Positions 1 to 64,000 of a stretch of 64,000 bases of DNA are shown one piece after another. Position 1 is the stretch's first letter; each line of letters begins with the position of its first letter. The notes below the pieces were generated by a model. The model was not told the origin of the DNA. It saw only the letters and a program-made list of their open reading frames with translations, and searched no databases. Made by a program: the position numbers and the translations under genes. The stretch is from Gammaproteobacteria bacterium (GTDB lineage Bacteria; Pseudomonadota; Gammaproteobacteria; Burkholderiales; Rhodocyclaceae), in NCBI GenBank assembly GCA_018828385.1, contig JAHJVE010000004.1, positions 1 through 64,000 on the forward strand, read 5' to 3'.

Positions 1-1
1 G

Positions 2-385
2 ACCAAGTCCGAACGGCCCGAACTCGGTGCCGCCAAGATCATCGTTTCCGGTGGCCGTGGTCTGGGCAGTGGCGAGAACTACCACACCCTGCTCGAACCG
101 CTCGCCGACAAGCTCGGTGCGGCGCTCGGAGCCTCCCGCGCTGCCGTCGATGCCGGCTTCGTGCCGAACGACTACCAGGTCGGCCAGACCGGCAAGATCG
201 TTGCGCCGCAGCTCTACATCGCCGTCGGTATCTCGGGTGCCATCCAGCATCTGGCCGGGATGAAGGAGTCGAAAGTCATCGTCGCCATCAACAAGGATCC
301 CGATGCACCGATCTTCCAGGTGGCGGATTACGGCCTCGTCGCTGATCTGTTCGAAACCATTCCGGCCCTCGTCGCCGCCGTCTAA
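2..385 (+). CDS. etfA: Electron transfer flavoprotein alpha subunit, C-terminal part (5' truncated by window edge)
   Basis: The frame is open from the first bases to the TAA at 383-385. The translation has the C-terminal FAD-binding signature of ETF-alpha: [11 protein letters not shown] near the start, then [30 protein letters not shown] and a YGLVADLFE tail. ETF-alpha with ETF-beta accepts electrons from acyl-CoA dehydrogenases and passes them to ETF-QO. The next two genes are exactly such a dehydrogenase and ETF-QO, so this is the third member of one operon. The N-terminus lies outside the window. Confidence 0.95.
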
Positions 386-408
386 ACAAGAAACACGGAG
401 AGAAACCC

Positions 409-2187
409 ATGAGCACCTATATCGCCCCGATTCGCGACATGCAGTTCGTCCTCAACGAAGTGGCCGGCCTCGAAGAAATCTGCGCCCTGCCCGGTAACGA
501 GGAATGTTCCGTCGATCTCGTCGAGTCCATCCTCGACGAAGCGTCCAAGTTCGCCACCGGCGTCCTCGACCCGATCAACAGCGTGGGCGACCGCGTCGGC
601 CACGTCTGCAAGGACGGTGTCGTGACGACGGCGCCCGGTTTCAAGGAAGCCTACAAGCTGTTCGCCGAAACCGGCTGGAACTCCATGCCCTTCTCGCCGG
701 AATTCGGCGGTCAGGGCCTGCCGGCCGTCGTCTCGATGGCTGTCAATGAAATGTGGAAGGGCGCCAACATGGCCTTCGGCCTGTGCCCGATGCTGACCGG
801 CGGCGCCATCGAAGCCATCGCCCACCACGCTTCCGACGAACTCAAGCAGAAGTATCTGCCGAAGATGATCGAAGGCACGTGGACCGGCACGATGAACTTG
901 ACCGAGCCGAATGCCGGTTCCGATCTGGCCGCCATTTCCTCCAAGGCCAAGGCCGTCGGCGATGGCACCTACCTGGTCAGCGGCACCAAGATTTTCATTA
1001 CCTGGGGCGAGCATGACGTCGCCGAGAACATCATTCACCTCGTGCTGGCCCGCCTGCCGGACGCGCCGCCGGGACTCAAGGGCATTTCGCTGTTCCTCGT
1101 GCCGAAGTTCCTGGTCAATGACGACGGTTCGCTCGGCAAGCGCAACGACCTGATCTGCGCCTCCATCGAACACAAGCTCGGCATCCACGGCAGCCCGACT
1201 GCCGTCATGTCCTACGGCGAGAACGAAGGCGCCGTCGGCTACCTGATCGGCGACGAGAACAAGGGCATCGGCTACATGTTCACGATGATGAACCACGCCC
1301 GCGTCAATGTCGGCCTCGAAGGCGTCGGAATTGCCGAACGCGCCTACCAGCATGCGCTGTGGTACGCCCGCGAACGCGTGCAGGGCAAGATCATTGGCGA
1401 CGCCTCGGGCGAGAAGAAGACCATCCTGCATCATCCGGATGTCCGTCGCCTGCTCATGGACTGCAAGTCGCGCACCGAAGCCATGCGCACGCTGGCCTAC
1501 TACACTGCCGCCAACATCGACCGCGCCCATGCCGGCAACGCCGCCGCCCAGGCCCGTGTCGATCTGCTGACCCCGGTCGTCAAGGGCTGGAGCACGGAGC
1601 AGGGCGTCGAGCTGTCTTCGGCCGCGCTGCAGGTCTTCGGTGGTGTCGGTTTCGTCGAGGAAACCGGTGCGGCGCAGTACTACCGCGATTCACGCATCAC
1701 GACCATCTACGAAGGCACGACGGCAATTCAGGCCAACGACCTGGTCGGCCGCAAGCTGGCCCGCGAGAAAGTGCCGGGCGCCGCCATGAAGGCGCTCGTC
1801 GCCGAAATGACGGCCGATGCCGAGGTCTTCGCGGCCAACGCCCAACTGGCCGGCATCGCTGCGCATTTGAAAAATGGCATCAATGCCCTGTCGACCGCAG
1901 CAGACTGGATCGTCGCCAACTACGAGAGCAACCCGCAGGCTGTCCATGCCGGTTCCGTGCCTTTCCTCAAGCTGACCGGCATCGTCGTCGGCGGCTGGCT
2001 CATGGCCAAGTCGGCCGCCATTGCCGTCAAGCACATTGCTGAAGGTACGACCGACGACTACTACAAGGCCAAGCTGGCCACGGCGACTTACTTCGCCGCC
2101 CACCAGCTGCCGTTCGCCGCTGCCTACTCGGCTGAAATGACCGGCGGTGCCGACTCGGTGTTCGCCCTGCCGGAAAGCCTGTTCTGA
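409..2187 (+). CDS. Acyl-CoA dehydrogenase (long form with C-terminal extension)
   Basis: This 592-residue flavoprotein oxidises an acyl-CoA to the 2-enoyl-CoA and passes electrons to ETF. The N-terminal helical domain is followed by the FAD/substrate motif [12 protein letters not shown] around residue 162 and the catalytic-base motif IYEGTTAIQ (Glu about 435). About 130 further residues follow, typical of the long subfamily that includes DmdC-like and medium/long-chain enzymes, so chain length cannot be assigned. GGAGAG precedes the ATG at 409. It lies 23 bp after etfA and 2 bp before the ETF-QO gene, which argues for one transcript. Confidence 0.93.
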
Positions 2188-2189
2188 TC

Positions 2190-3833
2190 ATGACCATGCG
2201 CACCGATCGCGATGCGATGGAATACGATGTCGTGATCATCGGCGGCGGCCCTTCGGGGCTGTCGTCGGCGATCCGCATCAAGCAACTGGCCGAGCAGAGC
2301 GGCAAGGACGTCTCCGTTTGCCTGCTCGAAAAGGGCTCGGAAATCGGCGCCCACATTCTGTCCGGCGCCGTGCTCGAACCCCATGCGCTGGCCGAACTTT
2401 TCCCCGACTGGGAGGACCGCGGCGCGCCGCTCAATACGCTGGCCGGTGAAGACAGGCTGCTCTTTCTGACGGAAGCAGGCGCTTACAAACTGCCGACCCC
2501 GCCGCAGATGGGCAACCACGGCAACTACATCATCAGCCTGGGCAATCTGGCCCGCTGGCTCGGTGAGCAGGCCGAGGCGCTGGGCGTCGAAATCTACCCG
2601 GGTTTCGCCGCCGCCGAAGTGCTTTATCACGAGGATGGTTCGGTCAAAGGCGTCGCTACTGGCGACCTCGGCATCGGCAAGGATGGCCAGCCCGGTCACA
2701 ACTTCCAGCCGGGCATGGAACTGCACGCCAAACAGACCATCTTCGCCGAAGGCTGCCGCGGTTCGCTGACCAAGGAGCTGTTCGCCCAATTCAATCTGCG
2801 CGACGGCGTCGATCCGCAGACCTACGGCATCGGCATCAAGGAGCTGTGGGAAATCGATCCGGCCAAACATCAGCCGGGGCTCATCGTGCACTCCGTGGGC
2901 TGGCCGCTGACGTCCGACACCTACGGCGGCTCCTTCCTCTATCACCTGGAAAACAACCTGGTCGCCATCGGCATGGTTGTCGGTCTCGACTACAAGAATC
3001 CCTGGCTGTCGCCCTACGAGGAATTCCAGCGTTACAAGACGCATCCGGCCATCCGTGGTTTCTTCGAAGGCGGTCGGCGCATTTCCTACGGCGCCCGCGC
3101 GCTGTCCGAAGGCGGCTATCAGTCGGTCCCCAAGCTGACCTTCCCGGGCGGTCTGCTCATTGGCGACACGGCCGGCTTCCTCAATGTGCCCAAGATCAAG
3201 GGCACGCACATGGCGATGAAATCGGGCATGGTCGCCGCCGAAGCGGTCTTCGAGCATCTCGCCAAGGACAACGCCGGGGCGGAAGCCACCGAGTACGCCG
3301 AGCAGATCAAGAAATCGTGGTTGTGGAGCGAGCTCTATCAGGTCCGCAACATCCGCCCGGCCTTCAAGTGGGGCCTGTGGGGCGCGCTGGCCTACGGCGC
3401 CATCGACACCTACGTCTTCAAGGGCAAGGCGCCGTGGACACTGCGTAATCATGACGACCACAGCCAGTTGGGCGAAAAGAACACTTATCCGAAGATCAGC
3501 TATCCGAAGCCGGATGGACAACTCACCTTTGACCGCCTTTCGTCGGTCTTCCTCTCGGCCACCAACCACGAGGAAAACCAGCAGACGCACCTGCGGCTCA
3601 AGGATGAAAGCGTCGCCATCAGCGTCAACTACGCCAAGTACGGCTCGCCCGAAACGCGTTACTGCCCGGCCGGCGTGTACGAAATCCTCGGCGAGGATGA
3701 AGGCAAGCCGCGCCTCCAGATCAACGGGCAGAACTGCCTGCATTGCAAGACCTGCGACATCAAGGACCCGACCCAGAACATCAACTGGACGGTGCCGGAA
3801 GGTGGCGGTGGGCCGAACTATCCAAATATGTAA
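2190..3833 (+). CDS. etfD: Electron transfer flavoprotein-ubiquinone oxidoreductase
   Basis: ETF-QO moves electrons from reduced ETF to the quinone pool at the inner membrane. The 547-residue protein begins with a Rossmann FAD motif ([10 protein letters not shown], about residues 11-20). It carries the family motif [16 protein letters not shown] mid-protein and ends with a [4Fe-4S] site, CPAGVYE then [12 protein letters not shown]. Length and domain order match the family. An in-frame Met at 2214 is an alternative start. With the preceding dehydrogenase and etfA it completes a beta-oxidation electron path to quinone. Confidence 0.95.
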
Positions 3834-3857
3834 TTGAAACCAGGTTGGCCGGGCAAT

Positions 3858-3897
3858 CCCACGGTCAACCGGAAAAAAACACAAAAAACGAGAACAG
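3858..3897 (+). repeat. Dispersed 38-bp repeat, copy 1 (diverged 3' half)
   Basis: The head CCCACGGTCAACCGG and the first A-tract are intact. The GGCC/AAAATT half is degraded to an A-rich tract. It sits between the ETF-QO gene and the acetate-permease pair. Confidence 0.8.
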
Positions 3898-3935
3898 CAC
3901 AGCCGTATCAACTACCCATCAATTCAGGAGGGATC

Positions 3936-4250
3936 ATGTCTCAACCCAATATCCAGGCAAGGATCCGGAGCAATCCGAAATTTGCCGAAATGGTCGGCAA
4001 GCGCACGCGCTTTGCGATCATCCTTTCATTCGTCGTGCTGGTGCCTTACTACAGCTTCATGATGATCACCGCCTTCAATCCGGCCTGGCTTGCCCAGCCG
4101 ATCAGCGAGGGCAGCATCATCACCCTCGGCTGGCCGATCGGCGTCTTCCTTGTCGTCGGCGCCTGGCTGACCACCGGCATCTACATCAGCCGCGCCAATG
4201 GCGAATTCGATGCGCTCAACGAACAGATCCTCCGGGAGTCCGCCAAATGA
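3936..4250 (+). CDS. yjcH: DUF485 inner-membrane protein (YjcH-like)
   Basis: This 104-residue protein has two predicted membrane helices ([19 protein letters not shown] and a [20 protein letters not shown] region), the layout of DUF485. DUF485 genes almost always precede acetate/solute:cation symporters, as here. The ATG at 3936 has a strong AGGAGGG upstream. It overlaps the next gene by 4 bp (ATGA), implying translational coupling. Its role is probably assistance to the permease, which is known only by association. Confidence 0.9.
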
Positions 4251-5914
4251 AGCGCTCACTCATCGCCCTCGCCGCCGGCTGTCTGCTCGCCTTCGCCGCC
4301 ATCGCCGCTCCCGGCACGCTGGAAGGCGTCCAGAAGCAGCCGATCAACGTCAGCGCCATCGCCATGTTCCTGGTCTTCGTGCTGTTCACCCTCGGCATCA
4401 CCTGGTGGGCCTCGTCCCGCAACAAGTCCACCGCTGACTTCTACACCGCTGGCGGCGGCATCACCGGCTTTCAGAACGGTCTGGCCATTGCCGGCGACTA
4501 CATGTCGGCTGCCACCCTGCTCGGCCTGACCTCGCTGGTTTACGCCAAGGGCTTCGACGGCTTCATCTACACCATCAGCTTCTTCGTCGGCTGGCCGATC
4601 ATCCTTTTCCTGATGGCCGAACGCCTGCGCAATCTTGGCAAATTCACCTTTGCCGACATCGCCTCCTACCGTCTCGACCAGAACCGCATCCGCACTTTTG
4701 CCGCCTTCGGCTCGCTGACGGTTGTCTGCTTCTACCTCATCGTCCAGATGGTCGGTGCCGGCCAGCTCATCCAGCTCCTCTTCGGTCTGGAATACACCTA
4801 CGCCGTGATCGCCGTCGGCCTGCTCATGATGGTTTACGTCACCTTCGGCGGCATGACCGCGACGACCTGGGTGCAGATCATCAAGGCCTGCCTGCTGCTC
4901 GGCGGCGGCACGACCCTCATGCTGCTCGCCTTCAGCCGTTTCGATTTCTCCTTCACCAACCTGTTCACCCAGGCCGTTGCCGCCCACAAGTCGGGCATCG
5001 CCATCATGGCGCCGGGCAAGCTGATGGCCGATCCGGTCTCCGCCGTGTCGCTGTCGCTGGCCCTGCTTTTCGGCACCGCCGGCCTGCCGCACATCATGAT
5101 GCGCTTCTTCACCGTGCCGAACGCCAAGGAAGCCCGCAAATCGGTGTTCTTCGCCACCGGCTTCATCGGTTTCTTCTTCCTCGTCGTGATCATCCTCGGC
5201 ATTTCGTCCATCGTCATCGTCGGCCAGGATCCGCAATTCTTCGAAGGCGGCGTCATCGGCGGCAAGCTGATCGGCGGTGGCAACATGCCGGTCATGCACC
5301 TGGCCAAGGCGGTTGGCGGCGACGTTTTCCTCGGCTTCCTGTCGGCGGTCGCCTTCGCCACCATCCTCGCCGTCGTTTCCGGCCTGGCCCTGGCTGGCGC
5401 TTCGGCCATCGCCCATGACCTCTACGCCCGCGTCATCAAGAAGAATCAGGCGACCAGCGCCGAGGAAATGCGCGTCACCAAGATCGCCTCGGTCGGCATC
5501 GGCCTTGTCGCCATCCTGCTCGGCCTGCTCTTCCGTGATCAGAACATCGCCTTCCTGGTCGCGCTGACCTTCGGCGTTGCCGCTTCGGTCAATTTCCCCA
5601 TCCTCATCCTGTCCATGTACTGGAAGGGCCTGACCACTCGTGGCGCCCTGTGGGGCGGCATTGCCGGCCTGCTGTCTGCAGTCACTCTGGTCATCCTGTC
5701 GCCGGCCGTCTGGGTCAAGGTGCTGGGCAATGCCCAGGCCATCTTCCCCTACGACCACCCGGCCATCATCTCGATGACCACGGCTTTCCTGGTCACCTGG
5801 CTGGGCTCGGTCACCGACAAGAGCGCCCGCGCCAGCAGCGAAGCGGACGCCTTCGAAGAGCAGTACATCCGCGCCCAGACCGGGCTCGGTGCCGCCGGCG
5901 CCCACGCGCACTAG
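4247..5914 (+). CDS. actP: Cation/acetate symporter
   Basis: This 555-residue sodium:solute symporter family protein has an N-terminal signal-like segment ([20 protein letters not shown]) and about 13 hydrophobic helices. It carries the ActP-typical [20 protein letters not shown] and [18 protein letters not shown] motifs. It imports acetate and possibly glycolate or other short monocarboxylates. The ATG overlaps the DUF485 stop. A strong terminator follows at 5967. Substrate is inferred from the pairing with DUF485 and motif similarity. Confidence 0.93.
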
Positions 5915-5966
5915 TCACTCTGCGGACGAGATACGGGAAAGCAGTACCCGTTGTCTCATCGCTTTC

Positions 5967-5989
5967 GGGGCCTTCGGGCCCCTTTTTTT
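5967..5989 (+). terminator. Rho-independent terminator of yjcH-actP
   Basis: A perfect 6-bp stem GGGGCC/GGCCCC closes a TTCG tetraloop and is followed by seven T. It ends the acetate permease operon. Confidence 0.93.
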
Positions 5990-6051
5990 GTCCAGGCCGG
6001 AAGGATCACCCCCCAGCCTGAACGAAGGATTAGAATCACCCCATAGCCCCC

Positions 6052-9000
6052 ATGAGTCCCCAGATGGCCTTGCCTCTTACTCCCCCGGTGTCCTCCCCGA
6101 TGAATTCAATCGATATTTTCCCCTGGGATGACAACTTCAATACGGGACTGCTCACGGTCGATGAGCAGCATCGCAACTTGGTTCGCCTGCTCAATGAGCT
6201 GGCCGGCCACGTTGCCTTCAAGTCCGATGAATTCATGCTCGACCGCCTGTTCGATGAACTGGCCGAATACGCGGTCTACCATTTCGAGTCGGAAGAGGCG
6301 ATCTGGCGCCAGTATCTGCTCGACGACCCGGGCGAGGCGGCGCACCGCAAGACCCATGTCGCCTTTGTGAACGAAGTCGGGCGCATGCGCGAGGGGCTGG
6401 CGACGCGTCCGCTGATGGACGTTGCCGAAGAAACGCTCGGCTTCCTTGCCCGCTGGCTGGCCTCGCACATTCTCGAGACGGATCGCTACATGGCCTACAC
6501 CGTTCTCGCCATTCAAGAGGGGTTGACCGTCGACGCCGCGAAACGCCGCGCCAAGGAGGAGATGGGCGGGACAACGCGGACCCTGATCGACATCATCCTG
6601 GCGATCTACAGCACCTTGTCGAGCAACACCCTGCGCCTCATGCGCGAGCTGGCCGAACACCGGGTGGCCGAGACGGCGCTGATCGATGCCAAGGCCGCAC
6701 TGGAACAGTCGGAAAGCCTGTTGCAGACGGTGGTGAGTGCCGTTCCGGTGCGCATCTTCTGGAAAGATCGCGACCTCAACTACCTGGGCTGCAATCCCAT
6801 TTTTGCCAGTGATGCCGGCAAGGCATCGCCGCAGGAACTGATCGGGCGCAGCGATTATGAAATGGGCTGGGCGCCCGAAGCCGATCTGTATCGCGCCGAC
6901 GATCGCAAGGTCATCGAAGCCGGTGTCGCCAAGCTCAACTACGAAGAGCCGCAGACGACGCCGGATGGGAAAATCATCTGGCTGCGCTCGTCCAAGGTGC
7001 CGCTGAGGGGTGCCAACGACCAGACTATCGGTGTTCTCGGCATGTACGAAGACATCACCGAGCGCAAGGAGAGCGTCGAGGCGCTCAAGGAAAGCGAGGA
7101 GCGGCTGCGTCTGGCCCTGCACGCAGCCAACCAGGCCTGGTTCGACCTCGATCTGAAAACGGGGGCGGTGGTCGTCAGCCCGAACTATCCCCGCATGCTG
7201 GGCGAGGACCCCGGCGAATTCAAATCCAGCCTGGCTACCTGGCTGGACCATATTCACCCCGACGACGTCGAGGCGCTCAAGCTGCAATTCGACCGCTGCC
7301 TCAAGCACCCGGGGGCGCAAAGCATGGAGTACCGGCGCCAGACCCGTGCCGGCGGCTGGATCTGGATCCAGTCGGTCGGCGAGGTGGTCGAGCGGGATGC
7401 CGAGAATCGGCCGCTGCGCATGATCGGCATCCATACCGACATTTCCGAGCGCAAGAAATCGCTGCACGAACAAAACAGGCTCCATCGGGCCTTGCGTCTG
7501 CTCAGCGAGTGCAACCTGGCACTGGCCAGAAACGACAGCGAAAAGCAGCTGCTCAACGATGTTTGCCAATTGATCGTCAAGGCCGGCGGCTATATGAGCG
7601 CCTGGGTCGGCTATGCCGAGCACGATGCAGCAAAAACCGTTCGCCCGGTCGCCGAGTCGGGCTGCGCCGAGGGCTATCTGGAGAAGGCGCGAATTTCCTG
7701 GGATGGCGTCAGCAAATACGCCGAGGGACCGTTGGCCCGGACCATCCATTCCGGCCGGCCGCAAATCAACCAGGCCCTGCAGGCCAATAATCGACAGGAA
7801 CCCTGGCGTCTCGCCGCGATCCGCCAAGGCTACCAGGCCGCCATCGCCCTGCCTTTGAAGCAGGGCGAAAGCGTCATCGGTGGCCTCTGCGTTTATGCCG
7901 CCGAATCCCATGCCTTCGGGCCCGACGAGGTCGGTTTGCTCGAGGAGCTGGCGTCGAACCTGAGTTTCGGCATCACCGGCCTGCGGGCCCGGGCCGAGCG
8001 CGCCAAAGCGGAGGCGGCCAACAAGGCCAAAAGCACTTTCATCGCCAACATGTCGCACGAGATACGGACGCCGCTCAACGCCATCAGCGGCATGGTGCAC
8101 CTGCTGCGTCGCTCGAGCGTCACGGTGGAGCAGGACAGCCGTCTCGAAAAGATCGATGCGGCTGGTCAGCATCTGCTCGAAATCATCAATTCAGTGCTCG
8201 ACCTTTCGAAAATTGACGCCGACAAGCTCGAACTCGAAGACAGCGCGATCGATATCAACGCCATCCTCGACAATGCCGTGGCCATGGTGCTCGACAAGGC
8301 CAGAGCCAAGAATGTCGCCTTGCTGGTCGATCATGTCCCGCCGCTGCCGTTGCGCGGCGATCAGACCCGGCTGCAGCAGGCGGTGCTGAACTATCTGTCG
8401 AATGCCGTGAAATTTACCGACGCCGGCCGGATCGAGATCGGCTGCCGGATCGTCGAAGCGACGCCGGACGACGTCCTGATCCGCTTCGAGGTCCGCGACA
8501 GCGGTATCGGCATTCCCGCCGAAGTCTTGCCCAGACTGTTTTCGGCTTTCGAGCAGGCCGACAATTCGACCACCCGCAAATACGGAGGGACCGGGCTGGG
8601 TCTGGCCATCACCCGGAAAATCGCCCAGCTCATGGGCGGCGATGCCGGCGCTGACAGTCTTCCCGGGCAAGGCAGCACCTTCTGGTTCACCGCTCGGCTC
8701 AAGCTCTCAGGCCCGGTCCGGGAGGAACCGGCGGAAGCCTCGGCGGAGGATATCGAGGCGATGCTCAGGCGTGATTTCGCGGGGCGCCGCATCCTGCTCG
8801 TCGAGGACGAGCCGATCAATCGGGAAATCGCTCACATGCTGCTCGAGGACGTCGCCCTCGTCGTCGATCTCGCCAACGACGGCATCGAAGCCGTCGCCGC
8901 CGCTGCCGGGCAGTCCTACGACATCGTGCTCATGGACATGCAGATGCCGCGGATGGACGGTCTCGAGGCGACCCGGCGAATTCGCCAACTGGCCGACTAC

Positions 9001-9159
9001 GGCCGGACGCCGATCATCGCCATGACCGCCAATGCCTTCGTCGATGACCGTCAGCGCTGCCTGGCGGCCGGGATGAGCGATTTCATCGCCAAGCCGGTCA
9101 ATCCGGATGTGTTGTTTGCGACCTTGCTCAGGAGCCTCGTGGCGCCGCGCGAAAGCTGA
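6052..9159 (+). CDS. Hybrid sensor histidine kinase with N-terminal hemerythrin domain, two PAS, GAF and receiver
   Basis: This 1035-residue protein begins with a bacteriohemerythrin domain (about residues 20-150). Di-iron ligands are visible in VDEQH, YHFESEE, HRKTH and HILETD. Two PAS domains follow (about 225-350 and 350-480), then GAF (about 490-650) and HisKA with [10 protein letters not shown] (His about 669). Next come HATPase_c ([16 protein letters not shown]) and a C-terminal receiver with LMDMQMP (Asp about 962). No transmembrane helix was seen, so it is probably cytosolic and may sense O2, NO or redox through the di-iron site. No SD is clear at 6052, and an in-frame ATG at 6100 is an equally good start. 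No partner regulator is adjacent. Confidence 0.93.
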
Positions 9160-9169
9160 GGCCGGCCCG

Positions 9170-9208
9170 ATTTCGTTTTTCAGCCTTTTTCCGGGTTGAC
9201 CGTAGCAA
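9170..9208 (-). repeat. Dispersed 38-bp repeat, copy 2, overlapping the 3' end of the ClpX-like gene
   Basis: Read on the minus strand it starts TTGCTACGGTCAACCCGG and ends GAAAT. Its first half is translated as the last residues and stop codon of the ClpX-like gene (9180). Confidence 0.88.
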
Positions 9209-10193
9209 TCTCGGCGCGCTCGAACAGCGAGCGGATGACGACCCGGCGGATGCCGGGATTGTCCGGTACGGCGTACATCACGTCGGTCATCATCTCCTCG
9301 AAGATGCCGCGCAGGCTGCGCGCCCCGGCCTTGTACTCGATGGCCAGCTCGGCCATCTGGCGGAAGACGTCGGGGGCGACCTGGAGATCCACGCCGTCGA
9401 CCGCCAGCATGGCGCGGAACTGGCGGTAGATGGCGTTCTTCGGCTCGGTCAGGATGCGCACCAGCATGTCCTGGGAAAGATCGTGCAGGCGGGTGACGAT
9501 GGGCAGGCGGCCGGCGAATTCGGGGATCAGGCCGAATTCGAGCAGGTCGGTCGGTTTGACGCGGGCGTTGAGGCGTTCGAGGATTTTCTGGTCTTCGCCG
9601 TCGGCGGTCGAAATGAAGCCGAAGGTGTGCGTCCGGGTCAGGATGTGGTCGAGGCCGACAAAGGCGCCGCCGCAGATGAACAGGACGTTGGTGGTGTCGA
9701 TGTGGCGCCCGTCCTTGAGCCGCACCGGCGCGCCTTCCATGATCTTGAGCAGGGCGTGCTGGACGCTTTCGCCCGAGGTGGCGCGGGCCTGGCCGCCGAT
9801 GGCCTTGAGCTTGTCGACTTCATCGACGAAAACGATGCCACGCTGGGCTCGTTCGATGTCGCCGTTGGCGCGGTCAATCAGGCGATGCAGGATGGCTTCG
9901 ATCTCGTCGCCGACAAACTGCGTCTGGGCCAGCGAAGTGGCGTCGGCGGTAACGAAAGGCACATCGAGAATGCGCGCCAGCGTGTCGCAGAGCAGGGTCT
10001 TGCCGGTGCCGGTCGGGCCGATGAGCAGGATGTTGCTTTTGGTCAGTTCGACGCTGTCGACCGCAGCATTTGCCGCCATGCGCCGGTAGTGGGCGTAAAT
10101 GGCCACGGCCAGCGTGCGCTTGGCATCTTCCTGACCGATGACGTGTTCGGAAAGCTGGCGGACGATTTCGCTGGGTTTGAGCAGCAATGACAT
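9180..10193 (-). CDS. ClpX-like AAA+ unfoldase lacking the N-terminal zinc-binding domain
   Basis: The 337 residues align with the AAA+ core of ClpX: EHVIGQEDAKRTLAVA, Walker A GPTGTGKT (about 65-72), Walker B IVFVDEVDK, and the sensor region EFGLIPEFAGRLPIV. The C-terminal subdomain has GARSLRGIFE. The four-cysteine zinc-binding domain of canonical ClpX is absent. The start at 10193 is supported by GGAGGA 7 bp upstream; longer frames would add an unrelated leader. Where ClpX has its IGF ClpP-docking tripeptide, this protein reads FGF, so ClpP binding is possible but unproven. The last residues (ATVNPEKG) come from the dispersed repeat. Probably a paralogue, with the main clpX elsewhere. Confidence 0.85.
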   Translation of the reverse strand: MSLLLKPSEIVRQLSEHVIGQEDAKRTLAVAIYAHYRRMAANAAVDSVELTKSNILLIGPTGTGKTLLCDTLARILDVPFVTADATSLAQTQFVGDEIEAILHRLIDRANGDIERAQRGIVFVDEVDKLKAIGGQARATSGESVQHALLKIMEGAPVRLKDGRHIDTTNVLFICGGAFVGLDHILTRTHTFGFISTADGEDQKILERLNARVKPTDLLEFGLIPEFAGRLPIVTRLHDLSQDMLVRILTEPKNAIYRQFRAMLAVDGVDLQVAPDVFRQMAELAIEYKAGARSLRGIFEEMMTDVMYAVPDNPGIRRVVIRSLFERAEIATVNPEKG

Positions 10194-10321
10194 CGGAAAA
10201 TCCTCCAGGGTGTGAATTAATCGAGCCTGGCGATGCAGGCTGCTTTGATAAAGTCCATTGGTCATTCAACTGTCAATAATGCTTATTGTGCGACCTGGCG
10301 GGTTGCCACGGGGAGAAAAAA

Positions 10322-11023
10322 ATGAAAATTCTGAAGGCGATTCTGGCTGTTTCGCTGTCATCACTGTGCTTTGGGGCATCGGCTGGCGTCGTCAGCCTGT
10401 ATGAAGCGGCCGGGCCGTTCGCCATTAGCAGCAACAGCGACAACGCGGTACCCAAAATGGCGCTGTCGTCAATAGTGGGAGACGACCTGCTGGTCGACTT
10501 CTCCGTGGCTTTCAACGGCACAGTCGACGCCAACAATTTCCTCGGGCTGTGGTTTGGCTACGATGCGCCAGGGACGGCAAACGACAAGAACCTGACTGGG
10601 GCGCACACCTCCGGGCCGAACATCGGGGTCAAGACCCAGCTCGGTTCAGGAAGTGATCTGTTTGTCCGGAATACCGGAACCAATGCTTCCTGGCTGACCG
10701 GCGGCAACATTACTCCGGGGCAGACCTATCGGCTTTTCGCTCACCTCTACAAGAGTAGCGGTTCAGCAACGTTCAACCGTTTCGATGCCTGGCTTGATCC
10801 ATCGGATGCGGAGATCGCCTCGTTGAGCGGCGCAGATGCCACGTCCAGTCTCAATTCCGGGCTGCAGGCGATCAATGTATTCGGCTTTCGCTCGGCGAAC
10901 CTGTCCGGAGACACGATAACGGTATCAGGCCTGCGCATTCAGGCCATTCCGGAGCCCGGTGTGCTGGCCCTGGCCGGCCTTGGTCTGGCCGGCTTGCTGG
11001 TCAGCAGGCGCCGCATGTCCTGA
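10322..11023 (+). CDS. PEP-CTERM sorting-signal exported protein
   Basis: This 233-residue protein has a Sec signal peptide (ILKAILAVSLSSLCFGASA). The C-terminus is a textbook PEP-CTERM tripartite signal: IPEPG, a hydrophobic helix (VLALAGLGLAGLLV), then SRRRMS. Such proteins are processed by an exosortase and go to the cell surface or exopolysaccharide matrix. The middle is an unrecognised beta-rich domain. The start at 10322 has GGGGAG upstream. The exosortase is not in the window. Confidence 0.9.
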   Translation: MKILKAILAVSLSSLCFGASAGVVSLYEAAGPFAISSNSDNAVPKMALSSIVGDDLLVDFSVAFNGTVDANNFLGLWFGYDAPGTANDKNLTGAHTSGPNIGVKTQLGSGSDLFVRNTGTNASWLTGGNITPGQTYRLFAHLYKSSGSATFNRFDAWLDPSDAEIASLSGADATSSLNSGLQAINVFGFRSANLSGDTITVSGLRIQAIPEPGVLALAGLGLAGLLVSRRRMS

Positions 11024-11040
11024 GGGGCAAGGCAGCATCA

Positions 11041-11078
11041 AGCAAGAAGAGGCGCCAAGGCGCCTCTTCTTGCTTTGG
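11041..11078. terminator. Bidirectional terminator between the PEP-CTERM gene and minE
   Basis: A perfect 16-bp inverted repeat (AGCAAGAAGAGGCGCC and its complement) with a 2-base loop lies exactly between two convergent genes. T-tracts are weak on both sides. Confidence 0.85.
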
Positions 11079-11079
11079 C

Positions 11080-11337
11080 TCAGCCCTTTTCGGGAAGAAC
11101 GATATTGACTTCGAGGACTTCGTAATTGCCCTGTTTCTCGAGCGAAACGCGGATGTCCTCGGTGTTTACCTTGACGTACTTGGAGATCACGGCGATCAGT
11201 TCGCGTTGCAGGTCGGGCAGGAAATTGGCGCTGCTGCCGCCGCCATCGCGTTCGTGGGCGATGATCAGTTGCAGGCGTTCCTTGGCCAGGTGAGCGGTTT
11301 TCGGCTGGTTGCCAAACAGTTTCTGGAGCCAGGACAT
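11080..11337 (-). CDS. minE: Cell division topological specificity factor MinE
   Basis: This 85-residue protein has the MinE layout: an N-terminal membrane-targeting/MinD-binding stretch ([20 protein letters not shown]) and a topological specificity domain with [16 protein letters not shown]. It drives pole-to-pole oscillation of MinD. It lies last in minC-minD-minE, with its start 1 bp beyond the minD stop. Confidence 0.97.
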
Positions 11338-11338
11338 C

Positions 11339-12154
11339 TCACTTGCCTCCGAACAGGCGCTTCAGGAGGCCCGGCTTGACGTAGTCGACGAAACGCAGCG
11401 GCTTGTCTTCGCCGAGGAAGCGGGCGATGACGTCGTTGTAGGCCTCGGCGGCATCGGTGTCCTTCTGGTGGATGACCGGCGAGCCCTGGTTGGAGGCTTG
11501 CAGGACTTCTTCCGATTCCGGAATGACGCCGATGATGGGCACTCGGAGGATTTCCTGGATGTCCTTGTACGACAGCATTTCGCCGGCCTCGACGCGGGTC
11601 GGGTTGTAGCGCGTGATGAGCAGGTGTTCCTTGACCGGGTCGCGGCCCTCGATGGCACGACGCGACTTGGCCTGCAGGATGCCGAGGATGCGGTCGGAGT
11701 CGCGCACCGAGGAGACTTCCGGATTGGTCACGACGAGCGCTTCGTCGGCAAAGGCCAGGGCCATGATGGCGCCCGATTCGATACCGGCCGGCGAGTCGCA
11801 GACGATGTAGTCGAAGCCCTGGTGTTCGAGTTCCTTGATGACCTTCTCGACGCCTTCTTCGGTCAGCGCATCCTTGTCGCGCGTTTGCGAGGCGGGCAGC
11901 ACGTAGAGGTTTTCGGCGTGCTTGTCCTTGATCAGCGCCTGGGTCAGCGTCGCTTCGCCGTTGATGACGTTGATCAGGTCATAGACGACGCGGCGTTCGC
12001 AACCCATGATCAGGTCGAGATTGCGCAGGCCGACGTCGAAGTCGATGACGGCCGTCTTGAAGCCGCGCTGGGCAAGGCCGGTGGCAAAGCTGGCGCTGGT
12101 GGTGGTCTTGCCGACCCCGCCCTTGCCGGAGGTTACGACGATGATTCTGGTCAC
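11339..12154 (-). CDS. minD: Septum site-determining ATPase MinD
   Basis: This 271-residue ParA/MinD ATPase has a deviant Walker [11 protein letters not shown] at residues 9-18, the switch motif DSPAGIE, and the C-terminal amphipathic membrane-targeting helix ([11 protein letters not shown]). ATP-bound MinD sits on the inner membrane, recruits MinC and is released by MinE. Confidence 0.97.
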
Positions 12155-12205
12155 GTGAGTTCTCGCTGGGTAAGTTATGAAAAGGAGTCGCGTCGAAACG
12201 CGCGA

Positions 12206-12973
12206 TTAGCGGAGTGCCAGGGCGGCGACGGTCAGGCGGCTTTCGCCACCTTCCTCGGTCAGGCCGACGGTGGCCGGCTGGCGGGCGAGTTCGGCGGGAA
12301 CGCCGGCCTCGAAAGTACGGTAGATACCGGCCACGGAAACGAGTTCCGCTTCCAGGCAGGTGGTGAAGATGCGCGCCGTCTTGTCGCCGCTGGCGCCAGC
12401 CAGGGCGCGGCCGCGCAGCGGCGCATAGATGTGGATGTTGCCATCGGCGATGACCTCGGCGCCGGCGCTGATCATGGCCGTAACGATAAGGTCGCTGCCC
12501 TTGGCATAGAAACGCTGGCCGGAGCGCAAGGGCTTGTCAAGCGTGATCGTGCGCGGGGCGGGTTCGGGGGCGGGCGGGGCGATGATCGGTGCCGGTTCTG
12601 GCGCAGGGGCGGGCGGCGGAGTTTCGGCAGTTTTCGGGCGGGCCGTGCTGCGGCCCAGTGCATCGGCGCTGACAGCAGGCAGGCCGGCGGCAAGCGCCGT
12701 GCCGGCCAATTCCTCCGGCAGGCCGCGGGTGGCGATGGCGTGCAGGCCGGAACCGCGCAGCAAATCGCAAATGGCTGGCCAGTCGGGACTGGCGGTCAAC
12801 GGCTCGGCGAGGCTGAAATCGAGGACGGCCAGCTCGTTTTCGAAAAAGTCCGGGCTGTTGCCGGTCAGTTCGCCCAGCGCAGCGTGCAGCGTGGCGAGAT
12901 CGGTGGTACGGAGTTGCGTCTGGATGATCTTGAGCGAAGTGCCCTTGAACTGAATCGGTGCGTCTTTGGCCAT
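12206..12973 (-). CDS. minC: Septum formation inhibitor MinC
   Basis: This 255-residue protein has an N-terminal FtsZ-inhibiting domain (to about residue 105) and a Pro/Ala-rich linker (about 110-145). A C-terminal beta-helical MinD-binding domain contains [16 protein letters not shown] and [16 protein letters not shown]. It is first of the minCDE operon. Confidence 0.96.
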
Positions 12974-13073
12974 GCCTGCTGCTGTCTTGCGAAGGGGGGG
13001 CGATTATCCCATAGGCCGGCGATGCAAATGATGACCGGCAGGTTCCCGACCGTTTTTTGCCTGTCGCCGCTTT

Positions 13074-13088
13074 GCGACAAAATGTCGC
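13074..13088. promoter_or_regulatory. Perfect 15-bp dyad, candidate operator upstream of the TonB receptor operon
   Basis: GCGACA and TGTCGC flank AAA. The site lies between the divergent minC and TonB-receptor genes, 85 bp before the latter's ATG. It does not resemble a canonical Fur box. A role as operator for the metal-uptake operon is inferred from position only. Confidence 0.4.
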
Positions 13089-13172
13089 GTGCGGCGATAT
13101 GCCGCAATTCCCCGGCTGTGGCGCCACCTACTATTCGCTCCCTAAAAGATTCCATAAATCAGGGGTAAGTCG

Positions 13173-15350
13173 ATGCATACAAAAACATCGGGGGCGATGC
13201 GGCAAGCATTGTCGGGCGGGCGTGGTGCGACGCGCCAGGCGATCCGGTTGCCGGTCATGGCAGCCTGCGCGCTGGCTGTATCAGGCGCCTTTGCCGAAGA
13301 GCCGGCTATCAGGCTGGACGAGATTTCGGTCACGGCGACGCGCGAGGCCCGTGCTTCGGCCGATGTGCCGCAGGCCATTGCCGTGGTCGGCAAGGAGGCC
13401 CTGGCCGACAAGAAAATGTTCAACGTCAAGGAAGCCCTGCAGGACATCCCCGGTGTCCTGATTGACAGCAAGAATGGTGGTTTCGACGCCCGGCTGATCA
13501 TTCGCGGCGCCGGACTCAAGGCGGCCTATGGCATCCGCGAGATCATGGTGCTGCGCGACGGCGTGCCGCTCAGCGATCCGGACAGCTTCACGCGGCTGGA
13601 TTTTGTCGATACCCAGGACATCGAGCGCATCGAAGTCGCCAAGGGGCCGGGCAACCTGTTCGCCACGGGCAGCACCGGCGGGGCGATCCAGATATTTTCC
13701 AAATCGGTATTTGACGACAAGGCGAACAGCGCGAAAGTCGGCTTCGGCAATCAGGGAACGCAAAACTATCACCTGCGCTACGGCGGCAAGATCTCGCCGG
13801 ATCAGGCCCTGGCCATTACCTTCACCCATCGTCAAGTCGACAACGACTGGCGCTACTGGAACACCTTCGATACCACCCAGCTGTCCCTCAAGCACGGCCT
13901 GATCCTCAACGACGCGGATATTCTCGAAAGCGAGATTTCCTACGCCGAGTCGAACATGCAATTGCCCGGCGCCATGGACAATACGGCGGCCAATGGCTAC
14001 CTGTTCAACCGCTTTCTCGACAGCGGCAAACAGGAGGGGACTTCCGAGGCCTGGAAAAATTCGGGGCGCTATTCGAAGGTGGTGTTCTTCAATTCCCGTC
14101 TCGAAATGCAGCGCGGCGACTTTACCTTCAAGCCGCGGCTTTACTACAACACCTGGTATCACTATCACCCGGTCACCGGCATCATCAACGAGACGGAAAA
14201 CTGGGTCTGGAACCTCGGCGCCGATCTCGAGGCCAATTACAAGCATCGCCAGGGTTCGCTGGTCGGTGGGCTGACCGTCCGCCAGGAGCGCATCCCCGAT
14301 TCGCGCAAATACGAATACCGCGATGTGACGACCATCGCCGGCGGCCCGCAGGCCGGGCGCATCACGGCGACGCTGTCGGACGCGAAGGGGGCGCTGGCCG
14401 AAATCGACAATGCCACGACCTTGCTCACCGGCGTCTATGTTCAGGAGTCCTGGCGTCCGAGCGAGCGCTGGATCGTCGATCTCGGCATGCGCTACGACGT
14501 CGTCAACTACGACGACGACAGCTACCAGTTGCGCAAGTACGACTACGCAACCGGCAAGTATGTCGCCGGCGACGGTCGGACGGTGACCAACAAAACCTTC
14601 AATCTGCTCGCCCCGAAACTGGCCGCCAGCTACCGCCTGAGCAACCGGCTCAATCTGTTTGCCATGGTTGCCCAGGCCGGGCAGATGCCGTCGTCGGGCG
14701 AGTTGTCGGCCAATCCCGGACTCGACGCGCCGTTGTCGACCAATTACGAATTCGGCCTGAAAGGGCGCGGCGAGAACTGGCAGTTCGATACCAGCGTCTA
14801 TTTCAATCCGGTCGAGAAAGAGATCGTCCAGCAAAGCAACGGCGGCGTCACCAATTACGTGAACGCCGGGCAGACCGAGAAATTGGGCTTCGAGTTTGCC
14901 GGTCGCATGGCCGTGGCGCGGGGCTGGGAAATCGGTGGCCATTATGCCTACGCCGACTACAGCTATCGCGAATTCAGCGAGCCGGTCCGCGTTGGCGCTG
15001 CTACGGTCAACCAGGATAGAGCCGGCAAAACGCTGCCCTTTGTTCCCCAGCATCAGTACGGCGTTTTCGTGGCCTGGAAACATCAAGGCTGGCGGGCCAG
15101 GGTCGGCGCCAACACCTGGGGCGAATACTGGCTGGACAACGCCAACACCGAGAAATACAAGGGCTGGTCGTGGGTTACCAACGCCTCGGTGGGGTACCAG
15201 ATTGGCCAGCATTCGCTGACCGTGAATGCCGACAACCTGTTTGATCAGTACTACGCCGCCGAGGTCAAGAAGGACACCACCGGCAAGGTGACCTACACCG
15301 CAGCGGCGCCGCGCACGCTCATGCTGACCTACCGCTACGATTTCCGCTGA
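13173..15350 (+). CDS. TonB-dependent outer-membrane receptor
   Basis: This 725-residue receptor has a signal peptide ending near AVSGAFA. A TonB-box-like segment (DEISVTATRE) and a plug domain follow, with GVLIDSKNGGF, IRGAGLKAAYGIREIMVLRDG and IERIEVAKGPG. The 22-strand barrel ends in an aromatic C-terminus (LTYRYDFR). It imports a metal chelate or similar ligand across the outer membrane using TonB energy. The three following genes are tightly linked and suggest metal acquisition with electron transfer. The ligand (iron, copper or other) cannot be read from the sequence. Confidence 0.93.
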   Translation: MHTKTSGAMRQALSGGRGATRQAIRLPVMAACALAVSGAFAEEPAIRLDEISVTATREARASADVPQAIAVVGKEALADKKMFNVKEALQDIPGVLIDSKNGGFDARLIIRGAGLKAAYGIREIMVLRDGVPLSDPDSFTRLDFVDTQDIERIEVAKGPGNLFATGSTGGAIQIFSKSVFDDKANSAKVGFGNQGTQNYHLRYGGKISPDQALAITFTHRQVDNDWRYWNTFDTTQLSLKHGLILNDADILESEISYAESNMQLPGAMDNTAANGYLFNRFLDSGKQEGTSEAWKNSGRYSKVVFFNSRLEMQRGDFTFKPRLYYNTWYHYHPVTGIINETENWVWNLGADLEANYKHRQGSLVGGLTVRQERIPDSRKYEYRDVTTIAGGPQAGRITATLSDAKGALAEIDNATTLLTGVYVQESWRPSERWIVDLGMRYDVVNYDDDSYQLRKYDYATGKYVAGDGRTVTNKTFNLLAPKLAASYRLSNRLNLFAMVAQAGQMPSSGELSANPGLDAPLSTNYEFGLKGRGENWQFDTSVYFNPVEKEIVQQSNGGVTNYVNAGQTEKLGFEFAGRMAVARGWEIGGHYAYADYSYREFSEPVRVGAATVNQDRAGKTLPFVPQHQYGVFVAWKHQGWRARVGANTWGEYWLDNANTEKYKGWSWVTNASVGYQIGQHSLTVNADNLFDQYYAAEVKKDTTGKVTYTAAAPRTLMLTYRYDFR

Positions 15351-15358
15351 GGCTGGCC

Positions 15359-16216
15359 ATGCGACGTTTGTCACTAGTCTTGCTGGCGGGCCTGCTGGCC
15401 GTCCCGGCCCTGGCCCAGCACGATCATGGCGGGGCCAGGCCGGCCGTTGGCGAGGGGCGCGGCTGGACCGGCGCGCCCTTGTTGTTGCCGGCCGGCGCCC
15501 GCGGTCAGCGCGAAGCGGCGCAAGTGAAAGCCGTGGGCATTCAGGCGGACTCTCTCGCCGTCTACGCGCCGGATGGGCCGCCGGAAGCGCTGCGTCGTGA
15601 CTTCCCGGTCGGGCCGGAGGGGGCAAGGATCGCCAGCGGCTCGCCGAAGCTCGGCAACTATCACTGGCTGGTGATGCGCGAGGAAACGCCGGAACTCGTC
15701 AAGGTCGCCTCCAGCGTCTGGTATTTCGGCAATCCCGGGCCGTCGCCGCGCAAGCTGTTGGCCGAGTCGCGGCATGAACTCGAGATCATCCCCGAGCCGC
15801 TGCCGCGTGAGCATGGCAGTTACCGGGAAAGCGAGAAGTGGCACTTTCTCGTTCGCCTGCGCGGCACGCCGCTGGCCGGGCAGGCTTTGACCCTGGAAAC
15901 CGAGTTCGGTACGCGGACGAGTTTCGTCACCGATCAGTCGGGCGTCGCCACCATCCTTTTTCCTCGTGATTTCCGGCCGCCACGCGACAAGGCCGGTGGC
16001 CATGCCCGGCAAAGTGCGAAGTTCGTGCTGAGTACCGAAAAAATCGAGAACGAGCGCCGCTACCTGACGGCCTTCAACCTGACTTACGGCCCGGACCCGG
16101 AGCGCGAACGGAGCCTGGCCTGGGGGGCGGGATTCTGCCTGGCCGGCATGCTGGCGGCGACGCCCTTGCTGCGCCGTCGTTCGGCCGGGAAAACCAAGGA
16201 GAGCACCGATGCTTGA
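15359..16216 (+). CDS. Exported, membrane-anchored protein of a TonB-receptor metal operon (DUF4198-like)
   Basis: This 285-residue protein has a signal peptide (LSLVLLAGLLAVPALA) followed at once by a His motif QHDHGG. A predicted beta-sandwich region (GTPLAGQALTLETEFGTRTSF, with a GVATILFP turn) resembles DUF4198 metal-related periplasmic proteins. A C-terminal membrane helix precedes RRRSAGK. It starts 8 bp after the receptor gene and overlaps the next gene by 8 bp. A periplasmic metal-handling role is inferred from neighbours. The DUF4198 assignment is from memory of family features and is uncertain. Confidence 0.6.
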   Translation: MRRLSLVLLAGLLAVPALAQHDHGGARPAVGEGRGWTGAPLLLPAGARGQREAAQVKAVGIQADSLAVYAPDGPPEALRRDFPVGPEGARIASGSPKLGNYHWLVMREETPELVKVASSVWYFGNPGPSPRKLLAESRHELEIIPEPLPREHGSYRESEKWHFLVRLRGTPLAGQALTLETEFGTRTSFVTDQSGVATILFPRDFRPPRDKAGGHARQSAKFVLSTEKIENERRYLTAFNLTYGPDPERERSLAWGAGFCLAGMLAATPLLRRRSAGKTKESTDA

Positions 16217-17273
16217 GCGCCTTTTCCCGACCCTTTCACGTTTCCGCCTGGCCGTGCAGTTGCTCATGCTGGTCGTCACCGTCTATGGCAGCGTCTTTGT
16301 CGGCAGCTACATGGCGGACAAAATTTCCAACGCCCTGCCTGCGCTGTCCTGCGCCTACGACCAGATGAACGGCGGCTACTGCGTGCTGATTCCGACCCAG
16401 CACATCCTGCATCACCGCATCGGCGAGGCCATGGTTCGCGCCCAGCAATTGACGCTGACCATGGTGCTGCCTCTGCTCATGAGTTTTGCCGTCTTCTTTG
16501 CCTTCTTCTTCGTCCTCGGCAAGGCGTTCTGCGGCTGGATTTGTCCGCTCGGCACGTTGCAGGAAGTATTGGGCCGGGTCGGCCGGCGTTTCGGTTTCGG
16601 GCTGCGCCGCTTGTCGGCCGACGATCTGGGCCGGACGGAACGGGTTCGCCCGGTCAAGTGGCTCATCCTGCTCGGGCTGGTCTTTTTGCTGCCGCTGCTC
16701 ACCGGGCTTGGCGTGACGCCGCATGCGCTGGGCAACCCGTATTGCGATGTCTGCCCGGCGCGGATTGCAACGACCTTGCTGACTGGCAGCACCGAGCAGT
16801 TCGCCGTGCCGATCGACGACAACGTCAAGTTCGTCCTCGGCGCCACGGCCAACTTCCTTTTCGGTTTCATCGTGCTTGCCGCGTTGACCGTGCGCCAGCC
16901 GTTCTGTCGCATTTGTCCGTTGCTGGCCTTCAACAGCCTGGCCCAGCGTCTGTCGCCGATGCGTCTGGTCAAGACGCGGCACGACAATTGCGGCAAATGC
17001 AGCATCTGCACCGATGCCTGCCCGATGGATATTCCGGAAATATCCCGGGAGGAGGGGCGCAAGGCCTATAGCGAGGACTGCACACTGTGCGGGCGCTGTG
17101 CCGAGTATTGCCCGCAGGATGGAACCATCCAGCTCAAGTGGGGGCCTTTCTCCCTGTTTTCATCGAGCCGCGCCTACTACAAGGCCAGGGTCGCTGGCGA
17201 ACTGCCGGATGGTACGGTCAAGCCGATCAAGTTCGTGCGGGCGGCAGGCAAGGCGGCGGGGACCGATGCTTGA
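16209..17273 (+). CDS. NapH/CcoG-type inner-membrane polyferredoxin
   Basis: This 354-residue protein has four to five membrane helices with CGWICPLG, CDVCPARI and CRICPLLAFN motifs. Two classical [4Fe-4S] ferredoxin motifs follow on the cytoplasmic side (CGKCSICTDACP and CTLCGRCAEYCP). Proteins of this type carry electrons across or into the inner membrane. In an operon with a TonB receptor and a CcdA-like protein, a role in reductive metal release or maturation is likely, as in FtrD-like systems. The start overlaps the preceding stop in ATGCTTGA. Confidence 0.88.
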   Translation: MLERLFPTLSRFRLAVQLLMLVVTVYGSVFVGSYMADKISNALPALSCAYDQMNGGYCVLIPTQHILHHRIGEAMVRAQQLTLTMVLPLLMSFAVFFAFFFVLGKAFCGWICPLGTLQEVLGRVGRRFGFGLRRLSADDLGRTERVRPVKWLILLGLVFLLPLLTGLGVTPHALGNPYCDVCPARIATTLLTGSTEQFAVPIDDNVKFVLGATANFLFGFIVLAALTVRQPFCRICPLLAFNSLAQRLSPMRLVKTRHDNCGKCSICTDACPMDIPEISREEGRKAYSEDCTLCGRCAEYCPQDGTIQLKWGPFSLFSSSRAYYKARVAGELPDGTVKPIKFVRAAGKAAGTDA

Positions 17274-17949
17274 GCAGATCGCCGCCGGCGAGATCAGCCT
17301 GCTGACGGTGTGGTTGCTCGGGGTGTCGATGGGGCTGACGGCGTGCACTGTCACCTGCCTGCCTTTCATGGGCACCTGGGCGCTCGGCCGGGCCAGCGGT
17401 CAGCGCGAGGCCTTTTTGCACACCGGTATCTTCCTTGGCGGACGGGTGTTCACCTATACCGTGCTGGCCACCGTGGCCGGCGCCGCCGGACTGGGGCTGG
17501 CCAAGGCCCTGGGGGGCACCTGGGGCAACGTGCTGATCGGCAGCGTCAGCATCCTGTCCGGCTTGTGGCAGGTGTTTGGCTCGCCGGCCAGGGGATGTGG
17601 CGGGGCATCGGCGACGCCGGGCGTGGCGCCGATCCGCTTCCAGCGCAAGGCCGACACCCTGCCGCCGTTGTTCTTCGGCGCGGCGCTGTCGTTGACTCCC
17701 TGCACGCCGCTGGCCTCCTTGCTGTTGCTCGCCGCGAATACCGGCAGTGCGACGCGGGGGGCGGCCTATGGCCTGGCTTTCGGCCTGGGTGCGGCGCTCA
17801 CGCCGATCATCGTGCTGGTCCCGCTGGCTGGCCGGCTGGGGCGGGAGATCCGCTCCGGGCGAGCCTGGCTGGGTCGCTGGCTGGCCGGCGGAGCCGGGCT
17901 GGTGCTGATTGTTCTCGGCCTGCGGCGACTGACTCCGTTCCTGTTCTGA
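17266..17949 (+). CDS. CcdA/DsbD-like or sulfite-exporter-fold membrane protein
   Basis: This 227-residue, six-helix membrane protein has cysteine pairs in the first and later helices (ACTVTCLPFMG and LSLTPCTPLASL), the pattern of DsbD/CcdA-type thiol electron carriers and the related UreH-like fold. Its ATG lies within the same 8-bp overlap (ATGCTTGA) that joins the two previous genes. It probably supplies reducing equivalents to periplasmic partners of the operon. Substrate and partner are unknown. Confidence 0.8.
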   Translation: MLEQIAAGEISLLTVWLLGVSMGLTACTVTCLPFMGTWALGRASGQREAFLHTGIFLGGRVFTYTVLATVAGAAGLGLAKALGGTWGNVLIGSVSILSGLWQVFGSPARGCGGASATPGVAPIRFQRKADTLPPLFFGAALSLTPCTPLASLLLLAANTGSATRGAAYGLAFGLGAALTPIIVLVPLAGRLGREIRSGRAWLGRWLAGGAGLVLIVLGLRRLTPFLF

Positions 17950-18021
17950 GGCCGGGCCTCGGGTGGTTTAATCGCGGTTAAAATAGCGCCTTTCGCTGGC
18001 CGCATGCGAGACGGTTGTGCC

Positions 18022-18033
18022 CTGACCGGTCAG
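18022..18033. promoter_or_regulatory. 12-bp perfect palindrome in the gpmI leader
   Basis: CTGACCGGTCAG lies 33 bp before the gpmI start, downstream of an AT-rich TTAAAAT that could be a -10 element. It is a possible operator but may be chance. Confidence 0.25.
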
Positions 18034-18066
18034 CTTTCTGTTGAATTTCTTGCGGGAACTGACCTC

Positions 18067-19707
18067 ATGCTTCAGAAACTTTCCTCGTTTTCCGGCGTTC
18101 AAGGCCCGGTTGTCATCATCGTCATGGACGGCTACGGTCTGCCCAAAACCGACGTTGGCAGCGCCATCGCCGCCGCCCGCAAGCCGACGCTGGACCGCCT
18201 CTTCGCCAATTATCCGAACATCCGCCTGCGCGCCCACGGTACCGCCGTCGGCATGCCGTCCGACGACGACATGGGCAATTCGGAAGTCGGCCACAACGCC
18301 ATCGGCGCCGGTCAGGTTTATAGCCAGGGCGCTTCGCTGGTCTCCAACGCGATTGCCTCCGGCGCCATCTGGCAGGGCGAGGCGTGGCAACAGATCGTTG
18401 CCGGCGCCAAGGCTGGTCGCGGTGTCGTGCATTTCATCGGCCTGTTCTCCGACGGCAACGTGCACAGCCACATCGATCACCTGAAAGCCATGGTCGTCCA
18501 GGCCAAGGCCGAAGGCATCAAGACCGTGCGCGTGCATGCCCTGCTCGACGGCCGCGATGTGCCGGAAACCAGCGCGCTCGACTACGTCGTGCCGTTCGAA
18601 GCCTTCCTCGCCGAAATCAGCGCCGATGGCTTCGATGCCCGCATCGCCTCGGGCGGCGGTCGCCAGTACATCACCATGGATCGCTACGACGCCAACTGGG
18701 CGATGGTCGATAAGGGCTGGAAGACGCACGTGCTCGGTTTGGGCAGGCAGTTCCCGAACGCGACTGCTGCGGTCAACGGCCTGCGCGAGCAAAATCCGAG
18801 CACCATCGACCAGGATCTGCCGGAATTCGTCATCGCCGATAACGGCAAGGCCATCGGCACCATCGAGGACGGTGATTCGGTCGTCTTCTTCAACTTCCGT
18901 GGTGACCGCGCCATCGAAATCACGCGGGCTTTCGAGGAAGCGGCTTTCGCCAAGTTCGACCGCGTTCGCGCGCCGCAGGTGACCTACGCCGGCATGCTGC
19001 AATACGACGGCGACCTCAAGCTGCCGGCCCGCTTCCTCGTTGCCCCGCCGGCGATCAAGGACACCACGGGCGAATGGTTCGCCAAGTCCGGCATCGCCCA
19101 GTTCGCCTGCTCGGAAACGCAGAAGTTCGGTCACGTCACCTATTTCTGGAACGGCAACCGCTCCGGCAAGTTCGACGGCGAAACCTGGCAGGAAGTGCCG
19201 AGCGACGTCGTGCCTTTCGAGCAGCGGCCGTGGATGAAGGCGGCCGAAATCGCCGACGCGATGATTGCCGCCCTGCAGTCCGGCCAGTACAAAACCCTGC
19301 GCTGCAACTTCGCCAACGGCGACATGGTCGGCCACACCGGCAATTTCAGTGCGGCGACGCTGGCCGTCGAAGCTGTCGACCTGTCGCTGGCCCGCGTGCT
19401 TCAGGCTGTCGATGCGGCCGGCGGCGTGGCGCTGATCACGGCCGACCACGGCAACGCCGACGAAATGTTCGAACTGGACAAGAAGACCAAGCAGCCGGCG
19501 CAGAACAAGGACGGCTCGTTCAAGGCCAAGACGGCGCACACGCTGAACCCGGTGCCGCTGATTCTTTACGACAACGTGAGCGGCGGCAAACTCGGGCTGA
19601 AGCAGACGGAAACGGCCGGCTTGTCGAACATCGCGGCCACCGTCGCCAACCTGCTCGGGCTGGAAAAGCACGCGGCCTGGGACGATAGCCTGCTCGACAT
19701 CAAGTAA
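18067..19707 (+). CDS. gpmI: 2,3-bisphosphoglycerate-independent phosphoglycerate mutase
   Basis: This 546-residue alkaline-phosphatase-superfamily enzyme interconverts 3- and 2-phosphoglycerate using Mn2+. The metal motif IIVMDGYG lies near the N-terminus and the phosphoserine motif MGNSEVGHNAIGAG around residues 78-91. C-terminal metal ligands are in ITADHGNADEM. It is slightly longer than the E. coli enzyme. The ATG at 18067 was chosen over an upstream in-frame start because the conserved domain begins here. The strong terminator at 19725 closes the gene. Confidence 0.95.
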   Translation: MLQKLSSFSGVQGPVVIIVMDGYGLPKTDVGSAIAAARKPTLDRLFANYPNIRLRAHGTAVGMPSDDDMGNSEVGHNAIGAGQVYSQGASLVSNAIASGAIWQGEAWQQIVAGAKAGRGVVHFIGLFSDGNVHSHIDHLKAMVVQAKAEGIKTVRVHALLDGRDVPETSALDYVVPFEAFLAEISADGFDARIASGGGRQYITMDRYDANWAMVDKGWKTHVLGLGRQFPNATAAVNGLREQNPSTIDQDLPEFVIADNGKAIGTIEDGDSVVFFNFRGDRAIEITRAFEEAAFAKFDRVRAPQVTYAGMLQYDGDLKLPARFLVAPPAIKDTTGEWFAKSGIAQFACSETQKFGHVTYFWNGNRSGKFDGETWQEVPSDVVPFEQRPWMKAAEIADAMIAALQSGQYKTLRCNFANGDMVGHTGNFSAATLAVEAVDLSLARVLQAVDAAGGVALITADHGNADEMFELDKKTKQPAQNKDGSFKAKTAHTLNPVPLILYDNVSGGKLGLKQTETAGLSNIAATVANLLGLEKHAAWDDSLLDIK

Positions 19708-19724
19708 GGAGTTCCCAAGCAAGA

Positions 19725-19766
19725 AAATGGGCGTCTTGCCGTGCGGCAGACGCCCATTTCATTTTT
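19725..19766 (+). terminator. gpmI terminator, fused to repeat copy 3
   Basis: A long stem (AAATGGGCGTC and GACGCCCATTT, then TGCC/GGCA) encloses GTGC with one bulged T. The T-run after the stem is the A/T end of repeat copy 3. Confidence 0.85.
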
Positions 19767-19793
19767 GGCTGTTTTTCCGGTTGACCGTAGCAA
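19756..19793 (-). repeat. Dispersed 38-bp repeat, copy 3
   Basis: The minus strand reads TTGCTACGGTCAACCGG, A5, then CAGCC and AAAAATGAAAT. It lies between gpmI and a convergent small gene. Confidence 0.9.
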
Positions 19794-19813
19794 AGCGGTC
19801 GGTGATCGAAAAG

Positions 19814-20020
19814 TCAGGCGCCCGACTTGCCTTGGGCTTTCTCGATTTCCGCCAGCAGGCGCAAGGCGCGTTCGCGGTTCTTTTCCTTGGCGGCGGCGCG
19901 CTCGGCGACGTTGGCGGCCTCGTCGAGCGACGCCTTGAGTAGTGCCTCGTGGGGCGTCAGGCCGCCGAGGGCGGCGTTGAGCATGCGCTCGACTTTTTCA
20001 TCGAGATCTTTTTCCGGCAT
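19814..20020 (-). CDS. Small helical hypothetical protein
   Basis: These 68 residues are highly charged and alanine-rich, probably all helix or coiled coil (DEAANVAERAAAKEKNRERA). The start at 20020 has GGAGG 5 bp upstream; longer frames have no SD. It lies 71 bp after a winged-helix gene on the same strand and may share its transcript. No family recognised. Confidence 0.6.
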   Translation of the reverse strand: MPEKDLDEKVERMLNAALGGLTPHEALLKASLDEAANVAERAAAKEKNRERALRLLAEIEKAQGKSGA

Positions 20021-20091
20021 CGGAACCTCCATTTCGATCTGCTGCGGATTTGGCTGCCTATCCCGGTCGGAAAACCGCCAAACCCCTGTCC

Positions 20092-20340
20092 TTACTTGAC
20101 GCCCGGCTTCCGGCCCGGCGCTGGGCGTGGAATATACCCTGAAATCCGGCATTGAAATCCTTCAATCGCCTTGCCTTTGACGTAGCTGGTCACGCTGCAG
20201 CGGGAAATGTCGCCGCGGGCAGACAACTCGGTCAGCGAGGCGCGAACGTCGGCCAGGGGCATATTGATGGCTGCAGCAATATCGAAATCGAGCAGTTGGC
20301 CATGCTTCTTGAGGTGTTCGAGAACTTTTGTGGCGTGCAT
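20092..20340 (-). CDS. Small winged-helix DNA-binding protein
   Basis: This 82-residue protein reads as a winged helix: KVLEHLKKHGQLLDFDIAAA, then MPLADVRASLTELSARGDI and a basic wing with SYVKGKAIEGFQCRISGY. A basic Pro-rich tail (PRPAPGRKPGVK) follows. The start at 20340 has GGAAAGGA upstream. It is probably a small transcriptional regulator; the target is unknown. The candidate small RNA is encoded just upstream on the same strand. Confidence 0.65.
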   Translation of the reverse strand: MHATKVLEHLKKHGQLLDFDIAAAINMPLADVRASLTELSARGDISRCSVTSYVKGKAIEGFQCRISGYIPRPAPGRKPGVK

Positions 20341-20469
20341 CAGGATTCCTTTCCATGGCTTCGCCGGGTTTCGCCGCCACAACGGGATGCGGAAGGATTG
20401 CCGGCTTCGGCAGTCAAACAAACTCCGTATTTTGTTGCGCCTGCACATGATGATCGGCGTCAGGAGAAC

Positions 20470-20498
20470 AAAAAAAGAAGCCCGCACTGGGCGGGCTT
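20470..20498 (-). terminator. Rho-independent terminator of the candidate small RNA
   Basis: An 8-bp stem AAGCCCGC/GCGGGCTT is followed, reading the minus strand, by C and seven T. Confidence 0.85.
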
Positions 20499-20530
20499 AA
20501 ATCCATTTCTTGGAGGAGATGGAGGAGACA
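20470..20530 (-). ncRNA. Candidate ~60-nt small RNA with two CUCCUCC motifs
   Basis: A minus-strand promoter (20537-20565) predicts a start near 20530. The transcript begins with two tandem CUCCUCC motifs about 9 nt apart, complementary to strong Shine-Dalgarno sequences. It ends in a hairpin (AAGCCCGC/GCGGGCTT, loop of five bases, 20478-20498) followed by CT7. No ORF fits. Anti-Shine-Dalgarno small RNAs with such C/U-rich loops are known in other proteobacteria. Existence and function here are inferred. Confidence 0.6.
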
Positions 20531-20536
20531 AGCCTT

Positions 20537-20565
20537 ATTATGCCTGTGCGGATTGTGCACCGCAA
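20537..20565 (-). promoter_or_regulatory. Sigma-70-type promoter for the candidate small RNA
   Basis: The minus strand has TTGCGG (20560-20565), a 17-bp spacer and CATAAT (20537-20542). The start would be near 20530, just upstream of the CUCCUCC motifs. Confidence 0.55.
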
Positions 20566-20628
20566 CACGTATTGTGTAATAAATTGTGACGGCGCTGTTT
20601 TGGCGTCGGGCAAGCTTGCTGCGTCAAT

Positions 20629-20657
20629 GAAAAAGGCCCCGCGAAGCTCGCGGGGCC
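20629..20657 (-). terminator. Phasin terminator
   Basis: A perfect 10-bp stem GGCCCCGCGA/TCGCGGGGCC with a 3-base loop is followed on the minus strand by five T. Confidence 0.93.
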
Positions 20658-20682
20658 CTGGATTTCGGGAGGCCCGAAAGGC

Positions 20683-21198
20683 TTACTTGGATTTCTTGGT
20701 GACGGCAGCGATGTTGGCCTGGGCTGCGTCAGCAAACTGCTTGGCCATGGCGTTCATGTTGCCGAAAGCCGAGTTGGCGGCAGCGATGGCGCTCTGGATC
20801 GCGGCAACAGCACCTTCGGAACCAGCCGGAGCCGACTTGGTGGCCTTTTCGACCATGCCAGCGATGGATTTCTGGAAGTCGCCGAACTGGGCTTCGACCA
20901 TCTTGGCCAGATCCTGCTGGGTCTGGGCAGTGATTTCATAAACCGAACGCGAGTAGGCAACAGCCTTCTCGACAGCCGGCTGGGCCAGGGCGGTCTGAGC
21001 GGCCAGGGCTTCCTTCGGATCCTTGGCACCCATGACCGACTGGACGCCGGAAACGGTATCTTCCAGAGCGGCGCGGGCGGTGTTCAGGTTGAGGGCAGCG
21101 ATGCGCTCGGCGGAAGCCAGGGCGGTGTTGGCAACTGACAGCAGGGAGTCAACGGTGGCTTTGTTGGCGGCGGCGAATTGTTCGGTGTTGATGGACAT
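20683..21198 (-). CDS. phaP: Phasin, polyhydroxyalkanoate granule surface protein
   Basis: This 171-residue, almost wholly helical Ala/Gln-rich protein has the phasin_2 pattern: N-terminal EQFAAANKATVDSLLSVANTA, central AAQTALAQPAVEKAVAYSRSVYEI, and a KKSK tail. Phasins coat PHA granules and set their size. The start at 21198 has GGAGAC upstream. Upstream lie a good -10 (TATACT) and a TGC-rich inverted element, suggesting control by PhaR. Confidence 0.92.
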   Translation of the reverse strand: MSINTEQFAAANKATVDSLLSVANTALASAERIAALNLNTARAALEDTVSGVQSVMGAKDPKEALAAQTALAQPAVEKAVAYSRSVYEITAQTQQDLAKMVEAQFGDFQKSIAGMVEKATKSAPAGSEGAVAAIQSAIAAANSAFGNMNAMAKQFADAAQANIAAVTKKSK

Positions 21199-21239
21199 GT
21201 GTTGTCTCCAGAAGAAGGTTGTCGGTGTGTTCGGAACCC

Positions 21240-21285
21240 AGTATAGCGCACTATTGGTAAAAATTGTGCACTGCAGCAATTTTGT
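21240..21285 (-). promoter_or_regulatory. Phasin promoter with TGC-rich dyad
   Basis: The minus strand has a -10 TATACT (21240-21245) without a good -35. Just upstream is a TGC-rich stretch (TTGCTGCAGTGCACAA). PhaR-type repressors of phasin genes favour TGC-containing sites, so this is a candidate PhaR operator. Confidence 0.4.
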
Positions 21286-21316
21286 CTTCTTGTGGCTTGG
21301 CTCTGCGCTGAGCGAC

Positions 21317-21583
21317 TTATTTCCGTTTTCGAGCAGAGCCTTGCCAATACTGGAACTCCGGTTCGTGAACCTCAATGTCCAGGTCCATGATTCTGGCCTG
21401 AAGCCGCGTTTGCACATCGGCCACGGCCTGGTTGTAGACGATGGGCGCGATCTCCTTGAGGAAAAAACCGAGCAGGGCACCGGCACCGAGGTTGCCGATG
21501 GCCTCTTCCATGTTTTCCTCGAAGTAGCGCTGGATGGAGGTGACGGCCGCCGCGCTGGCTTCCCGGGAAATTTCGATGCTCAT
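21317..21583 (-). CDS. DUF2164 family protein
   Basis: This 88-residue protein has the DUF2164 pattern: SIQRYFEENMEEAIGNLGAGALLGFFLKEIAPIVYNQAV, split across the domain core, then DVQTRLQARIMDLDIEVHEPEF. The start at 21583 overlaps the upstream phosphatase stop by 4 bp (ATGA). An alternative start at 21598 would overlap further. Function unknown; usually a single small cytosolic domain. Confidence 0.85.
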   Translation of the reverse strand: MSIEISREASAAAVTSIQRYFEENMEEAIGNLGAGALLGFFLKEIAPIVYNQAVADVQTRLQARIMDLDIEVHEPEFQYWQGSARKRK

Positions 21584-22110
21584 CGTTGCGGTGTCCATTT
21601 CTGTGGATCAAATGCCGTGCTCGCGGCCGGCGTCAGTTGTCGTGCCAGTTCGTCGACCAGGCCGGTTACCGCGTCCTCGATCATGTCGAGCACCAGCTCG
21701 AAGCGCCCGCCGAGGGTGAGGTAGGGGTCGGGAACTTCGTCTTCGGGGAAGCGTCTGGCGTAGTCCATCAGCAGCCGGATGCGCATCAACTGCTCCTCGG
21801 TTGCCATGCGCCGCAGGTTGTACAGATTGGTTCTGTCCATGGCCAGGATCAGGTCGAAATAGTCGAGATCCTGCCAGCCGATACGTCGGGCGCGGATTCG
21901 GGAGAGGTCGTAGCCCTTGGCCCGGGCGACCCGCTGGCTGTTGGTATCGCAGGCCTCGCCGGCACGAAAGCCGTGGGTCCCGGCCGAACAGACCTCGATC
22001 CGGCCGGCCAGACCGTTTTGTTCGATCAATTGGCGCAGCACCGCCTCGGCCGTCGGTGAGCGGCAGACATTGCTCATGCAGACACAAAGGATGCGGAAGG
22101 GCGTTTTCAT
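21580..22110 (-). CDS. Low-molecular-weight protein-tyrosine phosphatase
   Basis: This 176-residue protein has the LMW-PTP catalytic loop CMSNVCRS (Cys11-x5-Arg17) and the general-acid motif VPDPY near residue 131. It dephosphorylates phosphotyrosine (or arginine) substrates. No capsule or BY-kinase gene is adjacent, so it is not clearly a Wzb-type enzyme. It is translationally coupled to a DUF2164 gene. Confidence 0.92.
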   Translation of the reverse strand: MKTPFRILCVCMSNVCRSPTAEAVLRQLIEQNGLAGRIEVCSAGTHGFRAGEACDTNSQRVARAKGYDLSRIRARRIGWQDLDYFDLILAMDRTNLYNLRRMATEEQLMRIRLLMDYARRFPEDEVPDPYLTLGGRFELVLDMIEDAVTGLVDELARQLTPAASTAFDPQKWTPQR

Positions 22111-22124
22111 CGGCCGGCTCAGGG

Positions 22125-22484
22125 CTACTTCTGGTTTCTTTCGCGCACGATGGGCGGCACGAACTTGACGGAAAATTTCCAGCCTTCCGGGGTGGCTTTG
22201 AGGATCAGCGTTTTGGACTTGGCGCCGGCGTCGAAGGCCGGTTCATCGCCAAGCAGTTCGATGGCGCCGATGCCCTTGATGACGCAGGCGCCGGGGAGTG
22301 TGACGAAAGCCGATTCGGCGGCGGCCAGCACGAATTGCCCGTCGCGCGATTCCGAACATGACAGCCCTCTCGGTACGGCCGCCGGATTCTCCTTCCAGGC
22401 CAGGCGTAGTGTTTCCAGTGCGTTGCCGAGTTCCTCGGTGATTTTGGCGGCGAGGGTGACTTCGCGTGACTTGGCGTGGTTCAT
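22125..22484 (-). CDS. Conserved hypothetical protein
   Basis: This 119-residue protein starts at 22484 with GGAGAA upstream. An N-terminal helix (LAAKITEELGNALETLRLAW) is followed by beta-strand-like segments ending FSVKFVPPIVRERNQK. No signal peptide. It lies 14 bp upstream of the phosphatase gene, so the three genes 22125, 21580 and 21317 probably form one operon. No family recognised. Confidence 0.6.
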   Translation of the reverse strand: MNHAKSREVTLAAKITEELGNALETLRLAWKENPAAVPRGLSCSESRDGQFVLAAAESAFVTLPGACVIKGIGAIELLGDEPAFDAGAKSKTLILKATPEGWKFSVKFVPPIVRERNQK

Positions 22485-22687
22485 TCGAATTCTCCAGGCA
22501 GGATTTGCCATGCCTGGCCGAGTCGGGTGGTGCTGTCCATGCACAATCTCCTGGCGACGTGGAGTTACAAGGATAGCCGCTGGCGCGCAGAATGCGAAAA
22601 AATGCATTTGGAATGTCCGGGTTGTGGGGCCGGTGAGCGCGACTTTCGACGCTTCGAATTTTTCGAAGGGTTGGTCAGGCCGGCAGG

Positions 22688-22717
22688 TTGGCTGGAAGGG
22701 AGGCGGCTTTCTACAAT
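22688..22717 (+). promoter_or_regulatory. Promoter of the TerC-family gene
   Basis: TTGGCT and TACAAT are separated by 18 bp. The predicted start near 22724 leaves a 25-nt leader before the ATG at 22749. Confidence 0.5.
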
Positions 22718-22748
22718 GGGCGCCTTGCTATTTTCCCGGCCCGTTCCC

Positions 22749-23507
22749 ATGCTCGAATTCCTGCTCTCCCCCGAAATCTGGATTGCCTTCTTCACGCTGA
22801 CGGCGCTGGAATTGGTGCTTGGCATCGACAACATTATTTTCATTTCCATTCTGGTCGACAAGTTGCCCAGGGAAAAGCAGGAATTGGCGCGGCGCATCGG
22901 CCTGTTTCTCGCCATGTTCATGCGCATCGGGCTGCTGCTGTTGCTGTCGTGGATCGTCGGCCTGACCGAGCCGGTGCTGACGCTGTTCGGCTTTGGTATT
23001 TCGGGACGCGACATGATCCTGATTGCCGGTGGCCTGTTCCTGATCTGGAAGAGTACCGGCGAGGTGCACCAGTTGCTCGAAGGCGAGGAGGGCGAGGCGT
23101 CAAGCAAGGTGGCCTCCAGTTTTGCCGGCGTCATCGCCCAGATCATCGTCATCGACCTGGTGTTTTCGCTCGACTCGATCATCACGGCGGTCGGCATGGT
23201 CAGCGAAGTCGGCGTGATGATCGCTGCCGTCGTAGCCTCGGTCGGCTTGATGATGCTGTTCGCCCGCTCGATCGGCGAGTTCGTCTCGAACCACCCGACG
23301 ATCAAGATGCTGGCGCTGTCCTTCCTGGTTGTCGTCGGTGTCGTGCTGATCGCCGATGGTTTCGGTCACCATGTGCCGAAGGGCTACATCTACTTTGCCA
23401 TGGCCTTCTCGGTCGGCGTCGAGATGCTTAACATCCGCATGCGTAAAAAGGCCGTCAAGCCGGTCGATCTGCGCGAACCCTATGCCCGGGAGTTTGGTTC
23501 GGATTAA
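22749..23507 (+). CDS. TerC/Alx-family integral membrane protein
   Basis: This 252-residue protein has seven predicted helices and the family's acidic motifs: ALELVLGIDNIIFISILV in helix 1 and DLVFSLDSIITAVGM in the second half. The family is linked to manganese export and to loading of exported metalloproteins. The start at 22749 fits the promoter at 22688 and the conserved N-terminus MLEFLLSPEIW. Confidence 0.9.
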   Translation: MLEFLLSPEIWIAFFTLTALELVLGIDNIIFISILVDKLPREKQELARRIGLFLAMFMRIGLLLLLSWIVGLTEPVLTLFGFGISGRDMILIAGGLFLIWKSTGEVHQLLEGEEGEASSKVASSFAGVIAQIIVIDLVFSLDSIITAVGMVSEVGVMIAAVVASVGLMMLFARSIGEFVSNHPTIKMLALSFLVVVGVVLIADGFGHHVPKGYIYFAMAFSVGVEMLNIRMRKKAVKPVDLREPYAREFGSD

Positions 23508-23531
23508 GCGTCAGCCCGGCCGCTGCTGGTT

Positions 23532-24557
23532 TCAGCTCGTGCCGGGCGGCTTGTCGGCCCATTTGCGCCGATAGTGCACCGGCGCCATGCCGGTCCATTC
23601 GACAAAGGCGCGGTAAAAAGCCGAGCTGTCGGCGTAGCCGAGATCGGCGGCGACCTTGGTGATCGGATCGTCGGTCTTGGTCAGCCGGGCCAGCGCCATG
23701 TCGCGGCGCAGGGCATCCTTGATGGCGCGAAAGCTCGCGCCTTCTTCTTCCAGTCGGCGGTGGATGGTCCGTGGCGACAGGTAGAGGCGATCAGCGATGT
23801 CGTCGAGACTCAGTGTCTCGGGCAGCGCGGCGCGCAACAGGTCGCGGACGCGGATGACCATTTCGCGGTCGCGCCGGTAGAGCGTCGTGATCTTGCCGGG
23901 TGCGCCGTCGAGGAAGGCGGTGAGCGCCGCTTCGTCGCGGCGGATGGGGAGGTCGAGCAGGTTGGCGTTGAAGCTGGCGACCAGCGTGCCGGTGCCGCCG
24001 GGAACGGTCGGTGCGAAACGCGAATCCTCGGTGAAGATCAGCGCGTAGTCGGCGAAATGGGCCGGCTTGCGGTAGGGAAAGATGACGCTGTCCAGCCCGA
24101 TGCCGCGCCCGGCCAGCCAGCATGACAGGCCGTGCAGCAGGCGGAGCAGCCACTCGAAGGCGAAGACGCGGCCGGGGTCGTCGGTGTCGTCGGCCAGCTT
24201 GCGCGTTTCGGAAATGACCAGCTCGGCATGGCCGTGCGAGCGGCGCACGCTGACCGCCAGGTCGGGGAGTACGACGTGCAGGAAACGGCTGGCCCGGGCC
24301 AGCGCTTCGGCCAGCGTCGGGGCGCTGATGCAGGCACGGCAGAGAAATTCGAAGCTGCCGACGCGCATCGGCTGGGCGAACAGACCGAAGCCTTCATCGT
24401 CGAGCTGGTGGTTGAGCCGGTTGTACAGCGCGGCGTAGCTTTCGACCGGAATCCGGCTGGCGGTGTCTGCAATGTCAATGTTGGTGGCCGCCAGGTGCGG
24501 GGCGGGGTCGATGTTCTGGCGTGTCAGGCCGGCCAGCATTCCGGTAACAAATCCCAT
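23532..24557 (-). CDS. AraC-family transcriptional regulator
   Basis: From the ATG at 24557 the protein has 341 residues: an N-terminal arabinose-binding-like domain of the OruR/ArgR-like AraC group, then a C-terminal double HTH. Recognisable C-terminal motifs are LSLDDIADRLYLSPRTIHRRL and ITKVAADLGYADSSAFYRAF. A TTG start at 24611, inside the repeat, would add 18 unconvincing residues. It is divergent from the isobutyryl-CoA mutase gene and a perfect dyad at 24670 lies between them, so it may regulate that gene. Confidence 0.88.
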   Translation of the reverse strand: MGFVTGMLAGLTRQNIDPAPHLAATNIDIADTASRIPVESYAALYNRLNHQLDDEGFGLFAQPMRVGSFEFLCRACISAPTLAEALARASRFLHVVLPDLAVSVRRSHGHAELVISETRKLADDTDDPGRVFAFEWLLRLLHGLSCWLAGRGIGLDSVIFPYRKPAHFADYALIFTEDSRFAPTVPGGTGTLVASFNANLLDLPIRRDEAALTAFLDGAPGKITTLYRRDREMVIRVRDLLRAALPETLSLDDIADRLYLSPRTIHRRLEEEGASFRAIKDALRRDMALARLTKTDDPITKVAADLGYADSSAFYRAFVEWTGMAPVHYRRKWADKPPGTS

Positions 24558-24604
24558 GGCAACAGAGGCTTGCGTTCGGTTTGCTGGCGAGGTGGGGGCG
24601 GGTG

Positions 24605-24642
24605 ATTTCAATTTTGGTCATTTTTTCCGGTTGACCGTAGCA
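24605..24642 (-). repeat. Dispersed 38-bp repeat, copy 4 (near-consensus)
   Basis: The minus strand reads GTGCTACGGTCAACCGG, A6, TGACC, AAAATTGAAAT. It lies between the divergent AraC and icmF genes. Confidence 0.92.
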
Positions 24643-24669
24643 CTGTATCACCTTGGCGGAATTTGCACG

Positions 24670-24690
24670 ATTGTCGTCATTCGCGACAAT
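24670..24690. promoter_or_regulatory. Perfect dyad, candidate operator between araC-like gene and icmF
   Basis: Arms ATTGTCG and CGACAAT are separated by 7 bp, 62 bp before the icmF ATG. It could be the site for the divergent AraC-family protein or another dimeric regulator. Confidence 0.45.
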
Positions 24691-24752
24691 GGCAACGGCG
24701 GCAAAGGGGCATACCATGGGTGCCTTTCCATCTTTTCGATGAGGCTGGCGTC

Positions 24753-27700
24753 ATGACCGATCTTTCCGTTGCCAAGAAGCTATCTCCCTACAAGCCCAAG
24801 CACAAGGTACGTTTTGTCACCGCCGCCTCGCTGTTCGACGGGCACGACGCCTCGATCAACATCATGCGCCGCATCCTGCAATCGACCGGCGCCGAGGTGA
24901 TCCACCTCGGCCACAACCGTTCGGTGCAGGAAATCGTCAATGCCGCGCTGCAGGAAGACGTGCAGGGCATCTGTATCACTTCATACCAAGGCGGTCACGT
25001 CGAATTCTTCAAGTACATGATCGACCTACTCAAGGCCAACGGTGGCGCCAACATCAAGGTCTTCGGCGGCGGCGGCGGGGTGATCGTGCCGTCGGAAATC
25101 AAGGAGCTGCACGCTTACGGGGTGACCCGCATCTACGCGCCGGAAGATGGCGTGCACATGGGCCTCCAGGGCATGATCAACGAGGTCGTGCAGAATACTG
25201 ACTTCGACGTGGCCGATGAAGGCGTGCCGAGTGTCGAGCAGGCGCTGGCCGGTTTGCAGGCTGGCGACAAGCGCTTGCTGGCGCGCCTCATCACGCTGCT
25301 CGAAAACGGCGAAGCGCCGGCGCTCAAGGAACCGCTGCTCAAGGCAGCAGCCGCGCTCGAAACACCGGTTCTCGGCATTACCGGTACCGGCGGTGCCGGC
25401 AAATCGTCGCTGACCGATGAAATCGTCCGTCGTTTCCGCCTCGATCAGGGCGATACCGTCAAGATCGGCCTTATTTCCATCGACCCGTCGCGCAAGCGCA
25501 CCGGCGGTGCCTTGCTTGGCGACCGTATCCGCATGAACGCCATCGAACATCCGAACATCTTCATGCGCTCGCTGGCCACCCGCGATACCGGCTCGGAAAT
25601 TTCCGTCGCGCTGCCGGAAGTCATCGCCGCCTGCAAGCTGGCCGGCTTCGATCTGGTCATCGTCGAAACCTCCGGCATCGGTCAGGGCAATGCGGCCATC
25701 GTGCCCTTCGTCGATCTGTCGCTGTACGTCATGACGCCGGAGTTCGGCGCGGCTTCGCAGCTTGAGAAGATCGACATGCTCGACTTTGCCGATTTCGTGG
25801 CGATCAACAAGTTCGACCGCAAGGGCGCCGAGGATGCGCTGCGCGATGTGCGCAAGCAATATCAGCGCAACCGCGAAGCCTTCACAACGCCGACCGACGA
25901 CATGCCGGTCTTCGGTACCCAGGCCGCCCGTTTCAACGACGACGGCGTGACTGCGCTGTATCAGGCGCTGGTCCCGGCGCTCACCGAAAAAGGCTTGAAA
26001 TTGCAGCCCGGCAAGCTGCCGCTGGTCACCGTCAAGCAGTCGTCGACCCAGCGCGCCATCGTGCCGGCGCAGCGCGTGCGCTACCTGGCCGAAATCGCCG
26101 ACACCGTCCGTGGTTACCACGCGCATACCGAAGAGCAGGTGAAAATTGCCCGCGAACGCCAGTCGCTGCGCATCTCGAAAGGCATTTTTGCCGCTTGCGA
26201 CAAGTCGACCGCAGACTTTGACGAAATGGCCGCCTTCAAGGACAGCCAGCAGGATCCCAAGGCCAAGAAGCTGCTCGACATGTGGCCGGCCACCGTCGAG
26301 GCCTATGCCGGCGACGAGTACGTCGTGAAGATCCGCGACAAGGAAATCCGCACCAAGCTGGTTTCCGAATCGCTGTCCGGCACCAAGATCAAGAAGGTCA
26401 TCCTGCCCAAGTTCGGCGACGATGGCGAAACCTTGCGCTTCCTGATGCGCGAGAACGTTCCCGGCTCCTTCCCTTATACCGCCGGCGTCTTCGCCTTCAA
26501 GCGTGAGGGCGAAGATCCGACCCGGATGTTCGCCGGCGAAGGCGACGCCTTCCGCACCAACCGCCGCTTCAAGCGTGTTTCCGAAGGCATGCCGGCCAAG
26601 CGCCTGTCCACCGCCTTCGACTCGGTCACGCTGTACGGCTGCGACCCCGACGAGCGTCCCGACATCTACGGCAAGATCGGCAATTCCGGCGTCTCGATTG
26701 CCACCCTCGACGACATGAAGGTGCTCTACGACGGCTTCGATCTGGTCAATCCGACCACCTCGGTGTCGATGACCATCAACGGCCCGGCGCCGATCATCCT
26801 GGCCTGCTTCTTCAACACCGCCATCGACCAGCAGATGGCCAAGTTCGAACAGGACAACGGTCGCCAGCCGACCGAAGACGAAGCCGAGAAAATCCGCGAA
26901 TGGACGCTGTCCACCGTGCGCGGCACCGTGCAGGCCGACATCCTCAAGGAAGATCAGGGCCAGAACACCTGCATCTTCAGCACCGAATTCGCCCTCAAGA
27001 TGATGGGCGACATCCAGGAATTCTTCGTCCATAACCAGGTGCAGAACTTTTACTCGGTGTCGATTTCCGGCTATCACATCGCTGAAGCCGGCGCCAATCC
27101 GATCAGCCAACTGGCCTTCACGCTCTCGAATGGCTTCACCTACGTCGAAAGCTACCTGGCCCGAGGCATGAAGATCGACGACTTCGCGCCCAACCTGTCC
27201 TTCTTCTTCAGCAACGGCATGGACCCCGAATACTCGGTCATCGGACGCGTCGCCCGCCGCATCTGGGCGGTGGCGATGAAGAACAAGTACGGTGCCAACG
27301 AGCGCAGCCAGAAGCTCAAGTACCACATCCAGACTTCCGGTCGCTCGTTGCACGCGCAGGAGATGGACTTCAACGACATCCGCACCACGCTGCAGGCGCT
27401 GATTGCCATCTACGACAACTGCAACTCGCTGCACACCAACGCCTACGACGAAGCGATCACGACGCCGACCGAGGAATCGGTGCGCCGTGCCATGGCCATC
27501 CAGCTCATCATCAACCGCGAATGGGGCGTCGCCAAGAACGAGAACCCGAACCAGGGTGCCTTCGTGATCGACGAGCTGACCGATCTGGTCGAGGAGGCCG
27601 TGCTCAAGGAATTCGAAGCCATCGCCTCGCGCGGCGGCGTGTTGGGTGCCATGGAAACCGGCTACCAGCGCGGCAAGATCCAGGAAGAGTCGATGTACTA

Positions 27701-28016
27701 CGAGCACAAGAAGCACGACGGCTCGTACCCGATCATCGGCGTCAATACCTTCCTCAACCCGAAGGGCATGGCCCAGCAGGAAATCGAGCTGGCCCGTTCG
27801 AGCGACGAAGAAAAGCAGTCGCAGATCAAGCGCCTGCGCGACTTCCAGAACCGCCATGCAGCAACGGCGCCAGCCATGCTGGAAAAGCTCAAGCAGACTG
27901 TGATCGAGGACGGCAACGTCTTCGCCGTGCTGGTCGATGCTGTCAAGTGCTGTTCGCTCGGCCAGATCAGCTCGGCGCTCTACGAAGTCGGCGGCCAGTA
28001 CCGGCGCAGCATGTAA
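24753..28016 (+). CDS. icmF: Fused isobutyryl-CoA mutase (IcmF)
   Basis: This 1087-residue enzyme fuses a B12-binding domain (about 15-145, with FDGHDASIN), a MeaI-type G-protein chaperone (about 190-480, P-loop [13 protein letters not shown]) and the acyl-CoA mutase barrel (about 550-1087). It interconverts isobutyryl-CoA and n-butyryl-CoA (some members isovaleryl/pivalyl-CoA) using adenosylcobalamin. The segment [20 protein letters not shown] and the [20 protein letters not shown] motif are characteristic of IcmF rather than methylmalonyl-CoA mutase. It links valine/branched acids with butyrate metabolism and PHA precursors. Confidence 0.95.
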
Positions 28017-28074
28017 GGAAAGCCCCGAAAGGGGAACAGCAACCCGGACCCGAAAGGGCGGAGGAGAAAAACGG

Positions 28075-28104
28075 ACGGCGGGGCTATGTACCCCGCCGTT
28101 TTTC
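28075..28104 (+). terminator. icmF terminator
   Basis: A 9-bp stem ACGGCGGGG/CCCCGCCGT with a 7-base loop is followed by five T. Confidence 0.9.
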
Positions 28105-28231
28105 ATCCAGGAGGAGCTTGAATTGATGGCCGTTTTTGCATCCTGTAGGCCGATCACCCCGCGGCGCTTGTCTTGACGCCCGGTGGCTCGCAAAATGCCG
28201 ACATTCCCTTTGCATTTTTCGGAGACCCATC

Positions 28232-29563
28232 ATGAATGCATTCGATTACGATCTCGCCGCCGCGCTGCAACGCAACCGCGTCACCCGCCGCCAGATGCTC
28301 TGGCTGCTTGGCGCCAGTGCCTTGTCGGGGTGTGCCAGCTCGCCGGTGGGGGGCGGCTCGATTCTCGTCGGCATGAGCGAGGAAGAAGAGAAAGCAGTCG
28401 ACCAGAAGGTCTCGCCGCAGCAGTTTTCGCAGGATCTCGGCCCGGTTCAGGATGGCCAGATCAACCGCTATCTGGGCGATGTCGGCCACCGGCTCGACGC
28501 CAGGACCCATCGGCCGCAGATGCCGTATTCCTACCGCGTGCTCAACGCCAATTACGTCAATGCCTACACTTTCCCGGGCGGGGCGATGGGGGTGACGCGC
28601 GGCATCCTGGTCGAGCTCGATAACGAAGCCGAGCTGGCCGGTCTGCTCGGCCATGAACTGGGCCACGTCAATGCCCGCCATGCGGCGCAGCGCAAGGGGT
28701 CGGCGATGGTCGCCGAAGTCGCGTTGAGCGGCGCCAGCATCATCGGCCAGGCGACCGGCTACGGCGGGCTGGTCGACCTTGGCAGCCAGTTGGGGGCCAG
28801 CGTGCTGCTCTCCAGCTATTCGCGCGACAACGAGCGCGAGGCCGATGCGCTGGGCCAGGAATACATGGTACGCGCCGGCTATCCGGCCAGTGGCATGGTC
28901 GGCCTGCAACAACTGCTGGTCGATCAGCAGAAGGAATCGCCGGGCATGTTGCAGACCATGTTCTCGACCCACCCGATGAGCAGCGAACGGCGCGATACCG
29001 CCAGGCAACTGGCCGAGAGTAAATACGCGGCGAGCAACACGCGCGACCCGGGGCGCGAGCGCTTCATGGACAACACGGCCTCCTTGCGGCGCATCAAGCC
29101 GACCATCGATGCCTGCCAGAAGGGCGAGGTGGCGATGGCCGCCAAGGCCTACGGCAAGGCCGAGGAGCGTTTTCGTGCCGCCCTCAAGGCCACGCCGCGC
29201 GACTACGCGGCCAACGTGCTGATGGCGCAATGCCTCTCCGAGCAGGACAAGGATGCGCAGGCCCTGGGCTATGCCCAGACGGCGACCCAGATTTATCCGC
29301 AGGAGGCCCATGCGCACAAGCTGGTCGGCGTGCTGGCCCTCGGCCAGAAGGATCCGGCCAAGGCGTTCGAGCATCTCGATCGCTATGATCGCCTGCTGCC
29401 GGGCGATGCCGGCATCACCTTCCTCAAGGGAATCTCACTGGAAGGCATGGGCAAGCGCTCCGAGGCGGCCCGGCAGTATGCCGCCTACGTGAACCGCGTC
29501 CAGAAAGGCAAGGCTGCCGAGTATTCAGTCAGTCGCCTGAAGAGCTGGGGCTATCTGAAGTGA
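28232..29563 (+). CDS. M48-family metalloprotease lipoprotein with TPR-like C-terminus
   Basis: This 443-residue protein starts at 28232 with GGAGA upstream. The leader has Arg-Arg and a hydrophobic stretch ending in a lipobox-like LSGC (about residues 28-31), suggesting a lipoprotein. The zinc motif HELGH begins near residue 141, with the downstream Glu in DNEREADALG. The C-terminal half is TPR-like (AEERFRAALKATPRDYAANV). It resembles BepA/YfgC-type envelope proteases that act in outer-membrane protein quality control. Confidence 0.9.
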   Translation: MNAFDYDLAAALQRNRVTRRQMLWLLGASALSGCASSPVGGGSILVGMSEEEEKAVDQKVSPQQFSQDLGPVQDGQINRYLGDVGHRLDARTHRPQMPYSYRVLNANYVNAYTFPGGAMGVTRGILVELDNEAELAGLLGHELGHVNARHAAQRKGSAMVAEVALSGASIIGQATGYGGLVDLGSQLGASVLLSSYSRDNEREADALGQEYMVRAGYPASGMVGLQQLLVDQQKESPGMLQTMFSTHPMSSERRDTARQLAESKYAASNTRDPGRERFMDNTASLRRIKPTIDACQKGEVAMAAKAYGKAEERFRAALKATPRDYAANVLMAQCLSEQDKDAQALGYAQTATQIYPQEAHAHKLVGVLALGQKDPAKAFEHLDRYDRLLPGDAGITFLKGISLEGMGKRSEAARQYAAYVNRVQKGKAAEYSVSRLKSWGYLK

Positions 29564-29565
29564 TT

Positions 29566-29586
29566 CCGGCCGTTTTTTCTGGCCGG
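29566..29586. terminator. Hairpin between convergent genes
   Basis: CCGGCC and GGCCGG flank a T-rich 9-base loop. It lies just after the M48 gene stop and before the end of the convergent phosphatase gene. It lacks a T-tract after the stem, so terminator function is uncertain. Confidence 0.45.
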
Positions 29587-29587
29587 T

Positions 29588-31501
29588 TCAGCCGCCAGCA
29601 CCACCGTGCCAGCGCAGCACCAGAATGGTCAGGTCGTCGGCCGGCAAATGGTTGGCTTCAAAGCTGCGGACGCTGACGCGCAGGGCGTCGGCACAGGCCG
29701 CGACCGGCGATTGTGCGGGCTGTGCGGCGAGTGAGTGGAGCAGGCGTTCGGTGCCGAAAAAGTCTTGTCCGTCGGTTGCTTCGGTGACGCCGTCAGTGAA
29801 CAGGTAAAGCGTATCGCCGGCCTCGAGTTGGCGGGTGACGGCCCGGAACGGATAGTCCGGGACGCCACACATCGGTGGCCCGAGCGCCTCGCCCAGATCG
29901 ATCCGGGACAGCATCCCGTGGCGGAGCAGGACCGGCGCATCATGGCCGGCCGAGACGAAGCTCAGCTCGCCGCTGACAATGTCGAGCACGGCAATGAAGG
30001 CGGTGACGAAAAGCATTTCCGGATTGTTGCGGTCGAGTTCGTTGGCAACATCCCGCACTGCTTCGCCGAGATCCTTGCTCAGTCTCGCCATGCTGGCCGC
30101 CAGGGCTTTGGTCATGGCCATGAACAGGCTGGCCGGGACGCCCTTGCCGGAGACATCAGCCACGGCAAAGCAGATCCGGCGCTCGTCGAGCCGGAAGCAT
30201 TCGTAATAGTCGCCGCCGACTTCGCGGGCCGGCTCGAGGATGGCGGCAATCGAGAAGCGGGTTTCGCCGGCAAAGCTGGTGGCCAGGTCGGGGAGCAGAC
30301 CCATCTGGATGCGGCGTGCCGTATCGAGTTCGCCGGCCAGGCGTGCCGCTGCTTCGCGGGATGCGAGCAAGTCGCGTTCCGCCTTCTGGCGCCGGCGTTC
30401 GGCGGTAATGTCCGTACCCACCCCGCGCCAGCCGGTAATCGTCCCTGCCGCGTCGGTCAGCGGCTTGCCGCTCAGCGACCACCAGCCGATTTCTCCGGCC
30501 TGCTCGATGGGCACGACGATGTCACGGAATGTCGTGGCTGAGGCAAAGGCGTGCTCAAGTTGACTAAAGGCTTGCCGCCCCTCAGCGTCTGCCGACCCTT
30601 TCCGGCCGAGCAGGGCGATCGACATCGGCTGCGCGTGCAGGGTGGCAACCGACGTGTCCAGGGTGCTGGCCAGTCGCGTCGAAATGTGGCGCAGGCGGCC
30701 CTGTTCGTCGGTTTCCCACAGCCAGTCACTGGCATCGTCCTCGAAGTCGTTGAGGAGCAGGCCGATGACCTGCTTTTGCCGCTCCACTTCGCTTTCGGCA
30801 ATCAGGCTCTTGACGAACAGGCGGGAGGTGATGAGTACCGAGGCAACCACCGAAATGCCGTAGAGCGAGAGGAGGACGGCGAGATAGAGGTAGGTCGTGC
30901 CATAAAGGAGGAGCAGGGTGAACGTCCCGCCGACACACATGGCGGAGCCCCACAGGGCGCCGGCCCATGGCCAGCGGGCGGTATGGAAGGCGCCGTGAGG
31001 AATGGCCGTGGCAAAAAAGGCGGTAACCAATATCTGGCCGGTGATGTTGGTGCGGCCGAACAGATAGGCCAGCATGACGGCGAAGAGAAGGCCGGAGATG
31101 GCGACCGAGGCGGTCAGCAGGCGAACGGCACGGGCGCAGGCTTGATGGTTGGTTTCGGCCTTGTGGCGTTGCCAGATGATCAGGCCGGCGCCGGAACTGG
31201 CCCAGACCGCGGCGCACCAGCCGATGAGCAGGCCGGGCGTGGCGTCGGCCCAGAAAATCCAGGCGTAGATGAGCGAGCAGACCATGCAGTCGAAGGCGCT
31301 GACCGGCATTTGCTGGAGTAGGGCGCGAAACTGCCGGAAACGATGGGCGGCAGCGACGTCAGCGGGGGCATCCGGGTCATGCCAGCAGTAGGACAGTTTG
31401 CGCCAGCTTGACCTCAGGCCGCTGGCGTTGAGCAGGGCCGCAGGAAGTCCCGAGTGGTCGGGCTGCTTTTTCGCCGAAGAGGTGGTGGTTGAGTGGGACA
31501 C
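29588..31501 (-). CDS. Membrane-bound PAS-PP2C (SpoIIE/RsbU-type) serine phosphatase
   Basis: This 637-residue protein has five to six membrane helices in the first 230 residues and a PAS domain (about 255-375). A SpoIIE/PP2C domain (about 400-637) has metal-site motifs REVGGDYYECF, FAVADVSGKGVPAS and ADDLTILVLRW. It probably dephosphorylates an anti-sigma-factor-antagonist type target in response to a membrane or PAS signal. No anti-sigma or STAS gene is adjacent. The start is GTG at 31501. Confidence 0.9.
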   Translation of the reverse strand: MSHSTTTSSAKKQPDHSGLPAALLNASGLRSSWRKLSYCWHDPDAPADVAAAHRFRQFRALLQQMPVSAFDCMVCSLIYAWIFWADATPGLLIGWCAAVWASSGAGLIIWQRHKAETNHQACARAVRLLTASVAISGLLFAVMLAYLFGRTNITGQILVTAFFATAIPHGAFHTARWPWAGALWGSAMCVGGTFTLLLLYGTTYLYLAVLLSLYGISVVASVLITSRLFVKSLIAESEVERQKQVIGLLLNDFEDDASDWLWETDEQGRLRHISTRLASTLDTSVATLHAQPMSIALLGRKGSADAEGRQAFSQLEHAFASATTFRDIVVPIEQAGEIGWWSLSGKPLTDAAGTITGWRGVGTDITAERRRQKAERDLLASREAAARLAGELDTARRIQMGLLPDLATSFAGETRFSIAAILEPAREVGGDYYECFRLDERRICFAVADVSGKGVPASLFMAMTKALAASMARLSKDLGEAVRDVANELDRNNPEMLFVTAFIAVLDIVSGELSFVSAGHDAPVLLRHGMLSRIDLGEALGPPMCGVPDYPFRAVTRQLEAGDTLYLFTDGVTEATDGQDFFGTERLLHSLAAQPAQSPVAACADALRVSVRSFEANHLPADDLTILVLRWHGGAGG

Positions 31502-31618
31502 TGGCGTTCCGGCCTGGAGTCGGGGCTAACTAAGCAAAGGTCATCAGGGTATCCGAATCGGGAAGCGACATACCGTCGACCATTTCACGCCTTGTGTCAT
31601 GTTGCGTTGGTTCGGGCC

Positions 31619-31656
31619 ATTTCGATTTTGGCCGATTTTGCCGGTTGACCGTAGTA
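31619..31656 (-). repeat. Dispersed 38-bp repeat, copy 5
   Basis: The minus strand reads TTACTACGGTCAACCGG, CAAAAT, CGGCC, AAAATCGAAAT. It lies directly at the 3' end of the Crp-like gene, in inverted orientation to copy 6 at that gene's 5' side. Confidence 0.9.
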
Positions 31657-31657
31657 A

Positions 31658-32332
31658 TCAGTCGCCGAAGCTGCGCAGCCCGTCGAGATCGAGAATATTG
31701 ATGCCGCCGTACTCGCTGCGCACCAGCCCGGCATCTTCGAGCACCTTGAGCGCCTGATTGGCGCGCTGTCTGGAAACGCCGGCCAGATAACCGAGTTCTT
31801 CCTGCGAAATCTGCAGCAGGCGGTTGGTGCCGGGGTAAAGCACGGGGTTGAACAGGGCGGCCAGGCCGCGCGCGATGCGGGCGTCGGTGTCGAGCATGCG
31901 CTCGTTTTCGATCATGCCGATGAACTGGCCGAGGCGTTCGTTGAGCTGGGCGATCATGTAGCGGTTGAACGGAATGCTGTGGTCGAGCAGCCACAGGAAG
32001 GTGGCGCGGCTCATGAAGGCGACGCGCGTTTCGCGCAGGGCCATGACGTCGTAGCGACGCGGCTCGCTCTTGAGCAGCGAGCCTTCGCCGAACCAGCCGC
32101 CGCTGCTGATGCCGGTCAGCGAGGTGGTCTTGCCGGTCGTCCAGTGGCTGGCCATCTTGCCCAGCCCGTCGATGATGCCCATCCAGTAATCGACCGGCTC
32201 GCCCTTCATGCAGATGAAGGCGCCCGGCGCGAAGCTGCGCTCGAAGGTGCCGGCGATGGCCTTGGCCATTTCTTCCGCACTCAGCGCCGGCCCCCAGACG
32301 GAGGTGCGCAGCAGTTCCTCAGCGTTTTTCAA
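31658..32332 (-). CDS. Crp/Fnr-family transcriptional regulator
   Basis: The 224 residues comprise a cyclic-nucleotide-type beta-barrel (GAFICMKGEPVDYWMGIIDG, GGWFGEGSLL) and a C-terminal winged helix with ISQEELGYLAGVSRQRANQA. No FNR-type N-terminal cysteines. The start is TTG at 32332 with GGAAA upstream; an internal ATG is 21 codons later. The gene is bracketed on both sides by copies of the dispersed repeat. Confidence 0.9.
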   Translation of the reverse strand: MKNAEELLRTSVWGPALSAEEMAKAIAGTFERSFAPGAFICMKGEPVDYWMGIIDGLGKMASHWTTGKTTSLTGISSGGWFGEGSLLKSEPRRYDVMALRETRVAFMSRATFLWLLDHSIPFNRYMIAQLNERLGQFIGMIENERMLDTDARIARGLAALFNPVLYPGTNRLLQISQEELGYLAGVSRQRANQALKVLEDAGLVRSEYGGINILDLDGLRSFGD

Positions 32333-32379
32333 TGATCATTTCCGGATGATGTGCCGAACCGCGATTATAGGCGGAGGCT

Positions 32380-32416
32380 TCCACGGTCAACCGGGAAAAA
32401 CGGCCAAAATTGAAAT
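32380..32416 (+). repeat. Dispersed 38-bp repeat, copy 6
   Basis: It reads TCCACGGTCAACCGGG, A5, CGGCC, AAAATTGAAAT, a near-consensus copy between two minus-strand genes. Confidence 0.92.
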
Positions 32417-32423
32417 CGACCGA

Positions 32424-33857
32424 TCATCGCAACGCCACCGTTCCCGCCTTCCACAGCGGACTTTGCCAGCGGTAGAACGGCGTCAGGCTGGCCGGCTTGT
32501 CGGCCCTTTTGTCGGTGACCAGCGTGTGCATCGACAGCGTTTCGAAGGTGGTGCGGTAACGCGCGCCGCTGCGCACTTCGCGGGCCGCCAGCAGGTGCCG
32601 GCCGCCGGGCACCCAGCCGGCGAATTCGACGTAGCCGAGGTTGGGGGTGTCGAGGGCCGGCGGCACGACGTCCACCATCCAGCCATCGGCGCCCTTGCGG
32701 AAAACCCACATCTCGCGCCAGGTGTCGAGCGGCTGGACGGCCAGGGTCAACGCCTCGCCGCGCGGTGCGACGGCGGTCGAGGCGGGCCACACCAGGCCCC
32801 AGGTGCAGCGCGTGAGGAGCGGATTTTTCTCGTCGTGCTTGGCGTCGACCAGATGCACACAAGTCTCGCCCGGCTGGCCGGCGCTGACCCGCAGGCCGAG
32901 GCCGGCCGCCGCCTTGCCCGGTTTTGGCGGCAGCCCCGGCTCGGCCGCCCAGCGCGAGGCGCCGACGCGAATCGCCGCGTCGCTGTAGGCGTTGGCGTCG
33001 CTCTCCATGAGCTCGTCCGGGTTGATCTTGGCCAGTTCGTCGATGGCCCGCGCCGCCGCTTCGCGGGCCGCGTTCGGCCCGGTTTCCGGGCGCCGGGCGC
33101 GCTGGTAGGCGAGGCTCGCCCAGACGCCGGCCTGGCGCAGGTGCAAGCGGTTCTTGAGCACCGCCGGCAGCTCGGCGAGGGCGACGCGGTCGAGCACCTC
33201 GGCGCGCCAGTTGTCGAAAGCGAAGCGCTCCGGCGGCGTCAGCGTCGGCGGCACGCATTCGTGGCGGGTCAGCGACAGCGCGGCCAAGGCCTTGTCGATC
33301 TCGGGCGCCGGCAGGGCGAGGACGCGGCCTTGCGCCTTGCCGTTGCTGCACAGCTGGACTTGGCCATCGCGCTCGTAGCTGACCAGGTTCATGCCGTAGC
33401 TGGCGGCGACTTCGAGGTGAGCCGCCAGCGCGTCGCCGGCCTTGCCGCTGCGCCCGGCCGTGGCGCGGCGGGCCAGGCGGTCGCTCATGTTGCCGAGCGC
33501 GGCGAACACCTCGCTATCGACCTGGCCGGCCGGCACGGCCTGCAGGTAAGCCGCCGCGTAGCCGATGCCGAGCGCCTCCGAGCCCGGCGCTTCCTTGAGG
33601 AAACGGACGATGGAGAGTAATTCCGGCGCCGCTTCCGGCTTCAGCGACTGGACGCGAACCTGGCTGGCCTTGATGTAGCCGGCACGTTCGCGGCGATGGT
33701 CGTAGACCTGCAGGAAATCGCCTTTTTCGCCGCGGATTTCCAGGTTGTCGCCCTGCCACAGCACGGCCTGGCGGGCGGCGGAATCCTTGGGCGCAGCGCG
33801 CAAGGCCGACTGGTCCTGGGTGACGATGGCGATGACGGTGAGTGCGGTGGCCAGCAT
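32424..33857 (-). CDS. Exported protein with N-terminal SH3-like domain, partner of SPFH gene
   Basis: This 477-residue protein has a short hydrophobic N-terminus (LATALTVIAIV), then an SH3-like segment (LWQGDNLEIRGEKGDFLQVY, then AGYIKASQVR). A long helical, Ala-rich middle and a beta-rich C-terminal region follow. No known enzymatic motif. ATG at 33857 has GGAGAA upstream and lies 2 bp after the SPFH gene, so they are co-transcribed. It is probably periplasmic. No family name can be given. Confidence 0.7.
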   Translation of the reverse strand: MLATALTVIAIVTQDQSALRAAPKDSAARQAVLWQGDNLEIRGEKGDFLQVYDHRRERAGYIKASQVRVQSLKPEAAPELLSIVRFLKEAPGSEALGIGYAAAYLQAVPAGQVDSEVFAALGNMSDRLARRATAGRSGKAGDALAAHLEVAASYGMNLVSYERDGQVQLCSNGKAQGRVLALPAPEIDKALAALSLTRHECVPPTLTPPERFAFDNWRAEVLDRVALAELPAVLKNRLHLRQAGVWASLAYQRARRPETGPNAAREAAARAIDELAKINPDELMESDANAYSDAAIRVGASRWAAEPGLPPKPGKAAAGLGLRVSAGQPGETCVHLVDAKHDEKNPLLTRCTWGLVWPASTAVAPRGEALTLAVQPLDTWREMWVFRKGADGWMVDVVPPALDTPNLGYVEFAGWVPGGRHLLAAREVRSGARYRTTFETLSMHTLVTDKRADKPASLTPFYRWQSPLWKAGTVALR

Positions 33858-33859
33858 GA

Positions 33860-35068
33860 TTATTCTCCTTGCGCCGGGGCTTGCGTCCTGCCGAGCAGGG
33901 CATTGCCGATGAAGCCGCCGCTGGTCGGCGTCGGGGCGATGATTACCGAGATCTTGTCGGACAGCTTGTCGGCCATGGTTTTCTGGATGAGCAGCGGGTT
34001 CTTCTGGATCAGCGCGCCATCGCGCTCAAGCTGGGCGCTGGCGATCTGGCCCAGACGTTCCTGCCGATAGGCTTCGGCATCGGCCAGCTTGCGGCGCGAC
34101 TCGGCCTCGCCATGGGCCTCGATCTGGCGGGCCTGGGCGTTGGCTTCGGCCATCTTGATGCGGGTGATCTTGTCGGCCTCGGCCTCCAGCCCGCGCTGCT
34201 CGATCTGCTTCTGCTTGAAGGGCAGGATGTGCTTCATCGCCTCGGCCTGCGCCTTGGCGGCGATGATCTGCTCCTGGCCGGCGGCTTCGGCCGCCTTCTC
34301 GCGGCGCACCTTGTCGGCCTCGGCCTCGAGGTCGGTCTGCTTGACCTGCTTCTCCTTGAGCTCCAGCGTGTAGCGCATCTTCTCGCTGGCCAGTTCCTCG
34401 GCCAGCAGGCGATCCATGCCGGCGCGGTAGTCGGCTGGCAGTTCGACCTGGCCGATCATCGCCGAGATCAACTTGATGCCGTCCTTGCCCAGCATCTCGC
34501 CGAGTTCCTTTTCGATGCTCTCCTTGATCTCCTGGCGCTTGGTCGAAAAAATTTCGCGCACCGTGTAGCGGGCCAGCGTCTTGTAGAGCACCGCCTGCGC
34601 CGCCGGGTCGACCACCTGGCCGCCGATGTCATCCGGCAGGCTGCGCGCTGCGCTGCTCAGGCGAGCCGGGTCGAGGGCGTAACGGATGGTGATATCGACG
34701 CCAATCGACAAGCCTTCCACCGTCTGGAACGGCGCGTCGCCTTCCGGGCGGTACAACTGGTCGCGCAACGAGAAGCGGCGCAGCTCGTGCAGGCCGGGGA
34801 TGACCAGCACCGCGCCCTCGCGCACCTCGATGCTGTCGCCGGTCAGCTGATTGATCCGCACGCCGGCCTCGCCGCGCGTCACGCTCTGCATCGGCGGATG
34901 GTTGGCCAGCGCATAAACGCCGCTGCCGGCGATGGCGAGGGCGATGATGCTGCGCCGGGCACCATGCACGCTGCGCCCCACTTGCCCCGCCGCCCGACCG
35001 GTGTGGCCGGCCAGATTGCCAAGCGATGCCCGCAGGCTGTCGAACATGTCCAGAAAACGTTCTTTCAT
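33860..35068 (-). CDS. SPFH/band-7 (prohibitin-like) membrane protein
   Basis: This 402-residue protein has a single N-terminal helix (RRSIIALAIAGSGVYALANH) and a band-7 domain (about 65-250). A long Ala/Glu-rich coiled coil with AEA repeats and a small C-terminal hydrophobic tail follow. SPFH proteins form oligomeric cages on membranes and often protect or regulate proteases. It is divergent from a two-component system (35325-38118), which is a plausible regulator. A strong GGAGGAAT precedes the ATG. Confidence 0.88.
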   Translation of the reverse strand: MKERFLDMFDSLRASLGNLAGHTGRAAGQVGRSVHGARRSIIALAIAGSGVYALANHPPMQSVTRGEAGVRINQLTGDSIEVREGAVLVIPGLHELRRFSLRDQLYRPEGDAPFQTVEGLSIGVDITIRYALDPARLSSAARSLPDDIGGQVVDPAAQAVLYKTLARYTVREIFSTKRQEIKESIEKELGEMLGKDGIKLISAMIGQVELPADYRAGMDRLLAEELASEKMRYTLELKEKQVKQTDLEAEADKVRREKAAEAAGQEQIIAAKAQAEAMKHILPFKQKQIEQRGLEAEADKITRIKMAEANAQARQIEAHGEAESRRKLADAEAYRQERLGQIASAQLERDGALIQKNPLLIQKTMADKLSDKISVIIAPTPTSGGFIGNALLGRTQAPAQGE

Positions 35069-35324
35069 GATTATTCCTCCTCGAAACCGATCTTCGCGTC
35101 GGGGGAGACTTCCCCGTTGCCGGCAGCGTGAAGATCGTTTTCGCTACCGGCCCTGCATGGATTGCATCTTCCGGCGACATGCCAGGAGCAAGCCATGCCG
35201 CCGCCGGGCGAGTTTGGTGCGGTGACGGAAGCGATGGCGGCGGGGTGTGAACAAACCTTCACGCCAGCGGCATGCAGCCGCGCCGAAAAACGGAGATACT
35301 TCGCTCCTCAGCCAGGAGCCAGTC

Positions 35325-36026
35325 ATGATCAAAGTCGCCGTCATCGAAGACGACATCCCCACCAGCAAGCAGTTGAAGGACTGGATACTCGCCGCGCGGC
35401 CGGATGTGGTCGTCGACCAGTGGTTCAACCGCGACGACGCCGAAGCGGCCATTGCCCGCGAGGATTACGCGCTGGTCACCCTGGATATCGAACTCGGGCG
35501 CGAGCGCCACGCCGGCGTCGCCGTCATCAACGCCATCAACAAGGCCGGGCGCGGCACGCCGGTGCTCGTCGTCTCGGCCATGCCGGCGGCCATCTACCGG
35601 AGCATCATGAAGGCGCTCGACGCCTGGGATTACCTGCAAAAGACTGCCTTCGAGGAAGCCGATTTCATCGAGACCTTTCTCGAAATCTTGCGTGCCTCGC
35701 GCGACCGGGCAGCGCCCAAGGCCGAGGCCAGCGCCCAGGACGAACTGGCTCTCGATCCCTTGCGCCAGAGCACGCCGCTGTGGCGCGGCCAGCGCGTCAA
35801 CCTGCCGCTCACCGCCCAGCGCATCCTGGCCACGCTCTACGAGCGACGCGGCGAGGTGGTGTCCTACGACGACCTGTTCGCCGTGGTGAAGAGCGGGCGC
35901 AACCGCGACAACATCCGCAAGCACATCAGCACCATCCGCGAGGCGTTCCGCGAACTCGACGACAGCTTCGAGCGCATCGAGAACGTGCCGATGCGCGGGT
36001 TTCGCTGGTCGGAGCAGGGGCGCTGA
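35325..36026 (+). CDS. Response regulator with OmpR-like C-terminal DNA-binding domain
   Basis: This 233-residue protein has a receiver with IEDD near the N-terminus, a phospho-acceptor Asp in VTLDIELG and the conserved Lys in YLQKTAF. A winged-helix effector domain follows (NIRKHISTIREAFREL and RIENVPMRGFRWSEQ). The start at 35325 has AGGAG upstream. It lies 7 bp before its cognate kinase. Confidence 0.9.
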   Translation: MIKVAVIEDDIPTSKQLKDWILAARPDVVVDQWFNRDDAEAAIAREDYALVTLDIELGRERHAGVAVINAINKAGRGTPVLVVSAMPAAIYRSIMKALDAWDYLQKTAFEEADFIETFLEILRASRDRAAPKAEASAQDELALDPLRQSTPLWRGQRVNLPLTAQRILATLYERRGEVVSYDDLFAVVKSGRNRDNIRKHISTIREAFRELDDSFERIENVPMRGFRWSEQGR

Positions 36027-36033
36027 GCGAGCC

Positions 36034-38118
36034 ATGACCCGCTTCCTCGCCTGGCTGGCGTCTTTCCGCCTGCGCATCCTGCTGCGCACCTCCTTCCTGC
36101 TGCTGGCGCTGGTCGTGCTGGTCATGACGGTGACCGTGCTGCAGGAGGAAAAGCAGCGCAGCGTCGACAACTACCAGGCCAGTCTGAACAAGACCAAGGC
36201 GCAGATCGTCGCCCGCCTGCATCACCCGGCCGGCCAGCTGGCCCTGACCAATCCGCGCTGGGATGCCGCGTCGGCAGCAGCCGGCCGGCCGCTCGTGCTG
36301 CCCTTTTCGGCCATCGATTTCGACGACCAGAACAAGGTGCGCAACGCCATCGAAATGGCCGGCTGCCTGGTCCAGTACCCCGATCACGGCAGCCTGTGCG
36401 TGGCGGTCGGCAACAATCCGTGGGCCGGCGGTTTCATCTATGCGGCCGGTACCTTCGCCAGCGGGCCGCTCGCCGCCCACCGCATCGGCGACGAGTTCCT
36501 CGACGGCGCCCATCGCCTGCGCGTCACGGTGCGCCTGCGCGACCAAAGCTGGCACTGGATCGCCCCCTTCGAGCCGCTGGCCAACGGCGCGCCGACGCCC
36601 GGCGAGGGCGTGCGCGGCCGTTTTACCGGCTACGTCGAACTGCCCGGTCGCGACTACACCGGCGCCCGAACCATCAGGGAATTCCGCGGCTGGGTCTGGC
36701 AGAGCGGACGCTGCCTCGACAAGGCGGACGACGTCGAGACCTGCCGCAAACAGTCCTTCTTCTCGCTGCGCCTGCCGGTCGATTCGCTGCGCCGCGGCAT
36801 CCTGCGCAGCGCTCGCCCGGTCTGGCCGCCGGCCGATCTCGACGAGTACAAGGTGCAGGTTGAAATATTGCCGCCGGGCGAGGGCGCCCCGCTATTCGCC
36901 AGCGACCGGGCCGGGGCGGTGCCGCCGTTTGCCCTCGATGCCCTGTCCACGCTGCTGCTGCCCGGCGAATCGCTGTCCATTCGCCGCCTCAAGGGCGGGA
37001 AAGAATACGACGTGGCCCAACTGGCCGGGCGCGACGAGGCGCAGGAGCTGTCTTCGCCGCTGCTCACCCGCCTCATCGGCCGGCTGCCGGTCGGCTCGCT
37101 GGAGGCCGCCGAAGTCGAGCTGCACGACGAAATCAGCACGCCGCTCGGCGACTACCGGCTGGTCCTCAAAGGCGACGCGCGCAGCGTCAACAAGACCCTG
37201 TCGATCATCGCTACCCGGCTCTCCTGGTTCATCGGCGCCATGCTCGGCGCCATCGCCATCGCCTGGCTGGTCATCGAAATCGGCCTGATCCGCCCGATCG
37301 CCCGGCTGACCCGGCGCACCCGCGGCCTGTCGCGCTCGGTGCACGCCGAGCACAAGTCCCCGCGCGGGCTCGAACGCTACGACCTGGCCGACCTGCGCGG
37401 CAGCGACGAACTCGGCCTGCTCGCCGGCGGCCTCGACGAACTGCTCCAGCGCGTGCGCGAAGACGCCGAACGCGAACGCATCCGCAGCGCCCAGGAAAAA
37501 GACATGTGGCACGCCGTCGGCCACGAAATCATGTCGCCGCTGCAAAGCCTGCTCGCCCTGCACGGCAACGAGGCCGACCCCAGCCACCGCTACATCAGCC
37601 GCATGCAGCAGGCCGTGCGCGTCCTCTACGGCAACGCCAGCCCGAGCGAAGCCTTCGCCAGCAGCCAGCTCGAAATTGCCGCCGTCGATCTGGCCGCCTT
37701 TACCAACAACATCGCCGAAAACGCCGGCATCGCCGACGTGGTCTGCCACGGCACCGCGACCCCGATCCCCGTGCGCGCCGACGAATTCGCCCTCGAAGAC
37801 GTCTTCGCCCACCTGCTGCGCAACGCCGAACGCTACCGCCCGCCCGGCACGCCCATCGACCTGAGCCTGGCCATCGACGACGGCACCGCCAGCGTCACCG
37901 TCGCCAACCACGGGCCGGCCATCGCCGACGACATGCTCGAACGCATCTTCGAATACGGCGTCTCCGACCAGGCCGAATCCGCCGCCGCCGGCAACCGCGG
38001 CCAGGGCCTGTTCGTCGCCCGCACCTACATGGCCAAAATGGGCGGCACCATCGTCGCCCGCAATACGGCGGATGGCGTGGCGTTCATCCTGACTTTGCCG
38101 CGCGCGCGGCCGGCGTGA
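36034..38118 (+). CDS. Membrane sensor histidine kinase
   Basis: This 694-residue kinase has an N-terminal helix (LLRTSFLLLALVVLVMTVTV), a large periplasmic sensor region (about 45-385), and a second helix (WFIGAMLGAIAIAWLVIEIG) with a HAMP-like segment. A HisKA-like motif AVGHEIMSPLQSLL and HATPase_c (LLRNAERY, NRGQGLFVA) follow. The G1 box reads NHGPAI rather than DxGxG, a variation found in some active kinases. It is paired with the upstream regulator and faces the SPFH operon. Confidence 0.9.
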   Translation: MTRFLAWLASFRLRILLRTSFLLLALVVLVMTVTVLQEEKQRSVDNYQASLNKTKAQIVARLHHPAGQLALTNPRWDAASAAAGRPLVLPFSAIDFDDQNKVRNAIEMAGCLVQYPDHGSLCVAVGNNPWAGGFIYAAGTFASGPLAAHRIGDEFLDGAHRLRVTVRLRDQSWHWIAPFEPLANGAPTPGEGVRGRFTGYVELPGRDYTGARTIREFRGWVWQSGRCLDKADDVETCRKQSFFSLRLPVDSLRRGILRSARPVWPPADLDEYKVQVEILPPGEGAPLFASDRAGAVPPFALDALSTLLLPGESLSIRRLKGGKEYDVAQLAGRDEAQELSSPLLTRLIGRLPVGSLEAAEVELHDEISTPLGDYRLVLKGDARSVNKTLSIIATRLSWFIGAMLGAIAIAWLVIEIGLIRPIARLTRRTRGLSRSVHAEHKSPRGLERYDLADLRGSDELGLLAGGLDELLQRVREDAERERIRSAQEKDMWHAVGHEIMSPLQSLLALHGNEADPSHRYISRMQQAVRVLYGNASPSEAFASSQLEIAAVDLAAFTNNIAENAGIADVVCHGTATPIPVRADEFALEDVFAHLLRNAERYRPPGTPIDLSLAIDDGTASVTVANHGPAIADDMLERIFEYGVSDQAESAAAGNRGQGLFVARTYMAKMGGTIVARNTADGVAFILTLPRARPA

Positions 38119-38158
38119 AGGTGGGGGCGGCTTGGCCGCCGGTGGGAGTTGGGGGTGT

Positions 38159-38196
38159 TCCCACGGTCAACCGGGGAAAATGGCCAAAATTGAAAT
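38159..38196 (+). repeat. Dispersed 38-bp repeat, copy 7
   Basis: It reads TCCCACGGTCAACCGGGG, A4, TGGCC, AAAATTGAAAT. It lies 40 bp after the kinase gene and, with copy 8, brackets the PIN/ImmA module in direct orientation. Confidence 0.92.
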
Positions 38197-38368
38197 GACG
38201 TGGGCGGGCTGTTGTTCGGCCGAAGCAGACCTTGGGCCTCAGCCGAAAATCCGTCGGAAATTTGCTGGTTAGCGGTCATGTAGCCGCAATCGCGAAAATC
38301 GTCAGCAGCGAAGGGCAGGCTTGAGCGTTTGCTTGAGATGTCGCCGAGCAGGCGATGGCAGCACTTGA

Positions 38369-38878
38369 TTAGCGCAGCGCGTTCAGCACTTTTTCTGCTT
38401 CTGGCCAGGGCAGCCGGCGCTTTCCTGACTTCATTCGGTCGAGTGCCTTGAAAGCGTCGTCGACTGACAGCAGCTGGTGGTCAATCATGGCGCACAGCAG
38501 TCCGATGGTGCCCATGACGTTGACCTGCTCCTTGTCGGCAACAACCCGCAAATTGGTGTCACCCGTCAGTAGGGTGCAGGCTTCCTGCTTCGCAAGCGCC
38601 AGTGCCAAGTAGTCGTTGTGACTAGGCTTGGGACCGTTTTTCGCGGGAAGCAGATGGTTGTGCTGGCCTGGCAACTGCTGAGCATACGCCACGAAGTCGC
38701 CGCTGACCTCCATGACCTGCAAGCCCAGGTCTTCAAGGCCAGGACTGCCCGGTTCAATTTCTTCGTAGTACAGCAGATCAGGGATGCCAAACTGCATCGG
38801 AAGCTGGAAGAACGTCTCCACCAAAGCTCCCGCTTCCATATCGATCAAGATATTCGCATCACTGATGAGCAACCGCAT
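38369..38878 (-). CDS. PIN-domain-like protein, probable toxin partner
   Basis: This 169-residue protein has PIN-type acidic positions: an N-terminal ISDANILIDME and a later LLTGDTNLR, consistent with the DUF3368/PIN ribonuclease fold. It overlaps the end of the HTH/ImmA gene by 20 bp and is read after it. PIN proteins next to a small regulator are usually toxin nucleases. The pairing with a large HTH-peptidase instead of a small antitoxin is unusual but has been seen in predicted toxin-antitoxin-like loci. Confidence 0.75.
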   Translation of the reverse strand: MRLLISDANILIDMEAGALVETFFQLPMQFGIPDLLYYEEIEPGSPGLEDLGLQVMEVSGDFVAYAQQLPGQHNHLLPAKNGPKPSHNDYLALALAKQEACTLLTGDTNLRVVADKEQVNVMGTIGLLCAMIDHQLLSVDDAFKALDRMKSGKRRLPWPEAEKVLNALR

Positions 38879-39938
38879 CCGATGACTCCAGCTGGCGTTC
38901 TTTGTGGAAGCGCATCATCGGGATGCCCAGCAGTTCCGCCGCCTTGCCTTCGGAAATGTATTGCTCAGCCAAGGCACGGTATACCAACTGCTCAAACAGT
39001 CGTGGATACTCTTGCGGCAGCGGTTTGCCAGGCTCAGTCTTGCGCCAGCCCTTGGCCGAAAACCGCTTGAACATAGATAGGTGAGCGGCCTCGGTGATCA
39101 CACCACACTGTTTGGCGCGCTGCAGCCATCCAGTCATCGACAGACCAAACTCGTGCTTGAGCACATACAGCTCTTGCCATTCCAGCGCATGCCGTTGTGA
39201 CCCAAGCAACTGCAACACCGCGACACGCGGAGCCAGGAAGGCACCGGCGAACCGGTCACAGGCTTTCTCTTCGTTGATGCCGTCCGCCAGTCGTCCTTCG
39301 AGCAGGAGGTGCCCCAGCTCGTGCGCCAGCGTGAACCGCTGCCGATCACCGGGCCAACGTTTGGAAACAGCCACGACCGGATATTCCCGGCCATCTTCGG
39401 TTCGTGCCTTGGCCGTCAAGCCAGAGAAGCCCGGGTTCTCTTCATCGACCACGATGACCAGCAAGCCAAGGCCTTCGAGGGTGTCGGTGAGGTCAGCAAT
39501 CGGGTTCAACCCCAACTGCCAAGCGTTGCGGACCGAATCCGAGAATGCATCGATCTCATCCAGCGAGGCGATATGCTCAGGCAGATTCGCGGGGGGTGCA
39601 AACGCCGGGAACGGTAGTTCGGGAAATGCGCCGAGCAACTCCACGCGCTTTTCCACTAACTCGACGACCTTGATCTTCAGCGCATCCTGCACCGTCTTGC
39701 CAAAGGTCGAGAGCTTGCGGAACTCGGGCTGCAGCAGTTCAACCGTATGCGTGCGAAAGAAGTATTCGGTCCGGATGCCGCAGGCGCGGGCCAGCTTGAG
39801 CAGCTGAGTCGACGACGGCGTCAGCAGACCCTTCTCGTACTTCTGGATGGCAGTGTGAGAAACACCTACCTGTTCGCCCAACGCACCCAGGGTCAGACCT
39901 GCCGCCAATCGTGCTTGACGAATGCGATCTGCAATCAT
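38859..39938 (-). CDS. XRE-type HTH fused to ImmA/IrrE metallopeptidase
   Basis: This 359-residue protein has an N-terminal HTH_3 domain (IRQARLAAGLTLGALGEQVG, then VSHTAIQKYEKG) and a central ImmA/IrrE zinc-peptidase domain. The peptidase domain has LAHELGHLLLEG and, downstream, EEKACDRFAGAFLAP. A C-terminal helical region follows. The start at 39938 has GGAGG upstream. ImmA-type peptidases cleave a repressor or antitoxin in response to stress. With the overlapping PIN gene it forms a candidate toxin-antitoxin or stress-response module. Confidence 0.88.
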   Translation of the reverse strand: MIADRIRQARLAAGLTLGALGEQVGVSHTAIQKYEKGLLTPSSTQLLKLARACGIRTEYFFRTHTVELLQPEFRKLSTFGKTVQDALKIKVVELVEKRVELLGAFPELPFPAFAPPANLPEHIASLDEIDAFSDSVRNAWQLGLNPIADLTDTLEGLGLLVIVVDEENPGFSGLTAKARTEDGREYPVVAVSKRWPGDRQRFTLAHELGHLLLEGRLADGINEEKACDRFAGAFLAPRVAVLQLLGSQRHALEWQELYVLKHEFGLSMTGWLQRAKQCGVITEAAHLSMFKRFSAKGWRKTEPGKPLPQEYPRLFEQLVYRALAEQYISEGKAAELLGIPMMRFHKERQLESSDAVAHQ

Positions 39939-40027
39939 GACGCCTCCATGGGTTGGGTTTAAAATTATTATCATCCTACTAAATTTTTAAACCAAAGAGA
40001 ACCCCGCCCGTCTCGTCGGCCGTGGTG

Positions 40028-40288
40028 TCACTCGTGGGCGACTGCTCCCATGTAGGGGTACATTACAGTGGCGACGCGGCAGTCCTGGGCGTAGCGCCAC
40101 AGATCGTCTGCGGAAGCCTTACGCATCCTCCAGGCGTCTTTCAAGGCCTCTAGCACCATGTCCAGACCGATTTTGTTGCGATGCTTGAAGCAATCGACCA
40201 CGGTCTTGGCCGGGCTGTAGATCCGTACCTTCACCCCGTTGCACAGATGCTCCTCGACGCCTGTCAGATGTAGGAGTGTCCGGAATTT
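40028..40288 (-). pseudogene. Truncated AbiEi-family antitoxin (type IV toxin-antitoxin) remnant
   Basis: The frame keeps the C-terminal part of AbiEi-like antitoxins: GVKVRIYSPAKTVVDCFKH, then RNKIGLDMVLEALKDAW and DDLWRYAQDCRV. The N-terminal winged-helix half is missing, and no AbiEii-type nucleotidyltransferase toxin gene follows. A GTG at 40234 could start a 68-residue product. It stays open upstream to about 40369, where repeat copy 8 begins. It looks like a decayed gene. Confidence 0.65.
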
Positions 40289-40361
40289 TGGTGCAAAGCG
40301 GACGTTGCCGTTCAGATCGAGGAAAGACTCCTTCGGCCGAATTGCAGCGCGTTTCCGATTC

Positions 40362-40397
40362 CTGCGGTCAACCGGAAAAAATGCCCAAAATTGAAAT
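40362..40397 (+). repeat. Dispersed 38-bp repeat, copy 8
   Basis: It reads CTGCGGTCAACCGG, A6, TGCCC, AAAATTGAAAT. It separates the AbiEi remnant from the YjjJ-like gene. Confidence 0.9.
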
Positions 40398-40456
40398 GTC
40401 GCGGGGAAACCCAGGCATCTGTCTCGGATGGTTGAAGCCAGGCGTCGGCAGGGTTT

Positions 40457-41755
40457 TTATCCTAACCGTGCGATCCGTGACGCGGCCTCGTCAATGTGCC
40501 GCCGTATCGCTGCAATGCAGGGCGCGAAGCGGTTGGAGAGGCCATCGCTTTCGCTGATCCTGGCGAAGAACTTTTCTGCCAATTGCCGCGCCGCCCGCCA
40601 GGTTGCGCCGTCGACGGAAGCCGACAGTGATGCCGGTGGCAGGGTATTGACGATGGCGCCGCCGCTTTTGGGGGCGAAGGCCATGGGCAGTGCGTCGTAG
40701 GGCGGGGCGAGTTGATAGGGGCGGCTACCGACAAAGGACAGGTTGCCGGCGTGCATGTCGGTGTTGCCGATCAGTGTGCCGAATGCCCAGAGCAGGGCGG
40801 CGCCAGCGGTGGCGTCGGGGTGGACGTGGCCGGCGGCGGCAAGGCGGCTGACCAGCGTGGGCCAGGGGGCCGCGGCGTCGCCGATGAATTCGGCATCGAG
40901 CGCGCGCAGGGAGAGGACGCCGAGGCGGCCGAGCTGGCCGACGCGGTCGAAGCGCGGCACTTCGAGGAATCGCTGGCTGCCGAAATCGAAAATCCTCGTT
41001 TCGACGCCAAGCACCGACAGCGCCAGATGCTCGGCGAGTAAAAGGTCGCGCCAGCGCTCGGTGACGGGGTTGTCGTCCGGCGCCGAGAACTTCACCAGGA
41101 CATGACCTCGCTCGGTATAAGCGCAGAACTTGGGCTGCTCGCCGCCAGCCGAGGAACCGGGCGCTTCGCCGGCACCGGCGGCATGGGCCAGGGCCGGGTA
41201 GTCGACCGCCCGGTCAGCCGGGAGAGGCGCTGGCATGTCGATGAACCGGTCGCGCGCCTGCGTACCGATCAGCAGGTTGCCGACTGCATCATGGCCCTGG
41301 GCGAGCAGCGCCCGGATGACGTCGCTGTCGCTCCAGTGTTCGGGGTTGGCCGGCAGGCCGAGGCCGGCCGCGTAGGTCGAGGCGTAGGCCCGGCCGAGAT
41401 AGCCCTGTGGCCGCATATCGAAAAGCCACCACGGCAGTCCGTCGCTATGCAGCGTGACGCCGTCGGCCTGCACCATGACAAAACCGTCCGGGCGCACCGG
41501 AACGAGGGCGCCAATTTCCCGAATCAGCCCGTCTTCGCTGACCCGGAAAATCGGGGCTGAGGCGATGCCGCGCGAGGTGTCGCGCAGGGAGTAGCGAATA
41601 GCGGATGCGGTGCCAATGCGTACCACCTCGTCGCCCAGCGCGGCCAGCGCGCGCGACACCGTTGGCTGGCTGATGCCCGTCTTTTCAACGAGTTGGCGAG
41701 CGGCCAGCGGCCCTTGGGCGAGCAGCAGGCGGATCGTGTCGGAATGGCGAGGCAT
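40457..41755 (-). CDS. yjjJ: HipA-family kinase with N-terminal winged helix (YjjJ/HipH-like)
   Basis: The 432 residues start with a winged helix (RQLVEKTGISQPTVSRALAA), followed by a HipA-type Ser/Thr kinase fold. Visible kinase motifs are GGEQPKF (ATP loop), GNTDMHAGNLSF (catalytic Asp and Asn) and YDALPM. E. coli YjjJ has this same single-gene layout without a separate HipB. The fused winged helix probably binds its own promoter, where three 12-bp tandem units lie at 41761-41796. Confidence 0.87.
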   Translation of the reverse strand: MPRHSDTIRLLLAQGPLAARQLVEKTGISQPTVSRALAALGDEVVRIGTASAIRYSLRDTSRGIASAPIFRVSEDGLIREIGALVPVRPDGFVMVQADGVTLHSDGLPWWLFDMRPQGYLGRAYASTYAAGLGLPANPEHWSDSDVIRALLAQGHDAVGNLLIGTQARDRFIDMPAPLPADRAVDYPALAHAAGAGEAPGSSAGGEQPKFCAYTERGHVLVKFSAPDDNPVTERWRDLLLAEHLALSVLGVETRIFDFGSQRFLEVPRFDRVGQLGRLGVLSLRALDAEFIGDAAAPWPTLVSRLAAAGHVHPDATAGAALLWAFGTLIGNTDMHAGNLSFVGSRPYQLAPPYDALPMAFAPKSGGAIVNTLPPASLSASVDGATWRAARQLAEKFFARISESDGLSNRFAPCIAAIRRHIDEAASRIARLG

Positions 41756-41760
41756 GGTGA

Positions 41761-41796
41761 TGAATAGGTTAGTGAATAGATAATTGAATATAGATT
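41761..41796. repeat. Three tandem 12-bp units TGAATA+6 next to the yjjJ start
   Basis: TGAATAGGTTAG, TGAATAGATAAT and TGAATATAGATT follow one another without gap, 5 bp from the yjjJ ATG. Regular spacing near a gene with a DNA-binding N-terminus suggests an autoregulatory operator. Confidence 0.6.
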
Positions 41797-41857
41797 GTAG
41801 TCGTGGGGTGGCCTGCCGTCACGCCAATTTTTGCGGCTATCGGCCGGAATGGCGGTT

Positions 41858-41894
41858 CCTACGGTCAACCGGGAAAAACGGCCAAAATCGAAAT
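41858..41894 (+). repeat. Dispersed 38-bp repeat, copy 9
   Basis: It reads CCTACGGTCAACCGGG, A5, CGGCC, AAAATCGAAAT. It lies between the divergent yjjJ and ligase genes. Confidence 0.92.
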
Positions 41895-42108
41895 GACCTG
41901 ACGCCAAGCCAGGTGAATGAATTTGGCCGTTCCGAAAATATTTCGCACATTGTCCGCCGGATGACATTCAGCCCCGTCGTCGACGCCTAGACTCCGTCTC
42001 ACACTGAATCATTTCCCCGTTGCAAGCTTGGTGTAAGGCGACGGTAGCGACAATGGTTCAAACGAACGTCAGACCGCGAACAATGAGTCGCGGCGGAGGA
42101 GACTAAGA

Positions 42109-44076
42109 ATGCCCACGCAGGCGAATTTCGCCGCGCTGGATGGTTTGCATACCTTCCCGCGGCTACTGTTTCATCACGCTAGCATCCGGCCGAACGCGCC
42201 GGCCATGCGCGAAAAATACCTCGGCATCTGGCAGACCTGGACCTGGTCCGACGTCGGCGAACGCGTCCGGGCGCTGGCTTGCGGTCTGGCCTCGCTCGGT
42301 TTCAAGCGCGGCGACAACCTGGCCATCATTGGCGACAACCGGCCGCACCTTTACATGATGATGGCCGCCGCCCAGTGCCTCGGCGGCGTGCCGGTGCCGC
42401 TCTATCAGGACGCCGTGGCCAACGAAATGCTCTTCGTGCTGCAGGATGCCGGCATCCGATTCGTGGTGGTCGAGGATCAGGAGCAGGTCGACAAGATGCT
42501 GGAAATCCAGGATCAGGTCGGCACGCTCGAACACATCATCTACGACGACCCGCGCGGCATGCGGCACTACAGCCAGCCCTTCCTGCACGACATCCATGAA
42601 CTCATGGAAATGGGCCGGATTCACGACCGCAACCATTCCGACTTTCTCAATGCTGAAGTCGAGCAGGGGCACTACGACGACATCTCGGTGATGCTCTACA
42701 CCTCGGGCACCACCGGCAAGCCGAAGGGCGTTTGCCAGACGCACGCCGCCTTCATCGCCGCGGCGCAGGGCGGGGTGCAGGTTGACAAGCTGGGCGCCGA
42801 TGGCGACATCCTGTCCTACCTGCCCATGGCCTGGGTCGGCGACCACCTGTTCTCCTACGCCCAGGCGCTGGTCGCCGGTTTCACCATCAACTGCCCGGAA
42901 TCGGGCGACACGGTGATGTCCGACCTGCGCGAGATCGGCCCGACCTGCTATTTCGCGCCGCCGCGTGTTTTCGAAAGCCTGCTGACCTCCGTGATGATCC
43001 GCATGGAAGACGCCGGCCAGATCAAACAGAAAATGTTCCATTACTTCATGGCGGTGGCCAAGCGTTGCGGGGCCGACATCCTCGACGGCAAGTCGGTCGG
43101 TTTCGGCGACCGCTTGCAGTACTGGCTCGGCAACCTGCTGGTCTATGGCCCGCTGCGCAACGTCCTCGGCATGAGCCGCATCCGCGTCGCCTACACGGCC
43201 GGCGCCGCCATCGGCCCGGAGCTCTTCCGCTTCTACCGCTCGATGGGCATCAACCTCAAGCAGTTCTACGGTCAGACCGAAACCTGCGCCTACGTTTGCC
43301 TGCAGCCGGACGGCCAGATCAAGTTCGATTCCGTCGGTCAACCGGCCCCGGGCGTCGAAATCAGGATCGCCGACAACGGCGAAGTGCTGGTCAAGGGGCC
43401 GATGCTGCTCAAGGAATACTACAAGCGCCCGGATGCGACGGCCGAGTCGATCAATGCCGACGGCTACTTCATGACCGGCGACGCCGGCTTCCTCGACGAG
43501 GACGGCCACCTCAAGATCATCGACCGGGCCAAGGACGTCGGCAAGCTGTCGAACGGTGCGATGTTTGCCCCGAACTACATCGAGAACAAGCTCAAGTTCT
43601 TCCAGCACATCAAGGAAGTCGTCTGCTTCGGCCACGACCGCGACATGGTCTGCGCCTTCATCAACATCGACGTCAGCGCCGTCGGCAACTGGGCCGAGCG
43701 CCGTGGCATCGCCTATTCGGGCTATGCCGACCTGGCCGGCAAGGCGGAGGTGCTGGAGCTGATCCGCGAATGCGTCGAACAGGTCAATGCCGACCTGGTG
43801 CACGACAGCATGGTCGCCGACTCGCAGATCCATCGCTTCCTCGTCCTGCACAAGGAGCTGGACCCCGACGACGACGAGTTGACCCGGACGCGCAAGGTGC
43901 GCCGCAACTTCGTCGCCGAAAAATACAAGGTGCTGATCGACGCGCTCTATGAGGGCAAGGCCAATCAGTTCATCGAAACCGAGGTCAAATTCGAGGATGG
44001 TCGCCGTGGCAAGGTATCGGCCGACCTCAAGATCATCGATGCCAAGACCTTCCCGATCGTGAAAAAGGCAGCCTGA
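42109..44076 (+). CDS. AMP-forming acyl-CoA synthetase (long-chain/aryl type)
   Basis: This 655-residue ANL-family ligase has the AMP-binding motif YTSGTTGKPKG around residues 197-207, then FYGQTETCAYV, a TGDAGFLDEDGHLKIIDRAK hinge and the C-terminal domain. It activates a carboxylic acid to its CoA thioester. It heads a branched-chain-type ABC transporter operon (3 bp to the next gene), so its substrate is probably the imported acid. Family resemblance to FadD15-like long-chain ligases does not settle the substrate. Confidence 0.9.
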   Translation: MPTQANFAALDGLHTFPRLLFHHASIRPNAPAMREKYLGIWQTWTWSDVGERVRALACGLASLGFKRGDNLAIIGDNRPHLYMMMAAAQCLGGVPVPLYQDAVANEMLFVLQDAGIRFVVVEDQEQVDKMLEIQDQVGTLEHIIYDDPRGMRHYSQPFLHDIHELMEMGRIHDRNHSDFLNAEVEQGHYDDISVMLYTSGTTGKPKGVCQTHAAFIAAAQGGVQVDKLGADGDILSYLPMAWVGDHLFSYAQALVAGFTINCPESGDTVMSDLREIGPTCYFAPPRVFESLLTSVMIRMEDAGQIKQKMFHYFMAVAKRCGADILDGKSVGFGDRLQYWLGNLLVYGPLRNVLGMSRIRVAYTAGAAIGPELFRFYRSMGINLKQFYGQTETCAYVCLQPDGQIKFDSVGQPAPGVEIRIADNGEVLVKGPMLLKEYYKRPDATAESINADGYFMTGDAGFLDEDGHLKIIDRAKDVGKLSNGAMFAPNYIENKLKFFQHIKEVVCFGHDRDMVCAFINIDVSAVGNWAERRGIAYSGYADLAGKAEVLELIRECVEQVNADLVHDSMVADSQIHRFLVLHKELDPDDDELTRTRKVRRNFVAEKYKVLIDALYEGKANQFIETEVKFEDGRRGKVSADLKIIDAKTFPIVKKAA

Positions 44077-44078
44077 AC

Positions 44079-44861
44079 ATGAGCAAGAAAATAGGCGACG
44101 TCATTCTCGACCTGCAGAACATTTCCCTGCGCTTCGGGGGCGTCAAGGCGCTGACCGACATTTCCTTTGATGTCCGCCAGCACGAAATCCGCGCCATCAT
44201 CGGCCCGAACGGTGCCGGCAAGAGCTCCATGCTCAACGTCATCAACGGCGTTTACCACCCGCAGGAAGGCAAGATTTTCTGGCACGGCAACGAGCGCAAG
44301 CGCATGGAGCCGCACATGGCGGCCCAGCAGAATATTGCCCGCACCTTCCAGAATATCGCGCTGTTCAAGGGCATGAGCGTGCTCGACAACATCATGACCG
44401 GGCGCATCACCAAGATGAAGGCCAACTTCATCGAGCATGCGCTGTGGTTCGGCCGGGCCCGCAAGGAAGAACTGGAGCATCGCCAGAAGGTTGAGGAAGT
44501 GATCGACTTCCTCGAAATTCAGCACATCCGCAAGACGCCGGTCGGCCGCCTGCCCTATGGCCTGCAGAAGCGCGTCGAACTTGGTCGCGCTCTGGCCGCC
44601 GAGCCGTCGATGCTGCTCCTCGACGAGCCGATGGCTGGCATGAACGTTGAGGAAAAACAGGACATGTGCCGTTTCATCCTCGACGTGAATGACCAGTTCG
44701 GCACCACCATCGTGCTTATCGAGCACGACATGGGCGTGGTGATGGACATCTCCGACCGCGTCGTCGTGCTCGATTACGGCAAGAAGATCGGCGATGGCGT
44801 GCCCGATGAAGTAAAGAACAACGAAGACGTCATCAAGGCGTACCTCGGTGCTGGCCATTAG
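44079..44861 (+). CDS. livG: Branched-chain-type ABC transporter ATPase (LivG-like)
   Basis: This 260-residue ATPase has Walker A GPNGAGKSS, a LivG-type signature LPYGLQKRVELGRALA, Walker B MLLLDEPMAGM, and the H-loop in LIEHDMGVV. It forms the importer with the LivF-like ATPase at 48334 and the permeases at 44873 and 45799. Confidence 0.93.
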   Translation: MSKKIGDVILDLQNISLRFGGVKALTDISFDVRQHEIRAIIGPNGAGKSSMLNVINGVYHPQEGKIFWHGNERKRMEPHMAAQQNIARTFQNIALFKGMSVLDNIMTGRITKMKANFIEHALWFGRARKEELEHRQKVEEVIDFLEIQHIRKTPVGRLPYGLQKRVELGRALAAEPSMLLLDEPMAGMNVEEKQDMCRFILDVNDQFGTTIVLIEHDMGVVMDISDRVVVLDYGKKIGDGVPDEVKNNEDVIKAYLGAGH

Positions 44862-44872
44862 GAGACGGCAAG

Positions 44873-45787
44873 ATGAATTTCTTTCTTGAAGTATTGATCG
44901 GCGGCCTGCTGTCAGGCCTGATGTATGCGCTGGTCGCCCTTGGTTTCGTGATGATCTACAAAGCCTCCGGGGTGTTCAACTTCGCTCAGGGCGCCATGGT
45001 CTATCTGGCCGCGCTGTCGGTCGTCGGCTGCATGGAAAAGGGCGCGCCGCTCTGGCTGGCGATCATCCTGGCTTTTGTCATCATGACCCTGTTCGGCATT
45101 GCGACCGAGAAGTTCGTGCTGCGCAAGCTGGTCAATCAGCCGCCGATTGCCTTGTTCATGGCCACCATCGGCCTGGCTTTCTTCATCGAAGGTCTGGCCC
45201 CGATGGTCTTCGGCAGCGAACCGCGGGCGCTCGAACTGGGCATCGTCGATGAGCCGATTCCCTGGATTCTCGACAACTGGAACATGGTCATTTCCAAGTT
45301 CGACCTCGTTGCGGCTGGCGTCGCTGCGGTGCTTGTCGCCACGCTCGCCCTGTTCTTCCAATACACCCGCGTTGGTCGTGCCCTGCGTGCCGTGGCCGAC
45401 GATCATCAGGCCGCGCTGTCGATCGGTATTCCGCTGCAGCATATCTGGGCGATTGTCTGGGGCGTCGCCGGTTTCGTCGCTCTGGTCGCCGGCATGATGT
45501 GGGGCGCCCGCAACGGCGTGCAGTTTGCGCTCACTTTCACCGCACTCAAGGCGCTGCCGGTGTTGATCCTTGGTGGCTTCACCTCGGTGCCGGGGGCGAT
45601 TGTCGGTGGGCTGATCATCGGCGCCTCGGAAAAACTGGCTGAAATCTACATTCCGCCCGTCATGCAGGATCTGTTTGGCGGCAACTTTGGTGGCATCGAG
45701 GGCTGGTTCCCTTATGTGCTCGCCTTGCTGTTCCTGCTCGTTCGTCCCGAAGGTCTCTTCGGCGAAAAACACATCGACCGGGTTTAA
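44873..45787 (+). CDS. livH: Branched-chain-type ABC permease (LivH-like)
   Basis: This 304-residue membrane protein has the LivH pattern: GLMYALVALGFVMIYKASG, then VFNFAQGAMVYL, with late GGLIIGASEKLAEIY and LLVRPEGLFGEK. Eight helices are predicted. It lies 11 bp after livG. Confidence 0.93.
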   Translation: MNFFLEVLIGGLLSGLMYALVALGFVMIYKASGVFNFAQGAMVYLAALSVVGCMEKGAPLWLAIILAFVIMTLFGIATEKFVLRKLVNQPPIALFMATIGLAFFIEGLAPMVFGSEPRALELGIVDEPIPWILDNWNMVISKFDLVAAGVAAVLVATLALFFQYTRVGRALRAVADDHQAALSIGIPLQHIWAIVWGVAGFVALVAGMMWGARNGVQFALTFTALKALPVLILGGFTSVPGAIVGGLIIGASEKLAEIYIPPVMQDLFGGNFGGIEGWFPYVLALLFLLVRPEGLFGEKHIDRV

Positions 45788-45798
45788 GGAGAAAACAC

Positions 45799-46875
45799 AT
45801 GCTTTACCGTGAAGCCGGTCAATTCAAGACGACCTACGCCGCTGACCAGCAAGTTTTTCCGATCCGCCAGGACCGGATCGGGGTCATCGCGCTGCTCGTC
45901 GTCGCTTTTGTCGGGGTGCCGCTTTTTGCCAGCGAATACTGGTTCTCGGCCATCCTCATTCCTTTTCTGATTTTTGCTCTGGCGGCGTTGGGCTTGAACG
46001 TTTTGACCGGCTATGCCGGCCAACTATCGCTCGGTTCGGCCGCCTTCATGGCAGTGGGGGCCTATGCGGCCTACAACTTTCAGTTGCGGGTTGAGGGTAT
46101 CCCGATCCTGGTGTCCTTCATCTGCGCCGGTCTGACAGCGGCAGGTGTCGGGATTTTGTTTGGCTTGCCGTCCTTGCGCATCAAGGGTTTTTATTTGGCC
46201 GTGGCGACCTTGGCGGCGCAGTTCTTTATCGTCTGGTGCCTGACCAAGTTTCCGTGGTTGTCGAACAACTCGTCTTCCGGCGTGATCTCGACGCAGCGCC
46301 TGATCATTTTTGGTTATGAGCTGACGACGCCAGTCGAGAAATATTTGTTGGTGCTGTCCATCGTCGTTGTCCTGGCCATGGCCGCCAAGAACCTGGTGCG
46401 CTCGGCGACCGGGCGAGCGTGGATGGCGGTACGCGACATGGACGTGGCGGCTTCGGTGATCGGTATCAAGCTGATGCCGACCAAGCTGCTTGCCTTTGCC
46501 GTCAGTTCCTTCTATTGCGGCGTGGCTGGGGCGCTCTATGCCTTTTGCTATCTCGGCTCGGTCGAGCCGGATGGTTTCTCGCTCGATATGTCGTTCAAGA
46601 TCCTGTTCATGATCATCATCGGTGGTGTCGGTTCGATCATGGGCAGCTTCCTCGGCGCAGCCTTCATTCTGCTGCTGCCGATCTTCCTCGACGTCGCCTT
46701 GCCGTTCGTGGCCGAACTGTTCGGTCTGCCGTTTTCCAGCGCTACCGTCTCGCACATCCAGATCACGGTGTTCGGTGCGCTGATCATGTTCTTCCTGATC
46801 GTTGAGCCGCACGGGTTGGCCCGTTTGTGGCAAATCGCCAAGGAGAAGCTGCGCTTGTGGCCGTTCCCGCATTAG
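45799..46875 (+). CDS. livM: Branched-chain-type ABC permease (LivM-like)
   Basis: This 358-residue membrane protein has LivM motifs: ALGLNVLTGYAGQLSLGSAA and GRAWMAVRDMDVAASVIG, with late IIGGVGSIMGSFLGA. The start has AAGGAGAA upstream. It is partner of LivH in the transport channel. Confidence 0.93.
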   Translation: MLYREAGQFKTTYAADQQVFPIRQDRIGVIALLVVAFVGVPLFASEYWFSAILIPFLIFALAALGLNVLTGYAGQLSLGSAAFMAVGAYAAYNFQLRVEGIPILVSFICAGLTAAGVGILFGLPSLRIKGFYLAVATLAAQFFIVWCLTKFPWLSNNSSSGVISTQRLIIFGYELTTPVEKYLLVLSIVVVLAMAAKNLVRSATGRAWMAVRDMDVAASVIGIKLMPTKLLAFAVSSFYCGVAGALYAFCYLGSVEPDGFSLDMSFKILFMIIIGGVGSIMGSFLGAAFILLLPIFLDVALPFVAELFGLPFSSATVSHIQITVFGALIMFFLIVEPHGLARLWQIAKEKLRLWPFPH

Positions 46876-46891
46876 GGTTGGCTGTGGTTCA

Positions 46892-46915
46892 AGCGGTGGG
46901 GCCCCGCCGCTTTTT
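46892..46915 (+). terminator. Hairpin plus T-tract between livM and the binding-protein gene
   Basis: AGCGGTGGGG pairs with CCCCGCCGCT (one T-G pair) and is followed by TTTT. Inside the operon it may act as a partial terminator or a 3'-end stabiliser that sets the ratio of binding protein to channel. Confidence 0.65.
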
Positions 46916-46938
46916 GTACTAACTGGAGGAGACATCTA

Positions 46939-48261
46939 ATGATCAAAAAATTCAAACCCGCAATTGCCGCTGCTGCGGTCTCCCTGGCCATGCTGTCGCA
47001 GATGGCTGTGGCTGCCGAAGAGCAGTTCTTCCCGATGATCGATTATCGGGTTGGCCCGTATGGCTCAAATGGCCAGTCGTTCTACGGTGGTTTCATCGAT
47101 TACCTGAACTACGTCAACATCAAGGAAAAGGGCGTCAACGGCGTCCAGATGACCTACGAGGAATGCGAAACCGAATACAACACCTCCAAGGGCGTCGAGT
47201 GCTATGAGCGCCTGAAGAGCAAGGCCGCCAAGTCGGCCGGCCCGATCCACACGATGTCGACCGGCATCTCCTACGCGCTGATCGACAAGTCGGCCCAGGA
47301 CAAGCTGCCGCTGGCCATGATGGGCTACGGCCGCACCGATGCCGTCGATGGCTCGGTCTTCCCGTATGCCTTCCCGCTGGTCACGACCTATCAGATGCAG
47401 GCCTCGGCCATCATCAAGTTCCTCAAGGACAAGAATGGTGGCAGCCTGGCCGGCAAGAAGATCGTTTACCTCTATCACGACTCCGCCTACGGCAAGGAAG
47501 CCATCATCGCGATGAACGCCGAAGCCGGGCTGAACAAGTTTACCGTGGTCCAGATTCCGGTTGCCCACCCGGGTAACGAGCAGGGCGCCCAGTGGCTGAA
47601 GATTCGTCAGGAACGCCCCGATTACGTCGTGTTCTGGGGCTGGGGCGTGATGAACCAGACAGCCCTCAAGGCCGCCCAGAAGGTCGGCTTCCCGCGTGAC
47701 AAGATGATCGGCTCGTGGTGGACCGGTTCCGAGGAGGACGTCATCCCGGCCGGTGAAGCCGCCAAGGGCTACATGGCGGCGACCTGGAACGTCGCCGGCA
47801 AACAAGTGCCGGTGATCACCGATATCGAGAAGGTCGTCTATGGTGCCGGCAAGGGCAACATGGAAGATAAGTCGAAGATCGGCACCATCCTCTACAACCG
47901 TGGTGTTTCCGCTGCCGTGCTGTCGGTCGAAGCCATCCGCAAGGGCCAGGAAAAGTTTGGCAAGGGCAAGGCGCTGAACGGCGAACAGACCCGCTGGGCG
48001 CTGGAAAACCTGAACATCACCGACGCCCGTCTCAAGGCCATTGGGGCCACTGACCTGTTGCCGGAAATCAAGACTTCCTGCGCCAACCACGAAGGTTCCG
48101 GCAAGGTGAAGATCCAGCAATGGGATGGTGCCAAGTGGGTGCCGGTGTCTGGCTGGATCGAAGGCAACAAGTCGCTGATCCACCCGTTGTTCCAGGCTTC
48201 TGCCAAGCAGTACGCGGCGGAAAAGGGCATCACGCCGCGCGATTGCAGCAAAGAGAAGTAA
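46939..48261 (+). CDS. livK: Periplasmic substrate-binding protein of the Liv-type importer
   Basis: This 440-residue protein has a signal peptide (IAAAAVSLAMLSQMAVAA) and a type-1 periplasmic-binding fold. It contains IVYLYHDSAYGKEAI and VVFWGWGVMNQTALKAAQ and an extended C-terminus with a Cys pair. Its length, above the usual 370-390, matches the subgroup linked with CoA-ligase operons for aromatic or fatty acids. The ligand is inferred, not seen. Confidence 0.9.
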   Translation: MIKKFKPAIAAAAVSLAMLSQMAVAAEEQFFPMIDYRVGPYGSNGQSFYGGFIDYLNYVNIKEKGVNGVQMTYEECETEYNTSKGVECYERLKSKAAKSAGPIHTMSTGISYALIDKSAQDKLPLAMMGYGRTDAVDGSVFPYAFPLVTTYQMQASAIIKFLKDKNGGSLAGKKIVYLYHDSAYGKEAIIAMNAEAGLNKFTVVQIPVAHPGNEQGAQWLKIRQERPDYVVFWGWGVMNQTALKAAQKVGFPRDKMIGSWWTGSEEDVIPAGEAAKGYMAATWNVAGKQVPVITDIEKVVYGAGKGNMEDKSKIGTILYNRGVSAAVLSVEAIRKGQEKFGKGKALNGEQTRWALENLNITDARLKAIGATDLLPEIKTSCANHEGSGKVKIQQWDGAKWVPVSGWIEGNKSLIHPLFQASAKQYAAEKGITPRDCSKEK

Positions 48262-48333
48262 TTAGTCGGTAGTCGTTAGTCGCCAGCCGGGGCTTTTGCT
48301 CGCGGCTGGCGCCTGGCCACTAAAAGGAATCCC

Positions 48334-49161
48334 ATGTCTGTACAAACAACCACAGCCGCCGAAAACTACCTGAGCATCAACAACATCGAGGTCATCTACG
48401 ACCACGTGATCCTGGTGCTCAAGGGCGTGTCGCTGAACGTGCCGAAAGGCAAGATCGTCGCCCTGCTGGGCGCCAACGGGGCCGGCAAATCGACGACGCT
48501 GAAGGCGATTTCCAACCTGCTGCGGGCCGAACGCGGCGACGTGACCAAGGGTTCGGTCGAGTACAAGGGTGATCGCATCGATCAGCTGACACCGAACGAA
48601 CTGGTCAAGCGCGGCGTCATCCAAGTCATGGAAGGGCGGCATTGCTTCGGCCACCTGACCATCGAGGAAAACCTGCTGACCGGCGCCTATACGCGGAGCA
48701 TTTCGCGTGGCGAACTCAAGGACAGCCTGGAGAAGGTCTACCACTATTTCCCCCGCCTCAAGACGCGGCGCACTTCGCAGGCCGGCTACACCTCGGGCGG
48801 CGAACAGCAGATGTGCGCCATCGGCCGGGCGCTCATGGCCAAGCCGGAGATGATTCTGCTTGATGAGCCATCGATGGGTTTGGCGCCGCAGATTGTTGAG
48901 GAGATTTTCGAGATTGTTAAGGATCTGAATGGCCGCGAGAACGTGAGTTTCCTGCTGGCCGAGCAGAACACCATGGTCGCGCTGAGGTATGCCGACTTCG
49001 GGTACATCCTGGAGAACGGGCGGGTGGTCATGGAGGGGGATGCGGAGGATCTCAGGACGAATGAGGACGTTAAGGAGTTTTATCTGGGACTCAGTTCGGC
49101 CGGTAGAAAATCCTTCAAAGACGTAAAGCATTACCGTCGCCGCAAACGCTGGCTCTCCTGA
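48334..49161 (+). CDS. livF: Branched-chain-type ABC transporter ATPase (LivF-like)
   Basis: This 275-residue ATPase has Walker A GANGAGKSTT, signature TSGGEQQMCAIGRALM, Walker B MILLDEPSMGLAP, and a Q/H-loop region FLLAEQNTMVAL. A basic tail (KHYRRRKRWLS) extends beyond the usual LivF end. It is second ATPase of the importer. Confidence 0.93.
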   Translation: MSVQTTTAAENYLSINNIEVIYDHVILVLKGVSLNVPKGKIVALLGANGAGKSTTLKAISNLLRAERGDVTKGSVEYKGDRIDQLTPNELVKRGVIQVMEGRHCFGHLTIEENLLTGAYTRSISRGELKDSLEKVYHYFPRLKTRRTSQAGYTSGGEQQMCAIGRALMAKPEMILLDEPSMGLAPQIVEEIFEIVKDLNGRENVSFLLAEQNTMVALRYADFGYILENGRVVMEGDAEDLRTNEDVKEFYLGLSSAGRKSFKDVKHYRRRKRWLS

Positions 49162-49305
49162 AAGTTCGCAGTGCGGCCACCATGGCGGCGTTGTCGGCCG
49201 GCTTGTTGGCAGGAGCCAACGGCGCCGGCCTCCGCCTTGCCCTGATGGCCTACTTTGCGAACTTTGGCTTGTCCTTGCGTTGCCGCAATAAACCCAAATC
49301 TGAAA

Positions 49306-49343
49306 TGCTACGGTCAACCGGAAAAAACGGAGAAAAATGAAAT
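49306..49343 (+). repeat. Dispersed 38-bp repeat, copy 10, forming the start region of the next gene
   Basis: It reads TGCTACGGTCAACCGG, A6, CGGAG, AAAAATGAAAT. The usual GGCC has become GGAG, which serves as Shine-Dalgarno for the ATG at 49342 formed by the repeat end plus G. Confidence 0.9.
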
Positions 49344-50571
49344 GAGCTATTACGACCCGCTCGAGACCCGCGATCCGGATGAGCGCGAGGCGGACTTGAT
49401 GGACAAGCTGGCGCGCCAGGTGGCGCATGCCAAGGAAACGACGCATTACTATTTTCAGACGCTGGCCGGGGTCAATCCCTTCGAATGTGCGTCGCGCGAG
49501 GCGCTGGCCCGGCTGCCGTTGACCCGCAAGCGCGACCTGATCGAGCTGCAGAAAAAGACGCCGCCTTTCGGTGGTCTGAATTCGCTGCCGCGCGGCAAGG
49601 CCAAGCGGGTGTTCGCTTCGCCCGGGCCGATCTACGAACTGCAGGGCAAGGACATGGACCCCTGGCGCCTGGCCCGCGTGCTGTACGCCGCCGGCTTTCG
49701 CGATGGCGACCTGATCCACAACTGTTTTTCCTACCATTTCACGCCGGGCGCTTTCCTCATGGAAGGCGGCGCCCGCAAGCTCGGCTGCGCGGTTTTCCCC
49801 GGCGGTACCGGGCAGACCGAGCAGCAGGTGCAGGCCATGGTCGATCTCAAGCCGGAGGGCTATGTCGGAACGCCGTCTTTCCTGCGCATCATCGTCGAGA
49901 AGGCCGAGGAAATGGGCGCCGACATCAGTTCGCTGCGCAAGGCCTGTGTTTCCGGCGAAGCCTTGCCCGGCATCACCCGGCAGTGGCTCAAGGAGCGCGG
50001 CATTTCGGTGCGCCAGTGCTATGCGACGGCTGACATCGGCGCCATCGCCTACGAGACCGAGGCAGAAGAGGGGCTGGTCGTCGAGGAGGAAATCCTCGTC
50101 GAAATCGTTCGTCCCGGCACCGGCGATCCGGTCGAGCCGGGCGAGGTCGGCGAAGTCGTCGTCACTACCTTCAACCCCGATTACCCGCTGATCCGCTTCG
50201 CCACCGGCGACCTGTCGGCCATCATGCCCGGTCGTTCGCCCTGCGGGCGCAGCAATATCCGGCTCAAGGGCTGGATGGGCCGGGCTGACCAGACGACCAA
50301 GATCAAGGGCATGTTCGTGCACCCCGAACAGGTGGCGCAGATCGCCGCCCGCCATCCGGAAATTCACCGCATGCGCCTGGTCGTCGACAACCCCGGCGGC
50401 CAGGACCGCATGGTGCTGCATTGCGAAATCGAAGCCGGTCACGAGGCGCTGGCCAAATCCCTGGTCGATAGCCTGCGCGAAATGACCAAATTGCGCGGCG
50501 ATGTGGCATTTGTCACACCCGGGGGCTTGCCCAACGACGGAAAGGTGATCGAAGATAGCCGGATCTATTGA
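49342..50571 (+). CDS. Phenylacetate-CoA ligase-like AMP-dependent synthetase
   Basis: This 409-residue protein belongs to the PaaK-like ANL group: AGFRDGDLIHNCFSYHFTPG, FPGGTGQTEQQVQ, RFATGDLSAIM, and the hinge GRADQTTKIKGMFVHP. It is shorter than typical PaaK (about 430) and lacks the classical SSGTTG loop: at the corresponding place it reads SPGPIYELQG. The reaction may thus differ or be lost. The ligase follows the ABC importer and is probably part of the same pathway for an aromatic or related acid. Confidence 0.82.
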   Translation: MSYYDPLETRDPDEREADLMDKLARQVAHAKETTHYYFQTLAGVNPFECASREALARLPLTRKRDLIELQKKTPPFGGLNSLPRGKAKRVFASPGPIYELQGKDMDPWRLARVLYAAGFRDGDLIHNCFSYHFTPGAFLMEGGARKLGCAVFPGGTGQTEQQVQAMVDLKPEGYVGTPSFLRIIVEKAEEMGADISSLRKACVSGEALPGITRQWLKERGISVRQCYATADIGAIAYETEAEEGLVVEEEILVEIVRPGTGDPVEPGEVGEVVVTTFNPDYPLIRFATGDLSAIMPGRSPCGRSNIRLKGWMGRADQTTKIKGMFVHPEQVAQIAARHPEIHRMRLVVDNPGGQDRMVLHCEIEAGHEALAKSLVDSLREMTKLRGDVAFVTPGGLPNDGKVIEDSRIY

Positions 50572-50585
50572 GCCGGACTATTTTC

Positions 50586-51086
50586 ATGCGAATTCTCCTC
50601 GTTGTGCTGGTCAGCCTGACGCTGCCAGCCCAGGCTGCCGAGCCGGCTTTGCGGCCGTCGGCCACGCTGCTCTTCAAGCAACCGGAACTGCTCCGGACTG
50701 GCCAGTGCGTGCGCTACGAGGAGGGCGGCGACGGCTGGGTGGTGACCGATCCGGTGTTTTTCCTCAAGGGTGAAGTGCTCGCTGCCGAGGTGCGGACCCG
50801 CCACCTCGGCAAATGCCCGGTAGTCCCCGGCAAGACGCTGGAGCACTACAGTCGCGACGAATTCAACCGCCATGCCCAGGCCTTTCCGTGCGTCGCCGAG
50901 GGGGTCGCCGAGCGCGACGAACAGAGCGGTGTCGTCCGCGTTCGCGTCGCCGACTGGGAAACGCCGTATGCCAAAAAAGCGGAGAACGCCGGCCGCTTGT
51001 ACCGCGGCATGTTCATCGAGAGAAAGCTCGAAAAAGGCATGGAAATCGAGCTCGAAGCCGACTTGCTGCGGGTCTGCGACCAATAG
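50586..51086 (+). CDS. Small exported protein of unknown function
   Basis: This 166-residue protein has a signal peptide (RILLVVLVSLTLPAQA) and four cysteines in the mature part (TGQCVRY, GKCPVV, FPCVAEG, RVCDQ) that could make two disulfides. It lies 14 bp after the ligase gene. No family recognised. Confidence 0.65.
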   Translation: MRILLVVLVSLTLPAQAAEPALRPSATLLFKQPELLRTGQCVRYEEGGDGWVVTDPVFFLKGEVLAAEVRTRHLGKCPVVPGKTLEHYSRDEFNRHAQAFPCVAEGVAERDEQSGVVRVRVADWETPYAKKAENAGRLYRGMFIERKLEKGMEIELEADLLRVCDQ

Positions 51087-51167
51087 CGGCGTGACGCCCG
51101 GCGCCTGATCGGGCACACTCGCCAAAGCGCAGGTTTGCTGCGCCTATCCAGCGAAAGATCAGGCCTC

Positions 51168-51746
51168 ATGGACAAGAATATCGACGAACTGCTGGCGAAA
51201 ATCCGCGCCCTGCAGGACGAGCTCGAAGACGAATATCGCCAGACCCGCGACGAATGGCTGCAAAAAAAGATCGAGCTGGCCGAGGAATTCCAGCGCCAGC
51301 AGCGCCGCTACAAGACCGGGCTGTTCCGCTTCCTGCTGCGTACCCGCCTGCTCGTCGCGCTCACCGCGCCGCTCATCTACCTGGGCTGGATCCCCTTCCT
51401 GCTCATGGACCTTTTCGTCACCGTCTATCAGGCCATCTGCTTCCCGGTGTACCGGATTCCCAAGGTCAAGCGCTCCGAGTACCTGGTCTTCGACCGCCAG
51501 GATCTGCCCTACCTCAACATCATCGAAAAATTCAATTGCTTCTACTGTTCATACGGCAACGGCGTCGCCGCCTACGTGCGGGAAGTGGCGGCGCGCACCG
51601 AGCAGTACTGGTGCCCGATCAAGCACGCCCGCCGGGTCAAGGCGGCGCATGAGCTTTACCCGAATTTCTACGATTTCGGCGACGCCGAGGCTTACCGGCA
51701 GGGGCTCAACCGGCTGCGCCAGCAGTTCGAGGACGAGGCGCGCTGA
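51168..51746 (+). CDS. Membrane protein of unknown function with Cys-rich segment
   Basis: The 192 residues begin with a charged coiled coil (about 1-50). Two closely spaced hydrophobic segments follow (LVALTAPLIYLGWIPFLL, LFVTVYQAICFPVY), then a soluble tail with NCFYCSYGNG and EQYWCPIKHARR. The CxxC plus distant Cys could bind metal or a cofactor. The start at 51168 begins the coiled coil; an upstream start at 51135 is less likely. Unknown family. Confidence 0.65.
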   Translation: MDKNIDELLAKIRALQDELEDEYRQTRDEWLQKKIELAEEFQRQQRRYKTGLFRFLLRTRLLVALTAPLIYLGWIPFLLMDLFVTVYQAICFPVYRIPKVKRSEYLVFDRQDLPYLNIIEKFNCFYCSYGNGVAAYVREVAARTEQYWCPIKHARRVKAAHELYPNFYDFGDAEAYRQGLNRLRQQFEDEAR

Positions 51747-51758
51747 GTGGCCGGGGCT

Positions 51759-51795
51759 TGCTACGGTCAACCGGAAAAAGCGGCAATTTTGAAAT
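51759..51795 (+). repeat. Dispersed 38-bp repeat, copy 11
   Basis: It reads TGCTACGGTCAACCGG, A5, GCGGC, AATTTTGAAAT. It lies between convergent genes and is inverted relative to copy 12 on the far side of the sugar dehydrogenase gene. Confidence 0.9.
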
Positions 51796-51828
51796 TCCGT
51801 CGCCAGGCAGCGGGGCTGAAACGCCAGG

Positions 51829-52947
51829 CTAGTCAGCCACCAGCCTGAGCAGTTGCCCGTTGCTTTCGTCGGTCAGCAGGTAGATCGTGCCGTCCGGCGC
51901 CTCGCGGATATCGCGCACACGCTGGCGCAGTCCGGTCAGTAATTTTTCTTCGCGAACGACACGCGTCCCATCCAGCTCCAGTCGGGCCAGATAGTCGAAC
52001 TTCAACGAGCCGACGAGCAGGCTGCCGCGCCAGGCCTTGCCGTAGCGCTCGCTACGCACGAAGGCCAGGCCGGATGGCGCTATCGACGGCACCCAGTAAT
52101 GCAGCGGCTGCTCCATGCCGGGCTTTTTCGTCAGACCGTCGCCGATGGCGCCGCCGCCGTAGTTTTCACCATAGGTAATGACCGGCCAGCCGTAATTCTT
52201 GCCCGGCTCGGGGCGGTTTATCTCATCGCCGCCCTGCGGGCCGTGCTCGTGCATCCACAACCGGCCGTCCGGGCCGAGCGTGGCACCCTGGCTATTGCGG
52301 TGGCCGTAGCTCCAGATTTCGGGCAGCGCGCCGGGCTGTTTGACGAAAGGATTGTCGGCGGGAACGCGGCCATCCTTGCCGATGCGGATGACCTTGCCAT
52401 GATGGTTGTCGAGCTTCTGGGCGTCAGCCATGCGCGAACCGCGCTCGCCTAGGGTCAGGAAAAGCTGGCCATCGTCGGCCTCGACGATGCGGCAGCCGAA
52501 ATGCAGGCGGCTGCTGACCTTGGGCGTTTGCCGGAAGATCGTCGTGACTTTCTCGAGGCGTTTCGCGTCGTCGGAAAGGCGGGCTGCAGCGAGCGCCGTC
52601 GAATTGCCGCGACCCTGCGCCGCCGCTTCGGCGTAGCAAAAATAGATCATCCGGTTGCGGGCAAAATCGCGGTCGGCCACGACATCGAGCAAGCCGCCCT
52701 GGCCGGTCACTTCAACTGCCGGCAGACCTTCCACCGGGGCGCCGACCTTGCCGTCGGCGGCGATTACGCGCAGCCGGCCGGGACGTTCGCTGACCAGCAT
52801 CCGGCCATCGCCGATGAAGGCCAGCGCCCATGGATGCTCAAGTCCGCGGCTGACGACTTCGACGCGCAATTCGCCGCCCTGCGCCGCCAGCGGCAGCGCA
52901 AGGGCCACGAAGAGCATGGCGATTCGGCGGAGAGGGCGTTTGAGCAT
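51829..52947 (-). CDS. PQQ-dependent aldose sugar dehydrogenase (YliI/sGDH family)
   Basis: This 372-residue beta-propeller protein has a signal peptide (IAMLFVALALPLAAQGG) and the family signature LWMHEHGPQGGDEINRPEPG, followed by KNYGWPVI. Periplasmic enzymes of this group oxidise aldoses with PQQ as cofactor. The ATG at 52947 is formed at the end of repeat copy 12. A TTG start inside the repeat (52962) would add five residues. Confidence 0.9.
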   Translation of the reverse strand: MLKRPLRRIAMLFVALALPLAAQGGELRVEVVSRGLEHPWALAFIGDGRMLVSERPGRLRVIAADGKVGAPVEGLPAVEVTGQGGLLDVVADRDFARNRMIYFCYAEAAAQGRGNSTALAAARLSDDAKRLEKVTTIFRQTPKVSSRLHFGCRIVEADDGQLFLTLGERGSRMADAQKLDNHHGKVIRIGKDGRVPADNPFVKQPGALPEIWSYGHRNSQGATLGPDGRLWMHEHGPQGGDEINRPEPGKNYGWPVITYGENYGGGAIGDGLTKKPGMEQPLHYWVPSIAPSGLAFVRSERYGKAWRGSLLVGSLKFDYLARLELDGTRVVREEKLLTGLRQRVRDIREAPDGTIYLLTDESNGQLLRLVAD

Positions 52948-52982
52948 TTCAGTTTTGGCCAATATTTCCGGTTGACCGTGGG
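52946..52982 (-). repeat. Dispersed 38-bp repeat, copy 12, forming the start codon of the sugar dehydrogenase gene
   Basis: The minus strand reads TCCCACGGTCAACCGG, AAATAT, TGGCC, AAAACTGAAAT. The final AT plus G is the ATG of the downstream gene. Confidence 0.9.
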
Positions 52983-52984
52983 AA

Positions 52985-53854
52985 TCAGCCGGCGATCTTG
53001 CCGCGCCCGAACAAGCCCTTGACGGCTTCCTGCAGGTCGGCCGGGAGGACGATGACCTTGGCGTTGTCCTTCTCGCCCATGCGTTCCAGCGCGGCGATGT
53101 ACTTTTCGCCGAGCATGTAGGACATCGGCCCGGTCTTGTCGCCGATGGCGGCGGTGATGCGGCGGATCGCCTCGGCCGAGGCTTCGGCCAGCATGACCTG
53201 GGCGTTGGCGTCGCGCTTGGCCGATTCGAGCCGGGCTTCCGCCTCGAGAATGGCCGACTGCTTGGCGCCTTCCGAGCGGGTGACGACAGCCTTGCGTTCG
53301 CGCTCGGCGGCGGCCTGCATTTCCATGGCCTTCTGCATCGACTGCGAGGGCTTGATGTCCTGGATTTCCACCGACTTCACGGTCAGGCCCCAGTCGACAG
53401 CCTCGTCGGCGATGCTCTCACGCAGCCGGGCCTTGATCTTGTCGCGCGAGGAAAGCGCTTCATCGAGTTCCATTTCGCCGACGATGGAACGCAGCGTGGT
53501 CATGATCAGGTTGCGGATCGCTTCCGAAAAATCCGTCACGCCATAAACCGCCTTGACCGGATCGGTGACCTTGATGAAGGCGATGGCATTGGTCAGGATC
53601 ACCGCGTTGTCGCGGGTGATGACCTCCTGCTCCTGGACGTCGAGGATGATGTCCTTGGTCACCAGCTGGTAAGCCACCTTGTCGAGGTAAGGGATGACGA
53701 TGTTGAGGCCGGGCTTGAGCGTGCCGTGGTATTTGCCGAGCCGCTCGACGATCCATTCCTCGCCCTGCGGCACGATGCGCACGCCCTTGGCGATGGTGAC
53801 GACGACAAAGACCAGTATGGCCAGCGTGACGACGAATCCTGCATTCATATCCAT
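52985..53854 (-). CDS. qmcA: SPFH-domain stomatin-like protein (QmcA/YbbK-like)
   Basis: This 289-residue protein has an N-terminal membrane helix (VVTLAILVFVVVTIAKG), a band-7 domain starting VRIVPQGEEWIVERLGKY, then helical AEA repeats and a GLFGRGK end. It is paired with an NfeD gene 12 bp upstream, the standard stomatin-NfeD arrangement linked to membrane-domain or protease control. Confidence 0.94.
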   Translation of the reverse strand: MDMNAGFVVTLAILVFVVVTIAKGVRIVPQGEEWIVERLGKYHGTLKPGLNIVIPYLDKVAYQLVTKDIILDVQEQEVITRDNAVILTNAIAFIKVTDPVKAVYGVTDFSEAIRNLIMTTLRSIVGEMELDEALSSRDKIKARLRESIADEAVDWGLTVKSVEIQDIKPSQSMQKAMEMQAAAERERKAVVTRSEGAKQSAILEAEARLESAKRDANAQVMLAEASAEAIRRITAAIGDKTGPMSYMLGEKYIAALERMGEKDNAKVIVLPADLQEAVKGLFGRGKIAG

Positions 53855-53866
53855 TTTTCGACCTTT

Positions 53867-54307
53867 CTAAGCCTTGTCTACTTTAAGAAAACTGCCTTCC
53901 ACCGAGACCACCCTGACCCGTTCGCCAGCCGCCATGGCGCTGTCGGCGACGCAAGCCCATTCTTCCGAGCCGAGCAGCGGCCCCTGAAAGCGCACCTTGC
54001 CGCGGGCGAAAGGGGCGACGGCGCTGACCAGCAGACCGACCTCGCCAATCGCCTCGCCATCGGCCGTGCCCGAGCGGGTCTTGACGAAGCTCTGCTTGAA
54101 GACGCGGAACCAGAGGAAAACCATGGCCAGCGAGGCCAGCGTCCACGTCGCCAGCTGAGCGGTCAGCGAGAAATCGAAAGCCAGGGCGAGCAGCCCGACG
54201 AGCAGCGCGCCGAGGCCGAACCAGATGATGAAAAACGAGGGAATGGCCAGTTCGGCGAGAATCAGCACAATTCCGCCGACGACCCAGTGCCACCATTCAA
54301 GATGCAT
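53867..54307 (-). CDS. ybbJ: NfeD-family membrane protein (YbbJ-like)
   Basis: This 146-residue protein has three or four helices (WWHWVVGGIVLILAELAIPS, LGALLVGLLAL) and a C-terminal OB-fold (GEAIGEVGLLVSAVAPFARG, then RVRVVSVEGSFLKV). The ATG at 54307 has GGAGAA upstream. It is transcribed before qmcA and functions with it. Confidence 0.92.
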   Translation of the reverse strand: MHLEWWHWVVGGIVLILAELAIPSFFIIWFGLGALLVGLLALAFDFSLTAQLATWTLASLAMVFLWFRVFKQSFVKTRSGTADGEAIGEVGLLVSAVAPFARGKVRFQGPLLGSEEWACVADSAMAAGERVRVVSVEGSFLKVDKA

Positions 54308-54362
54308 GTTTTTCTCCTTTGCCCGGCGAGTATTTCGGGTTTGCCGGGCAGGGTCAAGGCGG

Positions 54363-54400
54363 ATTTCGGTTTTGGCCATTTTTTCCGGTTGACCGTAGTG
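54363..54400 (-). repeat. Dispersed 38-bp repeat, copy 13
   Basis: The minus strand reads CACTACGGTCAACCGG, A6, TGGCC, AAAACCGAAAT. It lies between the divergent NfeD and AEC genes and, with copy 12, brackets the NfeD-qmcA operon in direct orientation. Confidence 0.92.
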
Positions 54401-54440
54401 GTCGGCAAATGATGCCCATTGCAGCGATTAAAATGCGCCG

Positions 54441-55340
54441 ATGAACACCGCCCTGCTGCTCCTCCCCGATTTTGCCCTGATCCTGCTCGGCACCGCCATC
54501 CGGCGCTGGATGCACCTCGGCGACCACTTCTGGAACGGTGTCGAGAAGCTGGTCTATTTCATCCTGTTTCCGGCCCTGCTCATCAACGCCATCATCAAGA
54601 CCCGGCTCGACATCGGTTCGGCCCTGCCGCTGCTCGCCACCGCCCTCGCCGCGATGGCCGCCGGCATGGTGCTCGGGCTGATCCCCAAGCTGTTCACCCG
54701 CTTGCCGGCGCTGACCTACGCCTCGATGTTCCAGTGCGCCTACCGCTTCAATTCCTACATCGCGCTGGCCGTCGCCGGCATGCTCTTCGGTTCGCCGGGC
54801 ATCGCCACCATGGGCCTCATCGTCGGCGCCGCCGTGCCCTTCGCCAATCTGGTTTCGGTGTGGATGCTGGCCCGCCACGGCGATTCCGGCCTGTGGCGCG
54901 AAGTGGCGCGCAATCCTCTGATCTGGGGAACCGCCGCCGGCTTCCTGCTCAATCTCGCCGGCTTCGTCCCGCCGGCTCCGCTCCAGGCTTTTCTCGGACG
55001 CCTGGCCGACGCTTCCATCGCCCTCGGCCTGATCACCGTCGGCGCTGCCCTGCGCCTCGAAAACACGCCGGGCGTGCGCGGCTTTGCGCTGTGGCTGGTC
55101 GTCGTCAAACTGCTTGCCCTGCCGCTCGTGGCGATTGGCGTCGGCGGGCTGCTCGGCCTGTCAGGCCTCAATTATCAGGTGGCGGTGCTGTTCGCCGCGC
55201 TGCCCACCGCCTCATCGGCCTACATTCTCGCCATGCGCATGGGCGGCGACGGGCGCAGTGTCGCCTGGCTCATTTCGGCGACGACGCTCGCCTCGATGCT
55301 CAGCCTGCCGCTGTGGGCCGCCTGGCTGGCCGGCAGGTAA
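54441..55340 (+). CDS. AEC-family transporter (auxin efflux carrier fold)
   Basis: This 299-residue protein has ten predicted helices. Family features are KLVYFILFPALLINAIIKT and the late QVAVLFAALPTASSAYILA. Bacterial members transport malate, malonate or related organic anions; the substrate here is unknown. Its stop codon (55338-55340) abuts the stop of the convergent phaM gene with no gap. Confidence 0.9.
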   Translation: MNTALLLLPDFALILLGTAIRRWMHLGDHFWNGVEKLVYFILFPALLINAIIKTRLDIGSALPLLATALAAMAAGMVLGLIPKLFTRLPALTYASMFQCAYRFNSYIALAVAGMLFGSPGIATMGLIVGAAVPFANLVSVWMLARHGDSGLWREVARNPLIWGTAAGFLLNLAGFVPPAPLQAFLGRLADASIALGLITVGAALRLENTPGVRGFALWLVVVKLLALPLVAIGVGGLLGLSGLNYQVAVLFAALPTASSAYILAMRMGGDGRSVAWLISATTLASMLSLPLWAAWLAGR

Positions 55341-55853
55341 CTACTTCTTGGTCGCCGGGCGCCTGGCCTTGGGCTTGGCCGCTGCCTCGGTCGCCGCGGC
55401 TGCCGCAGCGGCTTCGGCGTTCTGCTGCATGTGCTCGCGCATCTGCTGCATCATCTGCCACGGCCACAGGGCGGCTTCGGACAAGGCGCTGTTTTCGGCG
55501 TGAGGCGCCGACTGCGGGGCCGGCTGGGGCGGCATCTGGAAGAAACCGGCCGGTGCTGCCGGGGCTTGCTCGGCGGCATCGGGGTTCATCGACTTGGCCG
55601 CTTCCGAAGCCATCTTGCCCATGGCCTGCACGGTGTCGACCGTGGTGCGCTGCATTTCCAGACCCTGGATGGTCATTTGCAGCATCGACAGGTTCATGCG
55701 CAGCCAGCCTTCGACGGCCTTCATGTCCTTGATGCGCTTGTCGAGCTCTTCCAGGTCGAAAGTCGGGGCGACCATGCCGGGCAGCGAGAAGCCCATGTTG
55801 CCCCACATGTTGCGCATGAAATTGAGGGGATCGTGTACCTGGTTGTCGGACAT
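55341..55853 (-). CDS. phaM: PhaM-type PHA granule-associated regulatory protein
   Basis: This 170-residue protein has the PhaM-conserved N-terminus (DPLNFMRNMWGNMGFSLPGM and DLEELDKRIKDMKAVEGWL). The C-terminus is a basic Ala/Lys/Pro-rich tail (KPKARRPATKK) that in PhaM binds DNA. PhaM activates the PHA synthase and tethers granules to the nucleoid. The start at 55853 has AGGAGAC upstream. Confidence 0.85.
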   Translation of the reverse strand: MSDNQVHDPLNFMRNMWGNMGFSLPGMVAPTFDLEELDKRIKDMKAVEGWLRMNLSMLQMTIQGLEMQRTTVDTVQAMGKMASEAAKSMNPDAAEQAPAAPAGFFQMPPQPAPQSAPHAENSALSEAALWPWQMMQQMREHMQQNAEAAAAAAATEAAAKPKARRPATKK

Positions 55854-55991
55854 CTTCGTCTCCTTGTCGTTGTATTCGGCCATCTTAAACTACTTGCGGC
55901 CGGTTTACCCTGCGCCCTCAGTCGCTTACGGAAAACATGCCCCTTCCTATGCAAAATGATAAATTAGCGCCCTGTTGAATAAGGGGCGACT

Positions 55992-56654
55992 ATGTTGAAA
56001 CTGTTGGTGGTGGAAGATCACGCGCTCGTTCGCGAAGGCCTGGTCCGGCTGCTCGGTCAGGTCGAGCCGGGCGCGCAGGTGCTGGAGGGCGCGGATTTCG
56101 AAGCGGCGCTCAATGTGCTCGATAACGAAGGCGAATTCGATCTGGTCCTGCTCGATCTGGCCTTGCCCGGGATCGACGGCTTTGCCGGTCTCGACATCCT
56201 GCGCCGGCGTTACCCGGCGATGCCGGTGGCGGTCGTCTCGGCCTTCGACGACACGCCGACGATCACCCGCGTGCTCAACCTCGGCGCCTCCGGTTTCATC
56301 CCCAAGGCCTTTTCCGGCGAGGCGCTGCTTTCGGCGGTGCGCGAGGTGCTGGCCGGCAACATCTTCCGGCCGACCGGTCCATCGGCATCGCAGCTCGATG
56401 ACATGACGCCGGTGCCGCCGACCAAAACGGGCGTCCGTCCCGACGAAATCGGTCTGACCGACAGGCAGGGCCAGGTCCTGGCGCTCATGGTGCGCGGCAT
56501 GTCAAATCGCGACATCGCCGACCAGTTGGGGCTTTCCGAGGGCACCGTCAAGATTCACGCGACGGCGGTGTTCAAGACGCTCGGCGTCAACAGCCGGACC
56601 CAGGCGCTGGTTGCCGTGGCCCGCTACGGCATCGATTTCGAAAGCGTCTTCTGA
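55992..56654 (+). CDS. NarL/LuxR-type response regulator
   Basis: This 220-residue protein has a receiver with VEDHALVREGL, phospho-acceptor in LVLLDLALPG (Asp about 55), and a Lys in FIPKAFSG. A LuxR HTH follows (LTDRQGQVLALMVRGMSNRD, IADQLGLSEGTVKIH). Its 3' end overlaps the end of the convergent kinase gene by 31 bp. The kinase is a likely partner. Confidence 0.93.
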   Translation: MLKLLVVEDHALVREGLVRLLGQVEPGAQVLEGADFEAALNVLDNEGEFDLVLLDLALPGIDGFAGLDILRRRYPAMPVAVVSAFDDTPTITRVLNLGASGFIPKAFSGEALLSAVREVLAGNIFRPTGPSASQLDDMTPVPPTKTGVRPDEIGLTDRQGQVLALMVRGMSNRDIADQLGLSEGTVKIHATAVFKTLGVNSRTQALVAVARYGIDFESVF

Positions 56655-58708
56655 AGCTGGTTGAGTAGCGCCCGCAGCTTGGCCGGGCGCACCGGCACCG
56701 GCAGCGCGTGGGCGCCGGCCGGAATGGCCTGGCCGACGGTGTCGACGAGAACGACGAGCGGCGTGCCGGGCATCAGTTCGGCATCGACGCCGGCCGCCAG
56801 GCTGGCATCGACGACCAGCACCGTATTGTCGGGGGCGCGTTCGCTGCCGTCGGTCCTGCTTACGGCATAACCCCAACCCTCGAGCAGGCCGATGCAGGCC
56901 TGCATTTCAGCCGACTGGCCGATGCAATGCACGCGCTCGGCGCTGGCCGCGGCACTGTGCCGGGGTTCTCCGACGACGCCGGGCAGGCTGCCGGGGACGC
57001 GCAGCGTAAAGGTCGTTCCCTCGCCCAGCCGCGAGCGCAGCGCGACCTGGATGTCGAGCGCCCGGGCCAGCCGGTCGACAATCGACAGCCCGAGGCCCAG
57101 CCCCTTGTTGTGTTCGCGGGCGACATTGCCGACCTGGTAGAACTCGGCAAAGATCGCCGCCTGATGTTCCCCGGCGATCCCGATGCCGCTATCGCGCACC
57201 TCGATGAGCAAGGCGTCGCCGCGCTTTCTGGCGGCGATGAGCACCCGGCCGCCGGCCGGCGTGTAACGCAGGGCGTTGGACACCAGATTGGCGATCATGC
57301 GGTCGAGAAGCAACGGGTCGCTGTCGGCCCACAGCGGCGTCGGCCGGAAACGCAGCGTGATGCGGCGGTCGGCTGCGGCGCGCCGGAAAGACTCGGCGAC
57401 CCGCTCGAAAACCGGCTGCAGCGGGAATGCCCGGCGGTCCGGCTTGATCCCCGCGACATCGAGGCGGGAAATGTCGAGCAGCGAATCGAGCAGGTCGCCG
57501 AGCATGGCGGTCGATGCCGAAATCTGTTCGGCCAGGCGTGGCAACTCGCTCGGCGTGCCGCTACGGACCTGGCGCTGGAGGTCGGCGGAGAACAGCGAAA
57601 GGGCGTGCAGCGGTTGCCGCAAGTCGTGGCTCGCTGCGGCAAGAAAGCGGCTCTTGGCAGCATTGGCGCGTTCGGCCGCATCCTTCCGTCCGGCCAGTTC
57701 CTCCGTCGCAGCACGAATGCGTTCCTCCAGATGCTCGTGGCTGGCGGCCAACTCGCTCGTCATGATCGACATTTCACGCACCTGGCGGCGGACGAGCAGG
57801 GCGCCGACGGAGAGCACGATGGTGACCAGCAGGCCGAGCGAGGCGAGTTCGACCAGCCGGGTTTGCCAGGCGGCCAGCAGCGTCTTTTCCGAAATGGCGG
57901 TCAGGATGCGCAAGTCGGCAAAGCCGGGGACGGCAGCCACCGAGACGAGCAGGCCATTGACCTTGGCCATGCCACTGGTCGGCACCCTGTTGCGCAGCTT
58001 GCCATCGAACAGCACCATCCCGGCCTTGGCACCGAGCACGGCCGATTGTCGGCTGATGTCGCTGGGCCGACAGGAGGCAATGATTTCCTCGCGGGCGTTG
58101 GTCAGCACCGCTTCAAAATCGTCGGACAGCCGGTTCGACCAGCAAAAGTCCTGCAGGTAACCCGGTTCGACGGCAGCGAAAACGGCACCGGAAAAAACGC
58201 CGTCTGTGCTTAGCCGCCGGCTGATCGCATAGGTGTAACGGCCGCTGTTGCGCTCGACGTAGGGGCCGAAAGCCGAGGCCTCGGCGCCACCTTCCAGCGC
58301 CGTGAAATAGGGGCGGTCCCTGACGTTGATGTTCGGCGCCGGAAAGCGGGTCGACATGAAGCGCTGGTTGCCGTGGCGATCAAAAACGACGAGATCGCGC
58401 AGTTGCGGCATCGAGCGGGAGTGGCGCTGGGCGATGTATTCCCAGCCCGTGGAGGATTCCCACTGTTCCCAGTCGCGCCGGGGGCCGGAAAGGTCGCTGG
58501 CGGTATCGCGGAGCTGCACGTCGATGGCCTCGAAGGTGCGCGCCGTGTGCTCGGCCATCATCAGACCGAAGTGCTGCAGGCGGCGTTCGCCAACCTCGAG
58601 ATCATTGTGGCGGACCAGCGTCAGATCGACGACAAAGACGAACAGAATGATCAGCGTGCCGGCCATGGCCGCCGTCAGGGCGAGGGTTTCGGGCTTTCTC
58701 GTGGGCAT
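56624..58708 (-). CDS. Sensor histidine kinase with degenerate C-terminal receiver-like domain
   Basis: The 694 residues comprise a first helix (TAAMAGTLIILFVFVVDLTL), a periplasmic Cache-like sensor (about 40-285) and a second helix (ASLGLLVTIVLSVGALLV). A coiled coil, HisKA with AAASHDLRQPLHAL and HATPase_c (DSGIGIAGE, KGLGLGLSI) follow. The last 105 residues resemble a receiver but the expected acidic pocket is not clear (VLVVDASLAAG is the only candidate). It is convergent and overlapping with the NarL-type regulator, so the pair is probably functional together. Confidence 0.9.
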   Translation of the reverse strand: MPTRKPETLALTAAMAGTLIILFVFVVDLTLVRHNDLEVGERRLQHFGLMMAEHTARTFEAIDVQLRDTASDLSGPRRDWEQWESSTGWEYIAQRHSRSMPQLRDLVVFDRHGNQRFMSTRFPAPNINVRDRPYFTALEGGAEASAFGPYVERNSGRYTYAISRRLSTDGVFSGAVFAAVEPGYLQDFCWSNRLSDDFEAVLTNAREEIIASCRPSDISRQSAVLGAKAGMVLFDGKLRNRVPTSGMAKVNGLLVSVAAVPGFADLRILTAISEKTLLAAWQTRLVELASLGLLVTIVLSVGALLVRRQVREMSIMTSELAASHEHLEERIRAATEELAGRKDAAERANAAKSRFLAAASHDLRQPLHALSLFSADLQRQVRSGTPSELPRLAEQISASTAMLGDLLDSLLDISRLDVAGIKPDRRAFPLQPVFERVAESFRRAAADRRITLRFRPTPLWADSDPLLLDRMIANLVSNALRYTPAGGRVLIAARKRGDALLIEVRDSGIGIAGEHQAAIFAEFYQVGNVAREHNKGLGLGLSIVDRLARALDIQVALRSRLGEGTTFTLRVPGSLPGVVGEPRHSAAASAERVHCIGQSAEMQACIGLLEGWGYAVSRTDGSERAPDNTVLVVDASLAAGVDAELMPGTPLVVLVDTVGQAIPAGAHALPVPVRPAKLRALLNQLQKTLSKSMP

Positions 58709-58724
58709 CTGCCGGCCGGCTTGC

Positions 58725-59477
58725 TTACTGGACCTGGTAGCAGTAGAGCGGACGCGACGGCGTGCAGTCGACGTCGATGATGCGATCCGGCGTCATGCCG
58801 GGAACCGGGAAACTGTTGCTGATGAACAGGCTGCCCGGCGCCATTTCCGCTTTTACCTTTTCCCACAGCCGGGGCATCGGCGCCGGCGAGAGAAAGGCAT
58901 AAACCACATCGTAATCGCCCAGCTTGGCCTGCCACAGATCGTCCCAGCGCCAGCCGATGTTGGGTCGGCCGAGGCTGAAAAAGCGCCCGACCAGCCAGGT
59001 CAGCGGCGCGTTTTCATAGCCGGTGAAATGGCTGTCCGGCAATGCATCGGCCAGCGGCACGGTGGTGCTGCCCAGCCCGGCGCCGAGGTCGAGGAAACGG
59101 CTAGTGCCGCGTTCGGCCAGCAACTCGGCCAGGGCGGCGACCGTCTGCTTGTTCGACAGGTAGAGCGGCACCTGCCCGGACAGCGCGCCACGAAAGACCA
59201 ACAGCAGAAAAATGGCAGCAAGCAGGAACCAGATCGGGTCGATGGCCAGCCCGTAGGTGTACCAGACCAGCGGCATGAAGCCGCCATGAATGACGCGCCA
59301 CCACCAGGGCTGGCGCGAAACCGTGGCAAAAAACAGGGCGACGCCGCCGATGGCCAGGCTGGTTTCCAGCCACGGCATGGCCTCGGCTTTCCAGCCGTAA
59401 TAAGGCCAGGCGATGGAGAGAACAAGGATGACAGCCGCCCCTTGCAGGGCAAACTGGCGTTTCGGCGTTGAAGTCAT
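58725..59477 (-). CDS. Membrane-anchored class I SAM-dependent methyltransferase-like protein
   Basis: This 250-residue protein has three or four N-terminal hydrophobic segments (about 10-100). A Rossmann methyltransferase domain with motif I FLDLGAGLGSTTVPLA (about 128-143) and DVVYAFLSPAPMP follows. The substrate is unknown. It lies 16 bp upstream of the kinase gene on the same strand and may be co-transcribed with it. Confidence 0.75.
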   Translation of the reverse strand: MTSTPKRQFALQGAAVILVLSIAWPYYGWKAEAMPWLETSLAIGGVALFFATVSRQPWWWRVIHGGFMPLVWYTYGLAIDPIWFLLAAIFLLLVFRGALSGQVPLYLSNKQTVAALAELLAERGTSRFLDLGAGLGSTTVPLADALPDSHFTGYENAPLTWLVGRFFSLGRPNIGWRWDDLWQAKLGDYDVVYAFLSPAPMPRLWEKVKAEMAPGSLFISNSFPVPGMTPDRIIDVDCTPSRPLYCYQVQ

Positions 59478-59616
59478 CCGCCGATTTTATGCGATCAGCG
59501 CGGAACTCGCCTTTTCTCTTGCTTGAGGGGACTGTTTGGCCGAGCGCTTAGCGAGCGGGGGAGGATTGAATACGCGGTGTTGGGATGGATTGCCGGGAGA
59601 GCCAGCAACCGCGACG

Positions 59617-59653
59617 ATTTCAATTTTGGCCGAAATTTCCGGTTGACCGTGGG
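59617..59653 (-). repeat. Dispersed 38-bp repeat, copy 14
   Basis: The minus strand reads TCCCACGGTCAACCGG, AAATTT, CGGCC, AAAATTGAAAT. It lies between two minus-strand genes in an otherwise featureless 266-bp gap. Confidence 0.92.
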
Positions 59654-59743
59654 ATTGGTGAAAACGCTGAGTTGAGGTGCCAAAACGCTATTCGAGCCTG
59701 GTGCCTTAGTTTTGCCGTAGCGATGTTGTGCATCGCCGAATGG

Positions 59744-60106
59744 CTACGCAGACCAGTATGCGTGTACTTTCTTAAGTTCATCAATCCAGCACTTCAAGAT
59801 GTCGGAAGTGTCGCGCCCGAGTTGTTTGGCCAGCTCGAAGAAGCCTGGGCCAGGTTGCATGTCGCCGGATTTGTGAACAACGATGACGCTCAACATGCCT
59901 CGGCCGGATGCATCTTCAGTCTCTGATATTTCGCCGAGCAAGTGAAACAGCCTTGCGTCATGGGCTTCTAACCGAACTGACTTGATCCTTGCTGCGAGAT
60001 CAGAGTACGGCATCATTCCGCGCAATTTGGCGCGGGCAACCAGCACATCGGTGGCCTCGCGCTTTGCGGTAGCCCATTCTTGGGGGGTGAATCCAAAGTT
60101 GTTCAC
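59744..60106 (-). CDS. Hypothetical protein, downstream partner of a two-gene unit
   Basis: This 120-residue soluble protein starts with GTG at 60106, overlapping the preceding stop by 4 bp (GTGA). It contains PYSDLAARIKSVRLEAHDAR and a C-terminal helix (LKCWIDELKKVHAYW). Base composition is more A/T-rich than its neighbours, suggesting acquired DNA. No family recognised. Confidence 0.6.
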   Translation of the reverse strand: MNNFGFTPQEWATAKREATDVLVARAKLRGMMPYSDLAARIKSVRLEAHDARLFHLLGEISETEDASGRGMLSVIVVHKSGDMQPGPGFFELAKQLGRDTSDILKCWIDELKKVHAYWSA

Positions 60107-60297
60107 TTATCACTCCTCTTGGAAAGGCTGTGCGCGAACGCTCGCAAATGAGTTATTGCTGCGCTATCTGGGGCGAGCCCACGAAGGCTCGTTTCTCTAG
60201 TGGTTCCGTCAGGCAGATACACAACGAGCGTATCGCCAAATATCTCGTATTCAGCACGGATGTCGATACCGTTGTGGGTGAAGGTAATCTCAGTCAT
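60103..60297 (-). CDS. Small hypothetical protein, first of a two-gene unit
   Basis: This 64-residue protein is mostly beta: TEITFTHNGIDIRAEYEIFG, then TLVVYLPDGTTRETSL, followed by a short helix. It is translationally coupled to the 120-residue gene. The size and arrangement recall a toxin-antitoxin or phage-derived pair, but no motif supports that. Confidence 0.55.
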   Translation of the reverse strand: MTEITFTHNGIDIRAEYEIFGDTLVVYLPDGTTRETSLRGLAPDSAAITHLRAFAHSLSKRSDK

Positions 60298-60380
60298 TGA
60301 TACTCCGTATTTTCGCCATGAATTCTCAGGGCTTCAGCATACGGAGCGGGTGAACTAATGTCGAGTGGGTATGGCGTGGT

Positions 60381-63300
60381 TCAAGCGGACTGCCGCAACG
60401 CTTCCCGCCGGCCTGCCGCTTTTGTGGCCGCCTCGCTGCGCACCGGTCCAAATCCGCGTACCTCGGCCGGCCAGTTGGCCAGTGCCACGAGTTCCGGGTT
60501 TGGGCTGCGCCCGCCGATGAAGTCGAGATCGCTTTCGTAGTCGGCGAGTAGCTGGCGGTCCAGCTTGTTTTCTTCGCTGTTTTTCCACGGATCGAGCCAG
60601 CTGCCGCGCCAGCCCCGGGCTTTGGCCATGAGGCTGAATACCGGCAGCACCCAGGCGCCGAAGCGGATTTTCTTTGGGCGGCCGTTCGGGCCGGGGCGGC
60701 TCAGGCCGGGTGGGGCGAGGTGGAAGCTCAGGCGCAGGTCGCCGTCGAAGCGTTCGTTCAGGCTCTTGAGAAAATCGGTTTGCGCGTACAGGCGGGCGAC
60801 TTCCCAGGCGTCTTTGGGGGCGAGCAGGCGGGCGTATTGGGTGGCGACGGCGCGGGTCAGGTCGTCGTTGCCGAGGCGGCGGATGGATTCGACGCGGCTG
60901 GCGTAGCGGGCGGCGAGGTCGGCGTCCTGGTAGGCGGTGAGGTGTTCGACGCGGCTGGCGATGAGTTCGTCCAGCGTTTGTTCCGGCAAGGGCTGGCCGG
61001 TGAGCGGGCCGGCGATTTTGGCGACTTTTTCCGGGTCGACCGCAGCACGCCGGCCCCATTCGAAAGCCTGGCGGTTGGCGTCGACGGCGGCGCCGTTGAG
61101 GACGATGGCGCGGTCCAGCGCGGCGGCGGAAACGGGCACCAGGCCGAGTTGCCAGGCGTAGCCGAGGAGCAGCATGTTGCCGTAGAGGGCGTCGCCCATC
61201 AGGCGGCTGGCGAGGTGCTGGGCGTCGATGAACTGGACGTGATCGGCGCCGAGGGTTTCGGCCAGTTGGGTCTTGAGCCCGGCCAGCGGGAAGTGCCAGT
61301 CGCGGTTGCGGGTGAAGTCGGCGGTTGGCGTATCGGTGCAGCTGACGACGGCTCGCGTGCGGCCTTCGAGCATTTTCGCCAGGGCTTCGGTGCTGGCGCT
61401 GACGACGAGGTCGCCGCCGAGTACGGCGTGGGCTTCGCCGGTGGCGATGCGGGCGGCGTGGATGTCTTCCGGGCGGTCGGCGATGCGCAGGTGGGAGAAG
61501 ACGGCGCCGTACTTTTGCGCCAGACCGGTCATGTCGAGGGTCGAAATGCCCTTGCCGTCGAGGTGGGCGGCCATGCCGATGAGGGCGCCGAGGGTGATGA
61601 CGCCCATGCCGCCGACGCCGGTGATGAGGAGGTTGTAGGGCTGGGTCGTGGCGGGCAGTTTGGGCGATTTCAAAATTGGCCAATTTTCGGCGTTGACCGT
61701 GGGATTCGACCCTTTTTTCGGTTTGCCACCTTCGATGGTCACGAAGCTCGGGCAGAAGCCTTTGACGCAGGAGAAGTCCTGGTTGCACGACGACTGGTCG
61801 ATCTGGCGCTTGGTGCCGAAGGTGGTTTCGACCGGCACGATGGACAGGCAGTTGGATTGCACCGAGCAGTCGCCGCAACCTTCGCAGACGGCTTCGTTGA
61901 TGACGACGCGCTGGGCGATGGCCGGCATCTTGCCGCGTTTGCGCCGGCGCCGTGCTTCGGTGGCGCAGACCTGGTCGTAGATCAGGACGGTGACGCCGGG
62001 TTCTTCGCGCAGTTCGCGCTGGACGGTGTCGAGTTCGTCGCGGTGGCGGATCGGCACGTTGGGGGCGAGGTCGGTGATCTCGGCGTATTTGGCCAGATCG
62101 TTGGTGACGATCACCGTGCGGCTCACCCCTTCCGCTTCGAGCTGGCGGGTCAACCGGGCGACGCTCAGGATGCCGTCGACGGGCTGGCCGCCGGTCATCG
62201 CCACGGCATCGTTGTAGAGAATCTTGTAGGTGATCGGCACCTTGGCGGCGATGGATTGCCGGATGGCGAGGATGCCGGAGTGGAAATAGGTGCCGTCGCC
62301 GAGGTTGGCGAAGATGTGTTTTTCGCTGGTGAAGGGCGCCTGGCCGACCCAGGGCACGCCTTCGCCGCCCATGTGGGTGAAGGTTGAGGTACTGCGGTCC
62401 ATCCACGTCACCATGTAGTGGCAGCCGATGCCGGCGACGGCGCGCGAGCCTTCCGGGACACGGGTCGAGCTGTTGTGTGGGCAGCCCGAGCAGAAATGCG
62501 GCTTGCGTTCGGCGAGGACGATGGGGGTCAGCGCGGCTTTCTGCTTGGCTTCAATCAGGGCGAGGCGGGCGGCGATGGTCGGCGAGGTGAAGAAGCGGCC
62601 GATCCGTTCGGCGATGACGCGGGCGATGGTGGCGACCGGCAGTTCGCCGGTGGCCGGCAGCAGCCAGTGGCCTTCGCTCTGCATTGGCGTCCACTCGCCG
62701 ATTTCGTCGAACTTGCCGATGACGCGCGGGCGGACATCGTCCTTCCAGTTGTACAACTCTTCCTTGAGCTGGTATTCGAGCAGTTGGCGCTTTTCCTCGA
62801 CGACGAGGATTTCCTCCAGCCCTTCGGCAAAGTGGCGGACGCCTTCCGGTTCGAGCGGCCAGACCATGCCGACCTTGAACAGCCGGATGCCGATTTCGCC
62901 GGCCAGCGCATCGTCGATGCCGAGTTCGTCGAGGGCCTGGCGGACATCAAGGTAGCTCTTGCCGGCAGTCAGAATGCCGAGGCGCGGGGCGGGCGAATCG
63001 ATGATCAGCTTGTTCAGCCCGTTGGCCCGGCAGTAGGCCAGCGCCGCGTAAAGCTTGTGGTTGAGCAGGCGGGCTTCCTGAACCAGCGGCGGGTCGGGCC
63101 AGCGGATGTTGAGGCCGTCCGGCGGCAATTTGAAATTTGGCGGAAAAATCGGGTTGACCGTAGCAATGTCGATGCTGACCGAGGCCGAGGTCTCGACCGT
63201 GTCGGCCAGCGCCTTGAAGGCCACCCAGCAACCGGAATAGCGGCTCATCGCCCAGCCGTGCAGGCCGAAATCGAGGTATTCCTGGACGTTGGCCGGGTAG

Positions 63301-63839
63301 AGCACCGGCATCATGACTGCCTTGAAAAAGTGTTCGGTCTGGTGCGGCAGGGTGGATGACTTGGCGGCGTGATCGTCGCCGGCAATGACCAGCACGCCGC
63401 CGAACTGCGAACTGCCGGCGGCATTGGCGTGGCGGAAGACGTCGCCACAACGGTCGACGCCCGGCCCCTTGCCGTACCACAGGCCGAAAACGCCGTCATA
63501 TAGGGCGCCAGGGAAAAGATTGACCTGCTGGCTGCCCCACACGGCCGTTGCCGCCATGTCTTCGTTGAGGCCGGGCTGGAAGGTGATGTGGTGCTCGGCG
63601 AGGTGATCCCTGGCCTTCCACAGGCCGAGATCGAGGTTGCCGAGCGGGCTGCCGCGGTAGCCGGAAATGAAGCCGGCGGTGTTGAGCCCCGCGGCGAGAT
63701 CGCGTTCGCGTTGCAGCATGGGCAGGCGGATCAGCGCCTGGGTGCCGGTCAGGAAGACGCGGCCGTTATGGCGGGTGTATTTGTCGTCAATCGACGCGGA
63801 CAGGTTGTCCGGCAAGGGCGGTTGAGCCAGGTTGCTCAT
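60381..63839 (-). CDS. ior: Indolepyruvate:ferredoxin oxidoreductase, fused alpha-beta type
   Basis: This 1152-residue enzyme oxidatively decarboxylates aryl (and possibly branched) 2-oxoacids to acyl-CoA and reduces ferredoxin. In order it has an N-terminal pyrimidine-like domain (TGTQALIRLPMLQRERDLAA), a TPP-binding region (FANLGDGTYFHSGILAIRQ, TYKILYNDAVAMTGGQP) and a short Fe-S segment CEGCGDCSVQSNCLSI. The gamma-type domain (LLITGVGGMGVITLGALIG) and a C-terminal domain follow. Two copies of the dispersed repeat lie in frame inside it (about residues 712-724 and 225-237). Length is normal for the fused type. It fits degradation of aromatic amino acids. Confidence 0.93.
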   Translation of the reverse strand: MSNLAQPPLPDNLSASIDDKYTRHNGRVFLTGTQALIRLPMLQRERDLAAGLNTAGFISGYRGSPLGNLDLGLWKARDHLAEHHITFQPGLNEDMAATAVWGSQQVNLFPGALYDGVFGLWYGKGPGVDRCGDVFRHANAAGSSQFGGVLVIAGDDHAAKSSTLPHQTEHFFKAVMMPVLYPANVQEYLDFGLHGWAMSRYSGCWVAFKALADTVETSASVSIDIATVNPIFPPNFKLPPDGLNIRWPDPPLVQEARLLNHKLYAALAYCRANGLNKLIIDSPAPRLGILTAGKSYLDVRQALDELGIDDALAGEIGIRLFKVGMVWPLEPEGVRHFAEGLEEILVVEEKRQLLEYQLKEELYNWKDDVRPRVIGKFDEIGEWTPMQSEGHWLLPATGELPVATIARVIAERIGRFFTSPTIAARLALIEAKQKAALTPIVLAERKPHFCSGCPHNSSTRVPEGSRAVAGIGCHYMVTWMDRSTSTFTHMGGEGVPWVGQAPFTSEKHIFANLGDGTYFHSGILAIRQSIAAKVPITYKILYNDAVAMTGGQPVDGILSVARLTRQLEAEGVSRTVIVTNDLAKYAEITDLAPNVPIRHRDELDTVQRELREEPGVTVLIYDQVCATEARRRRKRGKMPAIAQRVVINEAVCEGCGDCSVQSNCLSIVPVETTFGTKRQIDQSSCNQDFSCVKGFCPSFVTIEGGKPKKGSNPTVNAENWPILKSPKLPATTQPYNLLITGVGGMGVITLGALIGMAAHLDGKGISTLDMTGLAQKYGAVFSHLRIADRPEDIHAARIATGEAHAVLGGDLVVSASTEALAKMLEGRTRAVVSCTDTPTADFTRNRDWHFPLAGLKTQLAETLGADHVQFIDAQHLASRLMGDALYGNMLLLGYAWQLGLVPVSAAALDRAIVLNGAAVDANRQAFEWGRRAAVDPEKVAKIAGPLTGQPLPEQTLDELIASRVEHLTAYQDADLAARYASRVESIRRLGNDDLTRAVATQYARLLAPKDAWEVARLYAQTDFLKSLNERFDGDLRLSFHLAPPGLSRPGPNGRPKKIRFGAWVLPVFSLMAKARGWRGSWLDPWKNSEENKLDRQLLADYESDLDFIGGRSPNPELVALANWPAEVRGFGPVRSEAATKAAGRREALRQSA
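61667..61705 (-). repeat. Dispersed 38-bp repeat, copy 15, in frame inside the IOR gene
   Basis: The minus strand reads ATCCCACGGTCAAC, GCCG, AAAATTGGCCAATTTT, GAAAT. It is translated NPTVNAENWPILK in the linker between the Fe-S segment and the gamma domain. The AAAATTGGCCAATTTT part is a perfect palindrome. Confidence 0.85.
63128..63167 (-). repeat. Dispersed 38-bp repeat, copy 16 (diverged), in frame inside the IOR gene
   Basis: The minus strand starts TTGCTACGGTCAACCCG. The second half is changed (ATTTTTCCGCC, AAATTTCAAATT). Translated it gives ATVNPIFPPNFKLPP. The head matches the consensus over 15 bases, the tail only loosely. Confidence 0.6.
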
Positions 63840-64000
63840 GTTTGTCTCCGGTTATGACGCCTTGTGGGCGGTTTCGGACAGCCTGCGCCGGGGGTGGTGG
63901 CATGGGCTGCATGAAGCTTGGATTATGCTGGCCGGCGAATGTTCCGGCCATGCGGGATTACCCGGGCAAACCCAGGCGCAAGGTGAAACTGAAGGTGCTG

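Follow-up and report, generated by a model that had tools for sequence, protein, structure and literature searches.

What is the short repeat that recurs throughout this DNA, and how did its copies come to lie where they do? Across the window (the whole stretch of 64,000 nucleotides analysed), GGTCAACCGG matches exactly 15 times against 0.15 expected, a count reached by 0 of 100 shuffles, and GGTCAACC occurs 19 times against 1.78 expected. The dense repeat described in an earlier note on this DNA is therefore genuine. Our preferred reading, with a probability of about 0.68, is that it serves as a DNA uptake sequence in natural transformation, shares the layout of the Pasteurellaceae USS around another core, and has spread by substitution and biased recombination.

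The repeat and its copies in the window

The consensus of the motif is GATTSCYACGGTCAACCGG-W6-N-GGCC-AAAAWTGAAAT, with the core CYACGGTCAACC; its two main AT tracts are spaced by about one turn of the helix, and profile columns 12-15 and 23-26 have an AT content of 0.90 or more. On the left the element extends beyond the limits first given for it (GATTSCYACGG), to about 41 bp. Both head variants reported earlier, CTACGG and CCCACGG, are present. A 42-column profile, which supplies all copy scores below, finds 19 window copies at 13 bits or more, 8 on the + strand and 11 on the - strand; 13 are intergenic and 6 lie in predicted genes, as defined by a home-made gene caller. Exact GGTCAACCGG matches at 43336 and 62148, also in predicted genes, fall below the profile cut-off.

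Copies occur in both orientations and in all gene contexts, as had been claimed, and were compared with the relatives G002, G005, G012, G014, G016, G029 and G034. Between tandem genes they lie at 3854..3895 (+, 46.6 bits; same place in G002), 31618..31659 (-, 56.9 bits), 32376..32417 (+, 56.3 bits), 40357..40398 (+, 61.7 bits), 52945..52986 (-, 59.9 bits; kept in G002 and G012) and 59616..59657 (-, 59.2 bits). Convergent gaps hold those at 19754..19795 (-, 45.3 bits; kept in G002), 38156..38197 (+, 54.6 bits) and 51756..51797 (+, 40.5 bits; kept in G002 and G012 though the flanks diverge). Divergent gaps hold 24604..24645 (-, 61.4 bits; core half kept in G002 and G034, degraded in G014), 41854..41895 (+, 60.6 bits) and 54362..54403 (-, 52.8 bits; kept in G002 and G012, partial in G034 and G029, absent from G014, G005 and G016). 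The copy at 9169..9210 (-, 53.6 bits; kept in G002) lies over the stop of predicted gene 9180-10193 (-), 6 bp from its 3' end. The copy at 49303..49344 (+, 56.2 bits) overlaps a Shine-Dalgarno-like GGAG and the ATG of predicted gene 49342-50571; it is kept in G002, G012 and G034 and in part in G014, and in motif-free G016 the right half is recognisable and the left part gapped.

Within predicted gene 60381-63839 (-), the copies at 61666..61707 (-, 51.4 bits) and 63127..63168 (-, 50.5 bits, reading ATVN) score respectively 49.8 and 42.4 bits in G002, 41.8 and 22.0 in G034, and 6.2 and 9.7 in G014, with none in G016. The former is the copy that keeps only GGTCAAC, exactly as first stated. The earlier list of copies was real but missed three weaker coding ones: 1864..1905 (-, 23.5 bits) inside predicted gene 409-2187 (+), where G002 is ungapped and motif-free; 14996..15037 (+, 21.3 bits) inside predicted gene 13257-15350 (+); and 61009..61050 (-, 27.5 bits), again in gene 60381-63839 (-) and free of gaps in all 5 relatives shown.

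Number, placement and distribution

Genome-wide, the motif is far above chance, with 320 matches at up to 3 mismatches against 0 in the control. In 464 kb sampled from the genome the profile finds 114 copies, which extrapolates to about 1,000 per genome, or about 1 per 4 kb; the reversed-sequence control gives 0 profile matches at every cut-off from 6 to 40 bits. By score, the copies form a discrete population: 112 of the 116 matches at 6 bits or more still reach at least 16, only 4 fall between 6 and 16, and 75 of the 114 copies score at least 40 bits. The core ACGGTCAAC is found 94 times, whereas its 27 one-mismatch neighbours average 6.6 copies; the commonest of them is ACGGTCGAC with 30.

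The statement that copies lie mostly between genes is accurate for the window but not for the 464-kb sample, in which 61 of the 114 are inside predicted genes (about 560 coding copies genome-wide, by extrapolation), although density per base is higher between genes. Intergenic copies have a median score of 56.5 bits against 37.8 for coding ones, as expected from coding constraint. Among 58 copies fully inside genes, 34 are on the same strand as the gene and 24 on the opposite one; 27 of those 34 share a common frame, and 26 of these read (T/A)V(N/D) within otherwise different peptides. Counting gaps of at least 40 bp, convergent gaps carry 17 copies in 5.0 kb, tandem gaps 30 in 40 kb and divergent gaps 6 in 14 kb, and head-to-head pairs are found in two convergent gaps.

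This enrichment in convergent gaps, together with the head-to-head pairs, would suit an ordinary regulatory element, whether a transcription factor operator, a promoter part, an RNA regulator or a terminator. Such a role is most unlikely for a motif with more than half of its copies inside genes on both strands, too many sites for a regulon, and no consistent fold among 8 strands from 6 copies (z from -1.94 to 0.77). The sole Rfam match in the window lies away from every copy, and an RNA regulator is rejected on that basis. A part-time terminator role, which passages of PMC13020248 report for USS and DUS, is compatible with the uptake reading.

Orientation among the 114 copies is balanced (56:58). 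Intervals under 500 bp make up 4.5% of the observed total against 11.6% expected, and overall spacing is not regular (CV 1.18). On the G085 chromosome, copies are present in 17 of 20 evenly sampled stretches, with 48 on the presumed lagging strand against 31 on the other (P=0.07, origin assumed at base 1). A one-strand recombination or segregation signal, Chi-like or KOPS-like, would produce such a skew, and Chi has a similar copy number in E. coli. The bias is not significant, however, Chi and KOPS are much shorter than a 41-bp element with AT tracts, and the palindromic dialects described below carry no direction; a signal of this kind is very unlikely.

The motif is depleted from acquired DNA in a small sample. 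A 44-kb stretch of the genome to which the window belongs, mostly at GC 0.51-0.56 and mostly foreign-looking, is without any copy, and the three copy-free stretches among the 20 from G085 have a GC of 0.55, 0.41 and 0.58. In G002, a region of 40 kb surrounding the split comEC contains one strong copy, inside comEC itself.

Taxonomically, the motif abounds within one genus, Azonexus/Dechloromonas, where 15 of the 76 genomes have 160-457 matches. The earlier note had proposed a scan of related Rhodocyclales; outside the genus, 4 of 297 sampled genomes of the order have one match each, against 2 with one match to the reversed control, which is chance level, and an order-wide element is rejected. 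Relatives carry other dialects, which the profile under-counts, being trained on the dialect of the present genome. Some are palindromic: in G061, G011, G031 and G010 the core is a palindrome flanked by A/T runs on either side. A k-mer search for further dialects recovers TGCGGTCAAC in G014 (5 against 0.25 expected) and, in G016 and G005, other over-represented 10-mers, such as CCTGTTCGGC in G016 (9 against 0.62 expected). On a midpoint-rooted tree, the motif appears nearly completely lost in nested lineages of the genus. Plasmids and phages have no match to the 42-base consensus, viral contigs lack exact matches to a 27-base pattern, and a phage- or plasmid-borne element is accordingly rejected. 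The claim that no named family matches agrees with the literature and database search, and no description of the motif was found in openly licensed PubMed Central literature.

Substitution, shared positions and rival explanations

Of 14 coding sites eligible for a gap test, one had no orthologue, and 3 of 217 orthologues were left out where the alignment did not span the site. At the other 13 sites, 109 of 123 motif-free orthologues, many of which share ancestry and so are not independent, align without a gap; 14 are gapped, and the longest gap, 27 bp, brings none near element length. Motif-free is a strict label here, given to scores under 5, which makes the reduced identity within the element partly circular; the absence of gaps is not. 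Graded intermediates are also seen. At these coding sites, copies arose by substitution and not by insertion.

Positions are nevertheless largely shared: G002 has all 10 comparable window copies (16 considered), one of them as the core half only. The earlier note had held that variable positions would support a mobile or uptake-related element and fixed ones a regulatory role. That rule is not supported: positions are shared with G002, yet the coding copies arose by substitution, half of all copies lie in genes, and an ordinary regulon would not have so many sites. An uptake-related element was among the options that the note had named.

REP/BIME elements with RAYT transposases are short, dispersed and present in hundreds of copies per genome. 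A small mobile element of this sort, a MITE or similar, copying itself to new places, could explain similar copies dispersed in both orientations and patchy within the genus. It is extremely unlikely given the graded intermediates, the positions common to G002 and the lack of element-sized gaps in motif-free orthologues. The motif further differs from REP/BIME in having no consistent hairpin, coding copies that arose by substitution, and no Y1/RAYT transposase (PF01797) match in its own genome; 8 of the 15 motif-rich genomes, this one included, have 0 matches, and the remaining 7 have 1-2. For the coding copies tested, a mobile element (REP, MITE) is rejected.

Between relatives, the element is kept while intergenic flanks diverge. 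This would also be anticipated of the main rival to the uptake reading, in which the sites are bound all along the chromosome by a nucleoid-organising or segregation protein, presumably a dimer recognising CGGTCRACCG, with A-tracts that narrow the minor groove and selection acting on chromosome structure. The palindromic cores between A/T runs, the number of sites (about 1,000) and the presence of copies in most sampled G085 stretches fit it as well. We nonetheless regard it as unlikely: hardly any matches score 6-16 bits though higher scores spread, each of the approximately 560 coding copies, many with the common peptide, would need effective selection, and copies do not cluster in any one part of the chromosome among the 20 G085 samples. 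A dispensable uptake system would also account more easily for the near-complete loss in nested lineages.

The uptake reading and known systems

The evidence assembled for uptake comprises the motif, its number and strong consensus, the origin of coding copies by substitution, the large copy-free island, the dialects, the restriction to one genus and the competence and pilin genes listed below. In the proposed mechanism, the CGGTC-centred core of double-stranded DNA would be recognised outside the cell by a minor pilin of the type IV pilus, and the AT tracts on one side may assist DNA bending during pilus retraction. ComEA, ComEC and DprA would then bring in one strand and pass it to recombination. 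If better-matching fragments enter more often, match-improving substitutions would spread by biased recombination, and good copies could accumulate throughout the genome in either orientation, within genes and between them.

The genome encodes a comEC product of 772 aa, a ComEA-family gene over the cut-off, DprA and, in one operon, minor pilins that carry ComP_DUS and GspH domains (ComP_DUS pilin, 42.6 bits). ComP_DUS matches occur in 70 of 76 genus genomes, irrespective of how often these carry the motif. Because the ComP_DUS pilin, the ComEA family and DprA are equally frequent in motif-poor genomes and nearly universal where searched, no tested gene tracks the motif, and all three are rejected as candidates for doing so. 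A frame change in comEC of G035, with 2 motif matches, agrees with loss of the motif after comEC damage. A simple rule to that effect finds no support, however, as comEC is broken in motif-rich G002, G029 and apparently G074, and full-length in motif-poor G066, G016, G082 (0 matches), G077 (1) and G069 (20). Thus neither a tested competence gene nor comEC damage tracks the motif, which counts against the uptake reading, as do the density, the irregular overall spacing and the palindromic dialects, which suit a dimeric intracellular protein equally well.

Passages of PMC13020248, PMC5031613 and PMC4212676 name uptake sequences for no families other than Neisseriaceae and Pasteurellaceae, and the reason for their evolution is still debated. 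At slightly better than even odds, the present motif would be a third code for self-recognition in uptake, evolved independently and converged on the USS plan of a core plus phased AT-tracts, with dyad-core (TTTTCACGGTCGACCGTGAAAA) dialects and a receptor symmetric in some species and asymmetric in others. If so, a single genus of environmental bacteria, with its many dialects and what look like several losses, would offer a natural replicate of uptake-sequence evolution. Azonexus/Dechloromonas would be predicted to exchange genes mainly among themselves, and the motif would offer a handle for transforming them.

The DUS of the Neisseriaceae differs in its core GCCGTCTGAA, which PMC1626085 gives without flanking motifs and which has no similarity to the motif core. 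It resembles the motif in having dialects within a family and inverted pairs linked to terminators; PMC3630211 also describes overlapping dyad pairs in Simonsiella muelleri and the minor pilin ComP as the binding protein. The Pasteurellaceae USS belongs to an unrelated lineage, has the core AAGTGCGGT or ACAAGCGGT against CYACGGTCAACCGG here, and occurs about once per kb, as does DUS (PMC1626085), against about once per 4 kb. Palindromic dialects in the relatives of the present genome are a further difference. In the sections of PMC1626085 and PMC7811141 that bear on it, the USS shares with the motif a pair of AT-rich segments (segments 2 and 3) that lie to one side of the core about a helical turn apart, an unusually strong consensus, many coding copies, an origin by substitution according to the gap test, and subclade dialects.

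Copy number and anatomy of the repeat

The dispersed repeat described in the earlier note, at ∼38 bp and 16 copies, was borne out: the window holds 15 occurrences of GGTCAACCGG where 0.15 would be expected, and the profile scan of the source genome (GCA_018828385.1) proposed there recovered 114 copies in 464 kb and none in reversed sequence. The consensus, built from 46 good copies in these 464 kb (the window plus 400 kb of a 4.30-Mb genome), runs GATTSCYACGGTCAACCGG, then six A/T positions and a variable one, then GGCC and AAAAWTGAAAT. Raising the cut-off of the 42-column profile from 6 to 16 bits lowered the number of matches only from 116 to 112; reversed sequence gave none at any of the 12 cut-offs applied, which spanned 6-40 bits. 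The 114 matches at a 13-bit cut-off formed the working set; 75 reach at least 40 bits and 19 fall in the window. This density, one copy per 4 kb, extrapolates from the 464 kb to ∼1,050 per genome, and a strict count over the entire genome (33-bp pattern, at most three mismatches) gave 320 matches and 0 in the control. The perfect 9-base core is found in 94 copies; its 27 one-mismatch forms average 6.6, the most frequent reaching 30.

Profile columns 0-7, CGGTC(A/G)AC, show almost no variation. AT content is at least 0.90 at columns 12-15 and 23-26, two tracts ∼11 bp apart, with a third, weaker tract at columns 29-32, and A/T swaps are frequent inside the tracts. This anatomy suggests that the core of the site would be recognized by its sequence and the AT tracts by their shape. 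As a group, eight strands from six copies folded no better than their shuffles (z -1.94 to 0.77). In some copies CCGG is directly followed by letters that resemble GGGTTTACTACGC and end in GCGTAAAAA (contig C1 of the source genome near 31387, 113483 and 172087, and the sequence of relative G005 aligned to window position 49311); these may be another short dispersed sequence that sits inside the element.

Placement in genes, gaps and islands

Genes were called with a home-made caller (coding fraction 0.82-0.93 per contig). By these calls, 61 of the 114 copies lie inside predicted genes and 30, 17 and 6 in tandem, convergent and divergent gaps; copies per base are highest in convergent gaps, two of which hold head-to-head pairs. 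Intergenic copies score higher than coding ones (median 56.5 against 37.8 bits). Among the 58 copies wholly within genes, the strand of the gene carries 34 and the opposite strand 24 (P=0.24). A single reading frame is used by 27 of the 34 same-strand copies, 26 of which read (T/A)V(N/D) within otherwise different peptides. The constraint thus acts on DNA. Hosts include comEC and two genes which we take, from sequence, to be recJ and mtfA. One window copy, at 49303, overlaps both the GGAG of its gene and the start codon; in motif-free G016, a large part of the right half of this copy is present at that site. Separately, window positions 20471-20530 (minus strand) match Rfam RF02278, a betaproteobacterial toxic small RNA, at 54.5 bits.

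Spacing is irregular (CV 1.18), and intervals below 500 bp are rarer than random expectation (4.5% against 11.6%). The longest gap in the sampled source genome spans 69-113 kb of C1, mostly at GC 0.51-0.56. Within it, the low-GC island at ∼73-113 kb (L034-L036) lacks the repeat, and its open frames, judged by eye, resemble an integrase, a DNA methyltransferase, HipA and a large ATPase; it is perhaps a defence island. In relative G085, 20 evenly spaced 20-kb stretches hold 79 copies, and three are copy-free (GC 0.55, 0.41 and 0.58). The second of these, C1:980001-1000000 (L266), stands apart from the other 19 (GC 0.55-0.64).

Origin, distribution and dialects

For the 10 of 16 window copies whose flanks are both present in relative G002, the basis of this comparison, the element is in place in all 10 (one as a core half only), often between diverged intergenic flanks; the other six were not comparable. 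Coding copies in the window region align to relatives without the motif, and so do copies at five coding sites near comEC in up to ∼50 genomes, where intermediate scores occur. In a gap tally covering coding copies, 13 of 14 eligible sites had motif-free orthologues (profile score below 5). Of these orthologues, 109 of 123 were ungapped and 14 gapped, with gaps of 1-6 bp except for 24 and 27; 12 of 91 motif-bearing orthologues were gapped, and 3 of 217 orthologues were left out as not spanning the element. Redfield and colleagues applied a protein-level test of the same kind to Haemophilus uptake signal sequences (USS) and showed that these are not insertions; 24% of their alignments were gapped (PMC1626085).

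Among 76 genomes of the genus, a broadened pattern matched 160-457 times in 15 (motif-rich) and 0-67 times in the other 61 (motif-poor). Among 300 genomes of the order, 297 lie outside the genus; four of these had one match each, and two had one match to the reversed control. The motif is present in at least 102 public stretches. The first 80 listed bear the titles Azonexus, Dechloromonas, Azonexaceae, Rhodocyclaceae, Betaproteobacteria or Proteobacteria, and all 80 are metagenome-assembled; we infer Azonexus/Dechloromonas as the genus of the carriers.

In a midpoint-rooted protein tree of the comEC neighbourhood (53 genomes; G002, with a split comEC, and G094, with no locus, left out), all 13 motif-rich genomes that the tree contains fall in one clade of 20 (support 1.0). 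Its motif-poor members are G035 (2 matches), G060, G077, G098 and G099 (1-2), G069 (20) and G005 (65). G035 is weakly sister to G003 (0.78); its placement among motif-rich genomes has support 1.0. Inside the clade, G034 uses CYGCGGTCRAC (8/8 copies), and G029 and G083 mostly AATGCTACGGTCGGC. Outside it, the core is altered to the palindromic TTTTNRCGGTCGACCGYNAAAA. Sites with up to two mismatches to this form number 156 in G061, 143 in G011, 98 in G092, 79 in G031, 56 in G010 and 50 in G008, with controls of 0 in all six; the source genome has 8. Such palindromic dialects would equally suit a dimeric intracellular protein, and occupation of the repeat by a chromosome-wide DNA-binding protein is the chief, if improbable, alternative to DNA uptake.

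Competence genes and comparison with known uptake sequences

The source genome carries comEC, a ComEA-family gene, dprA and a minor-pilin operon encoding one pilin with a ComP_DUS domain, one with a GspH domain and one with PilW. Across the genus genomes compared, the sampled competence genes do not track the motif. comEC is broken in motif-rich G002 (a ∼34-kb stretch), G029 (frame change) and apparently G074, and full-length in motif-free G066, G016 and G082. In both G002 (C33:109525 and 143311; L246, L247) and G088 (C1:2218607 and 2251157; L244, L245), an interval of 32-34 kb divides comEC at a similar position, around residue 253-256 of the source-genome protein. Within the 20 kb read, G018, G067, G099 and G005 have comEC only from about residue 234-253 onward; comEC is possibly a recurrent integration site.

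The repeat is a candidate DNA uptake sequence for natural transformation, a reading to which we give a probability of roughly two in three. Several features taken together form the signature of such sequences: copies within coding sequence, a strong consensus that arose by substitution, an island devoid of copies, the absence of a transposase, dialects and repeated loss. Confidence in uptake over a binding protein stays at this level because comEC and the other competence genes sampled fail to track the motif, some dialects are palindromic, and uptake itself is read from sequence. A literature search for the sequence, and for uptake terms together with these organisms, retrieved no account of the motif; most subscription journals lay outside its scope, and an earlier description is possible.

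The same set of features matches the uptake sequences of Pasteurellaceae and Neisseriaceae as these are described (PMC1626085, PMC7811141, PMC3630211), and the DNA uptake sequence (DUS) of Neisseriaceae is described, as cited in PMC4212676, as present in core genes and absent from foreign ones. Overlapping dyad pairs are noted for the DUS of Simonsiella (PMC3630211). A core with two AT segments about one helical turn apart is specifically the layout of the USS, from which the present repeat differs in its core.
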